Shown here piece by piece: positions 1-64,000 of a stretch of 64,000 bases of DNA. The stretch is taken from the NCBI RefSeq assembly GCF_037126465.1, contig NW_026999401.1, positions 1,262,501 to 1,326,500 of the forward strand, given 5' to 3'. The stretch comes from Ornithodoros turicata. Taxonomy: Eukaryota > Arthropoda > Arachnida > Ixodida > Argasidae. The stretch's first letter is position 1. Each line of letters opens with the position of its first letter. Under the pieces are notes generated by a model, which ran no database searches, was not told where the DNA came from, and saw only the letters and a list, made by a program, of their open reading frames with translations. Both the position numbers and the translations under genes were made by a program.

Positions 1-709
1 ACGGTAAGATAATGTTGAAGAAAGTACCTCAGTATATTTTGAACGGAAGATCATTCTCTGTTGGAACAGTTTATCGACGTCCACTTCCCTCGACATTAGA
101 TTTTAATTTCGGAACATCGGACAATGTTCTGAGGTGAGAAAGAATAGTGTCGTTACTTTTAACGGGTCTTTGAGAATACGCAACAAGTATATAGCCACTA
201 AATATATGAGTCCTCGCATTTTTTATAATCCCGATTATTTCGATTGGTCGGACTCAAGCAGACTTGTAGAAGTGTTGTATTTTGAGGTACCGTATTTTAT
301 GTACTTTTATGGGTATTTAGTATCTTACTGGAATCATTCTGTTGTGGCGGTCCGGTGACGACGATGACGACGTGCCTCTGCTGCCACGCCCTACGGCGCT
401 GGCACAACAGTTCTACCGGCACCGTCCTTGTGTGAGGCCACGATCATCTGCACGCTGGGACATTCCGTCTTCGCCAGTCAGGACGCGTGTAGAGAAACAC
501 CACCTCCTCTACACTGTCTTCAAAATACTTTCTTCTGTATTTTCGGCCTTTCGCAGTTTTCTTCTCTTTTTTCCTTGTTGTCCTCCCCCCCCCCCCCCTT
601 CTTGTTCCGGAGAAATATCGCGAAGACCCTCCGACAACTTCTTTCGGGAAAATGCTGCCCCAACATCATCATATAAAACTTAGGATCTTTTCGAATCCAA
701 TCCAATCCA
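1..709. other. No recognisable gene
   Basis: Short ORFs occur in several frames but none shows a domain, a signal peptide or a convincing splice structure. The stretch holds a C-homopolymer run near 586-598. I see no supported feature before the fold-back element that starts near 710. Confidence 0.5.
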
Positions 710-1727
710 CGATCTTTTCGCTTTGTGCGCCAACAGTTGAGATGTACCTATAAGAAAAAAAAAAAAAAAAAATGCCAGTCACCAGTGCTATCATTTTTGA
801 TACCGGATAAGCTACTTCGGAACATTTCTGTTGTGTGCAAAGCTATGATACATGCATTGCGTTATTCAGGTCAGGTCTAACGTTTCTTTCATACGAGGGA
901 TGGTTATTTCAGAGAAACGTGGGTGAGCGTACGAGGACATGCACATTTATACTGCTTGCCACGTGAAGACACTTTAGTGTATAAGCAAGATCATAAAAAT
1001 GCCTTCAGGGAGATCTGGGACTTTTCGACTTGTTCCTTGGCTTATATCTTGACATTAGCAGTTCAACTCACAAAAAAAAAATAAAAAAATGAACACAAAG
1101 CTAACTGTAACCCTTGTTACAGTTGTTTCATGGCGGTGATCAAGCTCCTAGGAACAAGGCGAAAAATTCCAGATCTCCCTGAATTCATTTTTAAGGTCAG
1201 GCTCACACACTAGACCTCACACGGGAAGCAGTATAAGTGTGCCTGTATTCGTGCGCTCGCCCAAGTTTCTCTGAAAGAGCCAGCCCCCCGTATGAAAGAT
1301 GACTATCAAAGAAACGTTATACTTGACCTGAATAACCCAGTATCATAGCTTTGTACACAACAGAAATGCCCGGAAATAGCGTATCCGATATCAAAAGTGG
1401 TATCGCCCACACTCTTAAAAATGAACTTCACCGCATAGCACGCTCCTAGCCAACCATCATCTCGAATGATATCGTTATCTGCCCTGATTTGTTGAAAACG
1501 GGAGGCGTACGCCTTTTCTGTGACAATTATGAACAGCATCAGTGTCACAGAAAAGGCGTACGCCTCCCGTTTTCAACAAATCAGAGCAGATAACGGTATC
1601 AGTCGAGATGATGGTTGGCTAGGAGCGTGCTATGCGGTGAAGTTCATTTTTAGGAGCGCATCACCGAAATGTTTTTTTCTCTCATACGTATACGTCTGAT
1701 CTGTTGGCGCACAAAGCGAAAAGATCG
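710..1727. mobile_element. Fold-back element with about 1-kb span
   Basis: Positions 710-736 and 1701-1727 are a perfect 27-bp inverted repeat (CGATCTTTTCGCTTTGTGCG... and its complement). Inward sequence also pairs over several hundred bases: the segment around 780-1060 is the diverged complement of 1130-1400. The right arm is interrupted by a palindromic MITE at 1410-1658. I see no coding sequence. I could not define a target duplication, so the superfamily is unknown. Confidence 0.7.
1410..1658. mobile_element. Palindromic MITE, GCGTACGC core (249 bp)
   Basis: The terminal inverted repeat begins CACTCTTAAAAATGAACTTC and the two arms pair almost end to end, meeting at a core with GGCGTACGCC. 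Related copies elsewhere in this window have TA target duplications, which suggests a Tc1/mariner-like mobiliser. This copy sits inside the fold-back element at 710-1727, and its own flanks are not clearly TA. Confidence 0.85.
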
Positions 1728-2050
1728 TACGTCACAGCTACTAAGTAAGTTTTATATACGTGCAAGAGGAGTGGACAGCTAAAAGGTCCTCTTCTAAGCA
1801 CTGGAATGAGTTAACACACACACACACCTAAAAAAAAGAAAAAAAAAGAATGAAAAGAACAATGGCACATCCAAAGAACTTGCCCGTTAAAGCATTCTCC
1901 GCTTGTGTTCTGTACAGGCAGTATACTTGATCTCTGTTCATGTCGTGATTACCCTAGTCATGTCACCGACTCAACTGACCGATGTCGGATTCCACACGGC
2001 CAAATATCAACCATATGGTACCATGTAGCCTGAATGGACACCTATCTCCA

Positions 2051-2298
2051 CACTCTAAAAATAGAACTTGACCGCATAGCACGCTGTGCTCCAACCATTG
2101 TCAAGAATGATAGGGTTATCGCTTCTGATTCCAAGAGAGAGGTGGGCGTACTCCTTTTTGTGGCAATTTGGATATATGAAAATTGACACAAAAAGGCGTA
2201 CGCCCCCTTCTCCCTTCGAATCAGAAGCGATAACCCTATCATTCTTGGCAATGGTTGGAGCACAGCGTGCTATGCGGTGAAGTTCTGTTTTCAGAGTG
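2051..2298. mobile_element. Palindromic MITE, second subfamily
   Basis: The ends are CACTCTAAAA and TTTTCAGAGTG. The arms pair along most of their length around a GGCGTACGCC core. The inner arm (ATAGGGTTATCGCTTCTGATT) differs from the copy at 1410, while the outer CCGCATAGCACGCT block is shared. Confidence 0.8.
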
Positions 2299-4019
2299 CG
2301 TGTCTTTCCTTATCTCTCACTGACCAGCACCGCGATCTGGGTAAAAGTTGCGCAAGATGGCCGGCTTGATGAGCGCTCACTGCACAACCATCGGGTGTCT
2401 AAGGAAGCAGACACGTGTTTTCAATCGTTATTTGCTCTTCAATAATGCGACTGCCTAGTGGTTTCTTTCCGTCTAGTGTTTTGTGAGTGACCCGCTCAGT
2501 TGCTCATTCGGTACGATGCGCCGCAGTGGACATACACGTTTCCGCAGTTAACTTCAATTAAAAAATATTATTTCAGTTTAACAAAAAATACCTCTGAGAT
2601 TTTTTTTTTGCTACATCTTGCTCGGAAGACGGTGCATCGAAAGACACCTTCTTCACGCTTCTATCCCGACCTCCTCACACGGAATTTTTCGGTAAAAAAT
2701 GTGCATTTTGTCGAATTTTTACAACTTCCCGATTTTTTAATGCGGCTTACATTGCACCGGCGGGGTTGAATTTTTTTTGTGTGTTGAAAGTACAATACCA
2801 GGGCTATATGACAAAAAATTTTGAAGAAGAAATTCCAGAACGTTATATTACAAAAAAAAAAAAAAGGTAATCTTGCACAAACTATGCAAATTTCGTGCAC
2901 GCCGCAAGCGTGGAGCCCGTCGAATGCGGTGGTGAAAATTGGTTCACACGGTAAAATGAACGCTCCCCTATCAAATAAGACGCTTTTTAACATGGTTCGT
3001 GCCTTACCTGGGTCGTAATGCTTGCTTAGAACGACATAGGTTTTCGCCAAGCACTGCATCTTTGAGGGGCTTTGCACCCTATAAATTTCAATTTCGTTAG
3101 AAAAGACCAATGTTCTGTTGCTTTCGGAGTCATAAGGAACCACCAAAAAATTCACATAAAATTTTAGGGGGGTTCGAGCGGCACCTCTGGATCACTTAGC
3201 GTGGAATGGCCCATTTGCCTTTTAAAGCGTATTTTCCTTTACTGGGAATCCAGGAAACCAACAAAAAGAAACGCTGCATGAGAAAATGAAATGTGTGGTG
3301 GCAGAGGTTAAAAGAAGAAATGGTAGGAGGAAGAATGCTGGTTTCAACTGAAAACCTGTAGTTCATTGGCTCTGGCGGATATTCCATCGGGCGAGAACTG
3401 ATTCTCAAGTATCTTTTTGCTACTTTGGACACACCCTTACTGTCAAGCACATATACACCGTCTAAAGTAAATCTGCACATTTTGTATAGAATGTCTGTTT
3501 ACTGGTTGAATAGACTTTCTGTAGGATGTGGCCGCCCAATTGTGTATAGAATGTCAATTCAAAGTTCTTTATCGAGCAGTTAGGATCTCTATACACGTTT
3601 TATCGGCACCTTCTATAGAAATTGTATAGACAGTAGACAAGACCTCTTTTTTTTTCTCAGGGTTTTCTGTCACAAAAGTGGTCAATTCTCTTTGCGCTTG
3701 GATACTTTTCTTTTCTCAATTCCTTCCCTCTGCAAAACACAGCAGCGACTACCCAAATTCTAGAAAATGATAGTCGTAAAATATAGAAAGCACACACAAC
3801 TGTCAGTCTTATTGTGACAGCGCTAGCGCATAGGCGAGTGACCGGTGGCAACTTCCTTGTCCATGGGTGCATGCTCCCTCCCCGCCCCCCCAGGAATGGT
3901 ACATTTGGTATACTTTTGGGAGGGGCAACCGAGGGGAAATCCTCCCCCCACAAAAAGTCCCCCCCCCCCCCCCGAAGTATTTTTCTGGGTCATGACCGAG
4001 CATCGATCTTCAGAGTCTT
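2299..4019. other. No recognisable gene; small repeats
   Basis: A 164-codon minus ORF (2661-3155) runs through A/T homopolymers, shows no domain and is probably chance. TGTATAGA recurs near 3483, 3543 and 3625. C-rich tracts around 3880-3975 resemble those near the ends of hAT relics, but I see no inverted repeats or target duplication to support an element. Confidence 0.45.
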
Positions 4020-4264
4020 CACTCTAAAAACTCAACTTCACCGCATAGCACGCTCAGCTCGAATACTTGCCACGAGGGTTATCGCTTTTGATTCGAAGAG
4101 AGAGAAGGGGGCGTACGCCTCTTTGTGGCAATTTGAAACGCACGATAATTGACACAAAAAGGCGTACGCTTCCCTCTCTCCCCGAATCGTAAGCGAAAAC
4201 CCTATCATTCGTGGCAAAGGTTGGTGCAGAGCGTGCTATGCGGTCAAGTTCTGTGTTCAGAGTG
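4020..4264. mobile_element. Palindromic MITE, second subfamily
   Basis: It has terminal CACTCTAAAAAC and TTCAGAGTG and an internal GGCGTACGCC/T core. It is related to the copy at 2051 by the ATAGGGTTATCGCTT-like inner arm. It is diverged and has no coding capacity. Confidence 0.75.
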
Positions 4265-4547
4265 TTCAGCAACATGAGCGGGAAGTACAGGAATGTGTTT
4301 TCTAAAATGACCTACGACTTGGAGTATATTTGGTATACCGGAGATAACGGTCTGTGTTCTATACGCGAGTTCTGAAAAATGTGTACCATTAGCCAATAAA
4401 ACGCATTAGGTGTGGCATTCTGAAGCTGATGTCCACATTTTGTTTGGTATATCCATCCATCCGAGGCTTCTGCCGATGTTACATAAACCGGCGTAGTGTT
4501 CACAAGCGTATCAGTATACGGATATCGTAGGAGCTGTTTCTCTCTAA

Positions 4548-4669
4548 CCAATCAGCTCAGCGTGCGCAAACTTCCTCCAGGATGTATCGGGGGTTTATAA
4601 ACGACAGCCTGGCGTAACAGAAACAACGGTTGTCTGCGAAACTTGTGCTGTCTTCTGGAAGTAGTAAGT
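4548..4669 (+). promoter_or_regulatory. Candidate Pol II promoter and leader exon
   Basis: A CCAAT box (4548-4552) lies about 45 bp upstream of a TTTATAAA box (4594-4601). A start about 30 bp later would give a short leader ending at a consensus donor GTAAGT at 4664-4669. No downstream coding exon is recognised, so the transcript is unknown. This is a motif-spacing call only. Confidence 0.3.
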
Positions 4670-5545
4670 CCCATTCTGCTCCGTGTCTACATGTCCAGTG
4701 TTAGTTGGCTATCGATTTGGCTATGGACATGGCTATCTAAAAAATTAGCGCTCTCCCTGCTGGTGCAACGGGGAGTAATTTCGTTCAGCTTCTAAGAAAA
4801 TGCGGGGATAATTTTAAATTGTGCGTAATGCCTTGCAGATATGGGTCAGATGTAGGAGCATAACTCCAATGGGTTATCATGTATCGCTGGATAGGATAAC
4901 GCGCTCTGGGGTTTGACGTAAAGAAAACAATTTTTGACTGGCAATGAGTACCTTAAGTAGCACACCTAACTATCTCGCAAGTCGCAACCTGGTTGCCCGA
5001 TGTAAGAGATGGCCGTACTGAGCCTGAAGTCTTCTGTGAATTTAAGATGACTTTACGCCTTCATTCACGAGAAACTTAATGACAATTCGCTGTTCGATGT
5101 GCGCGCTTACCTCGTTGTCGGCCATCTTGTCCAGCACGTGTCTTCTGTTTTGCACAAACTTTGGACCACCACGTGGTGGGGCCTGTCGCGTGTGAAAATG
5201 ACGAAAAAGAAGTAGCGCGAGCCATTTGTACACTCAGGGAGACAGAAAGTCCCGGTTTGACTTGAACACTCCTCGTACATTCGCGTGGCATGCGCGACAA
5301 CTGAAGCTTTTTTTTTTCCTTTGCGATGGCGCGTTTCGGATGGTTGGCTGTTGTTTGACTTGGATGCAGAGTTGAAACGTCCGGGAACGAGACGCCGCGC
5401 TCTCAGCCAATTACTCAGCAGGAGGAGAATCACGTGGAAAGCCGATGGTATTAAAAGGAGACGACAAATTAGAGCGTTAACCATGGAGCAAAAGTGTCAC
5501 GCTTTACACCATAGAGAGAGAGAGAGAGATGATGACGATGATATG
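4670..5545. other. No recognisable gene; possible second promoter motif set
   Basis: Overlapping minus ORFs (5042-5484) show no family. On the plus strand a CCAAT at 5409-5413 precedes ATTAAAAG near 5449, a weak promoter-like arrangement. A GA microsatellite runs at 5513-5528 just before the LINE tail. Confidence 0.35.
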
Positions 5546-5947
5546 GGGATGACTTCCGCTCATTTCTTTCTTTCTTTCTTTATTTACCCTCAGGTCAGAG
5601 AATTACAGAGGGGAGTGGCAAAATAAAGGAACATACAACGAATTTACATACAAAGTAATTGGTCCAGCAGCTTGCGGAAGCTGTTAGGGTCCCGGACGAT
5701 GACGGTGGAGGTGGGAAGATGGTTCCAGTCGTTCGCTGTTCTGGGAACAAATGAATTGGCGAAGTGATTTGTGCGACTAAATGGAACAAGTAGTTTCTCT
5801 GTGTGGTCGAGGTAGTTGGAAATATGATGGGGTGGTGAGAGCAGGAGGGCAGAATGTTGTGGTAGTAAAACTTGTGAAGCAATGTGAGGCGAGCTATTTT
5901 GCGACGAACAGAAAGAAGGGGAAGGGAGGCTTGTTTCTTGAGTAGCG

Positions 5948-8447
5948 TTACGCTAGAGTGTCGGGAGTAGTCGGAAAATATAAAGCTCGATTTTGTAAGC
6001 CTTCTAATTTGTTAATGAGAGAATCCTGGTGCGGGTCCCAAATAGATGATGCGTATTCCAATTTTGGGCGGACTAATGTAACATAAAGCTGCCGTTTTAA
6101 GTCGCAGGGTGCCTTTGAATAATTGCGTATAATGAAGCCAAGTGTTTGGCTGGCTTTGGAGAGCACAGAATTAATGTGGATGTCCCATCTAAGATCACTC
6201 GAAATGTGAACACCTAAATATTTGTAACTAAGTACGCTATCCAGCTTAATGTTGCCAAGGAGGTAGGAATTAACCAAGTGTTTAGTGTGACTGATTGCCA
6301 CGCATTTGTTAACGTTCAAGGACATGAGCCAAGTTTCACACCAAGAAGATAAGCTGTCAAGATCATTTTGTAATGCAGATACGTCGCTGGAGGAGTTAAT
6401 AATACGGTATATTACGCAATCGTCGGCAAAGAGTCTTATATGTGATGATATAGAGGAAGGTAAATCGTTAATGTATATTAGGAATAGGAGAGGCCCGAGG
6501 ACGGAACCCTGGGGAACTCCTGAAGTGACAAGCGTAGAAGGAGAAAATGAATTGTTGGCGTACACAAACTGAATTCTGTTATGAAGGAAGTCCCCGATCC
6601 AAGCTACAATTTTAGGATCGATTTTCAGGGCTGACAACTTCAGAAGAAGGAGATGATGAGGAACAGTGTCAAAAGCTTTGCGAAAATCTATGAATATGGC
6701 ATCAGTAAGTGACTTAGAATGCATGGCGGAGAATAGATCGCTCGTAAAACATGCCAGCTGAGTTTCACATGATAGCCCTTGCCGGAAACCATGTTGTAAG
6801 TTAGAGAAGAAGGAGTTAGCTTCGAGGAAACGGATAAGGTTGGAATAAATGATATGCTCGAGAAGTTTGCAGGGGATGGAAGTTAACGAAATCGGTCTGT
6901 AATTACCCGGATCTTGCTTGCTACCAGACTTGTAGACAGGAACCACTTTCGCCGTCCTCCAGTCGTCCGGAATCCTACAGCACTCAATAGATTGCGAAAA
7001 TATTTGGTACAATAAAATGCCAATGGTCTCCTTGGTACTCTTGAGAAACTTAGACGTGATGTTGTCGGGTCCACAGCTGGAAGATAGCCTTAGATTGTCA
7101 ATGAGTGAAAATACACCAACAGGGTCAATCATAACAGGGTCCATAGGAAAAGCTGTAGTGAATGAATCATTTATGGATGGTAATAGAGCCTGAGGATCTC
7201 TTACAGTGTACGACTTGGAGAACTCGTTGTTAAGAACACACGCGCACAAATCACGGGATATAGCAGTATCATTGACCGTGAGGTTTACAGTATGACTATT
7301 ATGAGGCCGAACGGAATTCCAAAACAGCTTAGGGTTAGTACGAAGGAGTAATGGCAATGTTGTTTCAAAGTACCTAGTTTTTGTAGACCGTACAGACTGT
7401 TTAAACTCATTCGCACTGTGGTGATATCTAGCCCACAGATCGGAATCGTTACTGCTACGTGCCCTGCGGAACAGCCGCTTTTTCTTGTTTCTAAGCCTCT
7501 TGAGTTCATTGTTAAACCACGGGGACCGACTACACGCTGGAACAGTAATCCGAGGTATATGAAGGTCAACAAGAGGATTGATTTCACGCTTGAGATTCTC
7601 GTTTAATGACCGCGATGAAAAACAAGAAAGGAAGTCTTCGGAAAAAGCAGAAAGGGCATGGTTGATGGCATCGAAATTCGCTCTCGAGTAACAAGTGATG
7701 GTCTTGGTAGTAACACGTTCACGAATGTAAGGTATGTCAATAGAGGAAACTACGATAGCGTGATCACTAATGCCAGCTAACAACTGTATAGACTGGACAG
7801 TATTCAGGTGAGTTGTGAACAAAAGGTCCAAGATACTCGAACGAGTAGAACCAATTCTAGTGGGCTGCAAAATTAATTGGGACAAGTTAAAAATAGATGC
7901 AACTCGAATAAAGTCGTCACAAGTCTTATTGCGGGCAGATGAGACGGGTAGCGGATCCCAAACAATATCAGGGAAATTGAAGTCGCCGACGATGTATACT
8001 ATTGATGAAGGGAATCTGATAGCTATTTCGTTGAGTGCATCATGAAACGATGAAACGAAAGATGGCGATGAATCAGGCGGGCGGTAACACACACCTACTA
8101 CAAAATTATTATTCTTACAACGAAAGGAAATCCACACCATTTCAAGATCAACAACTGAAAGGTTAATGACAACAGGTTTCAAACATGGCCTGACTGCCAA
8201 GAGTACACCACCACCTATACGTTGTGCCCTATCACATCGAAAGATCTCGTACACCAGTGATGAGTTGGCGAATATTTCGTCATTATTTATATGGGGTGTC
8301 AACCAAGTCTCTGTGAGGGCCACAATATCAGCGTCACAATCATCAATGTGGGACAGAAGGCAGTCACGCTTATCATTGGAGCAGATGCTGCGAGTATTTG
8401 TATAAAAGAGCGTCAGGGGCAGACCCAGTACATCAGGAATTTTTATT
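5948..8447 (-). pseudogene. LINE ORF2: APE endonuclease plus reverse transcriptase
   Basis: This ORF encodes the nicking endonuclease and reverse transcriptase used for target-primed retrotransposition. The frame is open from about 8447. From the first Met at 8323 it gives 791 residues: LTETW at 3-7, GDFNFP near 113, SDH near 186 (endonuclease), then DFRKAFDTV near 547, SGVPQGSVLGP near 601 and FADD near 633 (reverse transcriptase palm). The catalytic residues look intact. A single-base shift near 5990 ends the frame early: the expected continuation (a long basic stretch, then FVPRTANDWNHLP) lies in other frames at about 5980-5640. I therefore call it a recently decayed copy. The residues before the Met continue the endonuclease N-terminus, so the true start lies upstream. 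Confidence 0.85.
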
Positions 8448-8862
8448 TAGATAATCAGTATGTCTACTAGTAAGAATATCGCTACTCAGAACCGTGGTCG
8501 CGGTTGCCGTGACAAGCTCCTTACGAGAGTTAGCTACAAAATCCCAGCAGTACACCTTGTCACGCAGATACAGTTTGTCGTAGGCAAGTCGAGCTTTAAT
8601 ACCAGAACTCCTATCATCTGAGCAGCTATTCCACAACAGTGTCCGCGCTTCCTGAATTTTCTTTAAAATCCTCACTCACAGAAATGCTTGTACCCTTCAA
8701 TTTGCTACAGTTACGCAGTATTTGAGACTTTTCTTTAAAATCATACACCCTAAAGATAACAGACCTACAACAGCATAATGCAGTTTTTGCCAAACGCTTG
8801 CACAACCAATATGAAATCAATCTGCAGTTCATGATCGACCACCGCAATTTATTCGTGGGCAT
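8433..8862 (-). pseudogene. LINE ORF1 remnant
   Basis: Two overlapping minus frames carry consecutive parts of a LINE ORF1 C-terminus. The first has a VYDFKEKSQILRNCSKLKG segment, then, after a frame change near 8660, EARTLLWNSCSDDRSSGIKA and YDKLYLRD. This resembles the RRM-to-C-terminal part of the RNA-binding ORF1 in CR1-like and L1-like elements. It lies directly upstream of ORF2 in the same orientation. The frame change makes it non-functional as one protein. Confidence 0.6.
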
Positions 8863-10125
8863 ATTGTTGCCGTCCTACACATTATTAGACAGGCAAAAGC
8901 AGTGGACAGAATTAGCCGCAATATTGAACTGTGTTAAGAGCGTTCACTGGGCCTGCTGAGACAGGTGATTTTTTTAGGCAAATCTCCGCGTATGGTTCGT
9001 GTCTGATAGTGAAGCGCGGCCTCTGCGGTGAAGCATGTTCCTATTTTGCTCACAGTGTATAAGTTACGGCGCTCAGTGCCGGCAATTTGTTAAGTATGGC
9101 GCAGAAGAAAAATGAAGAGCTCCCACAAAGCAATGTGCATGCCTGGTTGTACTGGGTCAGTGGCGACTGACCAGCTCATTTGCTAGTTACAAGCCATGTT
9201 GAACGGGACTTTTAGACATGGATGGAGTGGATAAAGTTAAAAGCAGAACCCTCAGAGAACGGGAGGGAGTCCGTATCCGAAGGAACCTATGAGCGATGAT
9301 TAGTCATGCTGGCATGCAGGGCACAGAAGAGCTTGGTCTAAGCCGGCCACCCTGGAGCACTGCACGGGCTTTCGGGTACGTCCGGCCCGCTTTCTCTTTG
9401 CGGGCCGGCCATGCACATCGCCGGGCCTAGATTGAGCTCGAACCTGTCTAACCCCACTTTTTGCGAGCCACGGTCAACTTTTACAGTCCACTTCACTGGG
9501 TCGGACTGCGTAGGCTACAGATTGGTCGGGGCCGGAAACCTAGAAATTAATCGGGATTGGTACGGAGTCGTCGGGCATCGAACATTCGTAAACCAACGAC
9601 GCTTCTCAGATGTGCACATGTGACGGATGTGAAGGTCATACGCAATACGCATGTTTCTGACAATCTTCAAAGTGCGACTGATAAAACGGCATAGATAGAG
9701 GCAGGCTGGTAGACGAAAGGGACTTAAGATGATGTTGAGATTTCGGGAGATATGTTTGGCCAATATACGCCAAGATTGAGGTTGGTCGCAGCTATGAGGA
9801 GGTGTTGAAAGGGGTCGCCGTTGTCACAGAGGTGGACAACGTCCTGGGCCGACTTCCTAAGATGTCTGAAAGAGTCTGAGGGAAAGCCCAGACAGCACAG
9901 CCGGGGTTCGAAGCCGGGTACTTCCCTGTCTGCAGTTTATGACACAGTTATGAGGACTAGCCCATTCATTTGGAGGGGTGGTGGCTGCTGAAACACATGA
10001 GGGTTGCTGGTGGTGCTATAGTGAAAGAGTAGCAGTCAAACAAGAGAAACCCAGTCCGTCAGGAATCGTAGAGCTCTAATTGCAAAACGCTGGGTTGTTT
10101 CGGAGCCCCAGAGGAACTTTCAGAT
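8863..10125. other. No recognisable gene
   Basis: There are short ORFs only. A small perfect hairpin (GGCCCGC...GCGGGCC) lies around 9385-9408. I see no domain, RNA gene or transposon end in this stretch. Confidence 0.45.
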
Positions 10126-10357
10126 TTAAAGGTCAGCTATGCCGATATCCCAAAAAGTCGGAACGGTTGTGATATTCTGAAAGCCCACATCAAGCTCTCC
10201 CCAAAATACACCTTCATTCTCTCAGTTCGGTACAGTACCATGTCAAAAAAATAGGTAATGCATTCCGAAACACACATGGGCGCAGCCATTTTTATGACGT
10301 AGATGCACCCGAACGGGCATTGTGACGTGTACGCGCCTTCGTACTTGTCAGTGGATT

Positions 10358-11063
10358 TCAGCTACGGCTTCTCGCGGCTTCACGTATCTGTGCTTGAAGA
10401 TGGCGGACAGCCGGGTTCCACCGTTCCGCGATGAGTAAACAGTGCAGCAGTTGCGAACTCATTCGCGAACCAACCTCTGTGCGATGTTGTGACTGGAATT
10501 CGTCATTTGTGTTTTGTGAGCACGTACAATTTGTATCAAGTCGCGTCTGCGTTTGCCCCTTTACAGCACTTGCCCATTGTAGAGACTGACGTTTCGACAG
10601 CCGTGTCAGCAAGAAAATGCCGACAGCGTTTTTGTGCTATGTATTTGAGAAACCGCATACTGCTATGGGACAAGTTTTACGTACGATTTATCAATGTGCA
10701 ACAGCGTCGACGATGGTATGTAACGACGAAAGACGTAAAACGAAATACAAATCACATTTTAAACTTTTTGTGGGATTCTGTGCATTTTCCAGAAGCTTTC
10801 TTTGAATCACACACTCCCATGTCACGCTGCGTTGTGTGGTACGCTACAAACTACTGCATTTTATGTCTAACATCTGGATATTGTTTGTAATGAACACCGT
10901 CGCACAAAAACATGCACACGAAAGCTCCAGTAGCCATGTGGTTGCACACTATGCAGACGCAAAAGAAGTACCAGAGCACATATTGCCACTTAGAAATGTG
11001 GTGTCTGAAGAGTTAGGGCATAGCATAGATCCTAGAAATCAGGTGCACCTTATCCTCCTGTAG
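10358..11063. other. Unrecognised ORFs at left end of the TTAA transposon
   Basis: Plus-strand ORFs of 133 codons (10489-10890) and 75 codons (10836-11063) and a minus ORF of 84 codons (10358-10612) overlap here. The plus frame ending at 11063 has a non-repetitive composition (EVPEHILPLRN, SEELGHS) and could be a decayed exon. No family is recognised. They lie inside the transposon near its left terminus. Confidence 0.2.
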
Positions 11064-12392
11064 AGTGCTCTTTCAATTCACAACTCAGCCCATGGGGTGA
11101 AAAGTGTTAAAGGCAATTATGTGACTTGTCGTTTTGGGTGACATCACTGGCCAGCCTCGGGATTAATTCCGTGCTCAGGAATTATTGTACAAATCACTTT
11201 GTATGTAGGACGTGATAAGCAATATGTAAGTTGCAACCTTGTCTGCAGCATTCTCGATTGCCTCTTACCTTTACAGTTCGAGACACGTTACCAAACCATT
11301 TGCAAAGGGCACTTTTACGGGGGCCGTGTAACTTGAGTTTTTAGTTTATAAAATTTATAAAAATATAAGTATACAATATGTAATATGAAGTTTATATAAA
11401 ATAAAAAAATAACATTTATAAAAAAATTATAAAAAATAAATAAAAAGGCTTCATGGAAGCAATCCGTTAGCATACCTATTGCACATGAAGCACAATTATA
11501 CATGCTTGGACATCATCTAATGAATCTTCTGAACCATATGTGTGGCTGCATACGAAATTTTTTATGCGCATCCTCTACCTTCCTATTCCTACATGTGCAC
11601 ACGAATAACAGTGCATATATGTGAAGTGGCAAAAAGCAACGCTAGACTCTACCATCATTGTGCCCCTTTAACTTTTCGACATTTATGTCTGGTGAACAGG
11701 GAATATCTCACTAGAAAAGAAGACATTTGTGCATTGTTTGGCAAGCAAATAAATACATTTATTTACATTTTCCACAAATCAACAATGTTGTGACCTGGTG
11801 CAAATATTAATGTCAACAAGTAAAGTACTTACAAATTATTCCTATGTGTTCAAATGCAGATATGACAATTCTGTTTCTGTACCTCAGCACAGTACAGTTT
11901 CAAAATTAACAAACTGCACAGCATCAGCAATCTTAAAGTATCTGAAGAGAAGAATCACATAAAGCTCCAATAATAGACTGTGCAAACAAATCTAAAAAAA
12001 ACCAAAGTACTTCAAGAAAAATCTGAATAATCGGTTGCCGTTGTGATATGTACTACTATGCACAGTTCATGAATGGAACATGTTACCTCATTGCATTGCC
12101 TCCATGTGAGCACTAGAACAGGCAGCCTTTTAGGTCGCTCTTTCCGTGTTTTTCTATTGTCTTTTTTTGTTTTCTGTTTTTGCAATAGCAAGCATGGCCA
12201 TAGTGAATCACAAGCAACCAAGGACAGGATGAGACATCTACAATGCGACTGCTAGCTCTAAACTGATATATTTATTAGCAGACTCTGGAATATACACACA
12301 TATGCTGCTAAGAAAATGACAACTTAACCACTAGAATAACATACAAGAAAAAGGGTTATATATCTTCCCCTCTCCTCATTCTATTTCACAGG
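11064..12392. other. AT-rich non-coding stretch inside the transposon
   Basis: A strongly A/T-rich tract (about 11336-11445, many TATAAAA and AAATAAA repeats) is followed by sequence without supported ORFs. Nothing else is identified. Confidence 0.4.
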
Positions 12393-12512
12393 CAGCCCTA
12401 GTATCATTCTGAGTGCGTCCGTGCGTTCCCTTTGAGATAACGTATCTCTGACAGAAGCAAATCCAACAGCGGAATGCTTACGGATGCAACTGTCTTGGAT
12501 TTCTCTAACCAC
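12393..12512 (-). CDS. Possible terminal exon of a transposon-borne gene
   Basis: On the minus strand an open segment with biased composition includes CIRKHSAVGFASVRDTLSQR and DALRMILGLPVK, then a stop near 12393. An in-frame stop lies just upstream, with a possible TTAG acceptor after it, so it could be a last exon. It lies in the same orientation as the spliced gene at 16428-17378 within the TTAA element. No family is recognised and the call is tentative. Confidence 0.2.
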
Positions 12513-13696
12513 TTGTTATTTAACCGCTGCCTTGAGCTGTGTGTTCTGGAAATTTAGGCAGCATCCGGAGTCCCTTCAATGTGTTGCCATGTTTCTCGAG
12601 GGCCTGTGTTTCACTATGGCTCTCAGATACAAACTACCCCATTTCAACACAGTAGAAAACACAGATTTGTAAATAGCATCTGTTGATTGCACTGTACATA
12701 CCCCCCACATAAAGGATCATAGTGGATGCTACATCTTGTGCGATAATGCCAGGAACACAAAAAAAGCTAGATTTGAAACCACTCTTACGTCGTAGTAGTA
12801 GTATTTGTGTCAAGCTGCGCAATTCCTGTCCCGCAAATAATTTAAACCATATGTTTCATCTGCCAGCGTGATGATCCCCTGAAAAGCAATTCACACTCGG
12901 CGGGAACTACCGGTTCTGAAACCTATCCCTGACATGTGTAGCCATCAGGGAGGAAACCCAAAGGCTGCGGTGGAAAAGACACACACACACGGGCTATGTT
13001 CTCTCTGTGTATCAGCTGCTCTGGCTACTAAGAAGAACATGTTCCAAATTAATATAACATGGCTTGACATGATACGCCAGCGAAAGCTAACCAATAAAAT
13101 TAGTAGTTAAATGTACAATACGTAAACACTTCCCATAACATGACAGTTTCTTTCCTGCATTCATGCGCTACCATTCAACCCACACAAACAGTGTACTGAA
13201 TTTTTTTATAGCATTACAGGTTGTTTGACAGAACTTGAACAAGATTATATAGCACACGATAAAAGTAGAGTGAACATAATGTGCAGAAAAAATGGCTGCA
13301 AGCAAGCGAGCTGGTGAAGATGATGCATATGTAAAACCCCGAGACTAGGGAACACAAAGGGACATGTTTGTGTCTGTCCCTTCGTGTTCCCTAGTCTTGG
13401 GGTATTACATCATGGATAATGTGCAGGTTTCTATTCACGCTTAATGGCCGTAGCAGTAATGCATGAAGACCACTGCTAAGTTGTGTTGAGAAACACCACT
13501 TTGTTTGCCATGTCTAAATGAAACGTACCTGACCTGATCCAAATTAACCGTTCTGAGTCTGGAACACACAAAGAGAAAAACGCAACACACGCCACAACAT
13601 TAACAGATAGCAAATGAGCTGTAGCGAGCTCCACCTTGGGACAAAGTCAACAAGTAATTCACCAAAAGTCAATGAGCGCCTGAAATGTAACATCTC

Positions 13697-15429
13697 CAGT
13701 GGCGTAGCCCGACCTCAAAGGTAGGGGGGGCTCAATACGAAAACACGCCCCTCCCCGCTGATCCTGTGTCGACAACACACACATACTTGTGCACACTGCA
13801 AACTGAGGATTAAAAAAGGGAACGAAAATAGTTCATTTAGACGTTCACAGTACGATTACATGTATAGGCTGTCATGACCAATGAAGTGATGTCACGAGAT
13901 TGGAAGTATTTTGAAAAGCTCATACTTTGAAAACCATTCAAGAGTGCTTCATAGATAGACACCATGAACTGCAAGAACTTTTGCGATGGTCACACTGGTC
14001 CCCCCCCCCCCCCCCCATATATTAAGTTCTCGGATTTGCACGATTTGTGTGGGCCGGTCCGTGGCAGTGATGGGCAGTACTTGAAGTACCAAGTACTCAA
14101 GTAGTACTTTAAGTACATTTCTGGGTACTTGTACTTTACTTTAAGTACATCTTAAATCGTGTACTTTGTACTGTACTTCAAGTACTTTTTTCCGAGTACT
14201 TTCCCATCAAGTACTCAAGTACCCAAACTTGGACTCCAGGCAAAAAGTCACAAAAGAGTATCAAAAATACATCCTACTAAAAGCGCTAAAATGACAACAA
14301 GAAGACGAAAACACACAGATAGGGCTATCTCTGAGTTTTCGTCTTCGTGCCGTCACTTCAGCGCTTTTAGTGGGATGCGGTACATTTTACCAAAAAGGAT
14401 TTTTGTGTTTTTAAATAGCACATTTGTTGAAGCACATCTATTGTTGAGAGGCTTGAAATGTGTAAAAAGTATCAACACTTCTATTATTATGTAAAACGAA
14501 TGGAATACAAAGACACGCACACATTATGACATCGCAACCGGCAGCACAATGACTTGGTCCATTGTCATTTCAGTTCTCGCAATGCAGAGTTCTATGCTTT
14601 TTTATAATGTCTCCTTCATTCGCAATTAATAAGCATTTATGCATTATATATCACATTATATGTGTGATTGCATTACATGATGAACACTCTGCAAGACACA
14701 CCGGCTTTAATTTTTACATTTTACGTTTTTTTTAATTGGCCACATGGATTACATTGCAGCGGATTACAGTCGTATAAAAATGAAGGCTTATACTGTGCTT
14801 GATCTTTTTTACTTTCATCATGTTCTTTTTCTAAACAAAAAGCAGCAAGAAATTCCCAGAAATATGTAATTTCTGTTGCCTTGTACTTTTTTCTTCTTGA
14901 AATTTCCTAGTCTGCTATAGCAGAAGATTAGTACCAGAACACCACACTAGGCAGGTGATCCTGGATCAGTCAGGGTGTAATACTATTTTGCATAATCACA
15001 GCACAGCTGCTGATTACCTTCCTACATGTAACTGCACATTATGACCTCTGATTAAGTTTATATTCACGGGTTAGCACTTAACCTAAGACTTTATGGCTCC
15101 AAAGCATTTGTCAAGAATACTCGCTAAACTCCTGCAAAAAACAAAAAAACAAGTCACAGATGCTAAACAGTAAAATGCAAAGTGATACAAACTAAATTGG
15201 CAATGTACTTGATCAGTACTTGAAGTACTTTGCCTGGTACTTTGTACTTTACTTGAAGTACACTTTGAATTCGGTACTTTGTACTGTACTTGAAGTACTA
15301 ATGATGCCAGGTACTTGGTACTTTACTTTAAGTATAATTTTGAGGTACTTTGCCCATCACTGGTCCGTGGCATGTAGGGGGGGGGGGGGCTCGAGCCCCC
15401 CCTAGCCCCCCCCCGTGGCTACGCCACTG
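13697..15429. mobile_element. Outer hAT element, non-autonomous
   Basis: The ends are CAGTGGCGTAGC (13697) and GCTACGCCACTG (to 15429). They are flanked by a perfect 8-bp duplication AACATCTC at 13689-13696 and 15430-15437. An 8-bp duplication with CAG-starting inverted repeats is diagnostic of hAT. Without the nested inner element it is about 427 bp, with G/C homopolymer tracts near both ends and no coding capacity. Confidence 0.92.
14065..15362. mobile_element. Inner hAT element with GTACTT subterminal repeats (1298 bp)
   Basis: The ends CAGTGATGGGC and GCCCATCACTG (rather wider repeat allowing one base) are flanked by a perfect 8-bp duplication GTCCGTGG (14057-14064, 15363-15370). Both subterminal regions consist of many degenerate AAGTACTT/GTACTTGAAG units, probably transposase-binding sites. 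It carries an internal hairpin around 14270-14375. No transposase is seen, so it is non-autonomous. It inserted into the outer hAT element. Confidence 0.92.
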
Positions 15430-15729
15430 AACATCTCTGACTGGTAGCAAGACGGTCCACGTTCAATTCCTGGTGCTAGCAGTGTCTGGCTTTTTCATGA
15501 ATTATTCGTTGGAAGTTTCGATGTGCTCGAGAACCATTCGTCAACCATTGTATCCTCATGAGGTGATGAGGGTTTGTCATCCCAAAGAGACTCCCTTTCT
15601 GGCATGTGTCCTTATGGATGCTCATCACTGCAGAAAAAAAGAAAGACAGAAAGGGAAAAGCATTTAATGACAAGAAATGGATAGTCGCATTTACTGTATA
15701 ATGTTGTGCACAACTGAAAGAATACTTTT

Positions 15730-15995
15730 GCACAGAGGGCTGTACTTCTTGATGTCTAACATCAAGTTACAAAATTCCAGAATATATGACATGTTGTAAG
15801 GTAGAGAATAAGTAGAGTTATTGAGTTGTCGAGTTGAGTTGAGGGGGGAGTTGTACCCCCTTTTTATTTTATTATATATGACTATATAATTATCTTTATG
15901 TGTGTACCAACCCTTGCTGTCTACATTACAACATGTTTTATATATTCTGGGATTTTGTAACTTCATGTTAGACATTAACAAGAGCAGCCTTGTGC
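15730..15995. mobile_element. Fold-back element (about 266 bp)
   Basis: GCACAGAGGGCTGTACTTCT at the left pairs imperfectly with AGAGCAGCCTTGTGC at the right. The inner arms GATGTCTAACATCAAGTTAC and GTAACTTCATGTTAGACAT also pair, as do the ATTCCAGAATATAT segments. The centre is A/T-rich. There is no coding sequence, and target duplication is not resolved. Confidence 0.65.
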
Positions 15996-16427
15996 ACGAA
16001 AGTCTCGTCTCATTAAAATTTAGATGCTCTCAACAGTCTTCTTTCTGTTGTGAATCTCTATCGCAGCATACCTGCACATTGCTGTTCTACGTACTGTGAC
16101 TTTGCAGTAAGGGTATGGACTTTGGGTAAAAAGACTACACAGCACTGCTCAGGTATTTTTGCCTATCGAACAGTATGTATGTATGCAGTATGCACACAGT
16201 ATTTGTGCACCGGACCCACTAAAAATGTAGTGAATGTGGCATTGCCCACGGTAATGCACCAAGTTGAACACAATTATTGTAGAATCCAAGTATTTTAGCT
16301 TACATGTCAAGCCAGTACCACAGCAGTATCCAGTGTGAAGTTGTGACAAATAAATAGTTTCCATTTTTCTTAGCTCTCAGAAAACAGTGAATTAATAAGA
16401 GTAGACAATGTTAACATGAATTCTGGG

Positions 16428-17378
16428 CTATTCTTCAGTTAAAGATTCACAGATAGTAAAGGCACCTTCTTCAATGGACTTTGATGACACTGAAAATTCA
16501 AAAACGTTATCAGAGGCGACATCAGCTTTGGTGTGTCAAAGGATTGTATGTCCAACAGTAATCCAGCTAACAGTAACAAAAATATGTGCAAAAGACAAAT
16601 TAACTGAACTAATGTAACGTACCTTCTATATCAGACAGTGAAGATTGTAACACGCCATCCACAGGAACCAGTGTCCAAACACAAAAGTGCTTGAACTGGG
16701 AGATAGCAGCTAATCGGAATGGCGACCTTTGTTTTCCACCCTGAAAACACAGGTTGTAACTTTGAGGGCAGATTTAAAAGTGGTGTCAAGATGTCTGCAT
16801 GCGAGTGCACATGAAAAGTTGAACATAGATGAATACTCAAATTATAACATCACATTGTCATACCTGTTGGTGGAGGTGTACTGCAACTAACGTGTCCGCA
16901 ATTTCTTCATGACCAGATGCAAGCCAGATCATGCTTCATTTCCGTCTTCAGCGTGTACCTGTGATAATTCAGAAGTTAGATTATCAATAGTACTATTGTG
17001 TTGTTAATCGTGGTTATATCAGAGTAAGCGCAGTAGGACAGCTGCACAATCGATTCATTAAGCTTGCTATTTTTTATATCTGAACCTCGACTTACCTTTT
17101 TTTGCTCTCGTTTTTTGCCTTGATCCTCCGTGGCACGTTCAAAATGTTATGCGTCGGGCACCTCAGATTTTCATCAGACGATTTCGTGCCGAGATTCCAA
17201 ATTGCCTCTGGAGTCGCGCGTAACCTATGATAACATTCGTGGACGAAATCCTTGCAGTGGAAATTAGCAGGCACCACTGTCAGCCAAGAGCTTCGCACTA
17301 CTTGGTCTTTTGGCAGCTTATAATAGGTAACACTTGAATGCTCGGATGAATTGTTCTAACAGCGTAGCACCGTCGCAT
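16428..17378 (-). CDS. Spliced transposon gene, possible THAP-like N-terminus
   Basis: Four minus-strand exons connect in phase: 17378-17096 (ends at donor GTAAG), 16933-16864, 16740-16623 (after TTTTCAG, ends at GTACG) and 16489-16428 (after ATTTTCAG, ends in TAG). The first exon has SSVTYYKLPKDQVVRSSWL, resembling the middle of THAP domains, and later RCPTH, which fits the C-x2-H metal pair; an early cysteine (CYAV) follows the Met. A frame lesion or short intron near 17357 separates the Met from this segment. The exon 2 acceptor chosen (ATGAAG|C) is the one that keeps the frame; the stronger-looking CACAG at 16959 leads to a stop. Known THAP domains bind transposon ends or promoters. The last exons match no family I know. 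It could also be a co-opted or decaying gene. Confidence 0.4.
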
Positions 17379-17827
17379 CTTCGACAACTTCGCCGTGGAC
17401 AAATTCACGAATCATATCGCTCCAGCCCATAAAAGGCAAGGTCAGAACAAGGAAGTGCACTTTCCAAACGACGCTGTGCCAAAAAAAAACATTCACATGC
17501 TTTGTTTCCGGCTTAGCAACAACATAACAGCTGTTCGCTTATGTACGGTGCACAGAGGAGGAAACGAAAGAAGCCAAGCAGCCAAGCCAAGAGTCCATGC
17601 CAAGCCAAAGACAGATAAACCCAGAGCAGTGACGTCGGTGCGCCCGTGCGCAGGGTTTGCCGACGGTCTGTCGGCCGGGCGTGGGAACTAAAAAAACTGT
17701 TTTCTAAAAAACTACGAACAGTTGGAGCAAGATATTTCGCACACATATTCAGTGTTCGGTAATGAACACACAGCGCGAGTATCGCTCAGTTCTGCGGCAC
17801 TTCAAAATCGGCATATCTGACCTTTAA

Positions 17828-18254
17828 TGGACCTGTGCTTGGGCTTACATGGAGGGACAAAAGACAAACACGAAGCGGCTCGAGTCAGCAAATGACTTTT
17901 ACTCAAAAGACCACATAAATTGTTATGCAAGTACAGACCATGGGAAAAAGGGCAAGTGACGCCAAGCTGACCAAGGGCAGCTTCAAGGGTGCCTCACTGA
18001 CGCAATACCCTGACGGCTAAAAAATGACTAAAGCTTCCCGCATCTGACGTTTCCTTTTTGCTTGTTGCAGTCTACCAATAACACAAGTTTCATTCCACAC
18101 AAGTTCACAATTTTAGTACAATACGTTTTTCTATACTGACCTAGTCTTTAGAACTGATCCAGGCGTTACAACTATAAATAAATAAATGAATACCTTCTCT
18201 CTAGCCTTTGCCTCCTAAGTCAGCGAAGAAACCTAAAAAAAAAGCATGTTCTCT
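17828..18254. other. No recognisable gene
   Basis: Short AT-rich sequence between the TTAA transposon and the large inverted repeat. No ORF, RNA gene or transposon end is supported. Confidence 0.4.
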
Positions 18255-19590
18255 CAGTGTTGTTGAAATCACGTCTTGTTGTCTTCGGTATACCGGTTGT
18301 CCCACCGAAATCCCCCGGCTGGATAATTTGTGAACAGGTGGCGCCATCGAAGAATTTCTTTTTGGTAGAGTTCCTTGGGACATCGGCCGTGAACTGAGTA
18401 GTGTGCGGCTCATTTGCATACACTCACTGATTAAATAAACATGCTAACTTTTAACTCTTACTTCGTACGCTTACGGAACCTCTGCTCTACGCATCGGGAC
18501 CTCCAGCGAAAAATATTCAAAGGAAAAAAAAAAGTGATTTTTTCGAGTAATTAATTGGTTTCGGTTTCCATATTTCTTGCGCGGAGCTGTGTTCATCCGC
18601 ATGGTTCACACACGGGGGCGATGGAAGATTATAGGAACAGCCGCAAGAGGTATTCGTTCTCCAAGCGACTGCGTTGGCGGTTCTGTCGTTCCGTAGACGA
18701 GATAGCGTGCTGTTATCATGGATGATGGCGAATGGGCCTGCGAGCGCTGTCAACTAGTGGGGTACACTCTTAAGAATTAGCTACACCACATATCAGGCTC
18801 CTAGCCAACCATCATCCCGATTGACAACGTTCTCCCTCGATTTGTTGAAAACTGGATGCGGAGCCTTTTTGTCCTTATGTTCGGCATAATTGATACCAAA
18901 AAAGAAAAAAAGAAAAAGAAACCATATGCCTCCCATTTTCCTCAAATCAAGGGAGAGACCGTTGTCATTCGGGATGATGGTTGGCTAGGAGCCTGCTATG
19001 TGGCCTAACTAATTCTTAAGAGTGTACCCCACTAGTTCACAGCACTCGCGGCGCATTCGCCATCATCCATGATAAGAGCACGCTATCTCACCTACGGAAC
19101 GACAGAACCGCCAGCGTTGTTTATCAGTCGCTTTGAGAACGAATACCAAAGCGTCTGTTGCAGCTGTTCCTATAATCTTCCATCGCCCCCGTGCGTGAAC
19201 AAGGCGGATGAACACGAAATTGACATCCGCACAGCTGATCCAAAGAGCGCATTGGTGTACAGCTCCGTGCAAGGAATATGTAAACCGAAACCAAATAATT
19301 ACTCGAAAAAATCACTAAGTGTCGATGCCTTTGTTTTTCTTGGAATATTTTTCGCTGGAGGTCCCGAGGCGTAAAACAGAGGTTCCGTAACCGTGCGAAG
19401 TAAGAGTTAAAAGTTAGCACGTTTATTTAATTAGTGAGTGTATGCAAATGAGCCGCACACTGCTCAGTTCATGGCCGATGTCCCAAGGATCTCTACCGAA
19501 AAGAAATTTCTTCGATGGCGCCACCTGTTCACGAATTATCCAGCCGGGGTATTTCGGCGGGACACCCGGTACATAGTTGTAATTGTGTCT
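18255..19590. repeat. Large inverted repeat, arms about 0.5 kb, MITE at the centre
   Basis: The left arm (about 18255-18764) is the diverged complement of the right arm (19025 to about 19590). For example, CCGGTTGTCCCACCGAAATC at 18296 pairs with GATTTCGG/GGACACCCGG-like sequence near 19545, and CATTTGCATACACTCAC at 18411 pairs with GTGAGTGTATGCAAATG near 19434. The mismatches show that the arms have diverged. The right arm ends about 140 bp upstream of the signal-peptide exon at 19729, so it may overlap that gene's promoter. Confidence 0.8.
18765..19024. mobile_element. Palindromic MITE, GCGGAGCC-type core
   Basis: The ends are CACTCTTAAGAATTAG and CTAATTCTTAAGAGTG, flanked by TA on both sides. 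The arms keep the family block CTCCTAGCCAACCATCATC and then diverge. The core differs from the other subfamilies. It occupies the exact centre of the large inverted repeat. Confidence 0.85.
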
Positions 19591-19728
19591 TGCCGTAACA
19601 AGACAGAAAGGTGGGTGAACAACCTACTTCCCTCTGGCCAGGCGTATTCTAAAATTCTGTTAATATCTAGCATGTCTGTCTTTCCAATACAGCGCTGTAG
19701 CTGACACAGTGAAGAGCATCAGCCAATC

Positions 19729-19765
19729 ATGAAGGTCCTTCTCCTGTTACTCCTCGTCATTGGAT
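19729..19765 (+). CDS. Signal-peptide exon of a secreted repeat-peptide gene
   Basis: This exon encodes MKVLLLLLLVIG and then a single T before a consensus donor GTGAGT (19766), leaving a phase-1 junction. Joined to exon 2 it completes a textbook signal peptide: one basic residue, a leucine core and a small-residue AAA cleavage region. I found no second copy of this exon in the window, whereas the following exon type is copied at least fourteen more times, so this looks like a single gene with an expanded exon array. The start is the only Met in frame upstream of the hydrophobic core. No clear TATA box is seen within 100 bp upstream. The protein family is not recognised. Confidence 0.75.
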
Positions 19766-19834
19766 GTGAGTATCCAGGGCAACATTTCCGAAACATGTCC
19801 AAATGTTTACGATGCTGTAATAATTCCCTTGCAG

Positions 19835-19885
19835 TGGCAGCAGCTGATGCCTTGCCTTGGAAGGGACGTAGAAGTGCTGATCCCG
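19835..19885 (+). CDS. Mini-exon 2 (51 nt): end of signal peptide plus first peptide module
   Basis: The exon lies between acceptor TTCCCTTGCAG and donor GTAAGAAG, phase 1 at both ends (51 nt, so it can be included or skipped without frame change). With the T from exon 1 it codes LAAADALPWKGRRSADP and leaves a G. AAA is a likely signal-peptidase site, and GRR is a dibasic and potential amidation site. Intron 1 is only 69 nt. The last 50 nt of that intron (TTTCCGAAACATGTCC...TTGCAG) recur before every later mini-exon, which shows that exon 2 with its flanks is the ancestral duplicated unit. Confidence 0.7.
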
Positions 19886-20202
19886 GTAAGAAGATCATTT
19901 TACACATCCATCGTCGATGAATATTAGTAATATGCTGGACAGCTTTTAATGAAAGAACATGAGTCTGCTGACGCCACCTTTATAGGGTCTAGGACCCTCA
20001 TTCGATAATAATAATAATAACAACAATAATAATCGATTAAATATCCAAGTGGTTTTAGATCTACAACATAAGAGGGTAGTACGTGATACAGCACAGATTG
20101 TTCCATAAGAAGATATCCAGCAGACTTATCTATTTTAAAAAAAAGGAAAACAGCTATACTGCACCGTCTCGCGTTCTCTCGATGTGGATCGAGACTGTCC
20201 TA

Positions 20203-20401
20203 CACTCTTCAAAACAAACTTCACCGCATTAGCACGCTCCTAGCAAACCATAATCTCGAACGATATCGTTATCTGCCCTGATTCGTTGAAAACAGGGGGC
20301 GTACGCCTCCCGTTTTCAACAAATCCGAGCAGGTAACGATATCATTTGCGATTATGGTTGGCTAGGAGCGTGCTATGCTTTGAAGTTCATTTCTAAGAGT
20401 G
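20203..20401. mobile_element. Short palindromic MITE, TA duplication proven
   Basis: A 199-bp element (CACTCTTCAAAACAAAC to TTTCTAAGAGTG) flanked by TA. The paralogous intron near 24,155 reads GACTGTCCTAGGCTGTAC with no element; here the same site reads GACTGTCCTA, element, TAGGCTGTAC. That is an exact empty site and fixes both element ends and the TA duplication. Confidence 0.9.
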
Positions 20402-20429
20402 TAGGCTGTACTAGACCATGCTGTTCCTA

Positions 20430-20667
20430 CACTAATAAAAATGAACTTCACCACACAGCACGCTCGTAGCCAACCATCATCACGAATGACAACGCTCTCA
20501 CCCCTGATTTGTTGAAAACGGGAGGCGGAGCCTATTTTGTACCTATTATGCACGGCACAGAATAGGCTCCGCCTCCCGTTTTCAACAAATCAGGGACGAG
20601 AACGTTGTCATTCGGGATGATGGTTGGCTAGGAGCGTGCTACGTGGTGAAGTTCATTTTTAAGAGTG
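20430..20667. mobile_element. Palindromic MITE, GCGGAGCC core (238 bp)
   Basis: The ends are CACTAATAAAAATGAAC and TTCATTTTTAAGAGTG. The arms pair completely through GAAAACGGGAGGCGGAGCC to a short loop. The paralogous site near 24,183 (TTCTTACCCATG) lacks the element; here TTCCTA and TACTCAAG flank it, again consistent with TA duplication. Later copies at 21344, 22258, 23174, 29977, 37034 and 42952 were carried by tandem duplication. Confidence 0.9.
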
Positions 20668-20764
20668 TACTCAAGTCCCGTGCATTTACATCGCGCTTAG
20701 TATCCATGTCAGCGTTTCCGAAACATGTTCAAATGTTTACGATGCTGTAATAATTCTGTTGCAG

Positions 20765-20803
20765 TGCTGGAACATGATCTTTTCGGTAGAAGTGCTGATC
20801 CCG
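20765..20803 (+). CDS. Mini-exon 3 (39 nt) of the secreted repeat gene
   Basis: Between acceptor TCTGTTGCAG and donor GTAAGAAG, phase 1-1. It codes VLEHDLFGRSADP when joined to the G left by the preceding exon. The 3' end AGAAGTGCTGATCCCG is identical to that of exon 2, while the 5' part differs. The GR pair could be a processing or amidation site before SADP. Intron size to exon 2 is about 880 bp because of the two MITEs. Confidence 0.6.
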
Positions 20804-21343
20804 GTAAGAAGATCATTTTACACATCCATCGTCGATGAATATTAGTAATATGCTGGACAGCTTTTAATGAAAGAACATTAGTCTTCTGACGCCATCTCTA
20901 TAGGGTCTAGGACCCTCATTCGATAATAATAATAATAACAACAATAATAATCGATTAAATATCCAAGTGGTTTTAGATCTACAACATAAGAGGGTAGTGA
21001 TACAGCACAGATTGTTCCATAAGAAGATATCCAGCAGACTTATCTATTTAAAAAAAAAGGAAAACAGCTATACTGCACCGTCTCGCGTTCTCTCGATGTG
21101 GATCGAGACTGTCCTACACTCTTCAAAACAAACTTCACCGCATTAGCACGCTCCTAGCAAACCATAATCTCGAACGATATCGTTATCTGCCCTGATTCGT
21201 TGAAAACAGGGGGCGTACGCCTCCCGTTTTCAACAAATCCGAGCAGGTAACGATATCATTTGCGATTATGGTTGGCTAGGAGCGTGCTATGCTTTGAAGT
21301 TCATTTCTAAGAGTGTAGGCTGTACTAGACCATGCTGTTCCTA

Positions 21344-22257
21344 CACTAATAAAAATGAACTTCACCACACAGCACGCTCGTAGCCAACCATCATCACGAA
21401 TGACAACGCTCTCACCCCTGATTTGTTGAAAACGGGAGGCGGAGCCTATTTTGTACCTATTATGCACGGCACAGAATAGGCTCCGCCTCCCGTTTTCAAC
21501 AAATCAGGGACGAGAACGTTGTCATTCGGGATGATGGTTGGCTAGGAGCGTGCTACGTGGTGAAGTTCATTTTTAAGAGTGTACTCAAGTCCCGTGCATT
21601 TACATCGCGCTTAGTATCCATGTCAGCGTTTCCGAAACATGTTCAAATGTTTACGATGCTGTAATAATTCTGTTGCAGTGCTGGAACATGATCTTTTCGG
21701 TAGAAGTGCTGATCCCGGTAAGAAGATCATTTTACACATCCATCGTCGATGAATATTAGTAATATGCTGGACAGCTTTTAATGAAAGAACATTAGTCTTC
21801 TGACGCCATCTCTATAGGGTCTAGGACCCTCATTCGATAATAATAATAATAACAACAATAATAATCGATTAAATATCCAAGTGGTTTTAGATCTACAACA
21901 TAAGAGGGTAGTGATACAGCACAGATTGTTCCATAAGAAGATATCCAGCAGACTTATCTATTTAAAAAAAAAGGAAAACAGCTATACTGCACCGTCTCGC
22001 GTTCTCTCGATGTGGATCGAGACTGTCCTACACTCTTCAAAACAAACTTCACCGCATTAGCACGCTCCTAGCAAACCATAATCTCGAACGATATCGTTAT
22101 CTGCCCTGATTCGTTGAAAACAGGGGGCGTACGCCTCCCGTTTTCAACAAATCCGAGCAGGTAACGATATCATTTGCGATTATGGTTGGCTAGGAGCGTG
22201 CTATGCTTTGAAGTTCATTTCTAAGAGTGTAGGCTGTACTAGACCATGCTGTTCCTA
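21344..22257 (+). repeat. 914-bp tandem unit 2
   Basis: I find no difference from unit 1 in the parts I compared. It includes MITEs at 21344-21581 and 22031-22229. Such identity means very recent duplication, gene conversion or an assembly duplication. Confidence 0.95.
21679..21717 (+). CDS. Mini-exon 4 (39 nt)
   Basis: Identical to the exon at 20765-20803, with intact acceptor and donor and phase 1-1. It codes VLEHDLFGRSADP. Confidence 0.6.
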
Positions 22258-23173
22258 CACTAATAAAAATGAACTTCACCACACAGCACGCTCGTAGCCA
22301 ACCATCATCACGAATGACAACGCTCTCACCCCTGATTTGTTGAAAACGGGAGGCGGAGCCTATTTTGTACCTATTATGCACGGCACAGAATAGGCTCCGC
22401 CTCCCGTTTTCAACAAATCAGGGACGAGAACGTTGTCATTCGGGATGATGGTTGGCTAGGAGCGTGCTACGTGGTGAAGTTCATTTTTAAGAGTGTACTC
22501 AAGTCCCGTGCATTTACATCGCGCTTAGTATCCATGTCAGCGTTTCCGAAACATGTTCAAATGTTTACGATGCTGTAATAATTCTGTTGCAGTGCTGGAA
22601 CATGATCTTTTCGGTAGAAGTGCTGATCCCGGTAAGAAGATCATTTTACACATCCATCGTCGATGAATATTAGTAATATGCTGGACAGCTTTTAATGAAA
22701 GAACATGAGTCTGCTGACGCCACCTTTATAGGGTCTAGGACCCTCATTCGATAATAATAATAATAACAACAATAATAATCGATTAAATATCCAAGTGGTT
22801 TTAGATCTACAACATAAGAGGGTAGTAGTGATACAGCACAGATTGTTCCATAAGAAGATATCCAGCAGACTTATCTATTTAAAAAAAAGGAAAACAGCTA
22901 TACTGCACCGTCTCGCGTTCTCTCGATGTGGATCGAGACTATCCTACACTCTTCAAAACAAACTTCACCGCATTAGCACGCTCCTAGCCAACCATAATCT
23001 CGAACGATATCGTTATCTGCCCTGATTCGTTGAAAACAGGGGGCGTACGCCTCCCGTTTTCAACAAATCCGAGCAGGTAACGATATCATTTGCGATTATG
23101 GTTGGCTAGGAGCGTGCTATGCGTTGAAGTTCATTTCTAAGAGTGTACGCTGTACTAGACCATGCTGTTCCTA
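22258..23173 (+). repeat. 914-bp tandem unit 3 (916 bp)
   Basis: Same organisation as units 1 and 2, with MITEs at 22258-22495 and 22947-23145. A handful of differences downstream of the mini-exon (for instance CATGAGTCTGCTGACGCCACC instead of CATTAGTCTTCTGACGCCATC) match the copy after exon 2, which suggests exchange between units. Confidence 0.93.
22593..22631 (+). CDS. Mini-exon 5 (39 nt)
   Basis: Identical in sequence and splice sites to the exons at 20765 and 21679. Phase 1-1, codes VLEHDLFGRSADP. Confidence 0.6.
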
Positions 23174-23411
23174 CACTAATAAAAATGAACTTCACCACAC
23201 AGCACGCTCCTAGCCAACCATCATCACGAATGACAACGCTCTCGCCCCTGATTTGTTGAAAACGGGAGGCGGAGCCTATTTTGTACCTATTATGCACGGC
23301 ACAGAATAGGCTCCGCCTCCCGTTTTCAACAAATCAGGGGCGAGAACGTTGTCATTTGGGATGATGGTTGGCTAGGAGCGTGCTACGTGGTGAAGTTCAT
23401 TTTTAAGAGTG
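23174..23411. mobile_element. Palindromic MITE, GCGGAGCC core
   Basis: Fourth tandem copy of the 238-bp element. It marks the junction between the 914-bp units and macro-unit 1. The arms are still almost perfectly complementary. Confidence 0.9.
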
Positions 23412-23508
23412 TACTCAAGTCCCGTGCATTTACATCGCGCTTAGTATCCATGTCAGCGTTTCCGAAACATGTCCAAATGTTTACGATGCTGTAATAATTC
23501 TGTTGCAG

Positions 23509-23547
23509 TGCTGGAACATGATCTTTTCGATAGAAGTGCTGATCCCG
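23509..23547 (+). CDS. Mini-exon 6 (39 nt), variant G to D
   Basis: Intact acceptor and GTAAGAAG donor, phase 1-1. It codes VLEHDLFDRSADP; the G before R in the other copies is D here, which would remove the amidation-type GR site. Confidence 0.6.
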
Positions 23548-23660
23548 GTAAGAAGATCATTTTACACATCCATCGTCGATGAATATTAGTAATATGCTGG
23601 ATAGGTTTTAGTGAAAGAACATCAACCGACTGGCTCCACCTTTCTAGGTTCTATGACCCT

Positions 23661-23716
23661 CATGAAAGAACTGATGTTCTCAGTTCATCAGTTGTCAGAA
23701 CATCAGTTCTTTCATG
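23661..23716. repeat. Perfect 20-bp-stem hairpin
   Basis: CATGAAAGAACTGATGTTCT at 23661-23680 pairs perfectly with its complement at 23697-23716 around a 16-nt loop. It is present in all four macro-units (30463-30518, 37522-37577, 43439-43494), with the loop changed from GTTGTC to GTTCTC in units 2-4. It seems derived from the intron sequence GAAAGAACATCAGT found in other units. Confidence 0.8.
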
Positions 23717-23789
23717 TTCAACAATTCCGCCTGCGTCGATCCCGTCGTATTAACGTGTGTATGAGTGAGCAAAAATGTAAGAGTGAAAG

Positions 23790-23963
23790 GAGGATGAGTG
23801 AGAGAGAGTGGCTCGTTTCTCCCTTCAGATGACGCACCATTGGAAGCCGCTGAGAAAGCGTGTTAGCTTAGCTCAATTGGTAGAGCCCTGGACCGGCAAT
23901 CCAGAAGATGTGGGTTCGATTCCTGCAGCTGGCTAACCTTTTCAGTGACTTTCATCTTTCATC
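23790..23963 (+). mobile_element. tRNA-derived SINE, Ruka-like
   Basis: A tRNA-like head (23862-23938) has an A box TAGCTCAATTGG, a B box GGTTCGATTCC and paired anticodon arms (CTGGA/TCCAG) with loop CCGGCAA. The tail is CTAACCTTTTCAGTGACTTTCATC. C replaces the invariant U33, so it is a SINE and not a working tRNA gene. A sequence starting GAGGATGAGTGAGAGAG upstream is shared with the copy at 50214 and seems part of the element. Confidence 0.75.
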
Positions 23964-24280
23964 TACGACCCTCATTGGGTAATAATAATAATAATCCATT
24001 AAATATCCAGGTGGTTTTAGATCTACAACATAAGTCAGTCAGCACAGATTGTTCCATAAGAAGTTATCCAGCAGACTTATACGTATTTAAAAAAAAAAAA
24101 AGGAAAACAGTCATACCACACCGCCTCGCGTTTTCTCGATGTGGATCGAGACTGTCCTAGGCTGTACTAGACCATGTTGTTCTTACCCATGCCCCGTGTA
24201 TTTACATCGCGCTTAGTATCCATGTCAACGTTTCCGAAACATTTCCAAAAGTTTACGATGCTGTAATAATTCTGTTGCAG

Positions 24281-24331
24281 TGGCAGCAGCTTATTACGTG
24301 CCTGCGAGGGCTCGTAGAAGTGCTGATCCCG
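24281..24331 (+). pseudogene. 51-nt mini-exon with broken donor
   Basis: Acceptor TCTGTTGCAG is intact. The reading, in phase 1, is VAAAYYVPARARRSADP, a diverged version of exon 2 that keeps the AAA cleavage region and has a furin-like RARR. The donor reads CTAAG instead of GTAAG, so splicing out of it should fail and the exon is probably skipped. The same lesion is present in all four macro-units. Confidence 0.6.
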
Positions 24332-24456
24332 CTAAGAACATCATTTTACACATCCATCGTCGATGAATACTACTAATATGCTGGACAGCTTTTAATGAAA
24401 CAACATCAGTCGGCTGACTCCACCTTTATAGGGTCTAGGACACTCATTGGGTAATA

Positions 24457-24828
24457 CAGGGTGTCTACCACCAATTGTCAGGGAATTTTGATGTTACTGG
24501 CAAAGTCAGGGGATTGTCAGGGAATTTGGATAAAAAAGAAGCTCAAGTCAGGGAAAACAGCGGATTAGTGCCGGGATGATGCCGGTGGTTGAGCGGCAAT
24601 GCTGCAGCAACGTTATCCCGACTAGCTTTTCGCCAGCACGACAAGCTCTGAGGCAGAAAGGCAGGAAAGCCTCAATAAATGGTCTGTTTTTGTGATGGAT
24701 CTGTATCAAAACGTAGGAGCAGGCACACCAAGTTTCCTTTTGTTTTTCTCAGGGAATTTGCTTGAAATAGTCAGGGAAAACCTGGAAAAGTCATGGAATT
24801 TGAAGGCTGCAGTTTGGTATACACCCTG
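24457..24828. mobile_element. CAGGGTGT terminal-inverted-repeat element (372 bp)
   Basis: The ends are CAGGGTGTCTACC and GGTATACACCCTG, and the interior is dominated by TCAGGGAA/TTTTC repeats. It lies within the TAA microsatellite of the intron repeat. Paralogous introns at about 20,930 and 23,980 have an uninterrupted microsatellite, so they are empty sites. No coding capacity; the superfamily is uncertain because the flanks are repetitive. Copies also lie in units 2-4. Confidence 0.8.
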
Positions 24829-25107
24829 TAATAATAATAATAATAATAATAATCATCATCATCATCATCGATGAAATATCCAAGTGGTTTTAGATTTACA
24901 ACATAAGAGGGTAGTCAGTCAGCACAGATTGCTCCATAAGAAGTTATCCAGCAGACTTATCTATTTAAAATAATGGAAAACAGTCATACCGCACCGTCTC
25001 GCGTTTTCTCGATGTGGATCGAGACTGTCCTATGATGTACTAGACCATGTTGTTCCTACTCACGTCTCGTATATTTACATCGTGCGTAATTGATCACCTT
25101 GGACTAG

Positions 25108-25139
25108 GCGTTCCTTTTCGTTGCGCCCGTAGAATCCCG
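25108..25139 (+). pseudogene. Degenerate mini-exon (32 nt)
   Basis: A relic ending CGTAGAATCCCG before GTAAGAAC corresponds to CGTAGAAGTGCTGATCCCG of intact exons with 7 nt deleted. The acceptor-side CTAG is weak. The length is not a multiple of three, so use would shift the frame. CARR before the deletion recalls the basic site of the family. Equivalent relics are present in the other macro-units. Confidence 0.5.
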
Positions 25140-25229
25140 GTAAGAACGTCATTTTACTCTCCCAAAACGCATCGATTGTTGTTGAATAATAGTAATATGC
25201 TGGACAACTTTTAATGCAAGTACCTCAGT

Positions 25230-26640
25230 CTGTTGACTCTACCCTTCGCTTACACCAATCACATCTTTGCTGCGTCGGACGTTGTACTCATCTTGTCACA
25301 GCCCACGCAATGCGTTAGATTAAGATCCACTAAAACGCTCAACGCATCAACACCGAATGTGTCTCCTGCTATAAAGACGATTATCACATTCGTGTCACCA
25401 CATCAGATTAGTGTCCGTAGCGAACGCTGATATGCGGGGTAACCACAAGGGTCAGCACACCGTCATCGTGTCCGGCACGGCCTCTGTGTCTGTGATGATG
25501 GATCTGAGAAGAGATCCTTCGACCTTTAGATTAAAAACCTAGGACATTGAAAGAAGGGTGGTGCGTGCTCGTTACACTCATGTTGGGAACACAGAACGAA
25601 GGGTCTTAGGTTACATGCAGCTGTGTGGCGTTGACTAAGCGGTGGTGGTGCTGTGTTCGCTGACTGAAGTTGCCATGGAGGAAAGAATAAGAAAATGCTC
25701 TTCTTCAGAAAAGAGAATTGTGGGGCAAGTGAGGTGAGGATGGGACATGAGCAGTAGCTTCTTTGGGGGCACGAGGGGGTCACGTTACCTGAATAGGGTC
25801 GCTTTGCATACGACACTTTGGGGGGCACTTTGACGCGCTAGACCGCACCTTTCCAAGTATTCCAAAACTATGCGTTGAGGTCTCTCATAGAGATGTGTGT
25901 AATCGAAAGCGGAAAACGAGCGGTGATGTCACTGTCCCCAATCTCGGCTTCACTTCTCAGAGCAATAGGACTCCTCCTCTCTTTCCTTCCTCCATGGAAG
26001 TCGGTCTCACGATAGTGGTCAGTGTCTCTATGTGCATGAAGATGAGGATGACGATGGTAAATGATAATCTGGATGAAGAGACGACGAAATAAATCTGGAT
26101 CAAGGGACGATGCCTTTTCTTCGAGTCTAAGATACGTCTCTTCCTCTTTGAGTTGTCACGACATCCAATATGTTGTACGAATGAGACTTGCTTCAGGACA
26201 GCAGATGTCAAAATGACGTTCCCATGTTCCTGAACACTCTTGAAGGAAACGGAATCGTTTTCGTGTATACCTATTGGTCATACGACAAACTATGTCCGTT
26301 AGCCAATCAGATACTACAGCCCAAATTCAGCCAGGTAAATATTGCAGAACTTGCAATGTTTGCAAAACACGAAGAGTACCTTTTGGTAATTTAGGACATA
26401 AGAAAAAAAAAAAAAAACTCGAAATGAATAATGTAATCAGCACAAAGTAACCACAGCATAACTTTGGCTACCTTTATGATAACACTTTTCCGCCATTAGT
26501 GAGCAGTGGCAGTGCAAGACGCATCGTGAACACAGGAGCTTGCTTGGAAGCCCCTCTAGCAACGTGGACGGAGCGTGACGCTCCACCTTGAGGGTGACGT
26601 TGAAGATGGGGTGTATGCAATCTGGGCGACTACCTTTGAC
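25230..26640. other. Unassigned sequence conserved in four copies
   Basis: Small frames recur at the same place in all macro-units: a 65-codon plus frame (25233-25430, starting MTLPFAYTNHIF), a 100-codon minus frame (25526-25828) and a plus frame around 26188-26394 (PMFLNTLEGNGIVFVYTYWS). They persist because the units are recent duplicates, which is not evidence of selection. No domain is recognised. Confidence 0.3.
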
Positions 26641-26658
26641 GAGAACAGGTCTCCTCTA

Positions 26659-26907
26659 CACTCTTAAAAATGAACTTCACTGCACAGCACGCTCCTAGCC
26701 AACCATAATCTCAAATGATATCGTTATCTGCCCTGATTTGTTGAAAACGGGAGGCGTACGCCTTTTCTGTGACAATTATGAACAGCATAAGTGTCACAAA
26801 AAAGGCGTACGCCTCCCGTTTTCAACAAATCAGGGCAGATAACGATATCATTCGAGATGACGGTTGGCTAAGAACGTGCTATGCGGTGAAGTTCATTTTT
26901 AAGAGTG
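26659..26907. mobile_element. Palindromic MITE, GCGTACGC core
   Basis: 249 bp from CACTCTTAAAAATGAAC to TTCATTTTTAAGAGTG, flanked CTCCTCTA / TAGTCAAAG. The paralogous positions in units 3 and 4 lack the element and read CTATAGTC. A copy lies in unit 2 at 33711-33959. Confidence 0.9.
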
Positions 26908-27112
26908 TAGTCAAAGATAGGAAAACAATACTATCATGGAGAGTGGTTGGTCCGCTTGCGGAAGACACCTTTCCCTTGCCCAATAATAAGATGGATGTGC
27001 TTCGTCGCTTCGGGTTCGTTACAACCTAGCAAGGGAAACCAATAAGAAACCAAAAGAGAATCCAATATAAACGAACGAGTGTTTGCGAACGCCGCCGCCT
27101 GCGCTTTTAACA

Positions 27113-27298
27113 CACTCTAAAAAAAGAACTTCACCGCATAGCAAGCTGTGCGTCAACCATTGCCATGGATGATAGGGTTATCGCTTCTGATTTGAAGAGA
27201 GAGGTAGTCGTACGCCTTTTTGTGACAACTTTCATGTATCCAAATTGCCACAAAAAGGCGTACGCCCACCTCTCTCTTTGAATCAGACGCGATAACCC
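27113..27298. mobile_element. Truncated palindromic MITE, second subfamily
   Basis: Begins CACTCTAAAAAAAGAACTTC and keeps both GGCGTACGCC halves, but is cut at GCGATAACCC where the next MITE starts. The rest of its right arm is missing. Copy in unit 2 starts at 34165. Confidence 0.75.
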
Positions 27299-27300
27299 TA

Positions 27301-27537
27301 CACTGGTAAAGCAGAGCTTCACCGCATCAGCACGCTCATAGCCATCCATCATTCCGAATGATATCATTATGTGCATTGATTTGTCGAAAATGGGAGGAAG
27401 CGCCTATCTGGGGCAGATTATCTTGTCCCAGATAGGCGCCTCCCCCTGTTTTGAACAAATCATGACACAGAATGATATCATTCGGTGTGATGGTTGGCTA
27501 GGAGCGTGCTATGCGGTAAAGTTCTGTTTTAACAGTG
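27301..27537. mobile_element. Palindromic MITE, GCGCCTATCTGG core
   Basis: Ends CACTGGTAAAGCAGAGC and GTTCTGTTTTAACAGTG. The arms meet at a GGCGCCTATCTGG/CCAGATAGGCGCC core unlike the other subfamilies, while the outer arms keep the family blocks. Copy in unit 2 at 34353-34589. Confidence 0.8.
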
Positions 27538-27751
27538 TAGTCAAAGATAGGAAAACAATACTATCATGGAGAATGGTTGGTCCGCTTGCGGAAGACACCT
27601 TTCCCTTGCCCAATAATAAGATGGACGTGCTTAGTCGCTTCGGGTTCGTTATAGCAAGGGGTTTACGAACGAATGCGGTATTCCAAGCAGCACAATGCAC
27701 TGAAAGTCAAGTGTAATAGGTGTGGATGGTATGTGTCTTCTCAACGCTCTA

Positions 27752-27908
27752 AGATGAAAGTCACTGAAAAGGTTAGCCAGCTATAGGGCTCGAACTCACA
27801 TCTTCTGGATTACCGCGGTTCAAGCTCTACCGATTGAGCTAAGCGAACAGTGATGTGGGTTCCAGTCTTGCAGCTGTTTAGCCTTTTCAGTGACTTTCAT
27901 CTTTCATC
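27752..27908 (-). mobile_element. Head-to-head SINE composite
   Basis: The left part is a minus-strand SINE 3' end and tRNA-like head (GAAAGTCACTGAAAAGGTTA, GGGCTCGAACTC, TCTACCGATTGAGCTAAG). The right part is a plus-strand B-box region and tail (GATGTGGGTTCC, CCTTTTCAGTGACTTTCAT). The two share tail sequence in opposite orientation. Copies at 34804-34960, 40723-40879 and 46631-46788. Confidence 0.75.
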
Positions 27909-28040
27909 GTTAATTTCTTAGGCAATTTGAGGCTTTGTATGTATTTGTACTTTCTACGTTGTTTCAGCCCAAGAACATTCAGTTCTCTTATCATGAACCT
28001 TCTTTAGTTTCACCAGTCTGTACCTTCCCGTCCTCCCCTA

Positions 28041-28685
28041 TTGCACTCGACCTTCAGGACATTCACCGACGACGCCTGCGCTTGTAACAGGGTTGGGGAC
28101 TTTACGAGATTCAGAGACGAGATTCGCCTCGTTAGACATAAGAAATTTGAAGAAAAAGCTACTGCTGGGAGAACGCATACTCGCGAAATGCATCAGAAGC
28201 TGTCTTACAGAAGCCCTTACTGTCATGCACGGAGTAAGAACTCCGGAGCACGGAGCATGTACGGAGCATGTACTCCGTGCTCTCAGGCAACACACCTTGC
28301 GGAACAGACATCTGTATTACTCGTGCGAACGTCTGGTGACGTGAACATCTTGAAATCGAAATTTCCTCGATGTATTTGCGACGCAACTTTTGCTCGCGCA
28401 CTATCTTCCTGCGTTGCAAAAACAGCTGTCCCTCTAATAAGACGATCTACATGCCCTGGTTTCCCTGTACAGTTTGAGGAGGACGCGAACAGCGATACGC
28501 AGAAAAACAGGAAGAAAAACCGCAGGATATCCCCAAAGAAAAAGGTCCGAGATGTCGTCATGTGGAATACAGTGATCTATGAGTTATACCGGCATACCTT
28601 GGAGAAAAATAAATATAACGTAGGCTGCAGCGAAGGGTCAAGATATCGTTTGTCGTGGGGGAGAGTAACGCACTCGCCGCCATAA
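28041..28685 (+). other. 214-codon open frame containing a cysteine-rich short frame
   Basis: A plus-strand frame of 214 codons is preserved in units 1-3 (also 35093-35737 and 41012-41656) and broken in unit 4. It has several CAG acceptor-like sites and no recognised domain. In another frame, 28370-28477 codes a 35-residue frame with LRR followed by NFCSRTIFLRCKNSC and a later single cysteine, then a stop. That Cys pattern resembles the frame at 28912. In unit 4 the same Cys frame is in register with an upstream ORF (47070-47387) because an 11-nt segment is absent. Coding status is unresolved. Confidence 0.3.
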
Positions 28686-28911
28686 AGGCGATTAACGAGA
28701 CCTCAGGATATGACTTTTCTTGCTGACCTCTGCTGGACGCTAAAGAGAGGAGTACGTATTTTCTTTTTTCCCTCTTTTTTTTCTCAATCTGAAGATCCCG
28801 GAAGCCTTAGCTGTAACTTAGTTCTTCAGATTATGTTTTGAGTGGCCGTGAGTAGTATATACTCTTCCCAACACAAAGTCCAATATATACTGATGACTAT
28901 ATTCCATGCAG

Positions 28912-29186
28912 AGAATTCAAAGTTCAAGGCACGTGAAGCATCTCCTGGCTATTGTAAGTATTGCAATAGAATTCACTTATTCTGTTCTCGAATTAACCGC
29001 GAAAAATGCAAATTTCGTTCCCACATTTGGTGCCCTCCAATTGTGCAATACTTAGAATTTTTCGTTTTCTTCTTGTCTTTTTTTTTTTCATTTGCCCCAT
29101 TGTGTCTGCACTGTTTTCCGCCCTTGCGAGCAGGGTATTGTGTATTACCTAAGCCGTTGTCCACGAGCGACTGGGGCACATTATAA
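28912..29186 (+). CDS. Candidate cysteine-rich terminal exon (phase-1 acceptor)
   Basis: A good acceptor (branch-like ACTGATGAC, then TATATTCCATGCAG) opens a frame in phase 1, matching the phase left by every mini-exon. It codes ENSKFKAREASPGYC followed by cysteines spaced C-x2-C-x6-C-x7-C-x7-C and then a low-complexity F-rich tail across a T run that varies between copies. A consensus donor GTAAGT at 28954 could instead make a 42-nt phase 1-1 exon (28912-28953). Either use would fit the upstream mini-exon array. No known family was recognised, and expression is unproven. Confidence 0.3.
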
Positions 29187-29187
29187 C

Positions 29188-29727
29188 TAGAGCTGAGCGC
29201 GGGTGCAGGCATACCTGCGGGTACCCGCAGTTACCCGCACATCGTCACGATTTGCGGATAGGAATTCGCGATAGCTGCGGGTAGTGGGCAAAATGCGGGT
29301 GTACCCGCAATGCACTCCATCGCCAACTAAGTAATCCCTCTCTGTCGCACGCGAGCTCAGCAGTGCGCCATATCGTTGGCCGTATAAATCCATGTGCCAG
29401 ACAACAGCAGGCAAGTGCTGGCGGGTGAGTTCGGTTACTAATGCAGACATATATGGCTCTCTGTTGGATTGCAGTTTCATTGGCATATGATTGAAGCCGT
29501 CCGACACACGTAGCCAACACTCAGAATTTCCTTCGTTTTAAAATAGAAACAGCGGTAAACTGGAAGAGGAACATTTCCCCCTGTGGGGCCGAATGCGGGT
29601 ATGCGGACATACAGACAGAACTGCGGGTGCGAGTCACCCGGATTAAATTCTTGCGCGTGCGGGAGCGGGTCACACACGCGATGGTACAGTGCGGATCCAA
29701 GTTTGCTTACCCGCACTCACCCTCCAC
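29188..29727. mobile_element. hAT-like element with GCGGGTACCCGC repeats
   Basis: Starts TAGAGCTGAGCGCGGGTG and ends CACCCTCCAC, with TTATAAC on both sides (29181-29187, 29728-29734; 7 matching bases, while hAT normally duplicates 8). Many GCGGGT/ACCCGC motifs lie near both ends. No transposase. Copies in the other macro-units at 36244-36784, 42163-42702 and 48121-48657. Confidence 0.65.
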
Positions 29728-30310
29728 TTATAACAGTCATTAAAAAAGTTGAATTATACAACATTTAAAGTTGAGAACATGGAATAAGAAACTGTAACAA
29801 ACCCGCGAAAACTGTCCGTGCTTGAAAGCTGAAGAGACTCCTCCAGGCATCGATCGCCATTCCCAATGAAACAATACAGAGTTTTAGTACGTCGTGTGCT
29901 ATCCTGTTTGCGCAAGTAAGGGATAGCATAGATGGTTCTGCGCATGCCCAGAATAGCGAGAGACATTCTGTTCCTACACTAATAAAAATGAACTTCACCA
30001 CACAGCACGCTCCTAGCCAACCATCATCACGAATGACAACGCTCTCGCCCCTGATTTGTTGAAAACGGGAGGCGGAGCCTATTTTGTACCTATTATGCAC
30101 GGCACAGAATAGGCTCCACCTCCCGTTTTCAACAAATCAGGGGCGAGAACGTTGTCATTCGGGATGATGGTTGGCTAGGAGCGTGCTACGTGGTGAAGTT
30201 CATTTTTAAGAGTGTACTCAAGTCCGTGCATTTACATCGCGCTTAGTATCCATGTCAGCGTTTCCGAAACATGTCCAAATGTTTACGACGCTGTAATAAT
30301 TCTGTTGCAG

Positions 30311-30349
30311 TGCTGGAAGAATTTCTTAAACGTAGAAGTGCTGATCCCG
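30311..30349 (+). CDS. Mini-exon, second sequence type (39 nt)
   Basis: Intact TCTGTTGCAG acceptor and GTAAGAAG donor, phase 1-1. It codes VLEEFLKRRSADP. Compared with VLEHDLFGRSADP the ends are conserved and the middle five or six residues differ, giving a KRR dibasic site. Confidence 0.6.
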
Positions 30350-31078
30350 GTAAGAAGATCATTTTACACATCCATCGTCGATGAATATTAGTAATATGCT
30401 GGATAGGTTTTAGTGAAAGAACATCAACCGACTGGCTCCACCTTTCTAGGTTCTATGACCCTCATGAAAGAACTGATGTTCTCAGTTCATCAGTTCTCAG
30501 AACATCAGTTCTTTCATGTTCAACAATTCCGCCTGCGTCGATCCCGTCGTATTAACGTGTGTATGAGTGAGCAAAAATGTAAGAGTGAAAGGAGGATGAG
30601 TGAGAGAGAGTGGCTCGCTTCTCCCTTCAGATGACGCACCATTGGAAGCCGCTGAGAAAGCGTGTTAGCTTAGCTCAATTGGTAGAGCCCTGGACCGGCA
30701 ATCCAGAAGATGTGGGTTGGATTCCTGCAGCTGGCTAACCTTTTCAGTGACTTTCATCTTTCATCTACGACCCTCATTGGGTAATAATAATAATAATCGA
30801 TTAAATATCCAGGTGGTTTTAGATCTACAACATAAGTCAGTCAGCACAGATTGTTCATAAGAAGTTATCCAGCAGACTTATACGTATTAAGAAAAAAAAG
30901 GAAAACAGTCATACCACACCGCCTCGCGTTTTCTCGATGTGGATCGAGACTGTCCTAGGCTGTACTAGACCATGTTGTTCTTACCCATGCCCCGTGTATT
31001 TACATCGCGCTTAGTATCCATGTCAACGTTTCCGAAACATTTCCAAAAGTTTACGATGCTGTAATAATTCTGTTGCAG

Positions 31079-31129
31079 TGGCAGCAGCTTATTACGTGCC
31101 TGCGAGGGCTCGTAGAAGTGCTGATCCCG
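31079..31129 (+). pseudogene. 51-nt mini-exon with broken donor, unit 2
   Basis: Same sequence as 24281-24331 (AAAYYVPARARRSADP), intact acceptor and the same CTAAG in place of the GTAAG donor. Confidence 0.6.
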
Positions 31130-31254
31130 CTAAGAACATCATTTTACACATCCATCGTCGATGAATACTACTAATATGCTGGACAGCTTTTAATGAAACA
31201 ACATCAGTCGGCTGACTCCACCTTTATAGGGTCTAGGACACTCATTGGGTAATA

Positions 31255-31874
31255 CAGGGTGTCTACCACCAATTGTCAGGGAATTTTGATGTTACTGGCA
31301 AAGTCAGGGGATTGTCAGGGAATTTGGCTAAAAAGAAGCTCAAGTCAGGGAAAACAGCGGATTAGTGCCGGGATGATGCCGGTGGTTGAGCGGCAATGCC
31401 GCAGCAACGTTATCCCGACTAGCTTTTCGCCAGCACGACAAGCTCTGAGGCAGAAAGGCAGGAAAGCCTCAATAAATGGTCTGTTTTTGTGATGGATCTG
31501 TATCAAACGTACACTCTTAAAAATGAACTTCACCGCATAGCACGTTCTTAGCCAACCGTCATCTTGAATGATATCGTTATCTGCCCTGATTTGTTGAAAA
31601 CGGGAGGCGTACGCCTTTTTTGTGACACTTATGCTGTTCATAATTGTCACAGAAAAGGCGTACGCCTCCCGTTTTCAACAAATCAGGGCAGATAACGATA
31701 TCATTTGAGATTATGGTTGGCTAGGAGCGTGCTGTGCAGTGAAGTTCATTTTTAAGAGTGTAGGAGCAGGCACACCAAGTTTCCTTTTGTTTTTCTCAGG
31801 GAATTTGCTTGAAATAGTCAGGGAAAACCTGGAAAAGTCATGGAATTTGAAGGCTGCAGTTTGGTATACACCCT

Positions 31875-31875
<1 letters not shown>
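31255..31875. mobile_element. CAGGGTGT element interrupted by a MITE
   Basis: Same element as at 24457, with a 249-bp MITE inserted at its CGTAGG site. The uninterrupted copies at 24457, 38317 and 44231 act as empty sites. Confidence 0.85.
31512..31760. mobile_element. Palindromic MITE with a proven TA target duplication
   Basis: CACTCTTAAAAATGAAC to TTTTTAAGAGTG. Filled site AACGTA-element-TAGGAGC; empty sites in units 1, 3 and 4 read AACGTAGGAGC. This is the cleanest insertion record in the window: the target TA was duplicated on insertion after the macro-units separated. Confidence 0.95.
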
Positions 31876-31909
<34 letters not shown>

Positions 31910-32160
31910 CATCATCATCATCGATGAAATATCCAAGTGGTTTTAGATTTACAACATAAGAGGGTAGTCAGTCAGCACAGATTGCTCCATAAGAAGTTAT
32001 CCAGCAGACTTATCTATTTAAAATAATGGAAAACAGTCATACCGCACCGTCTCGCGTTTTCTCGATGTGGATCGAGACTGTCCTATGATGTACTAGACCA
32101 TGTTGTTCCTACTCACGTCTCGTATATTTACATCGTGGGTAATTGATCACCTTGGACTAG

Positions 32161-32192
32161 GCGTTCCTTTTCGTTGCGCCCGTAGAATCCCG
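32161..32192 (+). pseudogene. Degenerate 32-nt mini-exon, unit 2
   Basis: Same 7-nt-deleted relic as at 25108-25139, ending ATCCCG before GTAAGAAC. Confidence 0.45.
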
Positions 32193-33710
32193 GTAAGAAC
32201 GTCATTTTACTCTCCCAAAACGCATCGATTGTTGTTGAATAATAGTAATATGCTGGACAACTTTTAATGCAAGTACCTCAGTCTGTTGACTCCACCCTTC
32301 GCTTACACCAATCACATCTTTGCTGCGTCGGACGTTGTACTCATCTTGTCACAGCCCACGCAATGCGTTAGATTAAGATCCACTAAAACGCTCAACGCAT
32401 CAACACCGAATGTGTCTCCTGCTATAAAGACGATTATCACATTCGTGTCACCACATCAGATTAGTGTCCGTAGCGAACGCTGATATGCGGGGTAACCACA
32501 AGGGTCAGCACACCGTCATCGTGTCCGGCACGGCCTCTGTGTCTGTGATGATGGATCTGAGAAGAGATCCTTCGACCTTTAGATTAAAAACCTAGGACAT
32601 TGAAAGAAGGGTGGTGCGTGCTCGTTACACTCATGTTGAGAACACACAACGAAGGGTCTTAGGTTACATGCAGCTGTGTGGCGTTGACTAAGCGGTGGTG
32701 GTGCTGTGTTCGCTGACTGAAGTTGCCATGGAGGAAAGAATAAGAAAATGCTCTTCTTCAGAAAAGAGAATTGTGGGGCAAGTGAGGTGAGGATGGGACA
32801 TGAGCAGTAGCTTCTTTGGGGGCACGAGGGGGTCACGTTACCTGAATAGGGTCGCTTTGCATACGACACTTTGGGGGGCACTTTGACGCGCTAGACCGCA
32901 CCTTTCCAAGTATTCCAAAACTATGCGTTGAGGTCTCTCATAGAGATGTGTGTAATCGAAAGCGGAAAACGAGCGGTGATGTCACTGTCCCCAATCTCGG
33001 CTTCACTTCTCAGAGCAATAGGACTCCTCCTCTCTTTCCTTCTCCATGGAAGTCGGTCTCACGATAGTGGTCAGTGTCTCTATGTGCATGAAGATGAGGA
33101 TGACGATGGTAAATGATAATCTGGATGAAGAGACGACGAAATAAATCTGGATCAAGGGACGATGCCTTTTCTTCGAGTCTAAGATACGTCTCTTCCTCTT
33201 TGAGTTGTCACGACATCCAATATGTTGTACGAATGAGACTTGCTTCAGGACAGCAGATGTCAAAATGACGTTCCCCATGTTCCTGAACACTCTTGAAGGA
33301 AACGGAATCGTTTTCGTGTATACCTATTGGTCATACCACAAACTATGTCCGTTAGCCAATCAGATACTACAGCCCAAATTCAGCCAGGTAAATATTGCAG
33401 AACTTGCAATGTTTGCAAAACACGAAGAGTACCTTTTGGTAATTTAGGACATAAGAAAAAAAAAAAAAACTCGAAATGAATAATGTAATCAGCACAAAGT
33501 AACCACAGCATAACTTTGGCTACCTTTATGATAACACTTTTCCGCCATTAGTGAGCAGTGGCAGTGCAAGACGCATCGTGAACACAGGAGCTTGCTTGGA
33601 AGCCCCTCTAGCAACGTGGACGGAGCGTGACGCTCCACCTTGAGGGTGACGTTGAGGATGGGGTGTATGCAATCTGGGCGACTACCTTTGACGAGAACAG
33701 GTCTCCTCTA

Positions 33711-33959
33711 CACTCTTAAAAATGAACTTCACTGCACAGCACGCTCCTAGCCAACCATAATCTCAAATGATATCGTTATCTGCCCTGATTTGTTGAAAAC
33801 GGGAGGCGTACGCCTTTTCTGTGACAATTATGAACAGCATAAGTGTCACAAAAAAGGCGTACGCCTCCCGTTTTCAACAAATCAGGGCAGATAACGATAT
33901 CATTCGAGATGACGGTTGGCTAAGAACGTGCTATGCGGTGAAGTTCATTTTTAAGAGTG
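33711..33959. mobile_element. Palindromic MITE, GCGTACGC core, unit 2
   Basis: Copy of 26659-26907 carried by the macro-duplication, with the same CTCCTCTA / TAGTCAAAG flanks. Confidence 0.9.
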
Positions 33960-35965
33960 TAGTCAAAGATAGGAAAACAATACTATCATGGAGAGTGGTT
34001 GGTCCGCTTGCGGAAGACACCTTTCCCTTGCCCAATAATAAGATGGATGTGCTTCGTCGCTTCGGGTTCGTTACAACCTAGCAAGGGAAACCAATAAGAA
34101 ACCAAAAGAGAATCCAATATAAACGAACGAGTGTTTGCGAACGCCGCCGCCTGCGCTTTTAACACACTCTAAAAAAAGAACTTCACCGCATAGCAAGCTG
34201 TGCGTCAACCATTGCCACGGATGATAGGGTTATCGCTTCTGATTTGAAGAGAGAGGTAGTCGTACGCCTTTTTGTGACAACTTTCATGTGTCCAAATTGC
34301 CACAAAAAGGCGTACGCCCACCTCTCTCTTTGAATCAGACGCGATAACCCTACACTGGTAAAGCAGAGCTTCACCGCATCAGCACGCTCATAGCCATCCA
34401 TCATTCCGAATGATATCATTCTGTGCATTGATTTGTCGAAAATGGGAGGAAGCGCCTATCTGGGGCAGATTATCTTGTCCCAGATAGGCGCCTCCCCCTG
34501 TTTTGAACAAATCATGACACAGAATGATATCATTCGGTGTGATGGTTGGCTAGGAGCGTGCTATGCGGTAAAGTTCTGTTTTAACAGTGTAGTCAAAGAT
34601 AGGAAAACAATACTATCATGGAGAATGGTTGGTCCGCTTGCGGAAGACACCTTTCCCTTGCCCAATAATAAGATGGACGTGCTTAGTCGCTTCGGGTTCG
34701 TTATAGCAAGGGGTTTACGAACGAATGCGGTATTCCAAGCAGCACAATGCACTGAAAGTCAAGTGTAATAGGTGTGGATGGTATGTGTCTTCTCAACGCT
34801 CTAAGATGAAAGTCACTGAAAAGGTTAGCCAGCTATAGGGCTCGAACTCACATCTTCTGGATTACCGCGGTTCAAGCTCTACCGATTGAGCTAAGCGAAC
34901 AGTGATGTGGGTTCCAGTCTTGCAGCTGTTTAGCCTTTTCAGTGACTTTCATCTTTCATCGTTAATTTCTTAGGCAATTTGAGGCTTTGTATGTATTTGT
35001 ACTTTCTACGTTGTTTCAGCCCAAGAACATTCAGTTCTCTTATTATGAACCTTCTTTAGTTTCACCAGTCTGTACCTTCCCGTCCTCCCCTATTGCACTC
35101 GACCTTCAGGACATTCACCGACGACGCCTGCGCTTGTAACAGGGTTGGGGACTTTACGAGATTCAGAGACGAGATTCGCCTCGTTAGACATAAGAAATTT
35201 GAAGAAAAAGCTACTGCTGGGAAAACGCATACTCGCGAAATGCATCAGAAGCTGTCTTACAGAAGCCCTTACTGTCATGCACGGAGTAAGAACTCCGGAG
35301 CACGGAGCATGTACGGAGCATGTACTCCGTGCTCTCAGGCAACACACCTTGCGGAACAGACATCTGTATTACTCGTGCGAACGTCTGGTGACGTGAACAT
35401 CTTGAAATCGAAATTTCCTCGATGTATTTGCGACGCAACTTTTGCTCGCGCACTATCTTCCTGCGTTGCAAAAACAGCTGTCCCTCTAATAAGACGATCT
35501 ACATGCCCTGGTTTCCCTGTACAGTTTGAGGAGGACGCGAACAGCGATACGCAGAAAAACAGGAAGAAAAACCGCAGGATATCCCCAAAGAAAAAGGTCC
35601 GAGATGTCGTCATGTGGAATACAGTGATCTATGAGTTATACCGGCATACCTTGGAGAAAAATAAATATAACGTAGGCTGCTGCGAAGGGTCAAGATATCG
35701 TTTGTCGTGGGGGAGAGTAACGCACTCGCCGCCATAAAGGCGATTAACGAGACCTCAGGATATGACTTTTCTTGCTGACCTCTGCTGGACGCTAAAGAGA
35801 GGAGTACGTTTTTTTCTTTTTTTCCCTCTTTTTTTTCTCAATCTGAAGATCCCGGAAGCCTTAGCTGTAACTTAGTTCTTCAGATTATGTTTTGAGTGGC
35901 CGTGAGTAGTATATACTCTTCCCAACACAAAGTCCAATATATACTGATGACTATATTCCATGCAG

Positions 35966-36246
35966 AGAACTCAAAGTTCAAGGCACGTGAAGCATCTCCT
36001 GGCTATTGTAAGTATTGCAATAGAATTCACTTATTCTGTTCTCGAATTAACCGCGAAAAATGCAAATTTCGTTCCCACATTTGGTGCCCTCCAATTGTGC
36101 AATACTTAGAATTTTTCGTTTTCTTCTTGTCTTTTTTTTTTTTTCATTTGCCCCATTGTGTCTGCACTGTTTTCCGCCCTTGCGAGCAGGGTATTGTGTA
36201 TTACCGAAGCCGTTGTCCACGAGCGACTGGGGCACATTATAACTAG
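35966..36246 (+). CDS. Candidate cysteine-rich terminal exon, unit 2
   Basis: Same acceptor, phase and cysteine spacing as 28912. One synonymous change (AAC for AAT) lies near the start. A different T-run length changes the frame of the tail, so the C-terminus differs and only the Cys-rich part can be conserved. Confidence 0.3.
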
Positions 36247-37369
36247 AGCTGAGCGCGGGTGCAGGCATACCTGCGGGTACCCGCAGTTACCCGCACATCG
36301 TCACGATTTGCGGATAGGAATTCGCGATAGCTGCGGGTAGTGGGCAAAATGCGGGTGTACCCGCAATGCACTCCATCGCCAACTAAGTAATCCCTCTCTG
36401 TCGCACGCGAGCCTCAGCAGTGCGCCATATCGTTGGCCGTATAAATCCATGTGCCAGACAACAGCAGGCAAGTGCTGGCGGGTGAGTTCGGTTACTAATG
36501 CAGACATATATGGCTCTCTGTTGGATTGCAGTTTCATTGGCATATGATTGAAGCCGTCCGACACACGTAGCCAACACTCAGAATTTCCTTCGTTTTAAAA
36601 TAGAAACAGCGGTAAACTGGAAGAGGAACATTTCCCCCTGTGGGGCCGAATGCGGGTATGCGGACATACAGACAGAACTGCGGGTGCGAGTCACCCGGAT
36701 TAAATTCTTGCGCGTGCGGGAGCGGGTCACACACGCGATGGTACAGTGCGGATCCAAGTTTGCTTACCCGCACTCACCCTCCACTTATAACAGTCATTAA
36801 AAAAGTTGAATTATACAACATTTAAAGTTGAGAACATGGAATAAGAAACTGTAACAAACCCGCGAAAACTGTCCGTGCTTGAAAGCTGAAGAGACTCCTC
36901 CAGGCATCGATCGCCATTCCCAATGAAACAATACAGAGTTTTAGTACGTCGTGTGCTATCCTGTTTGCGCAAGTAAGGGATAGCATAGATGGTTCTGCGC
37001 ATGCCCAGAATAGCGAGAGACATTCTGTTCCTACACTAATAAAAATGAACTTCACCACACAGCACGCTCCTAGCCAACCATCATCACGAATGACAACGCT
37101 CTCGCCCCTGATTTGTTGAAAACGGGAGGCGGAGCCTATTTTGTACCTATTATGCACGGCACAGAATAGGCTCCAGCCTCCCGTTTTCAACAAATCAGGG
37201 GCGAGAACGTTGTCATTCGGGATGATGGTTGGCTAGGAGCGTGCTACGTGGTGAAGTTCATTTTTAAGAGTGTACTCAAGTCCCGTGCATTTACATCGCG
37301 CTTAGTATCCATGTCAGCGTTTCCGAAACATGTCCAAATGTTTACGACGCTGTAATAATTCTGTTGCAG

Positions 37370-37408
37370 TGCTGGAAGAATTTCTTAAACGTAGAAGTGC
37401 TGATCCCG
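37370..37408 (+). CDS. Mini-exon, second type, unit 3
   Basis: Identical to 30311-30349: phase 1-1, codes VLEEFLKRRSADP, with splice sites intact. Confidence 0.6.
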
Positions 37409-38140
37409 GTAAGAAGATCATTTTACACATCCATCGTCGATGAATATTAGTAATATGCTGGATAGGTTTTAGTGAAAGAACATCAACCGACTGGCTCCAC
37501 CTTTCTAGGTTCTATGACCCTCATGAAAGAACTGATGTTCTCAGTTCATCAGTTCTCAGAACATCAGTTCTTTCATGTTCAACAATTCCGCCTGCGTCGA
37601 TCCCGTCGTATTAACGTGTGTATGAGTGAGCAAAAATGTAAGAGTGAAAGGAGGATGAGTGAGAGAGAGTGGCTCGCTTCTCCCTTCAGATGACGCACCA
37701 TTGGAAGCCGCTGAGAAAGCGTGTTAGCTTAGCTCAATTGGTAGAGCCCTGGACCGGCAATCCAGAAGATGTGGGTTGGATTCCTGCAGCTGGCTAACCT
37801 TTTCAGTGACTTTCATCTTTCATCTACGACCCTCATTGGGTAATAATAATAATAATCGATTAAATATCCAGGTGGTTTTAGATCTACAACATAAGTCAGT
37901 CAGCACAGATTGTTCCATAAGAAGTTATCCAGCAGACTTATACGTATTAAAAAAAAAAAAAGGAAAACAGTCATACCACACCGCCTCGCGTTTTCTCGAT
38001 GTGGATCGAGACTGTCCTAGGCTGTACTAGACCATGTTGTTCTTACCCATGCCCCGTGTATTTACATCGCGCTTAGTATCCATGTCAACGTTTCCGAAAC
38101 ATTTCCAAAAGTTTACGATGCTGTAATAATTCTGTTGCAG

Positions 38141-38191
38141 TGGCAGCAGCTTATTACGTGCCTGCGAGGGCTCGTAGAAGTGCTGATCCCG
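38141..38191 (+). pseudogene. 51-nt mini-exon with broken donor, unit 3
   Basis: Same sequence and the same CTAAG donor lesion as units 1 and 2. Confidence 0.6.
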
Positions 38192-38687
38192 CTAAGAACA
38201 TCATTTTACACATCCATCGTCGATGAATACTACTAATATGCTGGACAGCTTTTAATGAAACAACATCAGTCGGCTGACTCCACCTTTATAGGGTCTAGGA
38301 CAATCATTGGGTAATACAGGGTGTCTACCACCAATTGTCAGGGAATTTTGATGTTACTGGCAAAGTCAGGGGATTGTTAGGGAATTTGGCTAAAAAGAAG
38401 CTCAAGTCAGGGAAAACAGCGGATTAGTGCCGGGATGATGCCAGGTGGTTGAGCGGCAATGCTGCAGCAACGTTATCCCGACTAGCTTTTCGCCAGCACG
38501 ACAAGCTCTGAGGCAGAAAGGCAGGAAAGCCTCAATAAATGGTCTGTTTTTGTGATGGATCTGTATCAAAACGTAGGAGCAGGCACACCAAGTTTCCTTT
38601 TGTTTTTCTCAGGGAATTTGCTTGAAATAGTCAGGGAAAACCTGGAAAAGTCATGGAATTTGAAGGCTGCAGTTTGGTATACACCCT

Positions 38688-38719
<32 letters not shown>

Positions 38720-38964
38720 CATAATCGATGAAATATCCAAGTGGTTTTAGATTTACAACGTAAGAGGGTAGTCAGTCAGCACAGATTGCTCCATAAGAAG
38801 TTATCCAGCAGACTTATCTATTTAAAATAATGGAAAACAGTCATACCGCACCGTCTCGCGTTTTCTCGATGTGGATCGAGACTGTCCTAGGCACTACTAG
38901 ACCATGTTGTTCCTACTCACGTCTCGTATATTTACATCGTGCGTAATTGATCACCTTGGACTAG

Positions 38965-38996
38965 GCGTTCCTTTTCGTTGCGCCCGTAGAATCCTG
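38965..38996 (+). pseudogene. Degenerate 32-nt mini-exon, unit 3
   Basis: Relic as at 25108, with ATCCTG in place of ATCCCG before GTAAGAAC. The change is shared with unit 4, grouping units 3 and 4. Confidence 0.45.
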
Positions 38997-41883
38997 GTAA
39001 GAACGTCATTTTACTCTCCCAAAACGCATCGATTGTTGTTGAATAGTAGTAATATGCTGGACAACTTTTAATGCAAGTACCTCAGTCTGTTGACTCCACC
39101 CTTCGCTTACACCAATCACATCTTTGCTGCGTCGGACGTTGTACTCATCTTGTCACAGCCCACGCAATGCGTTAGATTAAGATCCACTAAAACGCTCAAC
39201 GCATCAACACCGAATGTGTCTCCTGCTATAAAGACGATTATCACATTCGTGTCACCACATCAGATTAGTGTCCGTAGCGAACGCTGATACGCGGGGTAAC
39301 CACAAGGGTCAGCACACCGTCATCGTGTCCGGCACGGCCTCTGTGTCTGTGATGATGGATCTGAGAAGAGATCCTTCGACCTTTAGATTAAAAACCTAGG
39401 ACATTGAAAGAAGGGTGGTGCGTGCTCGTTACACTCATGTTGAGAACACACAACGAAGGGTCTTAGGTTACATGCAGCTGTGTGGCGTTGACTAAGCGGT
39501 GGTGGTGCTGTGTTCGCTGACTGAAGTTGCCATGGAGGAAAGAATAAGAAAATGCTCTTCTTCAGAAAAGAGAATTGTGGGGCAAGTGAGGTGAGGATGG
39601 GACATGAGCAGTAGCTTCTTTGGGGGCACGAGGGGGTCACGTTACCTGAATAGGGTCGCTTTGCATACGACACTTTGGGGGGCACTTTGACGCGCTAGAC
39701 CGCACCTTTCCAAGTATTCCGAAACTATGCGTTGGGGTCTCTCATAGAGATGTGTGTAATCGAAAGCGGAAAACGAGCGGTGATGTCACTGTCCCCAATC
39801 TCGGCTTCACTTCTCAGAGCAATAGGACTCCTCCTCTCTTTCCTTCCTCCATGGAAGTCGGTCTCACGATAGTGGTCAGTGTCTCTATGTGCATGAAGAT
39901 GAGGATGACGATGGTAATCTGGATGAAGAGACGACGAAATAAATCTGGATCAAGGGACGATGCATTTTCTTCGAGTCTAAGATACGTCTCTTCCTCTTTG
40001 AGATGTCACGACATCCAATATGTTGTACGAATGAGACTTGCTTCAGGACAGCAGATGTCAAAATGACGTTCCCCATGTTCCTGAACACTCTTGAAGGAAA
40101 CGGAATCGTTTTCGTGTATACCTATTGGTCATACCACAAACTATGTCCGTTAGCCAATCAGATACTACAGCCCAAATTCAGCCAGGTAAATATTGCAGAA
40201 CTTGCAATGTTTGCAAAACACGAAGAGTACCTTTTGGTAATTTAGGACATAAGAAAAAAAAAAAAAACTCGAAATGAATAATGTAATCAGCACAAAGTAA
40301 CCACAGCATAACTTTGGCTACCTTTATGATAACACTTTTCCGCCATTAGTGAGCAGTGGCAGTGCAAGACGCATCGTGAACACAGGAGCTTGCTTGGAAG
40401 CCCCTCTAGCAACGTGGACGGAGCGTGACGCTCCACCTTGAGGGTGACGTTGAGGATGGGGTGTATGCAATCTGGGCGACTACCTTTGACGAGAACAGGT
40501 CTCCTCTATAGTCAAAGATAGGAAAACAATACTATCATGGAGAGTGGTTGGTCCGCTTGCGGAAGACACTTTTCCCTTGCCCAATAATAAGATGGACGTG
40601 CTTAGTCGCTTCGGGTTCGTTATAGCAAGGGGTTTACGAACGAATGCGGTATTCCAAGCAGCACAATGCACTGAAAGTCAAGTGTAATAGGTGTGGATGG
40701 TATGTGTCTTCTCAACGCTCTAAGATGAAAGTCACTGAAAAGGTTAGCCAGCTATAGGGCTCGAACTCACATCTTCTGGATTACCGCGGTTCAAGCTCTA
40801 CCGATTGAGCTAAGCGAACAGTGATGTGGGTTCCAGTCTTGCAGCTGTTTAGCCTTTTCAGTGACTTTCATCTTTCATCGTTAATTTCTTAGGCAATTTG
40901 AGGCTTTGTATGTATTTGTACTTTCTACGTTGTTTCAGCCCAAGAACATTCAGTTCTCTTATTATGAACCTTCTTTAGTTTCACCAGTCTGTACCTTCCC
41001 GTCCTCCCCTATTGCACTCGACCTTCAGGACATTCACCGACGACGCCTGCGCTTGTAACAGGGTTGGGGACTTTACGAGATTCAGAGACGAGATTCGCCT
41101 CGTTAGACATAAGAAATTTGAAGAACAAGCTACTGCTGGGAAAACGCATACTCGCGAAATGCATCAGAAGCTGTCTTACAGAAGCCCTTACTGTCATGCA
41201 CGGAGTAAGAACTCCGGAGCACGGAGCATGTACGGAGCATGTACTCCGTGCTCTCAGGCAACACACCTTGCGGAACAGACATCTGTATTACTCGTGCGAA
41301 CGTCAGATGACGTGAACATCTTGAAATCGAAATTTCCTCGATGTATTTGCGACGCAACTTTTGCTCGCGCACTATCTTCCTGCGTTGCAAAAACAGCTCT
41401 CCCTCTAATAAGACGATCTACATGCCCTGGTTTCCCTGTACAGTTTGAGGAGGACGCGAACAGCGATACGCAGAAAAACAGGAAGAAAAACCGCAGGGTA
41501 TCCCCAAAGAAAAAGGTCCGAGATGTCGTCATGTGGAATACAGTGATCTATGAGTTATACCGGCATACCTTGGAGAAAAATAAATATAACGTAGGCTGCT
41601 GCGAAGGGTCAAGATATCGTTTGTCGTGGGGGAGAGTAACGCACTCGCCGCCATAAAGGCGATTAACGAGACCTCAGGATATGACTTTTCTTGCTGACCT
41701 CTGCTGGACGCTAAAGAGAGGAGTACGTTTTTTCTTTTTTTCCCTCTTTTTTTTCTCAATCTGAAGATCCCGGAAGCCTTAGCTGTAACTTAGTTCTTCA
41801 GATTATGTTTTGAGTGGCCGTGAGTAGTATATACTCTTCCCAACACAAAGTCCAATATATACTGATGACTATATTCCATGCAG

Positions 41884-42161
41884 AGAATTCAAAGTTCAAG
41901 GCACGTGAAGCATCTCCTGGCTATTGTAAGTATTGCAATAGAATTCACTTATTCTGTTCTCGAATTAACCGCGAAAAATGCAAATTTCGTTCCCACATTT
42001 GGTGCCCTCCAATTGTGCAATACTTAGAATTTTTCGTTTTCTTCTTGTCTTTTTTTTTTTTTTCATTTGCCCCATTGTGTCTGCACTGTTTTCCGCCCTT
42101 GCGAGCATCGTATTGTGTATTACCTAAGCCGTTGTCCACGAGCGACTGGGGCACATTATAA
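41884..42161 (+). CDS. Candidate cysteine-rich terminal exon, unit 3
   Basis: Same acceptor, phase-1 frame, GTAAGT alternative donor (41926) and cysteine spacing as the copy at 28912. Confidence 0.3.
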
Positions 42162-43286
42162 CTAGAGCTGAGCGCGGGTGCAGGCATACCTGCGGGTACC
42201 CGCAGTTACCCGCACATCGTCACGATTTGCGGATAGGAATTCGCGATAGCTGCGGGTAGTGGGCAAAATGCGGGTGTACCCGCAATGCACTCCATCGCCA
42301 ACTAAGTAATCCCTCTCTGTCGCACGCGAGCTCAGGAGTGCGCCATATCGTTGGCCGTACAAATCCATGTGCCAGACAACAGCAGGCAAGTGCTGGCGGG
42401 TGAGTTCGGTTACTAATGCAGACATATATGGCTCTCTGTTGGATTGCAGTTTCATTGGCATATGATTGAAGCCGTCCGACACACGTAGCCAACACTCAGA
42501 ATTTCCTTCGTTTTAAAATAGAAACAGCGGTAAACTGGAAGAGGAACATTTCCCCCTGTGGGGCCGAATGCGGGTATGCGGACATACAGACAGAACTGCG
42601 GGTGCGAGTTACCCGGATTAAATTCTTGCGCGTGCGGGAGCGGGTCACACACGCGATGGTACAGTGCGGATCCAAGTTTGCTTACCCGCACTCACCCTCC
42701 ACTTATAACAGTCATTAAAAAAGTTGAATTATACAACATTTAAAGTTGAGAACATGGAATAAGAAACTGTAACAAACCCGCGAAAACTGTCCGTGCTTGA
42801 AAGCTGAAGAGACTCCTCCAGGCATCGATCGCCATTCCCAATGAAACAATACAGAGTTTTAGTACGTCGTGTGCTATCCTGTTTGCGCAAGTAAGGGATA
42901 GCATAGATGGTTCTGCGCATGCCCAGAATAGCGAGAGACATTCTGTTCCTACACTAATAAAAATGAACTTCACCACACAGCACGCTCCTAGCCAACCATC
43001 ATCACGAATGACAACGCTCTCGCCCCTGATTTGTTGAAAACGGGAGGCGGAGCCTATTTTGTACCTATTATGCACAGCACAGAATAGGCTCCGCCTCCCG
43101 TTTTCAACAAATCAGGGGCGAGAACGTTGTCATTCGGGATGATGGTTGGCTAGGAGCGTGCTACGTGGTGAAGTTCATTTTTAAGAGTGTACTCAAGTCC
43201 CGTGCATTTACATCGCGCTTAGTATCCATGTCAGCGTTTCCGAAACATGTCCAAATGTTTACGACGCTGTAATAATTCTGTTGCAG

Positions 43287-43325
43287 TGCTGGAAGAATTT
43301 CTTAAACGTAGAAGTGCTGATCCCG
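43287..43325 (+). CDS. Mini-exon, second type, unit 4
   Basis: Identical to 30311-30349, with intact splice sites; codes VLEEFLKRRSADP. It is the last intact mini-exon in the window. Confidence 0.6.
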
Positions 43326-44054
43326 GTAAGAAGATCATTTTACACATCCATCGTCGATGAATATTAGTAATATGCTGGATAGGTTTTAGTGAAAGAACAT
43401 CAACCGACTGGCTCCACCTTTCTAGGTTCTATGACCCTCATGAAAGAACTGATGTTCTCAGTTCATCAGTTCTCAGAACATCAGTTCTTTCATGTTCAAC
43501 AATTCCGCCTGCGTCGATCCCGTCGTATTAACGTGTGTATGAGTGAGCAAAAATGTAAGAGTGAAAGGAGGATGAGTGAGAGAGAGTGGCTCGCTTCTCC
43601 CTTCAGATGACGCACCATTGGAAGCCGCTGAGAAAGCGTGTTAGCTTAGCTCAATTGGTAGAGCCCTGGACCGGCAATCCAGAAGATGTGGGTTGGATTC
43701 CTGCAGCTGGCTAACCTTTTCAGTGACTTTCATCTTTCATCTACGACCCTCATTGGGTAATAATAATAATAATCGATTAAATATCCAGGTGGTTTTAGAT
43801 CTACAACATAAGTCAGTCAGCACAGATTGTTCCATAAGAAGTTATCCAGCAGACTTATACGTATTAAAAAAAAAAGGAAAACAGTCATACCACACCGCCT
43901 CGCGTTTTCTCGATGTGGATCGAGACTGTCCTAGGCTGTACTAGACCATGTTGTTCTTACCCATGCCCCGTGTATTTACATCGCGCTTAGTATCCATGTC
44001 AACGTTTCCGAAACATTTCCAAAAGTTTACGATGCTGTAATAATTCTGTTGCAG

Positions 44055-44105
44055 TGGCAGCAGCTTATTACGTGCCTGCGAGGGCTCGTAGAAGTGCTGA
44101 TCCCG
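44055..44105 (+). pseudogene. 51-nt mini-exon with broken donor, unit 4
   Basis: Fourth copy with the same CTAAG donor lesion; acceptor intact. Confidence 0.6.
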
Positions 44106-44874
44106 CTAAGAACATCATTTTACACATCCATCGTCGATGAATACTACTAATATGCTGGACAGCTTTTAATGAAACAACATCAGTCGGCTGACTCCACCTT
44201 TATAGGGTCTAGGACACTCATTGGGTAATACAGGGTGTCTACCACCAATTGTCAGGGAATTTTGATGTTACTGGCAAAGTCAGGGGATTGTCAGGGAATT
44301 TGGCTAAAAAGAAGCTCAAGTCAGGGAAAACAGCGGATTAGTGCCGGGATGATGCCGGTGGTTGAGCGGCAATGCCGCAGCAACGTTATCCCGACTAGCT
44401 TTTCGCCAGCACGACAAGCTCTGAGGCAGAAAGGCAGGAAAGCCTCAATAAATGGTCTGTTTTTGTGATGGATCTGTATCAAAACGTAGGAGCAGGCACA
44501 CCAAGTTTCCTTTTGTTTTTCTCAGGGAATTTGCTTGAAATAGTCAGGGAAAACCTGGAAAAGTCATGGAATTTGAAGGCTGCAGTTTGGTATACACCCT
44601 GTAATAATAATAATAATAATAATAATCATCATCATCGATGAAATATCCAAGTGGTTTTAGATTTACAACATAAGAGGGTAGTCAGTCAGCACAGATTGCT
44701 CCATAAGAAGTTATCCAGCAGACTTATCTATTTAAAATAATGGAAAACAGTCATACCGCACCGTCTCGCGTTTTCTCGATGTGGATCGAGACTGTCCTAG
44801 GCACTACTAGACCATGTTGTTCCTACTCACGTCTCGTATATTTACATCGTGCGTAATTGATCACCTTGGACTAG

Positions 44875-44906
44875 GCGTTCCTTTTCGTTGCGCCCGTAGA
44901 ATCCTG
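44875..44906 (+). pseudogene. Degenerate 32-nt mini-exon, unit 4
   Basis: Relic identical in form to unit 3 (ATCCTG before GTAAGAAC). Confidence 0.45.
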
Positions 44907-47069
44907 GTAAGAACGTCATTTTACTCTCCCAAAACGCATCGATTGTTGTTGAATAGTAGTAATATGCTGGACAACTTTTAATGCAAGTACCTCAGTCTGT
45001 TGACTCCACCCTTCGCTTACACCAATCACATCTTTGCTGCGTCGGACGTTGTACTCATCTTGTCACAGCCCACGCAATGCGTTAGATTAAGATCCACTAA
45101 AACGCTCAACGCATCAACACCGAATGTGTCTCCTGCTATAAAGACGATTATCACATTCGTGTCACCACATCAGATTAGTGTCCGTAGCGAACGCTGATAT
45201 GCGGGGTAACCACAAGGGTCAGCACACAGTCATCGTGTCCGGCACGGCCTCTGTGTCTGTGATGATGGATCTGAGAAGAGATCCTTCGACCTTTAGATTA
45301 AAAACCTAGGACATTGAAAGAAGGGTGGTGCGTGCTCGTTACACTCATGTTGAGAACACACAACGAAGGGTCTTAGGTTACATGCAGCTGTGTGGCGTTG
45401 ACTAAGCGGTGGTGGTGCTGTGTTCGCTGACTGAAGTTGCCATGGAGGAAAGAATAAGAAAATGCTCTTCTTCAGAAAAGCGAATTGTGGGGCAAGTGAG
45501 GTGAGGATGGGACATGAGCAGTAGCTTCTTTGGGGGCACGAGGGGGTCACGTTACCTGAATAGGGTCGCTTTGCATACGACACTTTGGGGGGCACTTTGA
45601 CGCGCTAGACCGCACCTTTCCAAGTATTCCGAAACTATGCGTTGGGGTCTCTCATAGAGATGTGTGTAATCGAAAGCGGAAAACGAGCGGTGATGTCACT
45701 GTCCCCAATCTCGGCTTCACTTCTCAGAGCAATAGGACTCCTCCTCTCTTTCCTTCCTCCATGGAAGTCGGTCTCACGATAGTGGTCTCTATGTGCATGA
45801 AGATGAGGATGACGATGGTAAATGATAATCTGGATGAAGAGACGACGAAATAAATCTGGATCAAGGGACGATGCCTTTTCTTCGAGTCTAAGATACGTCT
45901 TTTCCTCTTTGAGTTGTCACGACATACAATATGTTGTACGAATGAGATCTCCTCCATGACAGCAGACATTAAAATGACGTTCCCCATGTTCATGAACTCT
46001 CTTGAAGGAAACGGAATCGTTTTCGTGTATACCTATTGGTCATACCACAAACTATGTCCGTTAGCCAATCAGATACTACAGCCCAAATTCAGCCAGGGAA
46101 ATATTGCAGAACTTTCAATGTTTGCAAAACGCGAAGAGTACCTTTTGGTAATTTAGGACATGAGAAAAAAAAGACCTCGAAATGAATAATGTAATCAGCA
46201 CAAAGTAACCACAGCATAACTTTGGCTACCTTTATGTTAACACTTTTCCGCCATTAGTGAGCAGTGGCAGTGCAAGACGCATCGTGAACACAGGAGCTTT
46301 CTTGGAAGCTCCTCTAGCAACGTGGACGGAGCGTGACGCTCCACCTTGAGGGTGAAGTTGAGGATGGGGTGTATGCAATCTGGGCGACTACCATTGACGA
46401 GAACAGGTCTCCCCTATAGTCAAAGATAGGAAAACAATACTATCATGGAGAGTGGTTGATCCACTTGCGGAAGACACCTTTCCCTTGCCCAATAATAAGA
46501 TGGACGTGCTTCGTCGCTTCGGGTTCGTTATAGCAAGGGGTTTACGAACGCATGCGGTATTCCAAGCACCAAAATGCACTGAAAGTCGAGTGCAATAGGT
46601 GTGGACGGTATGTGTCTTCTCACCGTTGAAAGATATGACAGTCACTGAAAAGGTTAGCCAGCTATAGGACTGGAACCCACATCTTCTGGATTACCGGGGT
46701 CCAAGCTCTACCGACTGAGCTAAGCTAACACTGATGTGGATTCCAGTCTTGCAGCTGGCCACCTTTTCAGTGACTTTCATCTTTCATCGTTACTTTCTTA
46801 GGCAATTTGAGGCTTTGTATGTATTTGTACTTTCTACGTTGTTTCAGCCCCAAAACATCCAGTTCTCTCATTATCAACGTTCTTTAGTTTCACCAGTCTT
46901 TTCAAGGCCTTCCCGTCCACCCCTATTGCACTCGACCTTCAGAACATTCACTGACGCCGCCTGCGCTTGTGACAGGGTTGGGGACTTTACGAGATTCAGA
47001 GTTTTTCATTGTTTATCCTTCGTTAACCACTATTGTAACATGCGTTCGTAGCACCACCTGGTTAGATAT

Positions 47070-47387
47070 ATGAAATTTGAAGAAAAAGCTACTGCTGTGA
47101 AAACATATACTCGCGAAAAGCATCAGAAGCTATCTTACAGAAGCCCTTACTGTCATGCACGGAATAAGAACTCCAGAAACGGAGCATGCACGGAGCATGT
47201 ACTTCGTGCTGTCATGCAACCACCTTGCGGAACAGTATTACTCGTGCGAACGTCTGGTGACGTGAACATCTTGAAATCGAAATTTCCTCGATGCAACTTT
47301 TGCTCGCGCACTATCTTCCTGCGTTGCAAAAACAGCTGTCCCGCTAATAAGACGATCTACATGCCCTCATTTCCCTGTACAGTTTGA
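47070..47387 (+). other. Cysteine-rich frame, unit 4 version
   Basis: Here the CNFCSRTIFLRCKNSC frame is joined in register to an upstream reading frame because 11 nt present in units 1-3 are absent. It ends in a TGA at the same place as the short frames of units 1-3. This may be the ancestral arrangement, with units 1-3 altered, or the reverse. Confidence 0.3.
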
Positions 47388-47773
47388 GGAGGACACGAAC
47401 CGCGATTCGCAGAAAAACAGGAAGAAACACCGCTGGATATCCCTAAAAAAACTAAAAAAAGGGCCGAGATGTCGTCATGTGGAATAGAGTGATCTATGAG
47501 TTATACCGGCATACCTTGGACAAAAGGAAATATAACATAGGCTGCTGCAGAGGGTCAAGATATCCTTTGTCGTGGGGTAGAGTAACCTCTCCTGGACGCT
47601 CAAGGGAGGAGTACGTTTTTTCTTTTTTTCCCTCTTTTTTTTCTCTTAATCCGAAGATACCGGAAGCCTAGCTGTAACTTAGTTCTTTAGATTATTTTTT
47701 GAGTGGCCGTGAGTAGTATATACTCTTCCCAACACAAAGTGCAATACAAACTGATGACTATATTCCATGCACA

Positions 47774-48119
47774 AAATTCAAAGTTCAAGGCACGGGAAGC
47801 ATCTCCTGACTATTGTACGTATTGCAATAGAATTCACTTATTCTGTTCTCGAATTAACCGCGAAAAATGCGAATTACGTTCCCACATTTGGTACCTTCAA
47901 ATTGTGCAATACTTAGAATTTTTCGTTTTCTGCTTGTCTTTGTCCTTTTTTTTTTCATTTGCCCCATTGTGTCTGCAGTGTTTTCCGCCCTTGCGAGCAG
48001 GGGGGGGGGAGGGAATATGTTTAATGCAAAGTAAGAAAAAAGAGAAGGTAAGGGAAAGGTTAGCAGGATATTGTGTATTACCTAAGCCGTTGTCCACGAG
48101 CGACTGGGGCACATTATAA
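47774..48119 (+). pseudogene. Cysteine-rich exon copy with lost acceptor, unit 4
   Basis: The acceptor CATGCAG has become CATGCAC, and the internal GTAAGT has become GTACGT. The cysteines are still readable, but splicing into it is unlikely. A G-run and an inserted AG-rich stretch near 48000-48060 disturb the 3' part. Confidence 0.45.
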
Positions 48120-48895
48120 CTAGAGCTGAGCGCGGGTGCAGGCATACCTGCGGGTACCCGCAGTTACCCGCACATCGTCACGATTTGCGGATAGGAGGAA
48201 TTCGCGATAGCTGCGGGTAGTGGGTAAAATGCGGGTGTACCCGCAATGCACTCCATCGCCAACTAAGTAATCCCTCTGTGTCGCACGCGAGCTCAGCAGT
48301 GCGCCATATCGTTGGCCGTATAAATCCATGTGCCAGACAACAGCAGGCAAGTGCTGGCGGGTGAGTTCGGTTACTAATGCAGACATGTATGGCTCTCTGT
48401 TGGATTGCAGTTTTATTGGCATATGATTGAAGCCGTCCGACACACGTAGCCAACACTCAGAATTTCCTTCGTTTTAAAATAGAAACAGCGGTAAACTGGA
48501 AGAGGAACATTTCCCCCTGTGGGGCCGAATGCGGGTATGCGGATATACAGACAGAACTGCGGGTGCGAGTCACCCGGATTAAATTCTTGCGCGTGCGGGT
48601 CACACACGCGATGGTACAGTGCGGGTCCAAGTTTGCTTACCCGCACTCACCCTCTACTTATAACAGTCATTAAAAAAGTTGAATTATACAACATTTAAAG
48701 TTGAGAACATGGAATAAGAAACTGTAACAAACCCGCGAAAACTGTCCGTGCTTAAAAGCTGAAGAAACTCCCCCAGGCATCGATCGCCATTCCCAATGAA
48801 ACACTACAGAGTTTTAGTGCGTCGTTTGCTATCCTGTTTGCGCAAGTAAGGGATAGCATAGATGGTTCTGCGCATCCCAAATAGCGAGAGACATT

Positions 48896-49397
48896 CGCGC
48901 AGTGCGAGGAACCACCAAGGGCATCTGTTACGTACGCTACCGCCTTTACGTACGATGTACTAAAACTCTCTAATGAAGCAAGTAAGCTGTACGAACGACA
49001 CATGAATAATGATATGAGAAATAAGAAGAAGACAAGATTGGGAGCGCGAACTCTTAGAGCGACTACAGTGACGACTACAGTGACGACTCTTAGAGTGACT
49101 ACAAAGCAGACGACAGCGTCGTCCCTGACACTACTCTGTTAAGCAATGGCATGGGCACTCATTTGCAGGGTGTCTTTTTTTAGGCGATACAGATTTGTCA
49201 TAAAAAAACTATAAGGGCTCTAGACGTGCTGTTTTCACATCTGTCATCTCTGGGTCGGCGGACGTTCTTGGCCATATGTTGCTCAACTGTCAAATCACTA
49301 ATTACCTAAAAATAGTTAATTGAGTTTTTAATTATAAAAGCTACGTAGCGTTCCAGTCTCCGAAACCGACCTCCTGGTCCGGACACTAAGCCTAACT
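48896..49397. other. No recognisable gene; short satellite-like repeat
   Basis: GACGACT/AGAGTGACTACA units recur at 49060-49110. The rest shows nothing recognisable. Confidence 0.4.
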
Positions 49398-50150
49398 TTA
49401 TTGTTTTCCTAATGTCCCGTGCTTTTCCTCGTCCTCGTCTATTCCTACGTTACATGCTCCCACACCATCCCTCCGTGGATGGTACGGCAAGACGTTTTTT
49501 CCTATGGTGGCCATCTCGTCTCCCCACCGCGCACCTTTATAACCGATAGCCTTCAGTAGACCCCTTTGGTGTACTGCCTTTTGGACTTCATATGGCCCAC
49601 TGAAACTGGTCTTGCTTCCCGGGACACCCCGTCGCACCAGTATCGCGCCACCAACTCTAATTTCAGTAATCTTTCGGCTCTTGCGCCTGTCAAAGTTCCT
49701 CTTCATTCTGGAGCGGTACTTGTCAATCGCCTGTGTGACGTGATTGGTTACGTGCAAGCGTTCATCAGCAGGGAACAGCGCCGGTGTGTTAAATGCTGCA
49801 AAGTGTGGACTGCATCCGAGAGCAGTGACGGGCGATCTGTTATGGTGCCGTACCGCCGCATCTAGTGCTCACTTCTAGCCTCCTCTGAATTGGGTGTACA
49901 TCGAGATGTACTGTTTTATGACTCTAATTACTCTTTCGGCGAGGCCATCTGCAGTTGGGTGGTATGGTGTTGTCGGTTGGAGTCGTATTCCTCGTTGCTG
50001 GGCCCAACTGCGTAACCGACGACTCCTGAATGGCGGTCCGTTGTCCGAAACTATTGTTTTGGTGTTCCGGAAGGTGTCTCGGTCCATTAGAGTAATCACG
50101 GCGTCCTCTCGCCCTGGACGCGCAGCGAGTACATTGGTTTATGGCCACCA
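49398..50150 (-). mobile_element. Ty3/gypsy-type integrase remnant
   Basis: On the minus strand 50099-49875 codes part of an integrase core (TIVSDNGPPFRS, then TTPYHPTADGLAERVIRVIK), the second Asp and the Glu of the DDE triad with typical spacing. 49757-49398 codes the C-terminal part (RVGGAILVRRGVPGSKTSF, FSGPYEV). The two lie in different frames, and neither LTR nor reverse transcriptase is seen, so it is a decayed fragment. Confidence 0.8.
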
Positions 50151-50213
50151 GGAACGCCTGTGTACGACTAATGCCCTCCCCTTTCTTTTTGAGCTCGCCA
50201 GCCCCTCTCTCTC

Positions 50214-50390
50214 ATGAGGATGAGTGAGAGAGAGTGGCTGGTTTGTCCCTTCAGATGACGCACCCTTGGAAGTCGCTGGGCAGGTGTGGTAGCTTAGCTC
50301 AATTGGTAGAGCCCTGGACCGGTAATCCAGAAGATGTGGGTTCGAGTCCTAGAGCCTGGCTAACCTTTTCAGCTAACCTTTTCGCCGAAT
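50214..50390 (+). mobile_element. tRNA-derived SINE, Ruka-like
   Basis: tRNA-like head 50288-50365 with A box TAGCTCAATTGG and an intact B box GGTTCGAGTCC. The anticodon loop is CCGGTAA. The upstream part from GAGGATGAGTGAGAG matches the macro-unit SINEs. The tail ends CTAACCTTTTCAGC and is rearranged. Confidence 0.75.
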
Positions 50391-50512
50391 TCTGACCTTG
50401 CCGAGCAGGGGCCTGCTAGAAATTTGCTTTTTTCTGGGTCACATATACTTAGTGGAGTTATGTGGTATCTGTTTGGCATCTTTTTGGGACTCGTTTTTAG
50501 ATGGCTCCTATC

Positions 50513-51146
50513 TAGGGTTGCCACCTTTCCTAGTGAAAAATACCGGCTGAAGGAGAGGAGGTGGAGTAGATGGAAAGGAGGAAAGGCTACTGGGAAAAGG
50601 AAGCGGGTGAAGGGTATACACGCAGAGAGAGAGAGAGAGAAAGAGAGAGAGCTCAAGATAATATGAGGAAACATATGTTCCTGCGTCTGGCTGTATGATT
50701 AATGCTAGAAATTGCTCTAAACAAGCACGAACGCTACACTGGATCGTACTGGAGCAACCGAATTGGACTGCCACAGACAAACCCTTCTTTGCAGGCGGAT
50801 ATCTCATGATGGTCGTGTACGGCCTAAGTTCTAGCTGGCTCGACACAACCACCAACAGCTTCGCACAGCCACTGATCTCGTCCCCTCCGAACACAAGACT
50901 CAATGAATAACAATGATAATAATAATAATAATGAATAACTAAGAAAAGTACTGGTGACTGCGGAGTTGGGTGTGTGATTTATTCAAGCTGTAGCGGAATG
51001 TTGAAGAGAAAGCCCCGCAAAATCCCCTGTGAAAGGTCTCGAGCCACAGATACCGGCAGGAGGCTGCCGGTATCACCTTCCTACAGGGAACCGGCAGAGC
51101 GAGCAAATAACCGGCCGTGACGGTATAATACCGGCCTGGTGGCACA
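50513..51146. mobile_element. hAT-type element with ACCGG repeats (634 bp)
   Basis: A perfect 8-bp duplication CTCCTATC (50505-50512, 51147-51154) flanks TAGGGTTGCCACC at the left and GGTGGCACA at the right. The inverted repeats are partly degenerate. TACCGGC-type repeats lie near both ends, mainly the right. No transposase. Confidence 0.8.
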
Positions 51147-51154
51147 CTCCTATC

Positions 51155-51560
51155 ACACAGCGAGGTTTAGGCGATTCATGTCACATAGCGGCCACATGAC
51201 CAGTGACCGGTGACTTTTTGCGTTCAAGGATAAATGCTATATTCATTGTATTTGAAATACTTTTTGGAGTATTTCCTACTCTATCTTAATTACTTTAATT
51301 TTTATGTATTTATACTCTGTCTTAATTACATTCTAACGTCAGTATTTATTATCTGATCTTAAATACATTTTTGAGTATCTTGTGCATGTCTGATTACAGC
51401 CAAACGAGGCATCTTCGACCCGCCACAGAAGATTCCAATTGGAAATGGCCTGTGTTTTTATCTAGATGTCATAATACCGTGTTAGCAGAAGAGTCTACAA
51501 CGGTAGGTGTGTTTGCTACTTTTTGTCTCCCCCTCCCCCCATGTAACAACAACAATCTAA
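51155..51560. other. Possible partial hAT end; otherwise nothing
   Basis: Repeated AAATAC/GTATTT motifs at 51237-51385 resemble the subterminal repeats of the hAT elements here, but I find no matching terminus or target duplication. Confidence 0.35.
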
Positions 51561-52953
51561 ATGAATGAATGAATGGATGATGCTGATGATATGGGATGTT
51601 TCCCTGCGTTGTGTGCATGACCCTACCCCTTTCCAAAAAGGTTCACATGAAGAGATGAAGTGGGAAGGAAAACAAAACAAATCCCTACAGTTCTTGAAGG
51701 AGGCCCTCAGAAAGGAAAGACAAGAGGGCGAAGTGCAGGGCAGTGATGAGCGGGGTTACACCATGGGCCGACAACTTTGCGGATGATGAATGGCATCCAA
51801 TCCAGCAGTTCAGGTTCCGTCGCCAGGCTGAAGCCGACTTGCTATTCCTTGCAAAAAAAGAAAAAGAAACAGAAAGAGAAAAGGAAAAAGGGGCAGCGGG
51901 GGGCATTCGGCTGGTGGACAGTAGCCCGCCTATATACGTATGGTCCACGACCCGCGGTCAGAAAACTTTTTCAGAAACGAGTAATACCTGGACATCCTGG
52001 AGTCCAGCGGCGTCCGGGTGCGCCGCTAAAATGGCCTTGAGGATAGCTAGAATTATGGGGACCAGCACAGCTGCCGGGGCACCATCGGCTCACTTGTCGC
52101 CTCAGGCGCGGAGGGGAACGGTGTGCTTGTATGTGCACCAATTTGTGGAACCGCAGCGCCCTCTTGACTACTAGAGGTGTGCGCCGCCGCGCCGCCGCCG
52201 AGTGCATAAGCCACGCCGCCGCCGCCGATGCAGAGGGGTCGTCGCGGCGCCGCCTCCGATACTGCAATAGCTGGCCGTGGCAAGAGCCCATACAAGAGCC
52301 CGTTCACGTTCTTTGTATTGGCTAAATCCGAAATATAACTTTGCTTTTTCCTACAGTCGTCTATTCAGAGCATGCTACGAATAATTTGTCCCTAAAAGCG
52401 TCGAAACCTAATGCTTGAAAGACTATAAAACGCCGGCATCGTGTTCACCCCGCACTTTTACATAACACTTGCAGAAGCGGGACGGGGGCGGAGAAGGGTC
52501 ACGCCGATAGAAGCAGGTCGGCGTGGCGCCGCCGCAATATAGTAAATAGTAGATACGCCGCCGCCGACAAAATTGCGTCAGCGCACACCTCTATTGACAA
52601 CATCCATAGGTCTGGCGCAAGGGAGGCGAAGACGCCAGGGGGCATCCAGGCTATAACCGTTGTCTCTCTCGTGGGTACTCTTGGGCGCTTTGGATCTCGC
52701 TGAATCCGATATGGAGGTGGGGTGGGGTGGGGGGAGACCGCTGTATCGCCGACCGCTTGCGCGGACACAGAGAGCGGGAAGCCGCATGCGGACCTCCAAA
52801 GTTGGAGCATCTTGGTTGCCGCCGCGAAGTGCACTCCTTCATAGAGTACGGTCCCGAGCACTGTGTGGGCCAACGACAGTTGCGCGAGAGATGCCCGAAA
52901 CGCTGGCAGTTGGAACACTGGGTTGGGCCATTCAAGCCCCCATATTGAAACAT
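51561..52953 (-). mobile_element. Internally deleted LINE, minus strand
   Basis: 52953-52594 codes a gag-like ORF1 segment with a CCHC knuckle (CSNCQRFGHLSRNC) and degenerate further knuckles (CSGPYSMKEC, CSNFGGPH). After a hAT insertion (52172-52593) ORF1 continues to about 51970 (ILKAILAAHPDAAGLQDVQ in one frame). It is then joined to the 3' end of the same type of LINE (51850-51561: SAHGVTPL, then a 3' region with TTTTTGGAAAGGGGTAGGGTC). The reverse transcriptase is missing. Probably an R1/I/Jockey-type element. Confidence 0.7.
52172..52593. mobile_element. hAT-type element, GCCGCC-rich (422 bp)
   Basis: TAGAGGTGTGCGC and GCGCACACCTCTA form the terminal inverted repeat. The flanking octamers TTGACTAC (52164-52171) and TTGACAAC (52594-52601) differ at one base. 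GCCGCC repeats lie near both ends. It interrupts the LINE ORF1. Confidence 0.85.
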
Positions 52954-53038
52954 TTTCCTCTTTACGTGTACTCCTCACATAGTATTCCTCAGAACGAGGT
53001 TAACGACCACAAGTGTCTCCATACCATTAGGAATACTA

Positions 53039-53211
53039 CACTCCTAAGAAGACAGGTAGAATTTTCTACCCAAGCTGGTAGAATGACAGTTACTACTGTA
53101 TAGTAGTTTGTTTCTACTCTGCAGCTATACCCAAAAGGTAAAATTGGTTTGAGTAGAAATGTGGTTGCAGTGCAGTTCTACCGAGATGGGTAGCCTTTTT
53201 GTCTTGAAGTG
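53039..53211. mobile_element. Short MITE flanked by TA
   Basis: CACTCCTAAGAAGACA and TGTCTTGAAGTG are imperfect inverted ends flanked by TA on both sides. GTAGAA/TTCTAC motifs recur inside. The first bases resemble the CACTCTTAA ends of the palindromic MITEs, which suggests a shared mobiliser. Confidence 0.65.
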
Positions 53212-53213
53212 TA

Positions 53214-54307
53214 CAGCTGGTACTTTTCCTCACTTACGCGTTAGCACCGCGAAACCAGGATTTCCCTACACCCTCCCTCCCTGCATTTTTGCAACCCCCA
53301 GAAATTTTTCAGGTGACCCCACCCAGCTCAGCCACCAACACGTTCTGATAGTGTCTCCAGCACAGCGAGTTACATCCTGTACTGCCAAACTTGGGCTGTA
53401 GCACCACAGTCATGCAGATGGTCGTACCACGCATTTGTCCAAAATCATTTGAAAGTGACTGTTCAATGCATATATTGCGCGCATATATGCAATGTGTGCG
53501 GATACGCAAACTCAATGTGGATAATCAAGAACCATTTGTGCCCAACTCAATCGAGCAGGGTATTCTGCTTTTTTCCTATAAGGTTTTCACTGTTGGTTGC
53601 TAGGTGTTCACTGAGATTCGTGAGATAAGGTGGTAGTCCTTTTTTCTTTGTCGCACGTGTGACTATGCATCGTAATGTTGAAATGCCGTTATAATGAATC
53701 TCCATTCTAATGTACTGTGTTCTAACGTAATAACATGTAAAAATAAAACGGGAAAGCTGTGCAGATATGTCACCAATGTACCACGATTCTTTCCGTGTCT
53801 AAGAAAAATTCCGTAAGCGGAACCTTCACCAAGCTACCCCTGCCCCTTGAAAGCTCGCCCCCCCTCCCCCCCAGCAGTGAATTTCTGGGGAAATCACTGC
53901 TACGAAACAAGACACAACAGGAGGGCTAGTCAGTACGCATATATGGGCCGGTCTTCATGACGGAGACTATCGACATCTAGCTGCAAAGTCCGCCATAACA
54001 GAGAGAATACGAGATACCGGGGGAAGGCAGGAATTAGAAGCCTTTTCAATGAAGGACGAACGAATACGATGCTGTCTTCGCTAGTCGTTCACGTTGTCGG
54101 TTAGCAAACTAGCCCAAATTTGTGCTACCAGCGTCTCGGCCGAGCGGGTTAAAGGGATAGCTCGTTCCCCACCGAAAAAAAAAAAGTGTGCTGGACAGTA
54201 CACTAGCCCCTTTCGTTCGACATATTTTCCTGTCGGCATCGGCAGCGTGGCGTTCAGTTCTCGCTTTGCCGTTCACATTCATACAACCCCGAACTGTGTC
54301 ACTAGTG
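53214..54307. other. No recognisable gene
   Basis: Short ORFs only. AATAAA occurs near 53742. A tRNA 5'-half-like string near 54130 lacks a B box. Nothing is supported. Confidence 0.4.
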
Positions 54308-54315
54308 AGCTGTTC

Positions 54316-55729
54316 CTGGGATGGGCAGTAACAGTAATACTTCGTATTATAATACTATTACTGTAATACTTTTGAGTATTTGTATTATGTATTATAATAC
54401 TCGTTTTTGAAATGTATTTGTATCTGTATTATAATACACAAAACGAGGTATTTCATGTGTTATAAAACTTTTGAAGGCGTAATACTTACCCAGAGGTCGT
54501 AAGTTCGACGTGCAAAGTGTCACTGGAGCACCGTTACCAGTAATTTTTCGTGTCCCACAAACATCTGAACACGAACAAGGCTCCCATTACAGTGTTCCCC
54601 TGCCCCAAATTATCCAAAAGCGAGTGACATTGGCGCCAGAGATTACTAGAGGTTTCCTGACATTCCTTCCAGTTGAGCATCCGTAAGGATAAGTCACACC
54701 AGTGCAAGCCCTTTGTCTTATGAAAGAGTGCATCCAGTGCAGACAGTCACCCCTGTACGTGGTTGCACTACGGGTAGTCACAGGTTTTTGAATGGCCCAC
54801 ATTTTATAGTACAGAGCGGATTAAATCAGGGCTCTACCACAGTGAGAGCAAGTTGTTCACTACGATCGAATTGATCAGCGCTGTCTGATCGTATTCGGAA
54901 AGATCAAGCCACGTGCAAGAATGTAAGAGTGAATACGACGTTATTGGAGAATGATTGTCTCGATAAGTAATGGGCATATATCTAAGTAATTCTTCTGTTC
55001 CTTTCTCCCCAAGTTAAGTATCAATGTACAGGGTTCGCCAAGATAAACTTCGGGGTTTGTAACGAAGATAAAACAAATAAGAACAGTGTCGGAAAGCTAA
55101 AGTAGATGTTAGAGGACGTATTATGCCCCAAAATTTTATGTCGATAATGCCGCTCAGTCTGTTTCTCTGCGGATAAATCGTGAGAATTAAAAAACCGCCG
55201 CTGCCTAAACGGCTATACCTGTGTTTAAGCTTCTCTCCGTCAGATGGCGAAAGGGTCGAACGCGGCGTTGCAGACTACGACTCTGCATTCAGTTCCACTT
55301 TTTCACTTTGTTTCGATGTCGTCTGCAACGCCGCGTTCAACCGTTTCGCCATCTGACGCAAAGGAGCATAAACATAGGTATATAGCCGATTAGGCAGCGG
55401 CGGTTTTCTAATTTTCACGATTTATCCGCAGAGAAACGGACCAAATGGCAGTATCGACATAAAATTTTGGGGCATAATACGTCCTCTAACATCTACTTTA
55501 GCTTCCCGACGCTGTTCTTATTTGTTTTATCTTCTTTACAAGCCCCGAAGTTTATCTTGGCGAACCCTGTATTACAAGTATTACTCGTGTAATACAGAGA
55601 AGTATTAGTATTATGTATTATAATACTCATTTCTGAAATGTATTTATATATGTATTATAATACTGATTTCTAGGGAGTATTATGTATTAGTATTATAATA
55701 CAAAATATGAGTATTACTGCCCATCCCTG
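54316..55729. mobile_element. hAT-type element with TAATAC subterminal repeats (1414 bp)
   Basis: The ends CTGGGATGGGCAGTAA and TTACTGCCCATCCCTG are flanked by AGCTGTTC (54308-54315) and AGCTCTTC (55730-55737), one mismatch. Many TAATAC/GTATTA units lie near both ends. A 541-bp palindrome is nested inside. No transposase. Confidence 0.82.
55029..55569. mobile_element. 541-bp palindromic fold-back element
   Basis: CAGGGTTCGCCAAGATAAAC and its complement end the element, flanked by TA on both sides. The arms pair along nearly the whole length (for example GGCGTTGCAGACTACGACTC with the diverged complement near 55320). It inserted into the hAT-type element. Confidence 0.85.
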
Positions 55730-55791
55730 AGCTCTTCGGCAGAAGGAAGGAACGGTTGCATTCAAGCAACGAAGATTAGGCCACTATTTTG

Positions 55792-57078
55792 CAGTGATGA
55801 CCACTAACTACCTCTACAGTAGTTTAACTATAACTACTAATTACTTTGCCACTGAGTAGTTTAAGTAGTAGTTTAACTACTTTTTGGGGGAGTAGTTAGA
55901 AAGTACTTCTTTAACTACTGCAATGTAGTTTAACTACATCTATAACTATACTTAACGTTGTCCATCAACACCAATCCCTTGTAGTGTTCTCAGACACCTA
56001 TATATGAATCACAAGCAGTGATAAACTTATGCTCAAGCCATTGCTACGATCGTCATATATAAAGCTTGCGGCGGGATTCTTTCTGTGTCTACGCGATAAA
56101 CTAAGTTGCAGAATTATTTCGCAGCAAATGAGGCTTCACTAGACAAGCATTAAAAGTGAAGATGTAGTATACATGCAGGGAACAATTGCTCTGCAGCTCC
56201 GTTCTCGTCAAACAAGCAGCTCAAGGTAAAGGTCGGAAGCACAATCGTGCCGTAAAGCTTGCGGCAAAATCGGAAGTAGTTGGCGCCTTCAGTAACCTAA
56301 CTACTGTAGTTAACTACTTAAAATAGTAGTTTAACTAGTAGTTGCACACTGCATTTCTGCAGGTAGTTGATAACTACTTTTTAACTACAATCAGGTAGTT
56401 TAACTAGTAGTTTAACTACATCTACGCCTCACCATCGCCGCTCAGCAGTCTCCATCATACTTTCGAATGGAGATATGCGCTCCCTCTTGTCCGCGTTGAC
56501 GTCGCCCTGGGCCCATCAGGAATGGTGTCATGACATCACCCGGTGGTCGCTTCTGTATGCTGTTGACCCAACGCTTTCATTTGAAATGCCAGGCGGTTTC
56601 CCTCGCCTCTTTACGTCCCTAGTGCGTCGTTTACGACTTAGCGTCGCATTCACCCCTGCACTCCGGTATAGGCTGGGCCACAGCACCACGGCGCTGTGTA
56701 CAACTTGTGGTTTCCCGGCAACAATTCGACACACACTCGAAGACTGCAGCCAGTAAGTACGCGAGCGACGGGCCTTTAAATCTCAACTTGAAATGCTGGA
56801 TCAGAGGCCATTCAACATCCTCAAAGTTCTCGGCCCATGGAGTAACCCTGGACACCAGTGCCGTGCACTTGGCGCTCTTCTTTCATTTCTGAGGGTCACC
56901 GGCCTCCTTCACGAACTGTAGGGATTTCCTTCCCTCGTCATCCTTTCATGTGAACCTTTTTGGAATGGGGTAGGGTCCTGCCCTCAATGCAGAAAAACAC
57001 CCCACATCATCATCATCATCCATTCATCTATGTTGTTGTTGTTGTTAACTACATCTAGTTAACTACTGGCCATCACTG
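55792..57078. mobile_element. hAT-type element with GTAGTTTAAC repeats (1287 bp)
   Basis: CAGTGATGACC and GGCCATCACTG ends with a perfect 8-bp duplication CTATTTTG (55784-55791, 57079-57086). GTAGTTAACTA-type repeats flank a non-repetitive middle. A LINE 3' fragment lies in its right half. Confidence 0.9.
56475..57028 (+). mobile_element. LINE 3' fragment inside the hAT-type element
   Basis: Codes the C-terminal end of a LINE ORF2: RLRLSVAFTPALRYRLGHST, then CTTCGFPATIRHTLEDC (a CCHC-type finger common in R1/I-type elements), continuing in the same sense to TGCACTTGGCGCTCTT and a stop near 56920. A 3' region with TTTTTGGAATGGGGTAGGGTC and a CAT repeat follows. The 3' end matches the LINE at 51561-51850, so both are one family. 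Confidence 0.75.
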
Positions 57079-57602
57079 CTATTTTGACAGGCTGCATATG
57101 ATTTGTTTTCCTAGAAAAGATCATATATTGAATAGCAGTCAACGAGGAAGAGCTCGCCATGCTGATTTTTCAAACCTGCAGACGTTTTTTTTTCTAACAA
57201 CGAATGAGAAGACCCTCTCTCACCGACGTCAGACAAGAGAGGGTGTGGTCTGCTGTTCGGACACTCGAAGCTCTAACTGCGGCAGCGATTTTGTAAATGA
57301 AATTGCGCCTCACTTAAAAAGTTTTGGGCAGAAGTATTCTTCGGAAATGTTTTTCATATACTGCTTTACAAGATGAGAGCGGGTTTTCGCCATATTGGAC
57401 ATCACTTTCACGCTCCTTTAATTGGATTGGATTGGGCTCGTGCATTTTAACAGCCTCGGGTACACATTTGGAACGATAAGCGAGCTATCTTATCGACAGG
57501 GGTATCACATAAGAGGGCACATTGTATATTTTAGACTTTTACTGCAAAGTGAAAAAAAAAAAAGGATGGAGTGGGAAGAGCATTTTTTAGGTTGCAGCAA
57601 AC

Positions 57603-58472
57603 CATAGACTGGGAAGTTACCCGTCAAAAAGAACTCTTTACGAGTTAAGCTACCGTGTGAGAAACGTAATTAAGTTAGGAACGAAGTTCTAAAGCCCGAA
57701 ATATAACTCGCAGTTACTGAGTTACTTAAAGAAAGAAAAAGTTACTTCCAACTTTCTTCCTACACAAAATAGCATTACGCAGGTGCAGCGCGCGTGAGCA
57801 GTTGAATTAGAACTTGAGTTGCCTGCGGAAGAGTGAAACACGCTTAGATCGTTTTTGGTTTATGTCCAATAATACCCCTCTCCCTGTCTGTAAACAAATG
57901 ACGTCATAGTGTTCGACAGCGCCACCAATTTGCTAGAGTCGAACTACGCTCGAAGGTACGTAGATGCCAACAAGATCGCGCCCGAAAGCCAAATGTCTTG
58001 AGGGGGTTACGAATGGTCTCTCTGAAAGGGACGCGACCTTCGGTCCTACTTTTCTTTCCATGGGAGGCAGCGAACAAGTGCCCGTTCGTGGAACCCAGCC
58101 CCCTCCTTGCGATTTGTTTCGGTTTCAGTGCGTCCACCAACGTCATGATGACGTTGTGGGCGCATAATGGTTCAGCTTCATTTCAGTGGTAGCGGTTTCT
58201 TTACTTTCTGAATAAAATACTGTCACTGATTGAATACCACGTTTTATGGCACAAAAAAAAAATGTCGTGAAGGAATCGGAGAGAAAGCAAGAAAATATGT
58301 GGACGTGAGTGAAAAGCGAATTAAAGGTAACTTGGAACTTAAGTTACTTTGGCAAAGTTAGTCGACAAAGAAACGAATTTCTCTTAAAGTTACCACGTCG
58401 CAAAAGTACCGAGTTAAGTTACAAGTTACCAAAAAAAAAACTTAGTTACAGTAACGAGTTACCTCAAACTCT
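57603..58472. mobile_element. hAT-type element with AGTTAC repeats (870 bp)
   Basis: GCAGCAAAC at 57594-57602 and 58473-58481 flanks the element. The ends CATAGACTGGGAAGTTAC and GTTACCTCAAACTCTG are only partly complementary. GTTACTT/AAGTAAC units recur near both ends. The 9 shared flank bases may be an 8-bp duplication plus chance. Confidence 0.6.
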
Positions 58473-58481
58473 GCAGCAAAC

Positions 58482-59270
58482 TAAAGGCTTTACTCTCTCT
58501 CTTACAGGCACGTGACGAGGTGAAAGAAAAGACTCTCGCAATAAAGCTGAAAATATGAAGCTCGAATTTGTGTATGTGTGTGTTTTCCTGCTCTTCATGT
58601 GCTCCAGGTCATGGGAGCACCCACTTATCGAGCGAACTCACCATATTGTTCCCCGATCCTGTCAAGGCAGGGGTAACGTACTTATACCGGCAGGTTACGA
58701 GTGGACTCGTGCGCAGAATCATTGAAAGCACAAGCATCTTTCTTGCACAAAAACGAGTCATATTTTTCGTAAATCAGCTTACATAATTCTCAATCCATCA
58801 AGATTGGGGGATCTTAAAAGCACGAAACGGGCAGGAACACAATTTTTAATTCAATTCCTAAGTGTTATGTGACACACAGCACACGGAGGTAATCCTCAAT
58901 TTGAACGATTCAGGAAGCGCCACCAGAGAATCAGTAAGGGCACAACATTTGAACCAATGAAATGAGTAGAGGCATACCTTTTATTAGGTGTTGAAGCACA
59001 CTGGAACACAGAACAAACCGTTGCTCTACAACGGAAACATCATCGAATAGATGGACAGGTTTTGCATACGTCACTATGAGTCATACGAGGATATCATAAA
59101 AACAGGTCTTAGGCATTTTGAAATATGGGAGAAATTACACACTTGTAGTAGTCAGAAAAGCTAGTGTATCTAGCAGTGCCTATCTAGCAAAACAATTGCT
59201 AGATACGCTAGCTAGCGTATTTAGCATCAACAAACAAGACCGCCCCCGTCCCCGCCCCATCCCGCTCTTG
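58482..59270. other. No recognisable gene
   Basis: Short ORFs only. A small palindrome of CTAGATACGCTAGCTAGCGTA type occurs around 59198-59222. Nothing else is supported. Confidence 0.4.
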
Positions 59271-59279
59271 CGAATGTTA

Positions 59280-59830
59280 ATTAGGGCTAAACCACGTGAG
59301 CGCCAGCCCACACATACCGACCTCACTGTATCATCTGAGGAATTAACCACGTGTGCACCAGCCCACTTTCACGACTCCATCTGGTAAGCCATCCCTGCAA
59401 CATGCCTTTCTTAATATTATAATTAGGTGCACGCCCTACTGTGTTGGAGTAAACCACGTCAGAGTGATACCGACCTCACTGTGTCATCTGAGGAATTAAC
59501 CACGTGGGCACCAGCCCCCATATCGTAAGCCAGCCTCCAGCAAGTCCCTCGCACGCGCAACACGCGCTTCTTATTATAATTAGGTTGCATGCCTACTCTA
59601 GATTAGAAGGAACTACATAAAAGCACAGTTGCAAGATCGTATTTTAATTATGACTGAACTACCCCCCAGTCCCACTACAGCAGCACCCCATCATCTCACG
59701 AAGGTTGAACCAGCCCACGAAGCTGTCGTTATACCCTTCTTAATAAGTTTACCTCCACCCTCTCGCAGATTTTAAACCTGACCAGTTGTGGCTGACCACG
59801 TGGGGGCACCAACCCCTTTGCTTGCCTGTA
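59280..59830. repeat. Diverged repeat with CACGTG boxes
   Basis: The phrase ACCGACCTCACTGTGTCATC followed by TGAGGAATTAACCACGTG and CACCAGCCC occurs twice (about 59317-59365 and 59469-59515), with partial copies at 59292 and 59796. CCACGTG (E-box) is kept in four of five positions. No ORF. Confidence 0.55.
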
Positions 59831-61230
59831 GGATGCACTCACTGAATGTCATCTTAATTGTGTAGTTCCATCAGAATGATATACCTCTTGTTTTAAACAA
59901 ACTACGTTAACAATGAATAATTAGCTTAGTTATGAAATCAGAAATGTGCCATAACCGTTCATTCATCTAAGGATCTTAGTAAAAAAAGAAATAATAATAA
60001 GATTACAAAGATTAATTTTTTATGGATAGTTGCACAATTCTTACTCGATCCTGCAAAAGCGTATACGAAGAGGGGAGTCAAGTCCTGTAGATCTCATAAA
60101 CAAAATACAAAGGAAGCGTGGACCTCCACGCGAAAGCTTGTACAAATTAAACTTAAACAAAAATCTTCAGTGTCGGCTTCTGTATTTTGTTTATTGGATC
60201 CCTGCAAGGATAAAACGATAGCTCGATTCATACATGGCACAACATTGTTCAAATATTTTTTTTTCTTATTACGTTTTAAAGTCGACAAGTAGGACACCTC
60301 GCTATCGTCTGCCTAATGGAAATGGTTGATGAGCCAATCGACTCCTTCCGAAGTGCGAAGAGACAGTATATACTTAAACTTCAGAGCGCTAAGAGCGTAA
60401 CCGAAAAAAAAAAAGGCCTACAGCTCTGATCTTCGACAACCGATCGAAAAAAAGAAAAAAAATGCACCGGCCGCCGCCACAACATCGTTGCGAATTGCAA
60501 GGATATGGCATAGCTAGTATTGAGAAGTGATTATGGACAGGGTGCTAAGGGCGTGTAACCGACAAAAGGCTTACCGCTTCGAAATTCGACATCCGACGCA
60601 TCATGGGGGAACATCATGATATTCATTGTAGAGATTTCATTAAACACGCTTGGACTTGCAGTCGACCAGGCAACCTCTCCCCATTAATCCGGTTTTGTGT
60701 ACGACACGGATTAACTCTCGAGAAATGATAAGATCACTTTTTCCGTATTCCATTAAGATGTTGTTGTGTTTGCGACGCTTTGCATATTAGACGACGGGAT
60801 GGCTGAAGGTCACGCTGTTTCCACTCAGACTGTGATATCTCTTCTGCTGATTTGCATGAGCACGCGAGCAAGTCGAATAAACGCTCGAAGATACACGATG
60901 TTATTGCAATAGCAAGCATTTGCATATCAGACAACTCGTTGGATAAAGGTCGTACCTTTTTACTCTAGCCGGTGTCGCCTTTGCAACTCGAAGACAGGAA
61001 AAATAATTACTATGCGATACATGTTGCGCCGCAGGAAAAGAAGAAGAATAAAAGACGCAGTATACTAATGACAGCTACCTCCATGCTGACTGCTTTGATT
61101 TCTGAACAGAGCGAGCCAGCCCGAGTAAAGCCGTAATTACCTCTCAAGGATAAACGATAATATCACTTTCCTCATCACGTCTTTGGGGCGAGACGGTCGA
61201 CGCTGCAGTCTCATAGGCAAACGAAGCAAC
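59831..61230. other. Non-coding; possible upstream region of the 61.2-kb promoter
   Basis: No supported ORF. TTTGCAT octamer-like motifs occur near 60777, 60851 and 60918. Two stretches (60350-60480 and 60540-60620) look like diverged duplicates (GCTAAGAGCGTAACCGA and GCTAAGGGCGTGTAACCGA). Confidence 0.35.
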
Positions 61231-61233
61231 TTC

Positions 61234-61241
61234 TATATAAG
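61234..61241 (+). promoter_or_regulatory. TATA box
   Basis: TATATAAG about 30 bp before a likely start near 61265. The downstream leader contains the hairpin at 61268 and ends at donor GTGAGT near 61379. A diverged copy of the leader end lies at 62338-62372 (GTGTTTGACTGGAAAGACAG then GTAAGT). Confidence 0.5.
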
Positions 61242-61267
61242 ACGGTTCGTCCGCAACGCTTTCCGGA

Positions 61268-61337
61268 CTGAGCTGGAATGCCAAGTGAATGCCACTTGAT
61301 TGTTTTCAGGTGGATTCACTTGCACATTCCAGCTCAG
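61268..61337 (+). ncRNA. 70-nt pre-miRNA-like hairpin
   Basis: CTGAGCTGGAATG pairs perfectly with CATTCCAGCTCAG (13 bp). After a 1x2 internal loop, CAAGTGAAT pairs with ATTCACTTG (9 bp). After a 1-nt bulge, CCAC/GTGG and TTGA/TCAG close a 6-nt loop TTGTTT. Thirty base pairs in 70 nt is the size and shape of an animal pre-miRNA. It starts about 27 nt after the TATA box, at the likely transcription start. I do not recognise the sequence as a known miRNA. It could instead be a leader structure or a fold-back relic. Confidence 0.4.
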
Positions 61338-61559
61338 GTTTTTCCGTGCGGGTGTTTGACTGGAAAAGCAGACTAAGGTGAGTACATGCTTTTTTCTTTT
61401 CTCTTGTTATAAGTTCTTCCCCTGTGAGCGTGCAAGGTCACAGCCATTTATGGAATGCAGTACGTGAAAGAAAAAAAGAAAAGAGGTTCATTCCTTCCCA
61501 CTGCCGACATGCAAATCTTTGTGATTTTAAAGTGCACCTTCTTAGATCGTCGCAGTAGA

Positions 61560-62275
61560 TGAAATGAAAAATAAACGATTGCAAACAGTACAACATTATT
61601 TTTTTATTTAGGACATTGCATTGCGTTGTATGTTTTGGAGGACATTGCTAATTTACAAGTCGGCTTCACCTAACTTCTACGTGCGTTGCGGGAAGTCAAC
61701 GTTAGGAAATGCTCAGTCTTGCTGGATTGCTTGTTTCTTTGCATTTCAATTCAGCGGAACGATGTTTTTTTTTAATTGTTTGACTTTGGTTCTTCATAAA
61801 ACATATTTTCCAGTTCATCGTCTTTGTTGTAACTACTCCGACGAGGTTGAAGGGCCATCTCACATTTTGGGCTTGTAAGATCGACTTCTTCTAAGCATTT
61901 TTTAGCTTCTCTCTTTCATTTCATGTTCGGGTAACAACAGAACACTTCACCTAAATGTCAATGGCAAACAGGTCAGAAAGAAAGGAATGTGTCTACCTTC
62001 ATTTGTGAGATGTAGCTAGTCTTCACCCAACTCCTACGTGCATTGGGGGAAAGCCTACTTTAGGAAATGTTCAGTCTTGCTACTGCATGTTTCTTTGCAT
62101 TTAAACTTAGCGAAACGGTGTTTTTTTTTTAATCGTTTGATTTTGGTTTGACATAAAACATATTTTCCAGTTCATCTTCCTTCTTTTGCTGTAACTACTC
62201 CGAGGAGGTTGAAGGGAGGAGTTTGAGATCTTCCTTGACAACAAGGCAAAAATGTGTGCTATACAATGGAGAAGA
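61560..62275 (-). pseudogene. Two decayed copies of the neighbouring secreted-protein gene
   Basis: Segments 61660-61860 and 62030-62230 are about 370 bp apart and closely similar (ACTTCTACGTGCGTTG, CATATTTTCCAGTTCATC, AACTACTCCGACGAGGTTGA). Both match the minus-strand gene at 62548-63045 in its signal-peptide region (CATATTTTTCCAGTTCAGC, GATGAAGCTGAAGGG). Minus-strand reading gives stops soon after the leader, so both are pseudogenes. Positions 61870-61990 match its middle part. Confidence 0.6.
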
Positions 62276-62547
62276 GGTGGAAAACTTTTTTTTTCAAGTT
62301 AATCCAGTCGGGATTCCAGATGAAGATTTTTTTCTCCGTGAGAGTGTTTGACTGGAAAGACAGACTGTGGTAAGTACATGGATTTGCCCTCCTCTTTTGC
62401 AATACATATATATATATATAATGCTTTTCTATGAGCATGCAAGTCATTTATGGGAATGCAAATATGAGGAACGACAAGGTTTCATGCCTCCCGCTTTCAG
62501 TGGCGACATGCAGGTCTTTGTGATTTAAGGAATGCTTTCCTAGTCCA

Positions 62548-63045
62548 TCACAGGAAGTGAAAACGTTTGCAAACAGTTACATTTTTTTTATTTAGATACA
62601 AGGACAGTGAGATCACAGCCCTTTTAGATAGTGAGATTCCATAGCAAGAGTGATGTCGACCAATTGTTCTGCCAAGAGAGTAAATGTTGCCTGGGCAGCG
62701 GCGAAGTTTTAACTCACGTTCTAAGCACAAACAGCATACATCTGAGCATTCGTTATCGTAATAGGTCCTTGTAAGATTGGCTGTCTCTAAGCATTTTTGC
62801 AGCTGGCATGTTTCATTTCGTGTTAGGGTAACACCAGAACGCTTCGGTTTACCGTTTTCACTCCAAATGCGTACCACAAGCAAGTCAGAAGGGCACGAAT
62901 GTACATAAACATATTTTTCCAGTTCAGCTTCTTTGCTGCAATTGCCCTGATGAAGCTGAAGGGAAGAGGATGGAAGCTTCGTTAGCTCGTTGATCACCAC
63001 AACAAGCAAAAACGTGTGCCACACAACGGAGAAGAGAACACACAA
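62548..63045 (-). CDS. Small cysteine-rich secreted protein, family unassigned
   Basis: A 165-codon minus frame starts with MCVLFSVVWHTFLLVVVINE, a plausible signal peptide, and then has about eleven cysteines including C-x4-C (CQLQKC) and C-x3-CC-x-C (CSDVCCLC). Potential N-glycosylation sites are NCS, NET, NLT and NVT. This composition is common among secreted salivary-type proteins of ticks, but I cannot place it in a named family. An AATAAA on the minus strand near 62587 lies inside the frame, so the last residues may not be translated, or the gene has a different 3' structure. Tandem decayed copies lie to the left. Confidence 0.5.
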   Translation of the reverse strand: MCVLFSVVWHTFLLVVVINELTKLPSSSLQLHQGNCSKEAELEKYVYVHSCPSDLLVVRIWSENGKPKRSGVTLTRNETCQLQKCLETANLTRTYYDNECSDVCCLCLERELKLRRCPGNIYSLGRTIGRHHSCYGISLSKRAVISLSLYLNKKNVTVCKRFHFL

Positions 63046-63140
63046 ACATCTATCCTTGTCTGTTCACTCACAATGAAATGAGAGGGCTTAGTACAAATGT
63101 ACATTTTTATTTCCCTGATACACGAGCGGTGATTATTTTT

Positions 63141-63731
63141 TTATGCTCCATTGTGCACCAGTCGATGTTTGAAGAGGTCAAGTGTTAGCTTGCTGATGTA
63201 GCCTGTTAAGTAGTGCCAACCTTCAGACTCGGCTTGTTCCATGAAACATAGACTCTCGGCAGCATGATGCATAGCGTCAACCTCGTCAGCATATGTCAAA
63301 ATTTCATCCACGTGATGTGACCATTCAGCAAGTAATGCGAAAGGTGATTCCGAGGCAAACGTACAGGCGGTGTGAACTCTGGCATACATTGTTTTTGCAG
63401 TTTTCCAAGTAACCCTGTCAGGAGGTTGATCTGGCAGCGCTTGAAACAACACCATATCCGTCACAATTTTAAAAGCTTCCACGAGCGAAGTTTTGCCTAC
63501 TTGTGTTAACCCACATTCCAATATCTCCTTGTAGGAGACGTGTTTGAGACAACACACAGGCTGCATCCGAAATTCGTGTGTGTAACCTCTTCTCCATCTG
63601 CCACACACATCTCTACCTAGCACAGGCTGCTCTTCATCTGCGTCTGATGATGACGACCATGCGCCATCAAGCCGAGGATCAACCTCAGGCCATGTTGTGT
63701 CATCGGCGGCTGACTTGTCTTGACTGGTCAT
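63141..63731 (-). CDS. Unrecognised 196-residue ORF starting in a TAATG overlap
   Basis: The ATG (63731-63729) shares two bases with the stop of the integrase-like frame (TAATG). The product starts MTSQDKSAADD, has an acidic serine-rich stretch (SSSSDADEEQP), a cysteine/basic segment (GRDVCGRWRRGY, MQPVCCL) and a helical-looking C-terminal half (ADEVDAMHHAAESLCFMEQA). No family is recognised. A longer in-frame version from 63761 exists (206 residues). The stop-start overlap suggests reinitiation in a bicistronic transposon RNA. Alternatively it is a separate host exon. Confidence 0.4.
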   Translation of the reverse strand: MTSQDKSAADDTTWPEVDPRLDGAWSSSSDADEEQPVLGRDVCGRWRRGYTHEFRMQPVCCLKHVSYKEILECGLTQVGKTSLVEAFKIVTDMVLFQALPDQPPDRVTWKTAKTMYARVHTACTFASESPFALLAEWSHHVDEILTYADEVDAMHHAAESLCFMEQAESEGWHYLTGYISKLTLDLFKHRLVHNGA

Positions 63732-64000
63732 TACAAACCAAGGTAATTTTCTGCGATCCACTTCTTGTCCAGACTGCCAGTGAACTGAACCAAGTACTGA
63801 AGCTTCCCATTTCTAACTCGTCGTTTTATGATCTTCTCTACTTTTGGAACCTCTCTCACTCGTACAATTTCACTCTCATAAAACCCACCAATGATGTCTT
63901 CATTTTTAAGATCACGTAATAGGTACGTGTTAGGATACCCTAACTTGATCGCTCTCACCACGAAGAGTTCTGACGTAAATGACCCTAAATAACGTTTTAT
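63731..64000 (-). CDS. Integrase C-terminal domain, partial (runs off the right edge)
   Basis: The frame is open from the window edge (RYLGSFTSELFVVRAI, then PNTYLLRDLKNEDIIGGFYE and VEKIIKRR, then KLQYLVQF and KWIAENYLGL) to TAA at 63733-63731. The first part matches the SH3-like region of retroviral-type integrases (the TYLLxD...GxFY pattern) and the second a chromo-like domain, as in Polinton/Maverick or F54H12.3-type transposon integrases. The catalytic core would lie beyond position 64000. Confidence 0.65.
   Translation of the reverse strand: MKRYLGSFTSELFVVRAIKLGYPNTYLLRDLKNEDIIGGFYESEIVRVREVPKVEKIIKRRVRNGKLQYLVQFTGSLDKKWIAENYLGL

Follow-up and report, generated by a model that had tools for sequence, protein, structure and literature searches.

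Aphid bicycle genes contain many microexons per gene. They are described as rapidly evolving and have been implicated as effectors (PMC9168663). The micro-exon genes (MEGs) of schistosomes are reported to encode a signal peptide, to consist of many short symmetric exons, and to give rise to secreted products with alternative splicing; they form a multigene family with some internal duplication of the exon pattern (PMC5825161, PMC10526429). One account gives the size of MEG exons as 6 to 36 bp (PMC5825161), and another sets an upper limit of 81 bp (PMC10526429). In bee apidaecin, several exons each code for a distinct peptide, and the precursors of apidaecin and ant hymenoptaecin are portrayed as repeats separated by a basic pair and an X-A/X-P spacer, the dipeptides being E/D-A/P (PMC3415428). 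In snake three-finger toxin genes, short exon segments are described as radically changed and introns as alike, a mode of evolution termed ASSET (PMC2711939).

We analyzed a 64,000-nucleotide stretch of the genome of the soft tick Ornithodoros turicata (here called the window), in which one predicted signal-peptide exon precedes an array of phase 1-1 mini-exons. With a probability of roughly three in four, this locus is a member of a family of secreted multipeptide precursors with one peptide per mini-exon, whose peptide cores are diversifying. An initial annotation of the window knew of no described gene with this layout. This does not wholly hold, since schistosome MEGs and bee apidaecin, as portrayed in the accounts cited, share its main features (PMC5825161, PMC10526429, PMC3415428).

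Similar to MEGs, the tick genes begin with a 5' signal-peptide exon (predicted) and have short symmetric exons, which at 39 to 57 nt are longer than 6 to 36 bp and stay within the reported limit of 81 bp. Exon-skipping isoforms are represented on the tick side by NCBI models of one sister locus. In contrast to MEGs, the tick exons are all copies of a single cassette that ends in RSADP; the 13 protein matches listed all came from O. turicata and thus included none from a schistosome. As in apidaecin-type precursors, a basic pair with an X-A/X-P dipeptide was found, namely, in 24 of 31 distinct tick exon peptides (7 lack it), and one exon corresponds to one peptide, except that a 42-nt and a 39-nt exon would yield a joint peptide. 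The tick spacer, however, is SADP, with an SA dipeptide that departs from the E/D-A/P given for apidaecin and hymenoptaecin (PMC3415428); the peptides would measure ∼7 to 14 amino acids (21 with the 42-nt exon joined), and the family comprises many loci and alternative terminal modules. No apidaecin-like antibacterial sequence was found in the tick cores, nor was any apidaecin among the 13 matches listed. Exon segments diverge far more than introns, as in ASSET, but the variable core of the tick exons lies within a mini-exon cassette that is repeated along a precursor. Cysteine codons are absent from the window exons, which argues against a disulfide-held toxin fold. The likeness to bicycle genes is one of description, and no bicycle protein was among the 13 matches listed. 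Kunitz inhibitors with the same signal-peptide start were also compared: a Pfam scan of 8 of the 13 family proteins gave one match above the cut-off, a Kunitz domain in P0012, and this domain was found in none of the other scanned proteins; the window exons, lacking cysteine codons, do not encode it.

Results

All features of the window locus lie on the forward strand. Exon 1 (positions 19729 to 19765) encodes MKVLLLLLLVIG, the predicted start of a signal peptide (called from hydrophobicity), and has a phase-1 donor, GTGAGT. Since exon 1 occurs only once within the window, the presence of several separate small genes there was rejected. Exon 2 (19835 to 19885; 51 nt) encodes (L)AAADALPWKGRRSADP and shares its boundaries with NCBI models of LOC135374099. 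Four 39-nt mini-exons follow, of which a (20765 to 20803), b (21679 to 21717), and c (22593 to 22631) encode VLEHDLFGRSADP and d (23509 to 23547) encodes VLEHDLFDRSADP. The 39-nt mini-exons E1 (30311 to 30349), E2 (37370 to 37408), and E3 (43287 to 43325) encode VLEEFLKRRSADP. Each of these seven has GCAG in front and ends in SADP-G followed by GTAAGA, in line with the GCAG acceptors, GTAAG donors, and coded RSADP ends of the initial annotation. Its exon and relic positions were likewise borne out, including the four 32-nt relics at 25108 to 25139, 32161 to 32192, 38965 to 38996, and 44875 to 44906. A class of 42-nt phase 1-1 exons encoding ENSKFKAREASPGY was absent from that annotation; three copies are intact (28912 to 28953, 35966 to 36007, and 41884 to 41925), and one decayed copy (47773 to 47814) has lost its acceptor AG.

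Four 51-nt copies, B1 (24281 to 24366), B2 (31079 to 31164), B3 (38141 to 38226), and B4 (44055 to 44140, beyond which no intact family exon was found in the window), carry CTAAGA where the others have GTAAGA. These had been regarded as exons with a dead donor. The CT donor was indeed found at all four; the view that the copies are simply dead was rejected, because their reading frame continues over 11 codons to a stop (RRSADPAKNIILHIHRR; in full, B1 reads VAAAYYVPARARRSADPAKNIILHIHRR before its stop) and the NCBI sister model LOC135376389 X3 terminates at the own stop of such a B1-type exon. The CT-donor copies are therefore best read as terminal exons. A purely terminal role is countered by LOC135374099 X3 and X5, in which the CT-donor exon is spliced onward to another terminal exon. 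Joined in frame, the intact window exons form a 190-amino-acid open reading frame ending on a stop.

Signal exons of the MKVLLLLLLVIG type numbered 18 in the 31 sequences read, the window included. The count of loci obtained in this way is a minimum, and 4 of the 57 exact motif sites (on contigs C207 and C302) lie outside these sequences. In the 1.35 kb preceding exon 1, the members of the pairs window/C92, C160/C177, C41/C112, and C139/C160 matched each other at 96.7 to 99.3%. Judged by this similarity, the members of each pair may be two haplotypes, so that the 18 signal exons may stand for fewer than 18 loci. The 300 bp ahead of the ATG (19429 to 19728), presumed to contain promoter and leader, are common to sister genes: identity was 93.0 to 99.7% with 13 of the 17 other signal-exon loci (99.7% with LOC135374099) and 60 to 75% with the remaining 4. 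The array had been proposed to reflect exon expansion within a single gene as opposed to a cluster of genes. Given the many paralogues elsewhere in the genome, this holds inside the window only. None of the 13 proteins listed bore a salivary-transcript name.

Seven NCBI proteins from five sister contigs map onto the same exon boundaries, which supports a tandem expansion of phase-1 mini-exons behind a single signal exon. According to the NCBI models of LOC135374099, isoforms X3, X4, and X5 differ in which mini-exons are included, and sister-locus isoforms from NCBI join the 42-nt exon to LLEEFLKRRSADP. The models are noisy, as LOC135376389 X1 (P0006) at first runs through these exons in another reading frame (judged by eye).

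The 23-nt exon end occurred at least 57 times genome-wide, on 15 contigs, whereas the reversed pattern used as a control occurred 0 times; viral contigs searched for the motif gave no match. From 92 motif matches in the window and sister loci, 15 without TGCAG within 60 nt and 1 at a locus edge were excluded, and the TGCAG acceptor set the exon starts for length and divergence comparisons. Without any frame filter, 72 of the resulting 76 exon copies had a length that is a multiple of 3 (39 to 57 nt, mostly 39 to 54 nt), consistent with the earlier proposal that copies can be included without changing the frame. The 4 off-frame copies form a single copy class, with the acceptor TTGCGG in place of TTGCAG.

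Exon cores (for example, EHDLF, EEFLK, and YYVPARA) were ∼5 times more divergent than intron flanks. In 15 disjoint pairs, 71 of 516 core sites versus 46 of 1799 flank sites differed; this comparison was limited to distinct exons (35 of 72 rows) and thus favors core differences. With all 72 rows and identical exons kept, 33 disjoint pairs yielded means of 66 of 1104 core sites versus 44 of 3959 flank sites (P from 7e-19 to 6e-18, sites treated as independent); on average, divergence was higher in the core in 13.5 pairs, lower in 3.4, and equal in 16.1. The pN/pS ratio was 3.5 to 4.4. Among five close pairs, divergence peaked in the exon in four and was tied with a flank stretch in one. In the best reading of these data, the exon cores are under diversifying selection, with the acceptor, the RSADP end, and the intron flanks nearly constant.

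Discussion

As a multipeptide precursor, the product would receive its signal peptide from exon 1 and one short peptide ending in (R)RSADP from each mini-exon (mostly 39 to 54 nt, phase 1-1). Owing to the symmetric phase, duplication of an exon together with its intron, or skipping of an exon, would keep the frame, and a copy whose donor had mutated to CT would read to a stop and act as the last exon. The precursor would probably be cut after RR, the basic residues then being trimmed, and a dipeptidyl aminopeptidase would probably take off SA and DP; where Gly stands ahead of the basic site, the peptide may be amidated. Proprotein processing had already been suspected from the basic residues before SADP, and the sequence supports it. 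The combination of a basic pair with X-A/X-P dipeptides resembling those of apidaecin and ant hymenoptaecin was counted for the precursor reading. Counted against it were the 7 of 31 distinct exon peptides without two basic residues at this position (one peptide has none), the departing SA dipeptide, and the 13 proteins listed, none of which lies on the window's contig or is named as salivary. From the sequence, we infer that the window copy would be transcribed, with a choice of splicing and the processing steps above, and that its peptides may serve as defense or secreted effector peptides.

Less probable, though worth serious attention, is that the window locus duplicates LOC135374099 but is silent or decaying, or is an unpurged second haplotype of it, in which the tandem units reflect drift by unequal crossing-over and the sisters alone are expressed. 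Window positions 2471 to 19800 are collinear with C92 (940338 to 956135) in three blocks at 96 to 99%, with 14068 to 15361 unmatched, and a 1-kb piece 6.5 to 7.5 kb ahead of the window start matches C92 at 95 to 98%. The relics and the decayed 42-nt exon within the locus point the same way, as do the lack of a protein from the window's contig (C119) among the 13 matches listed and the GRCFLC terminal exon, looked for without success in the window and in the sequence just downstream (L032). Evidence against a silent copy comes from the open frames and splice sites kept in exons 1 and 2, in all seven 39-nt exons, and in three of the 42-nt exons, from terminal exons that have their own stop, and from a presumed promoter nearly identical to that of LOC135374099.

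It appears improbable that every copy is an alternative last exon, such that exon 1 would be joined to one copy and GTAAG would be read as codons, through to ...SADPGKKIILHIHRR and a stop, yielding a short secreted peptide. For exon 2, this peptide would be 40 amino acids long. LOC135376389 X3 behaves in this manner at its CT-donor copy, and all 70 copies of the four main lengths, when read through, reach a TGA at one shared codon position, which is weak evidence because the copies are related. By contrast, GTAAG sites are spliced in the NCBI models of five sister contigs, and the 11 read-through codons show a pN/pS of ∼0.66 and are about as divergent as the 24 nt that follow. A neuropeptide-like precursor, releasing amidated short peptides (e.g., ...LFG-R or ...WLG-RR) that signal inside the tick, is also improbable: Gly stands immediately ahead of the basic site in 13 of the 31 distinct exon peptides, as such a precursor would have it, but not in the other 18, and P0012, with its Kunitz domain, was alone among the 8 scanned family proteins in passing the Pfam cut-off. 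Neuropeptides are conserved, unlike the cores, which diverge rapidly between paralogues.

A further and rather unlikely reading is that the mini-exons are hypervariable cassettes, with a constant splice frame (acceptor, RSADP end, donor, and intron), cores swapped segment-wise, copy numbers that vary between near-identical haplotypes or duplicates, and alternative splicing that draws combinations from the array. If true, the secreted peptides available to a single tick, directed at microbes or serving host interaction, would form a large repertoire. A search of the open-access literature by motif strings and gene symbols (supplements outside its scope) found no paper describing the family. As presented in the TickSialoFam review, it is open whether exon mosaics or recombination lie behind variant salivary transcripts (PMC7396615). 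The family described here, salivary or not, makes this kind of question directly testable for one set of secreted peptides, as every cassette can be placed in the genome. The family would represent a micro-exon or multipeptide-precursor design in ticks, with cores diverging more than introns, in which one gene could yield many different secreted peptides without upsetting the reading frame.

Organization of the exon array

Exon 1 (19729-19765, forward strand), in the window at C119:1262501-1326500 of the 1.07-Gb genome, encodes MKVLLLLLLVIG, with its 3' end in phase 1. GCAG precedes exon 2 and each of seven 39-nt exons, all of which end in SADP-G with a GTAAGA donor. Four 51-nt copies carry CTAAGA in place of the donor, and four 32-nt relics align to exon 3' ends plus adjoining intron. 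All of these elements, listed in the initial annotation, were present in the sequence; its 39-, 51- and 32-nt classes stood, but a 42-nt exon, ENSKFKAREASPGY, had been missed. Joined together, the intact window exons gave a single 190-aa frame. The exon 2 acceptor region (19829-19846) contains tandem in-frame acceptors (GCAGTGGCAGCAG), through which 6 or 9 nt of this exon could be lost.

The repeat structure indicates that the array is built by tandem duplication at two scales: a 914-bp unit (about 98% alike) with exons a to d, the first four 39-nt exons, and a larger unit, roughly 6-7 kb long and with 97-99% similarity between blocks, containing a 42-nt, a 39-nt and a 51-nt exon and a relic. 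With no frame filter applied, length was divisible by 3 in 72 of 76 exon copies (this count excludes 15 motif matches that lacked a nearby TGCAG, and a further one at a locus edge); the other four formed one class with an altered acceptor. Because the cassettes are phase symmetric, their duplication, loss or skipping leaves the frame unharmed. This tolerance accounts for how such an array could expand.

ARAGORN placed tRNA-like stretches at 23862-23934, 30664-30736, 37723-37795 and 43640-43712 (forward strand) and at 46656-46729 (reverse strand). Four of the five were duplicated along with exon units, and we take them to be probably tRNA-derived SINEs. Paired inverted-repeat MITE-like elements were seen by eye in the duplicated introns (e.g., 20200-20660), and a non-LTR retrotransposon-like open reading frame with endonuclease and reverse transcriptase domains lies on the reverse strand at 5948-8446.

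CT-donor exons can end a transcript model

The 51-nt copies had been described as having a dead donor. They are not simply dead exons: with CT for GT they stay open for 11 further codons, then reach TGA, and in the sister-locus NCBI model LOC135376389 X3 the CT-donor exon is the last exon, its own stop being used. Its role does not seem to be terminal alone, however: in LOC135374099, the sister gene on contig C92, isoforms X3 and X5 splice it on to a GRCFLC exon, found in locus L031, although both copies of the CT-donor exon found at C92:950-980 kb (C92:958778 and 978286) read CT in the assembly.

A gene family across the genome

A genome pattern search for the 23-nt exon end returned at least 57 occurrences on 15 contigs, 8 of them inside the window; the reversed pattern gave 0 in the same genome. 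Among 31 sequences (the window and 30 loci) there were 18 signal exons. Over the 300 bp before the ATG, the window was 93.0-99.7% identical to 13 of the 17 other signal-exon loci and 60-75% identical to the remaining 4. Seven NCBI proteins, spread over five contigs, map to exon boundaries of the kind seen in the window; for two of them, P0005 and P0007, the searched DNA did not yield the final module. Within LOC135374099, the choice of included mini-exons distinguishes isoforms X3, X4 and X5; such "X" isoforms at NCBI are generally predicted with the aid of RNA reads.

All 13 proteins among the matches listed by three protein searches, two of which considered at most 8000 candidates, were from O. 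turicata, none of them from C119. In P0012 the family signal-peptide start is followed by a Kunitz domain, and in P0008, which has the same start, a cysteine-rich stretch maps between two mini-exons on C160. These arrangements suggest exon shuffling of a secretion module. A divergent branch (L013, C63:2338000-2347999) carries MKVFLLFLLVIG and W-rich units ending in RSADP; its product is named 2-isopropylmalate synthase-like in one source, a name that looks wrong.

Exon cores diverge more than their flanks

We compared the core, the variable part before the constant RSADP end, with the adjoining intron, 60 nt to either side. Distinct exons, matched up as 15 disjoint pairs, differed at 71/516 core and 46/1799 flank sites, with core divergence higher in 14 pairs. 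Using all 72 rows (33 disjoint pairs), averages were 66/1104 and 44/3959, the core being more divergent in 13.5 pairs, less in 3.4 and equal in 16.1. Across 197 overlapping pairs, core pN/pS was 3.5; for the 22 pairs whose flanks lay within 2% of each other it was 4.3. Two pairs had 13/36 and 11/33 core changes against 1/120 flank sites; with 350-bp flanks, 24/680 and 38/688 flank sites had changed. Against a core excess, a flank stretch equals its exon in divergence in 1/5 pairs, and a gapped alignment of exon d with E1, the 39-nt exon at 30311, needs 3 mismatches and 6 gap columns, which softens that window pair. Because sites were taken as independent although the copies are related, p-values for these comparisons exaggerate the certainty; the excess has a consistent direction.

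Comparison with known systems and proposed processing

Published accounts describe signal peptides, short symmetric exons and splice variation in schistosome MEGs (PMC5825161, PMC10526429), several exons with one distinct peptide each in bee apidaecin (PMC3415428), and, in snake toxins (ASSET), replaced exon segments with conserved introns (PMC2711939). The tick family unites these features and adds a reused terminal-exon variant; no MEG, apidaecin or snake-toxin family was among its listed protein matches. As outlined in PMC3415428, the signal set of apidaecin and ant hymenoptaecin comprises endoprotease cleavage after a basic pair, carboxypeptidase trimming and removal of E/D-A/P dipeptides, which the tick RR (or single R) followed by S-A-D-P resembles. 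Two basic residues occur in 24 of 31 distinct exon peptides and Gly ahead of the basic site in 13 of 31. By analogy, an endoprotease would cut the precursor after the basic residues, a carboxypeptidase would trim these, and dipeptides would then be removed, SADP standing where the apidaecin type has E/D-A/P.

Relation to the C92 copy

Window positions 2471-19800 match C92:940338-956135 in collinear blocks (96-99%) that span 17 kb on the 5' side of exon 1. Similarity to C92 is still seen in a piece lying 6.5-7.5 kb ahead of the window start, whereas the 3' sides of the gene differ. The two copies could be haplotypes or recent (segmental) duplicates. The window has four 39-nt exons in 914-bp units, versus two with such spacing on C92. 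If the copies are haplotypes, exon copy number would be polymorphic.
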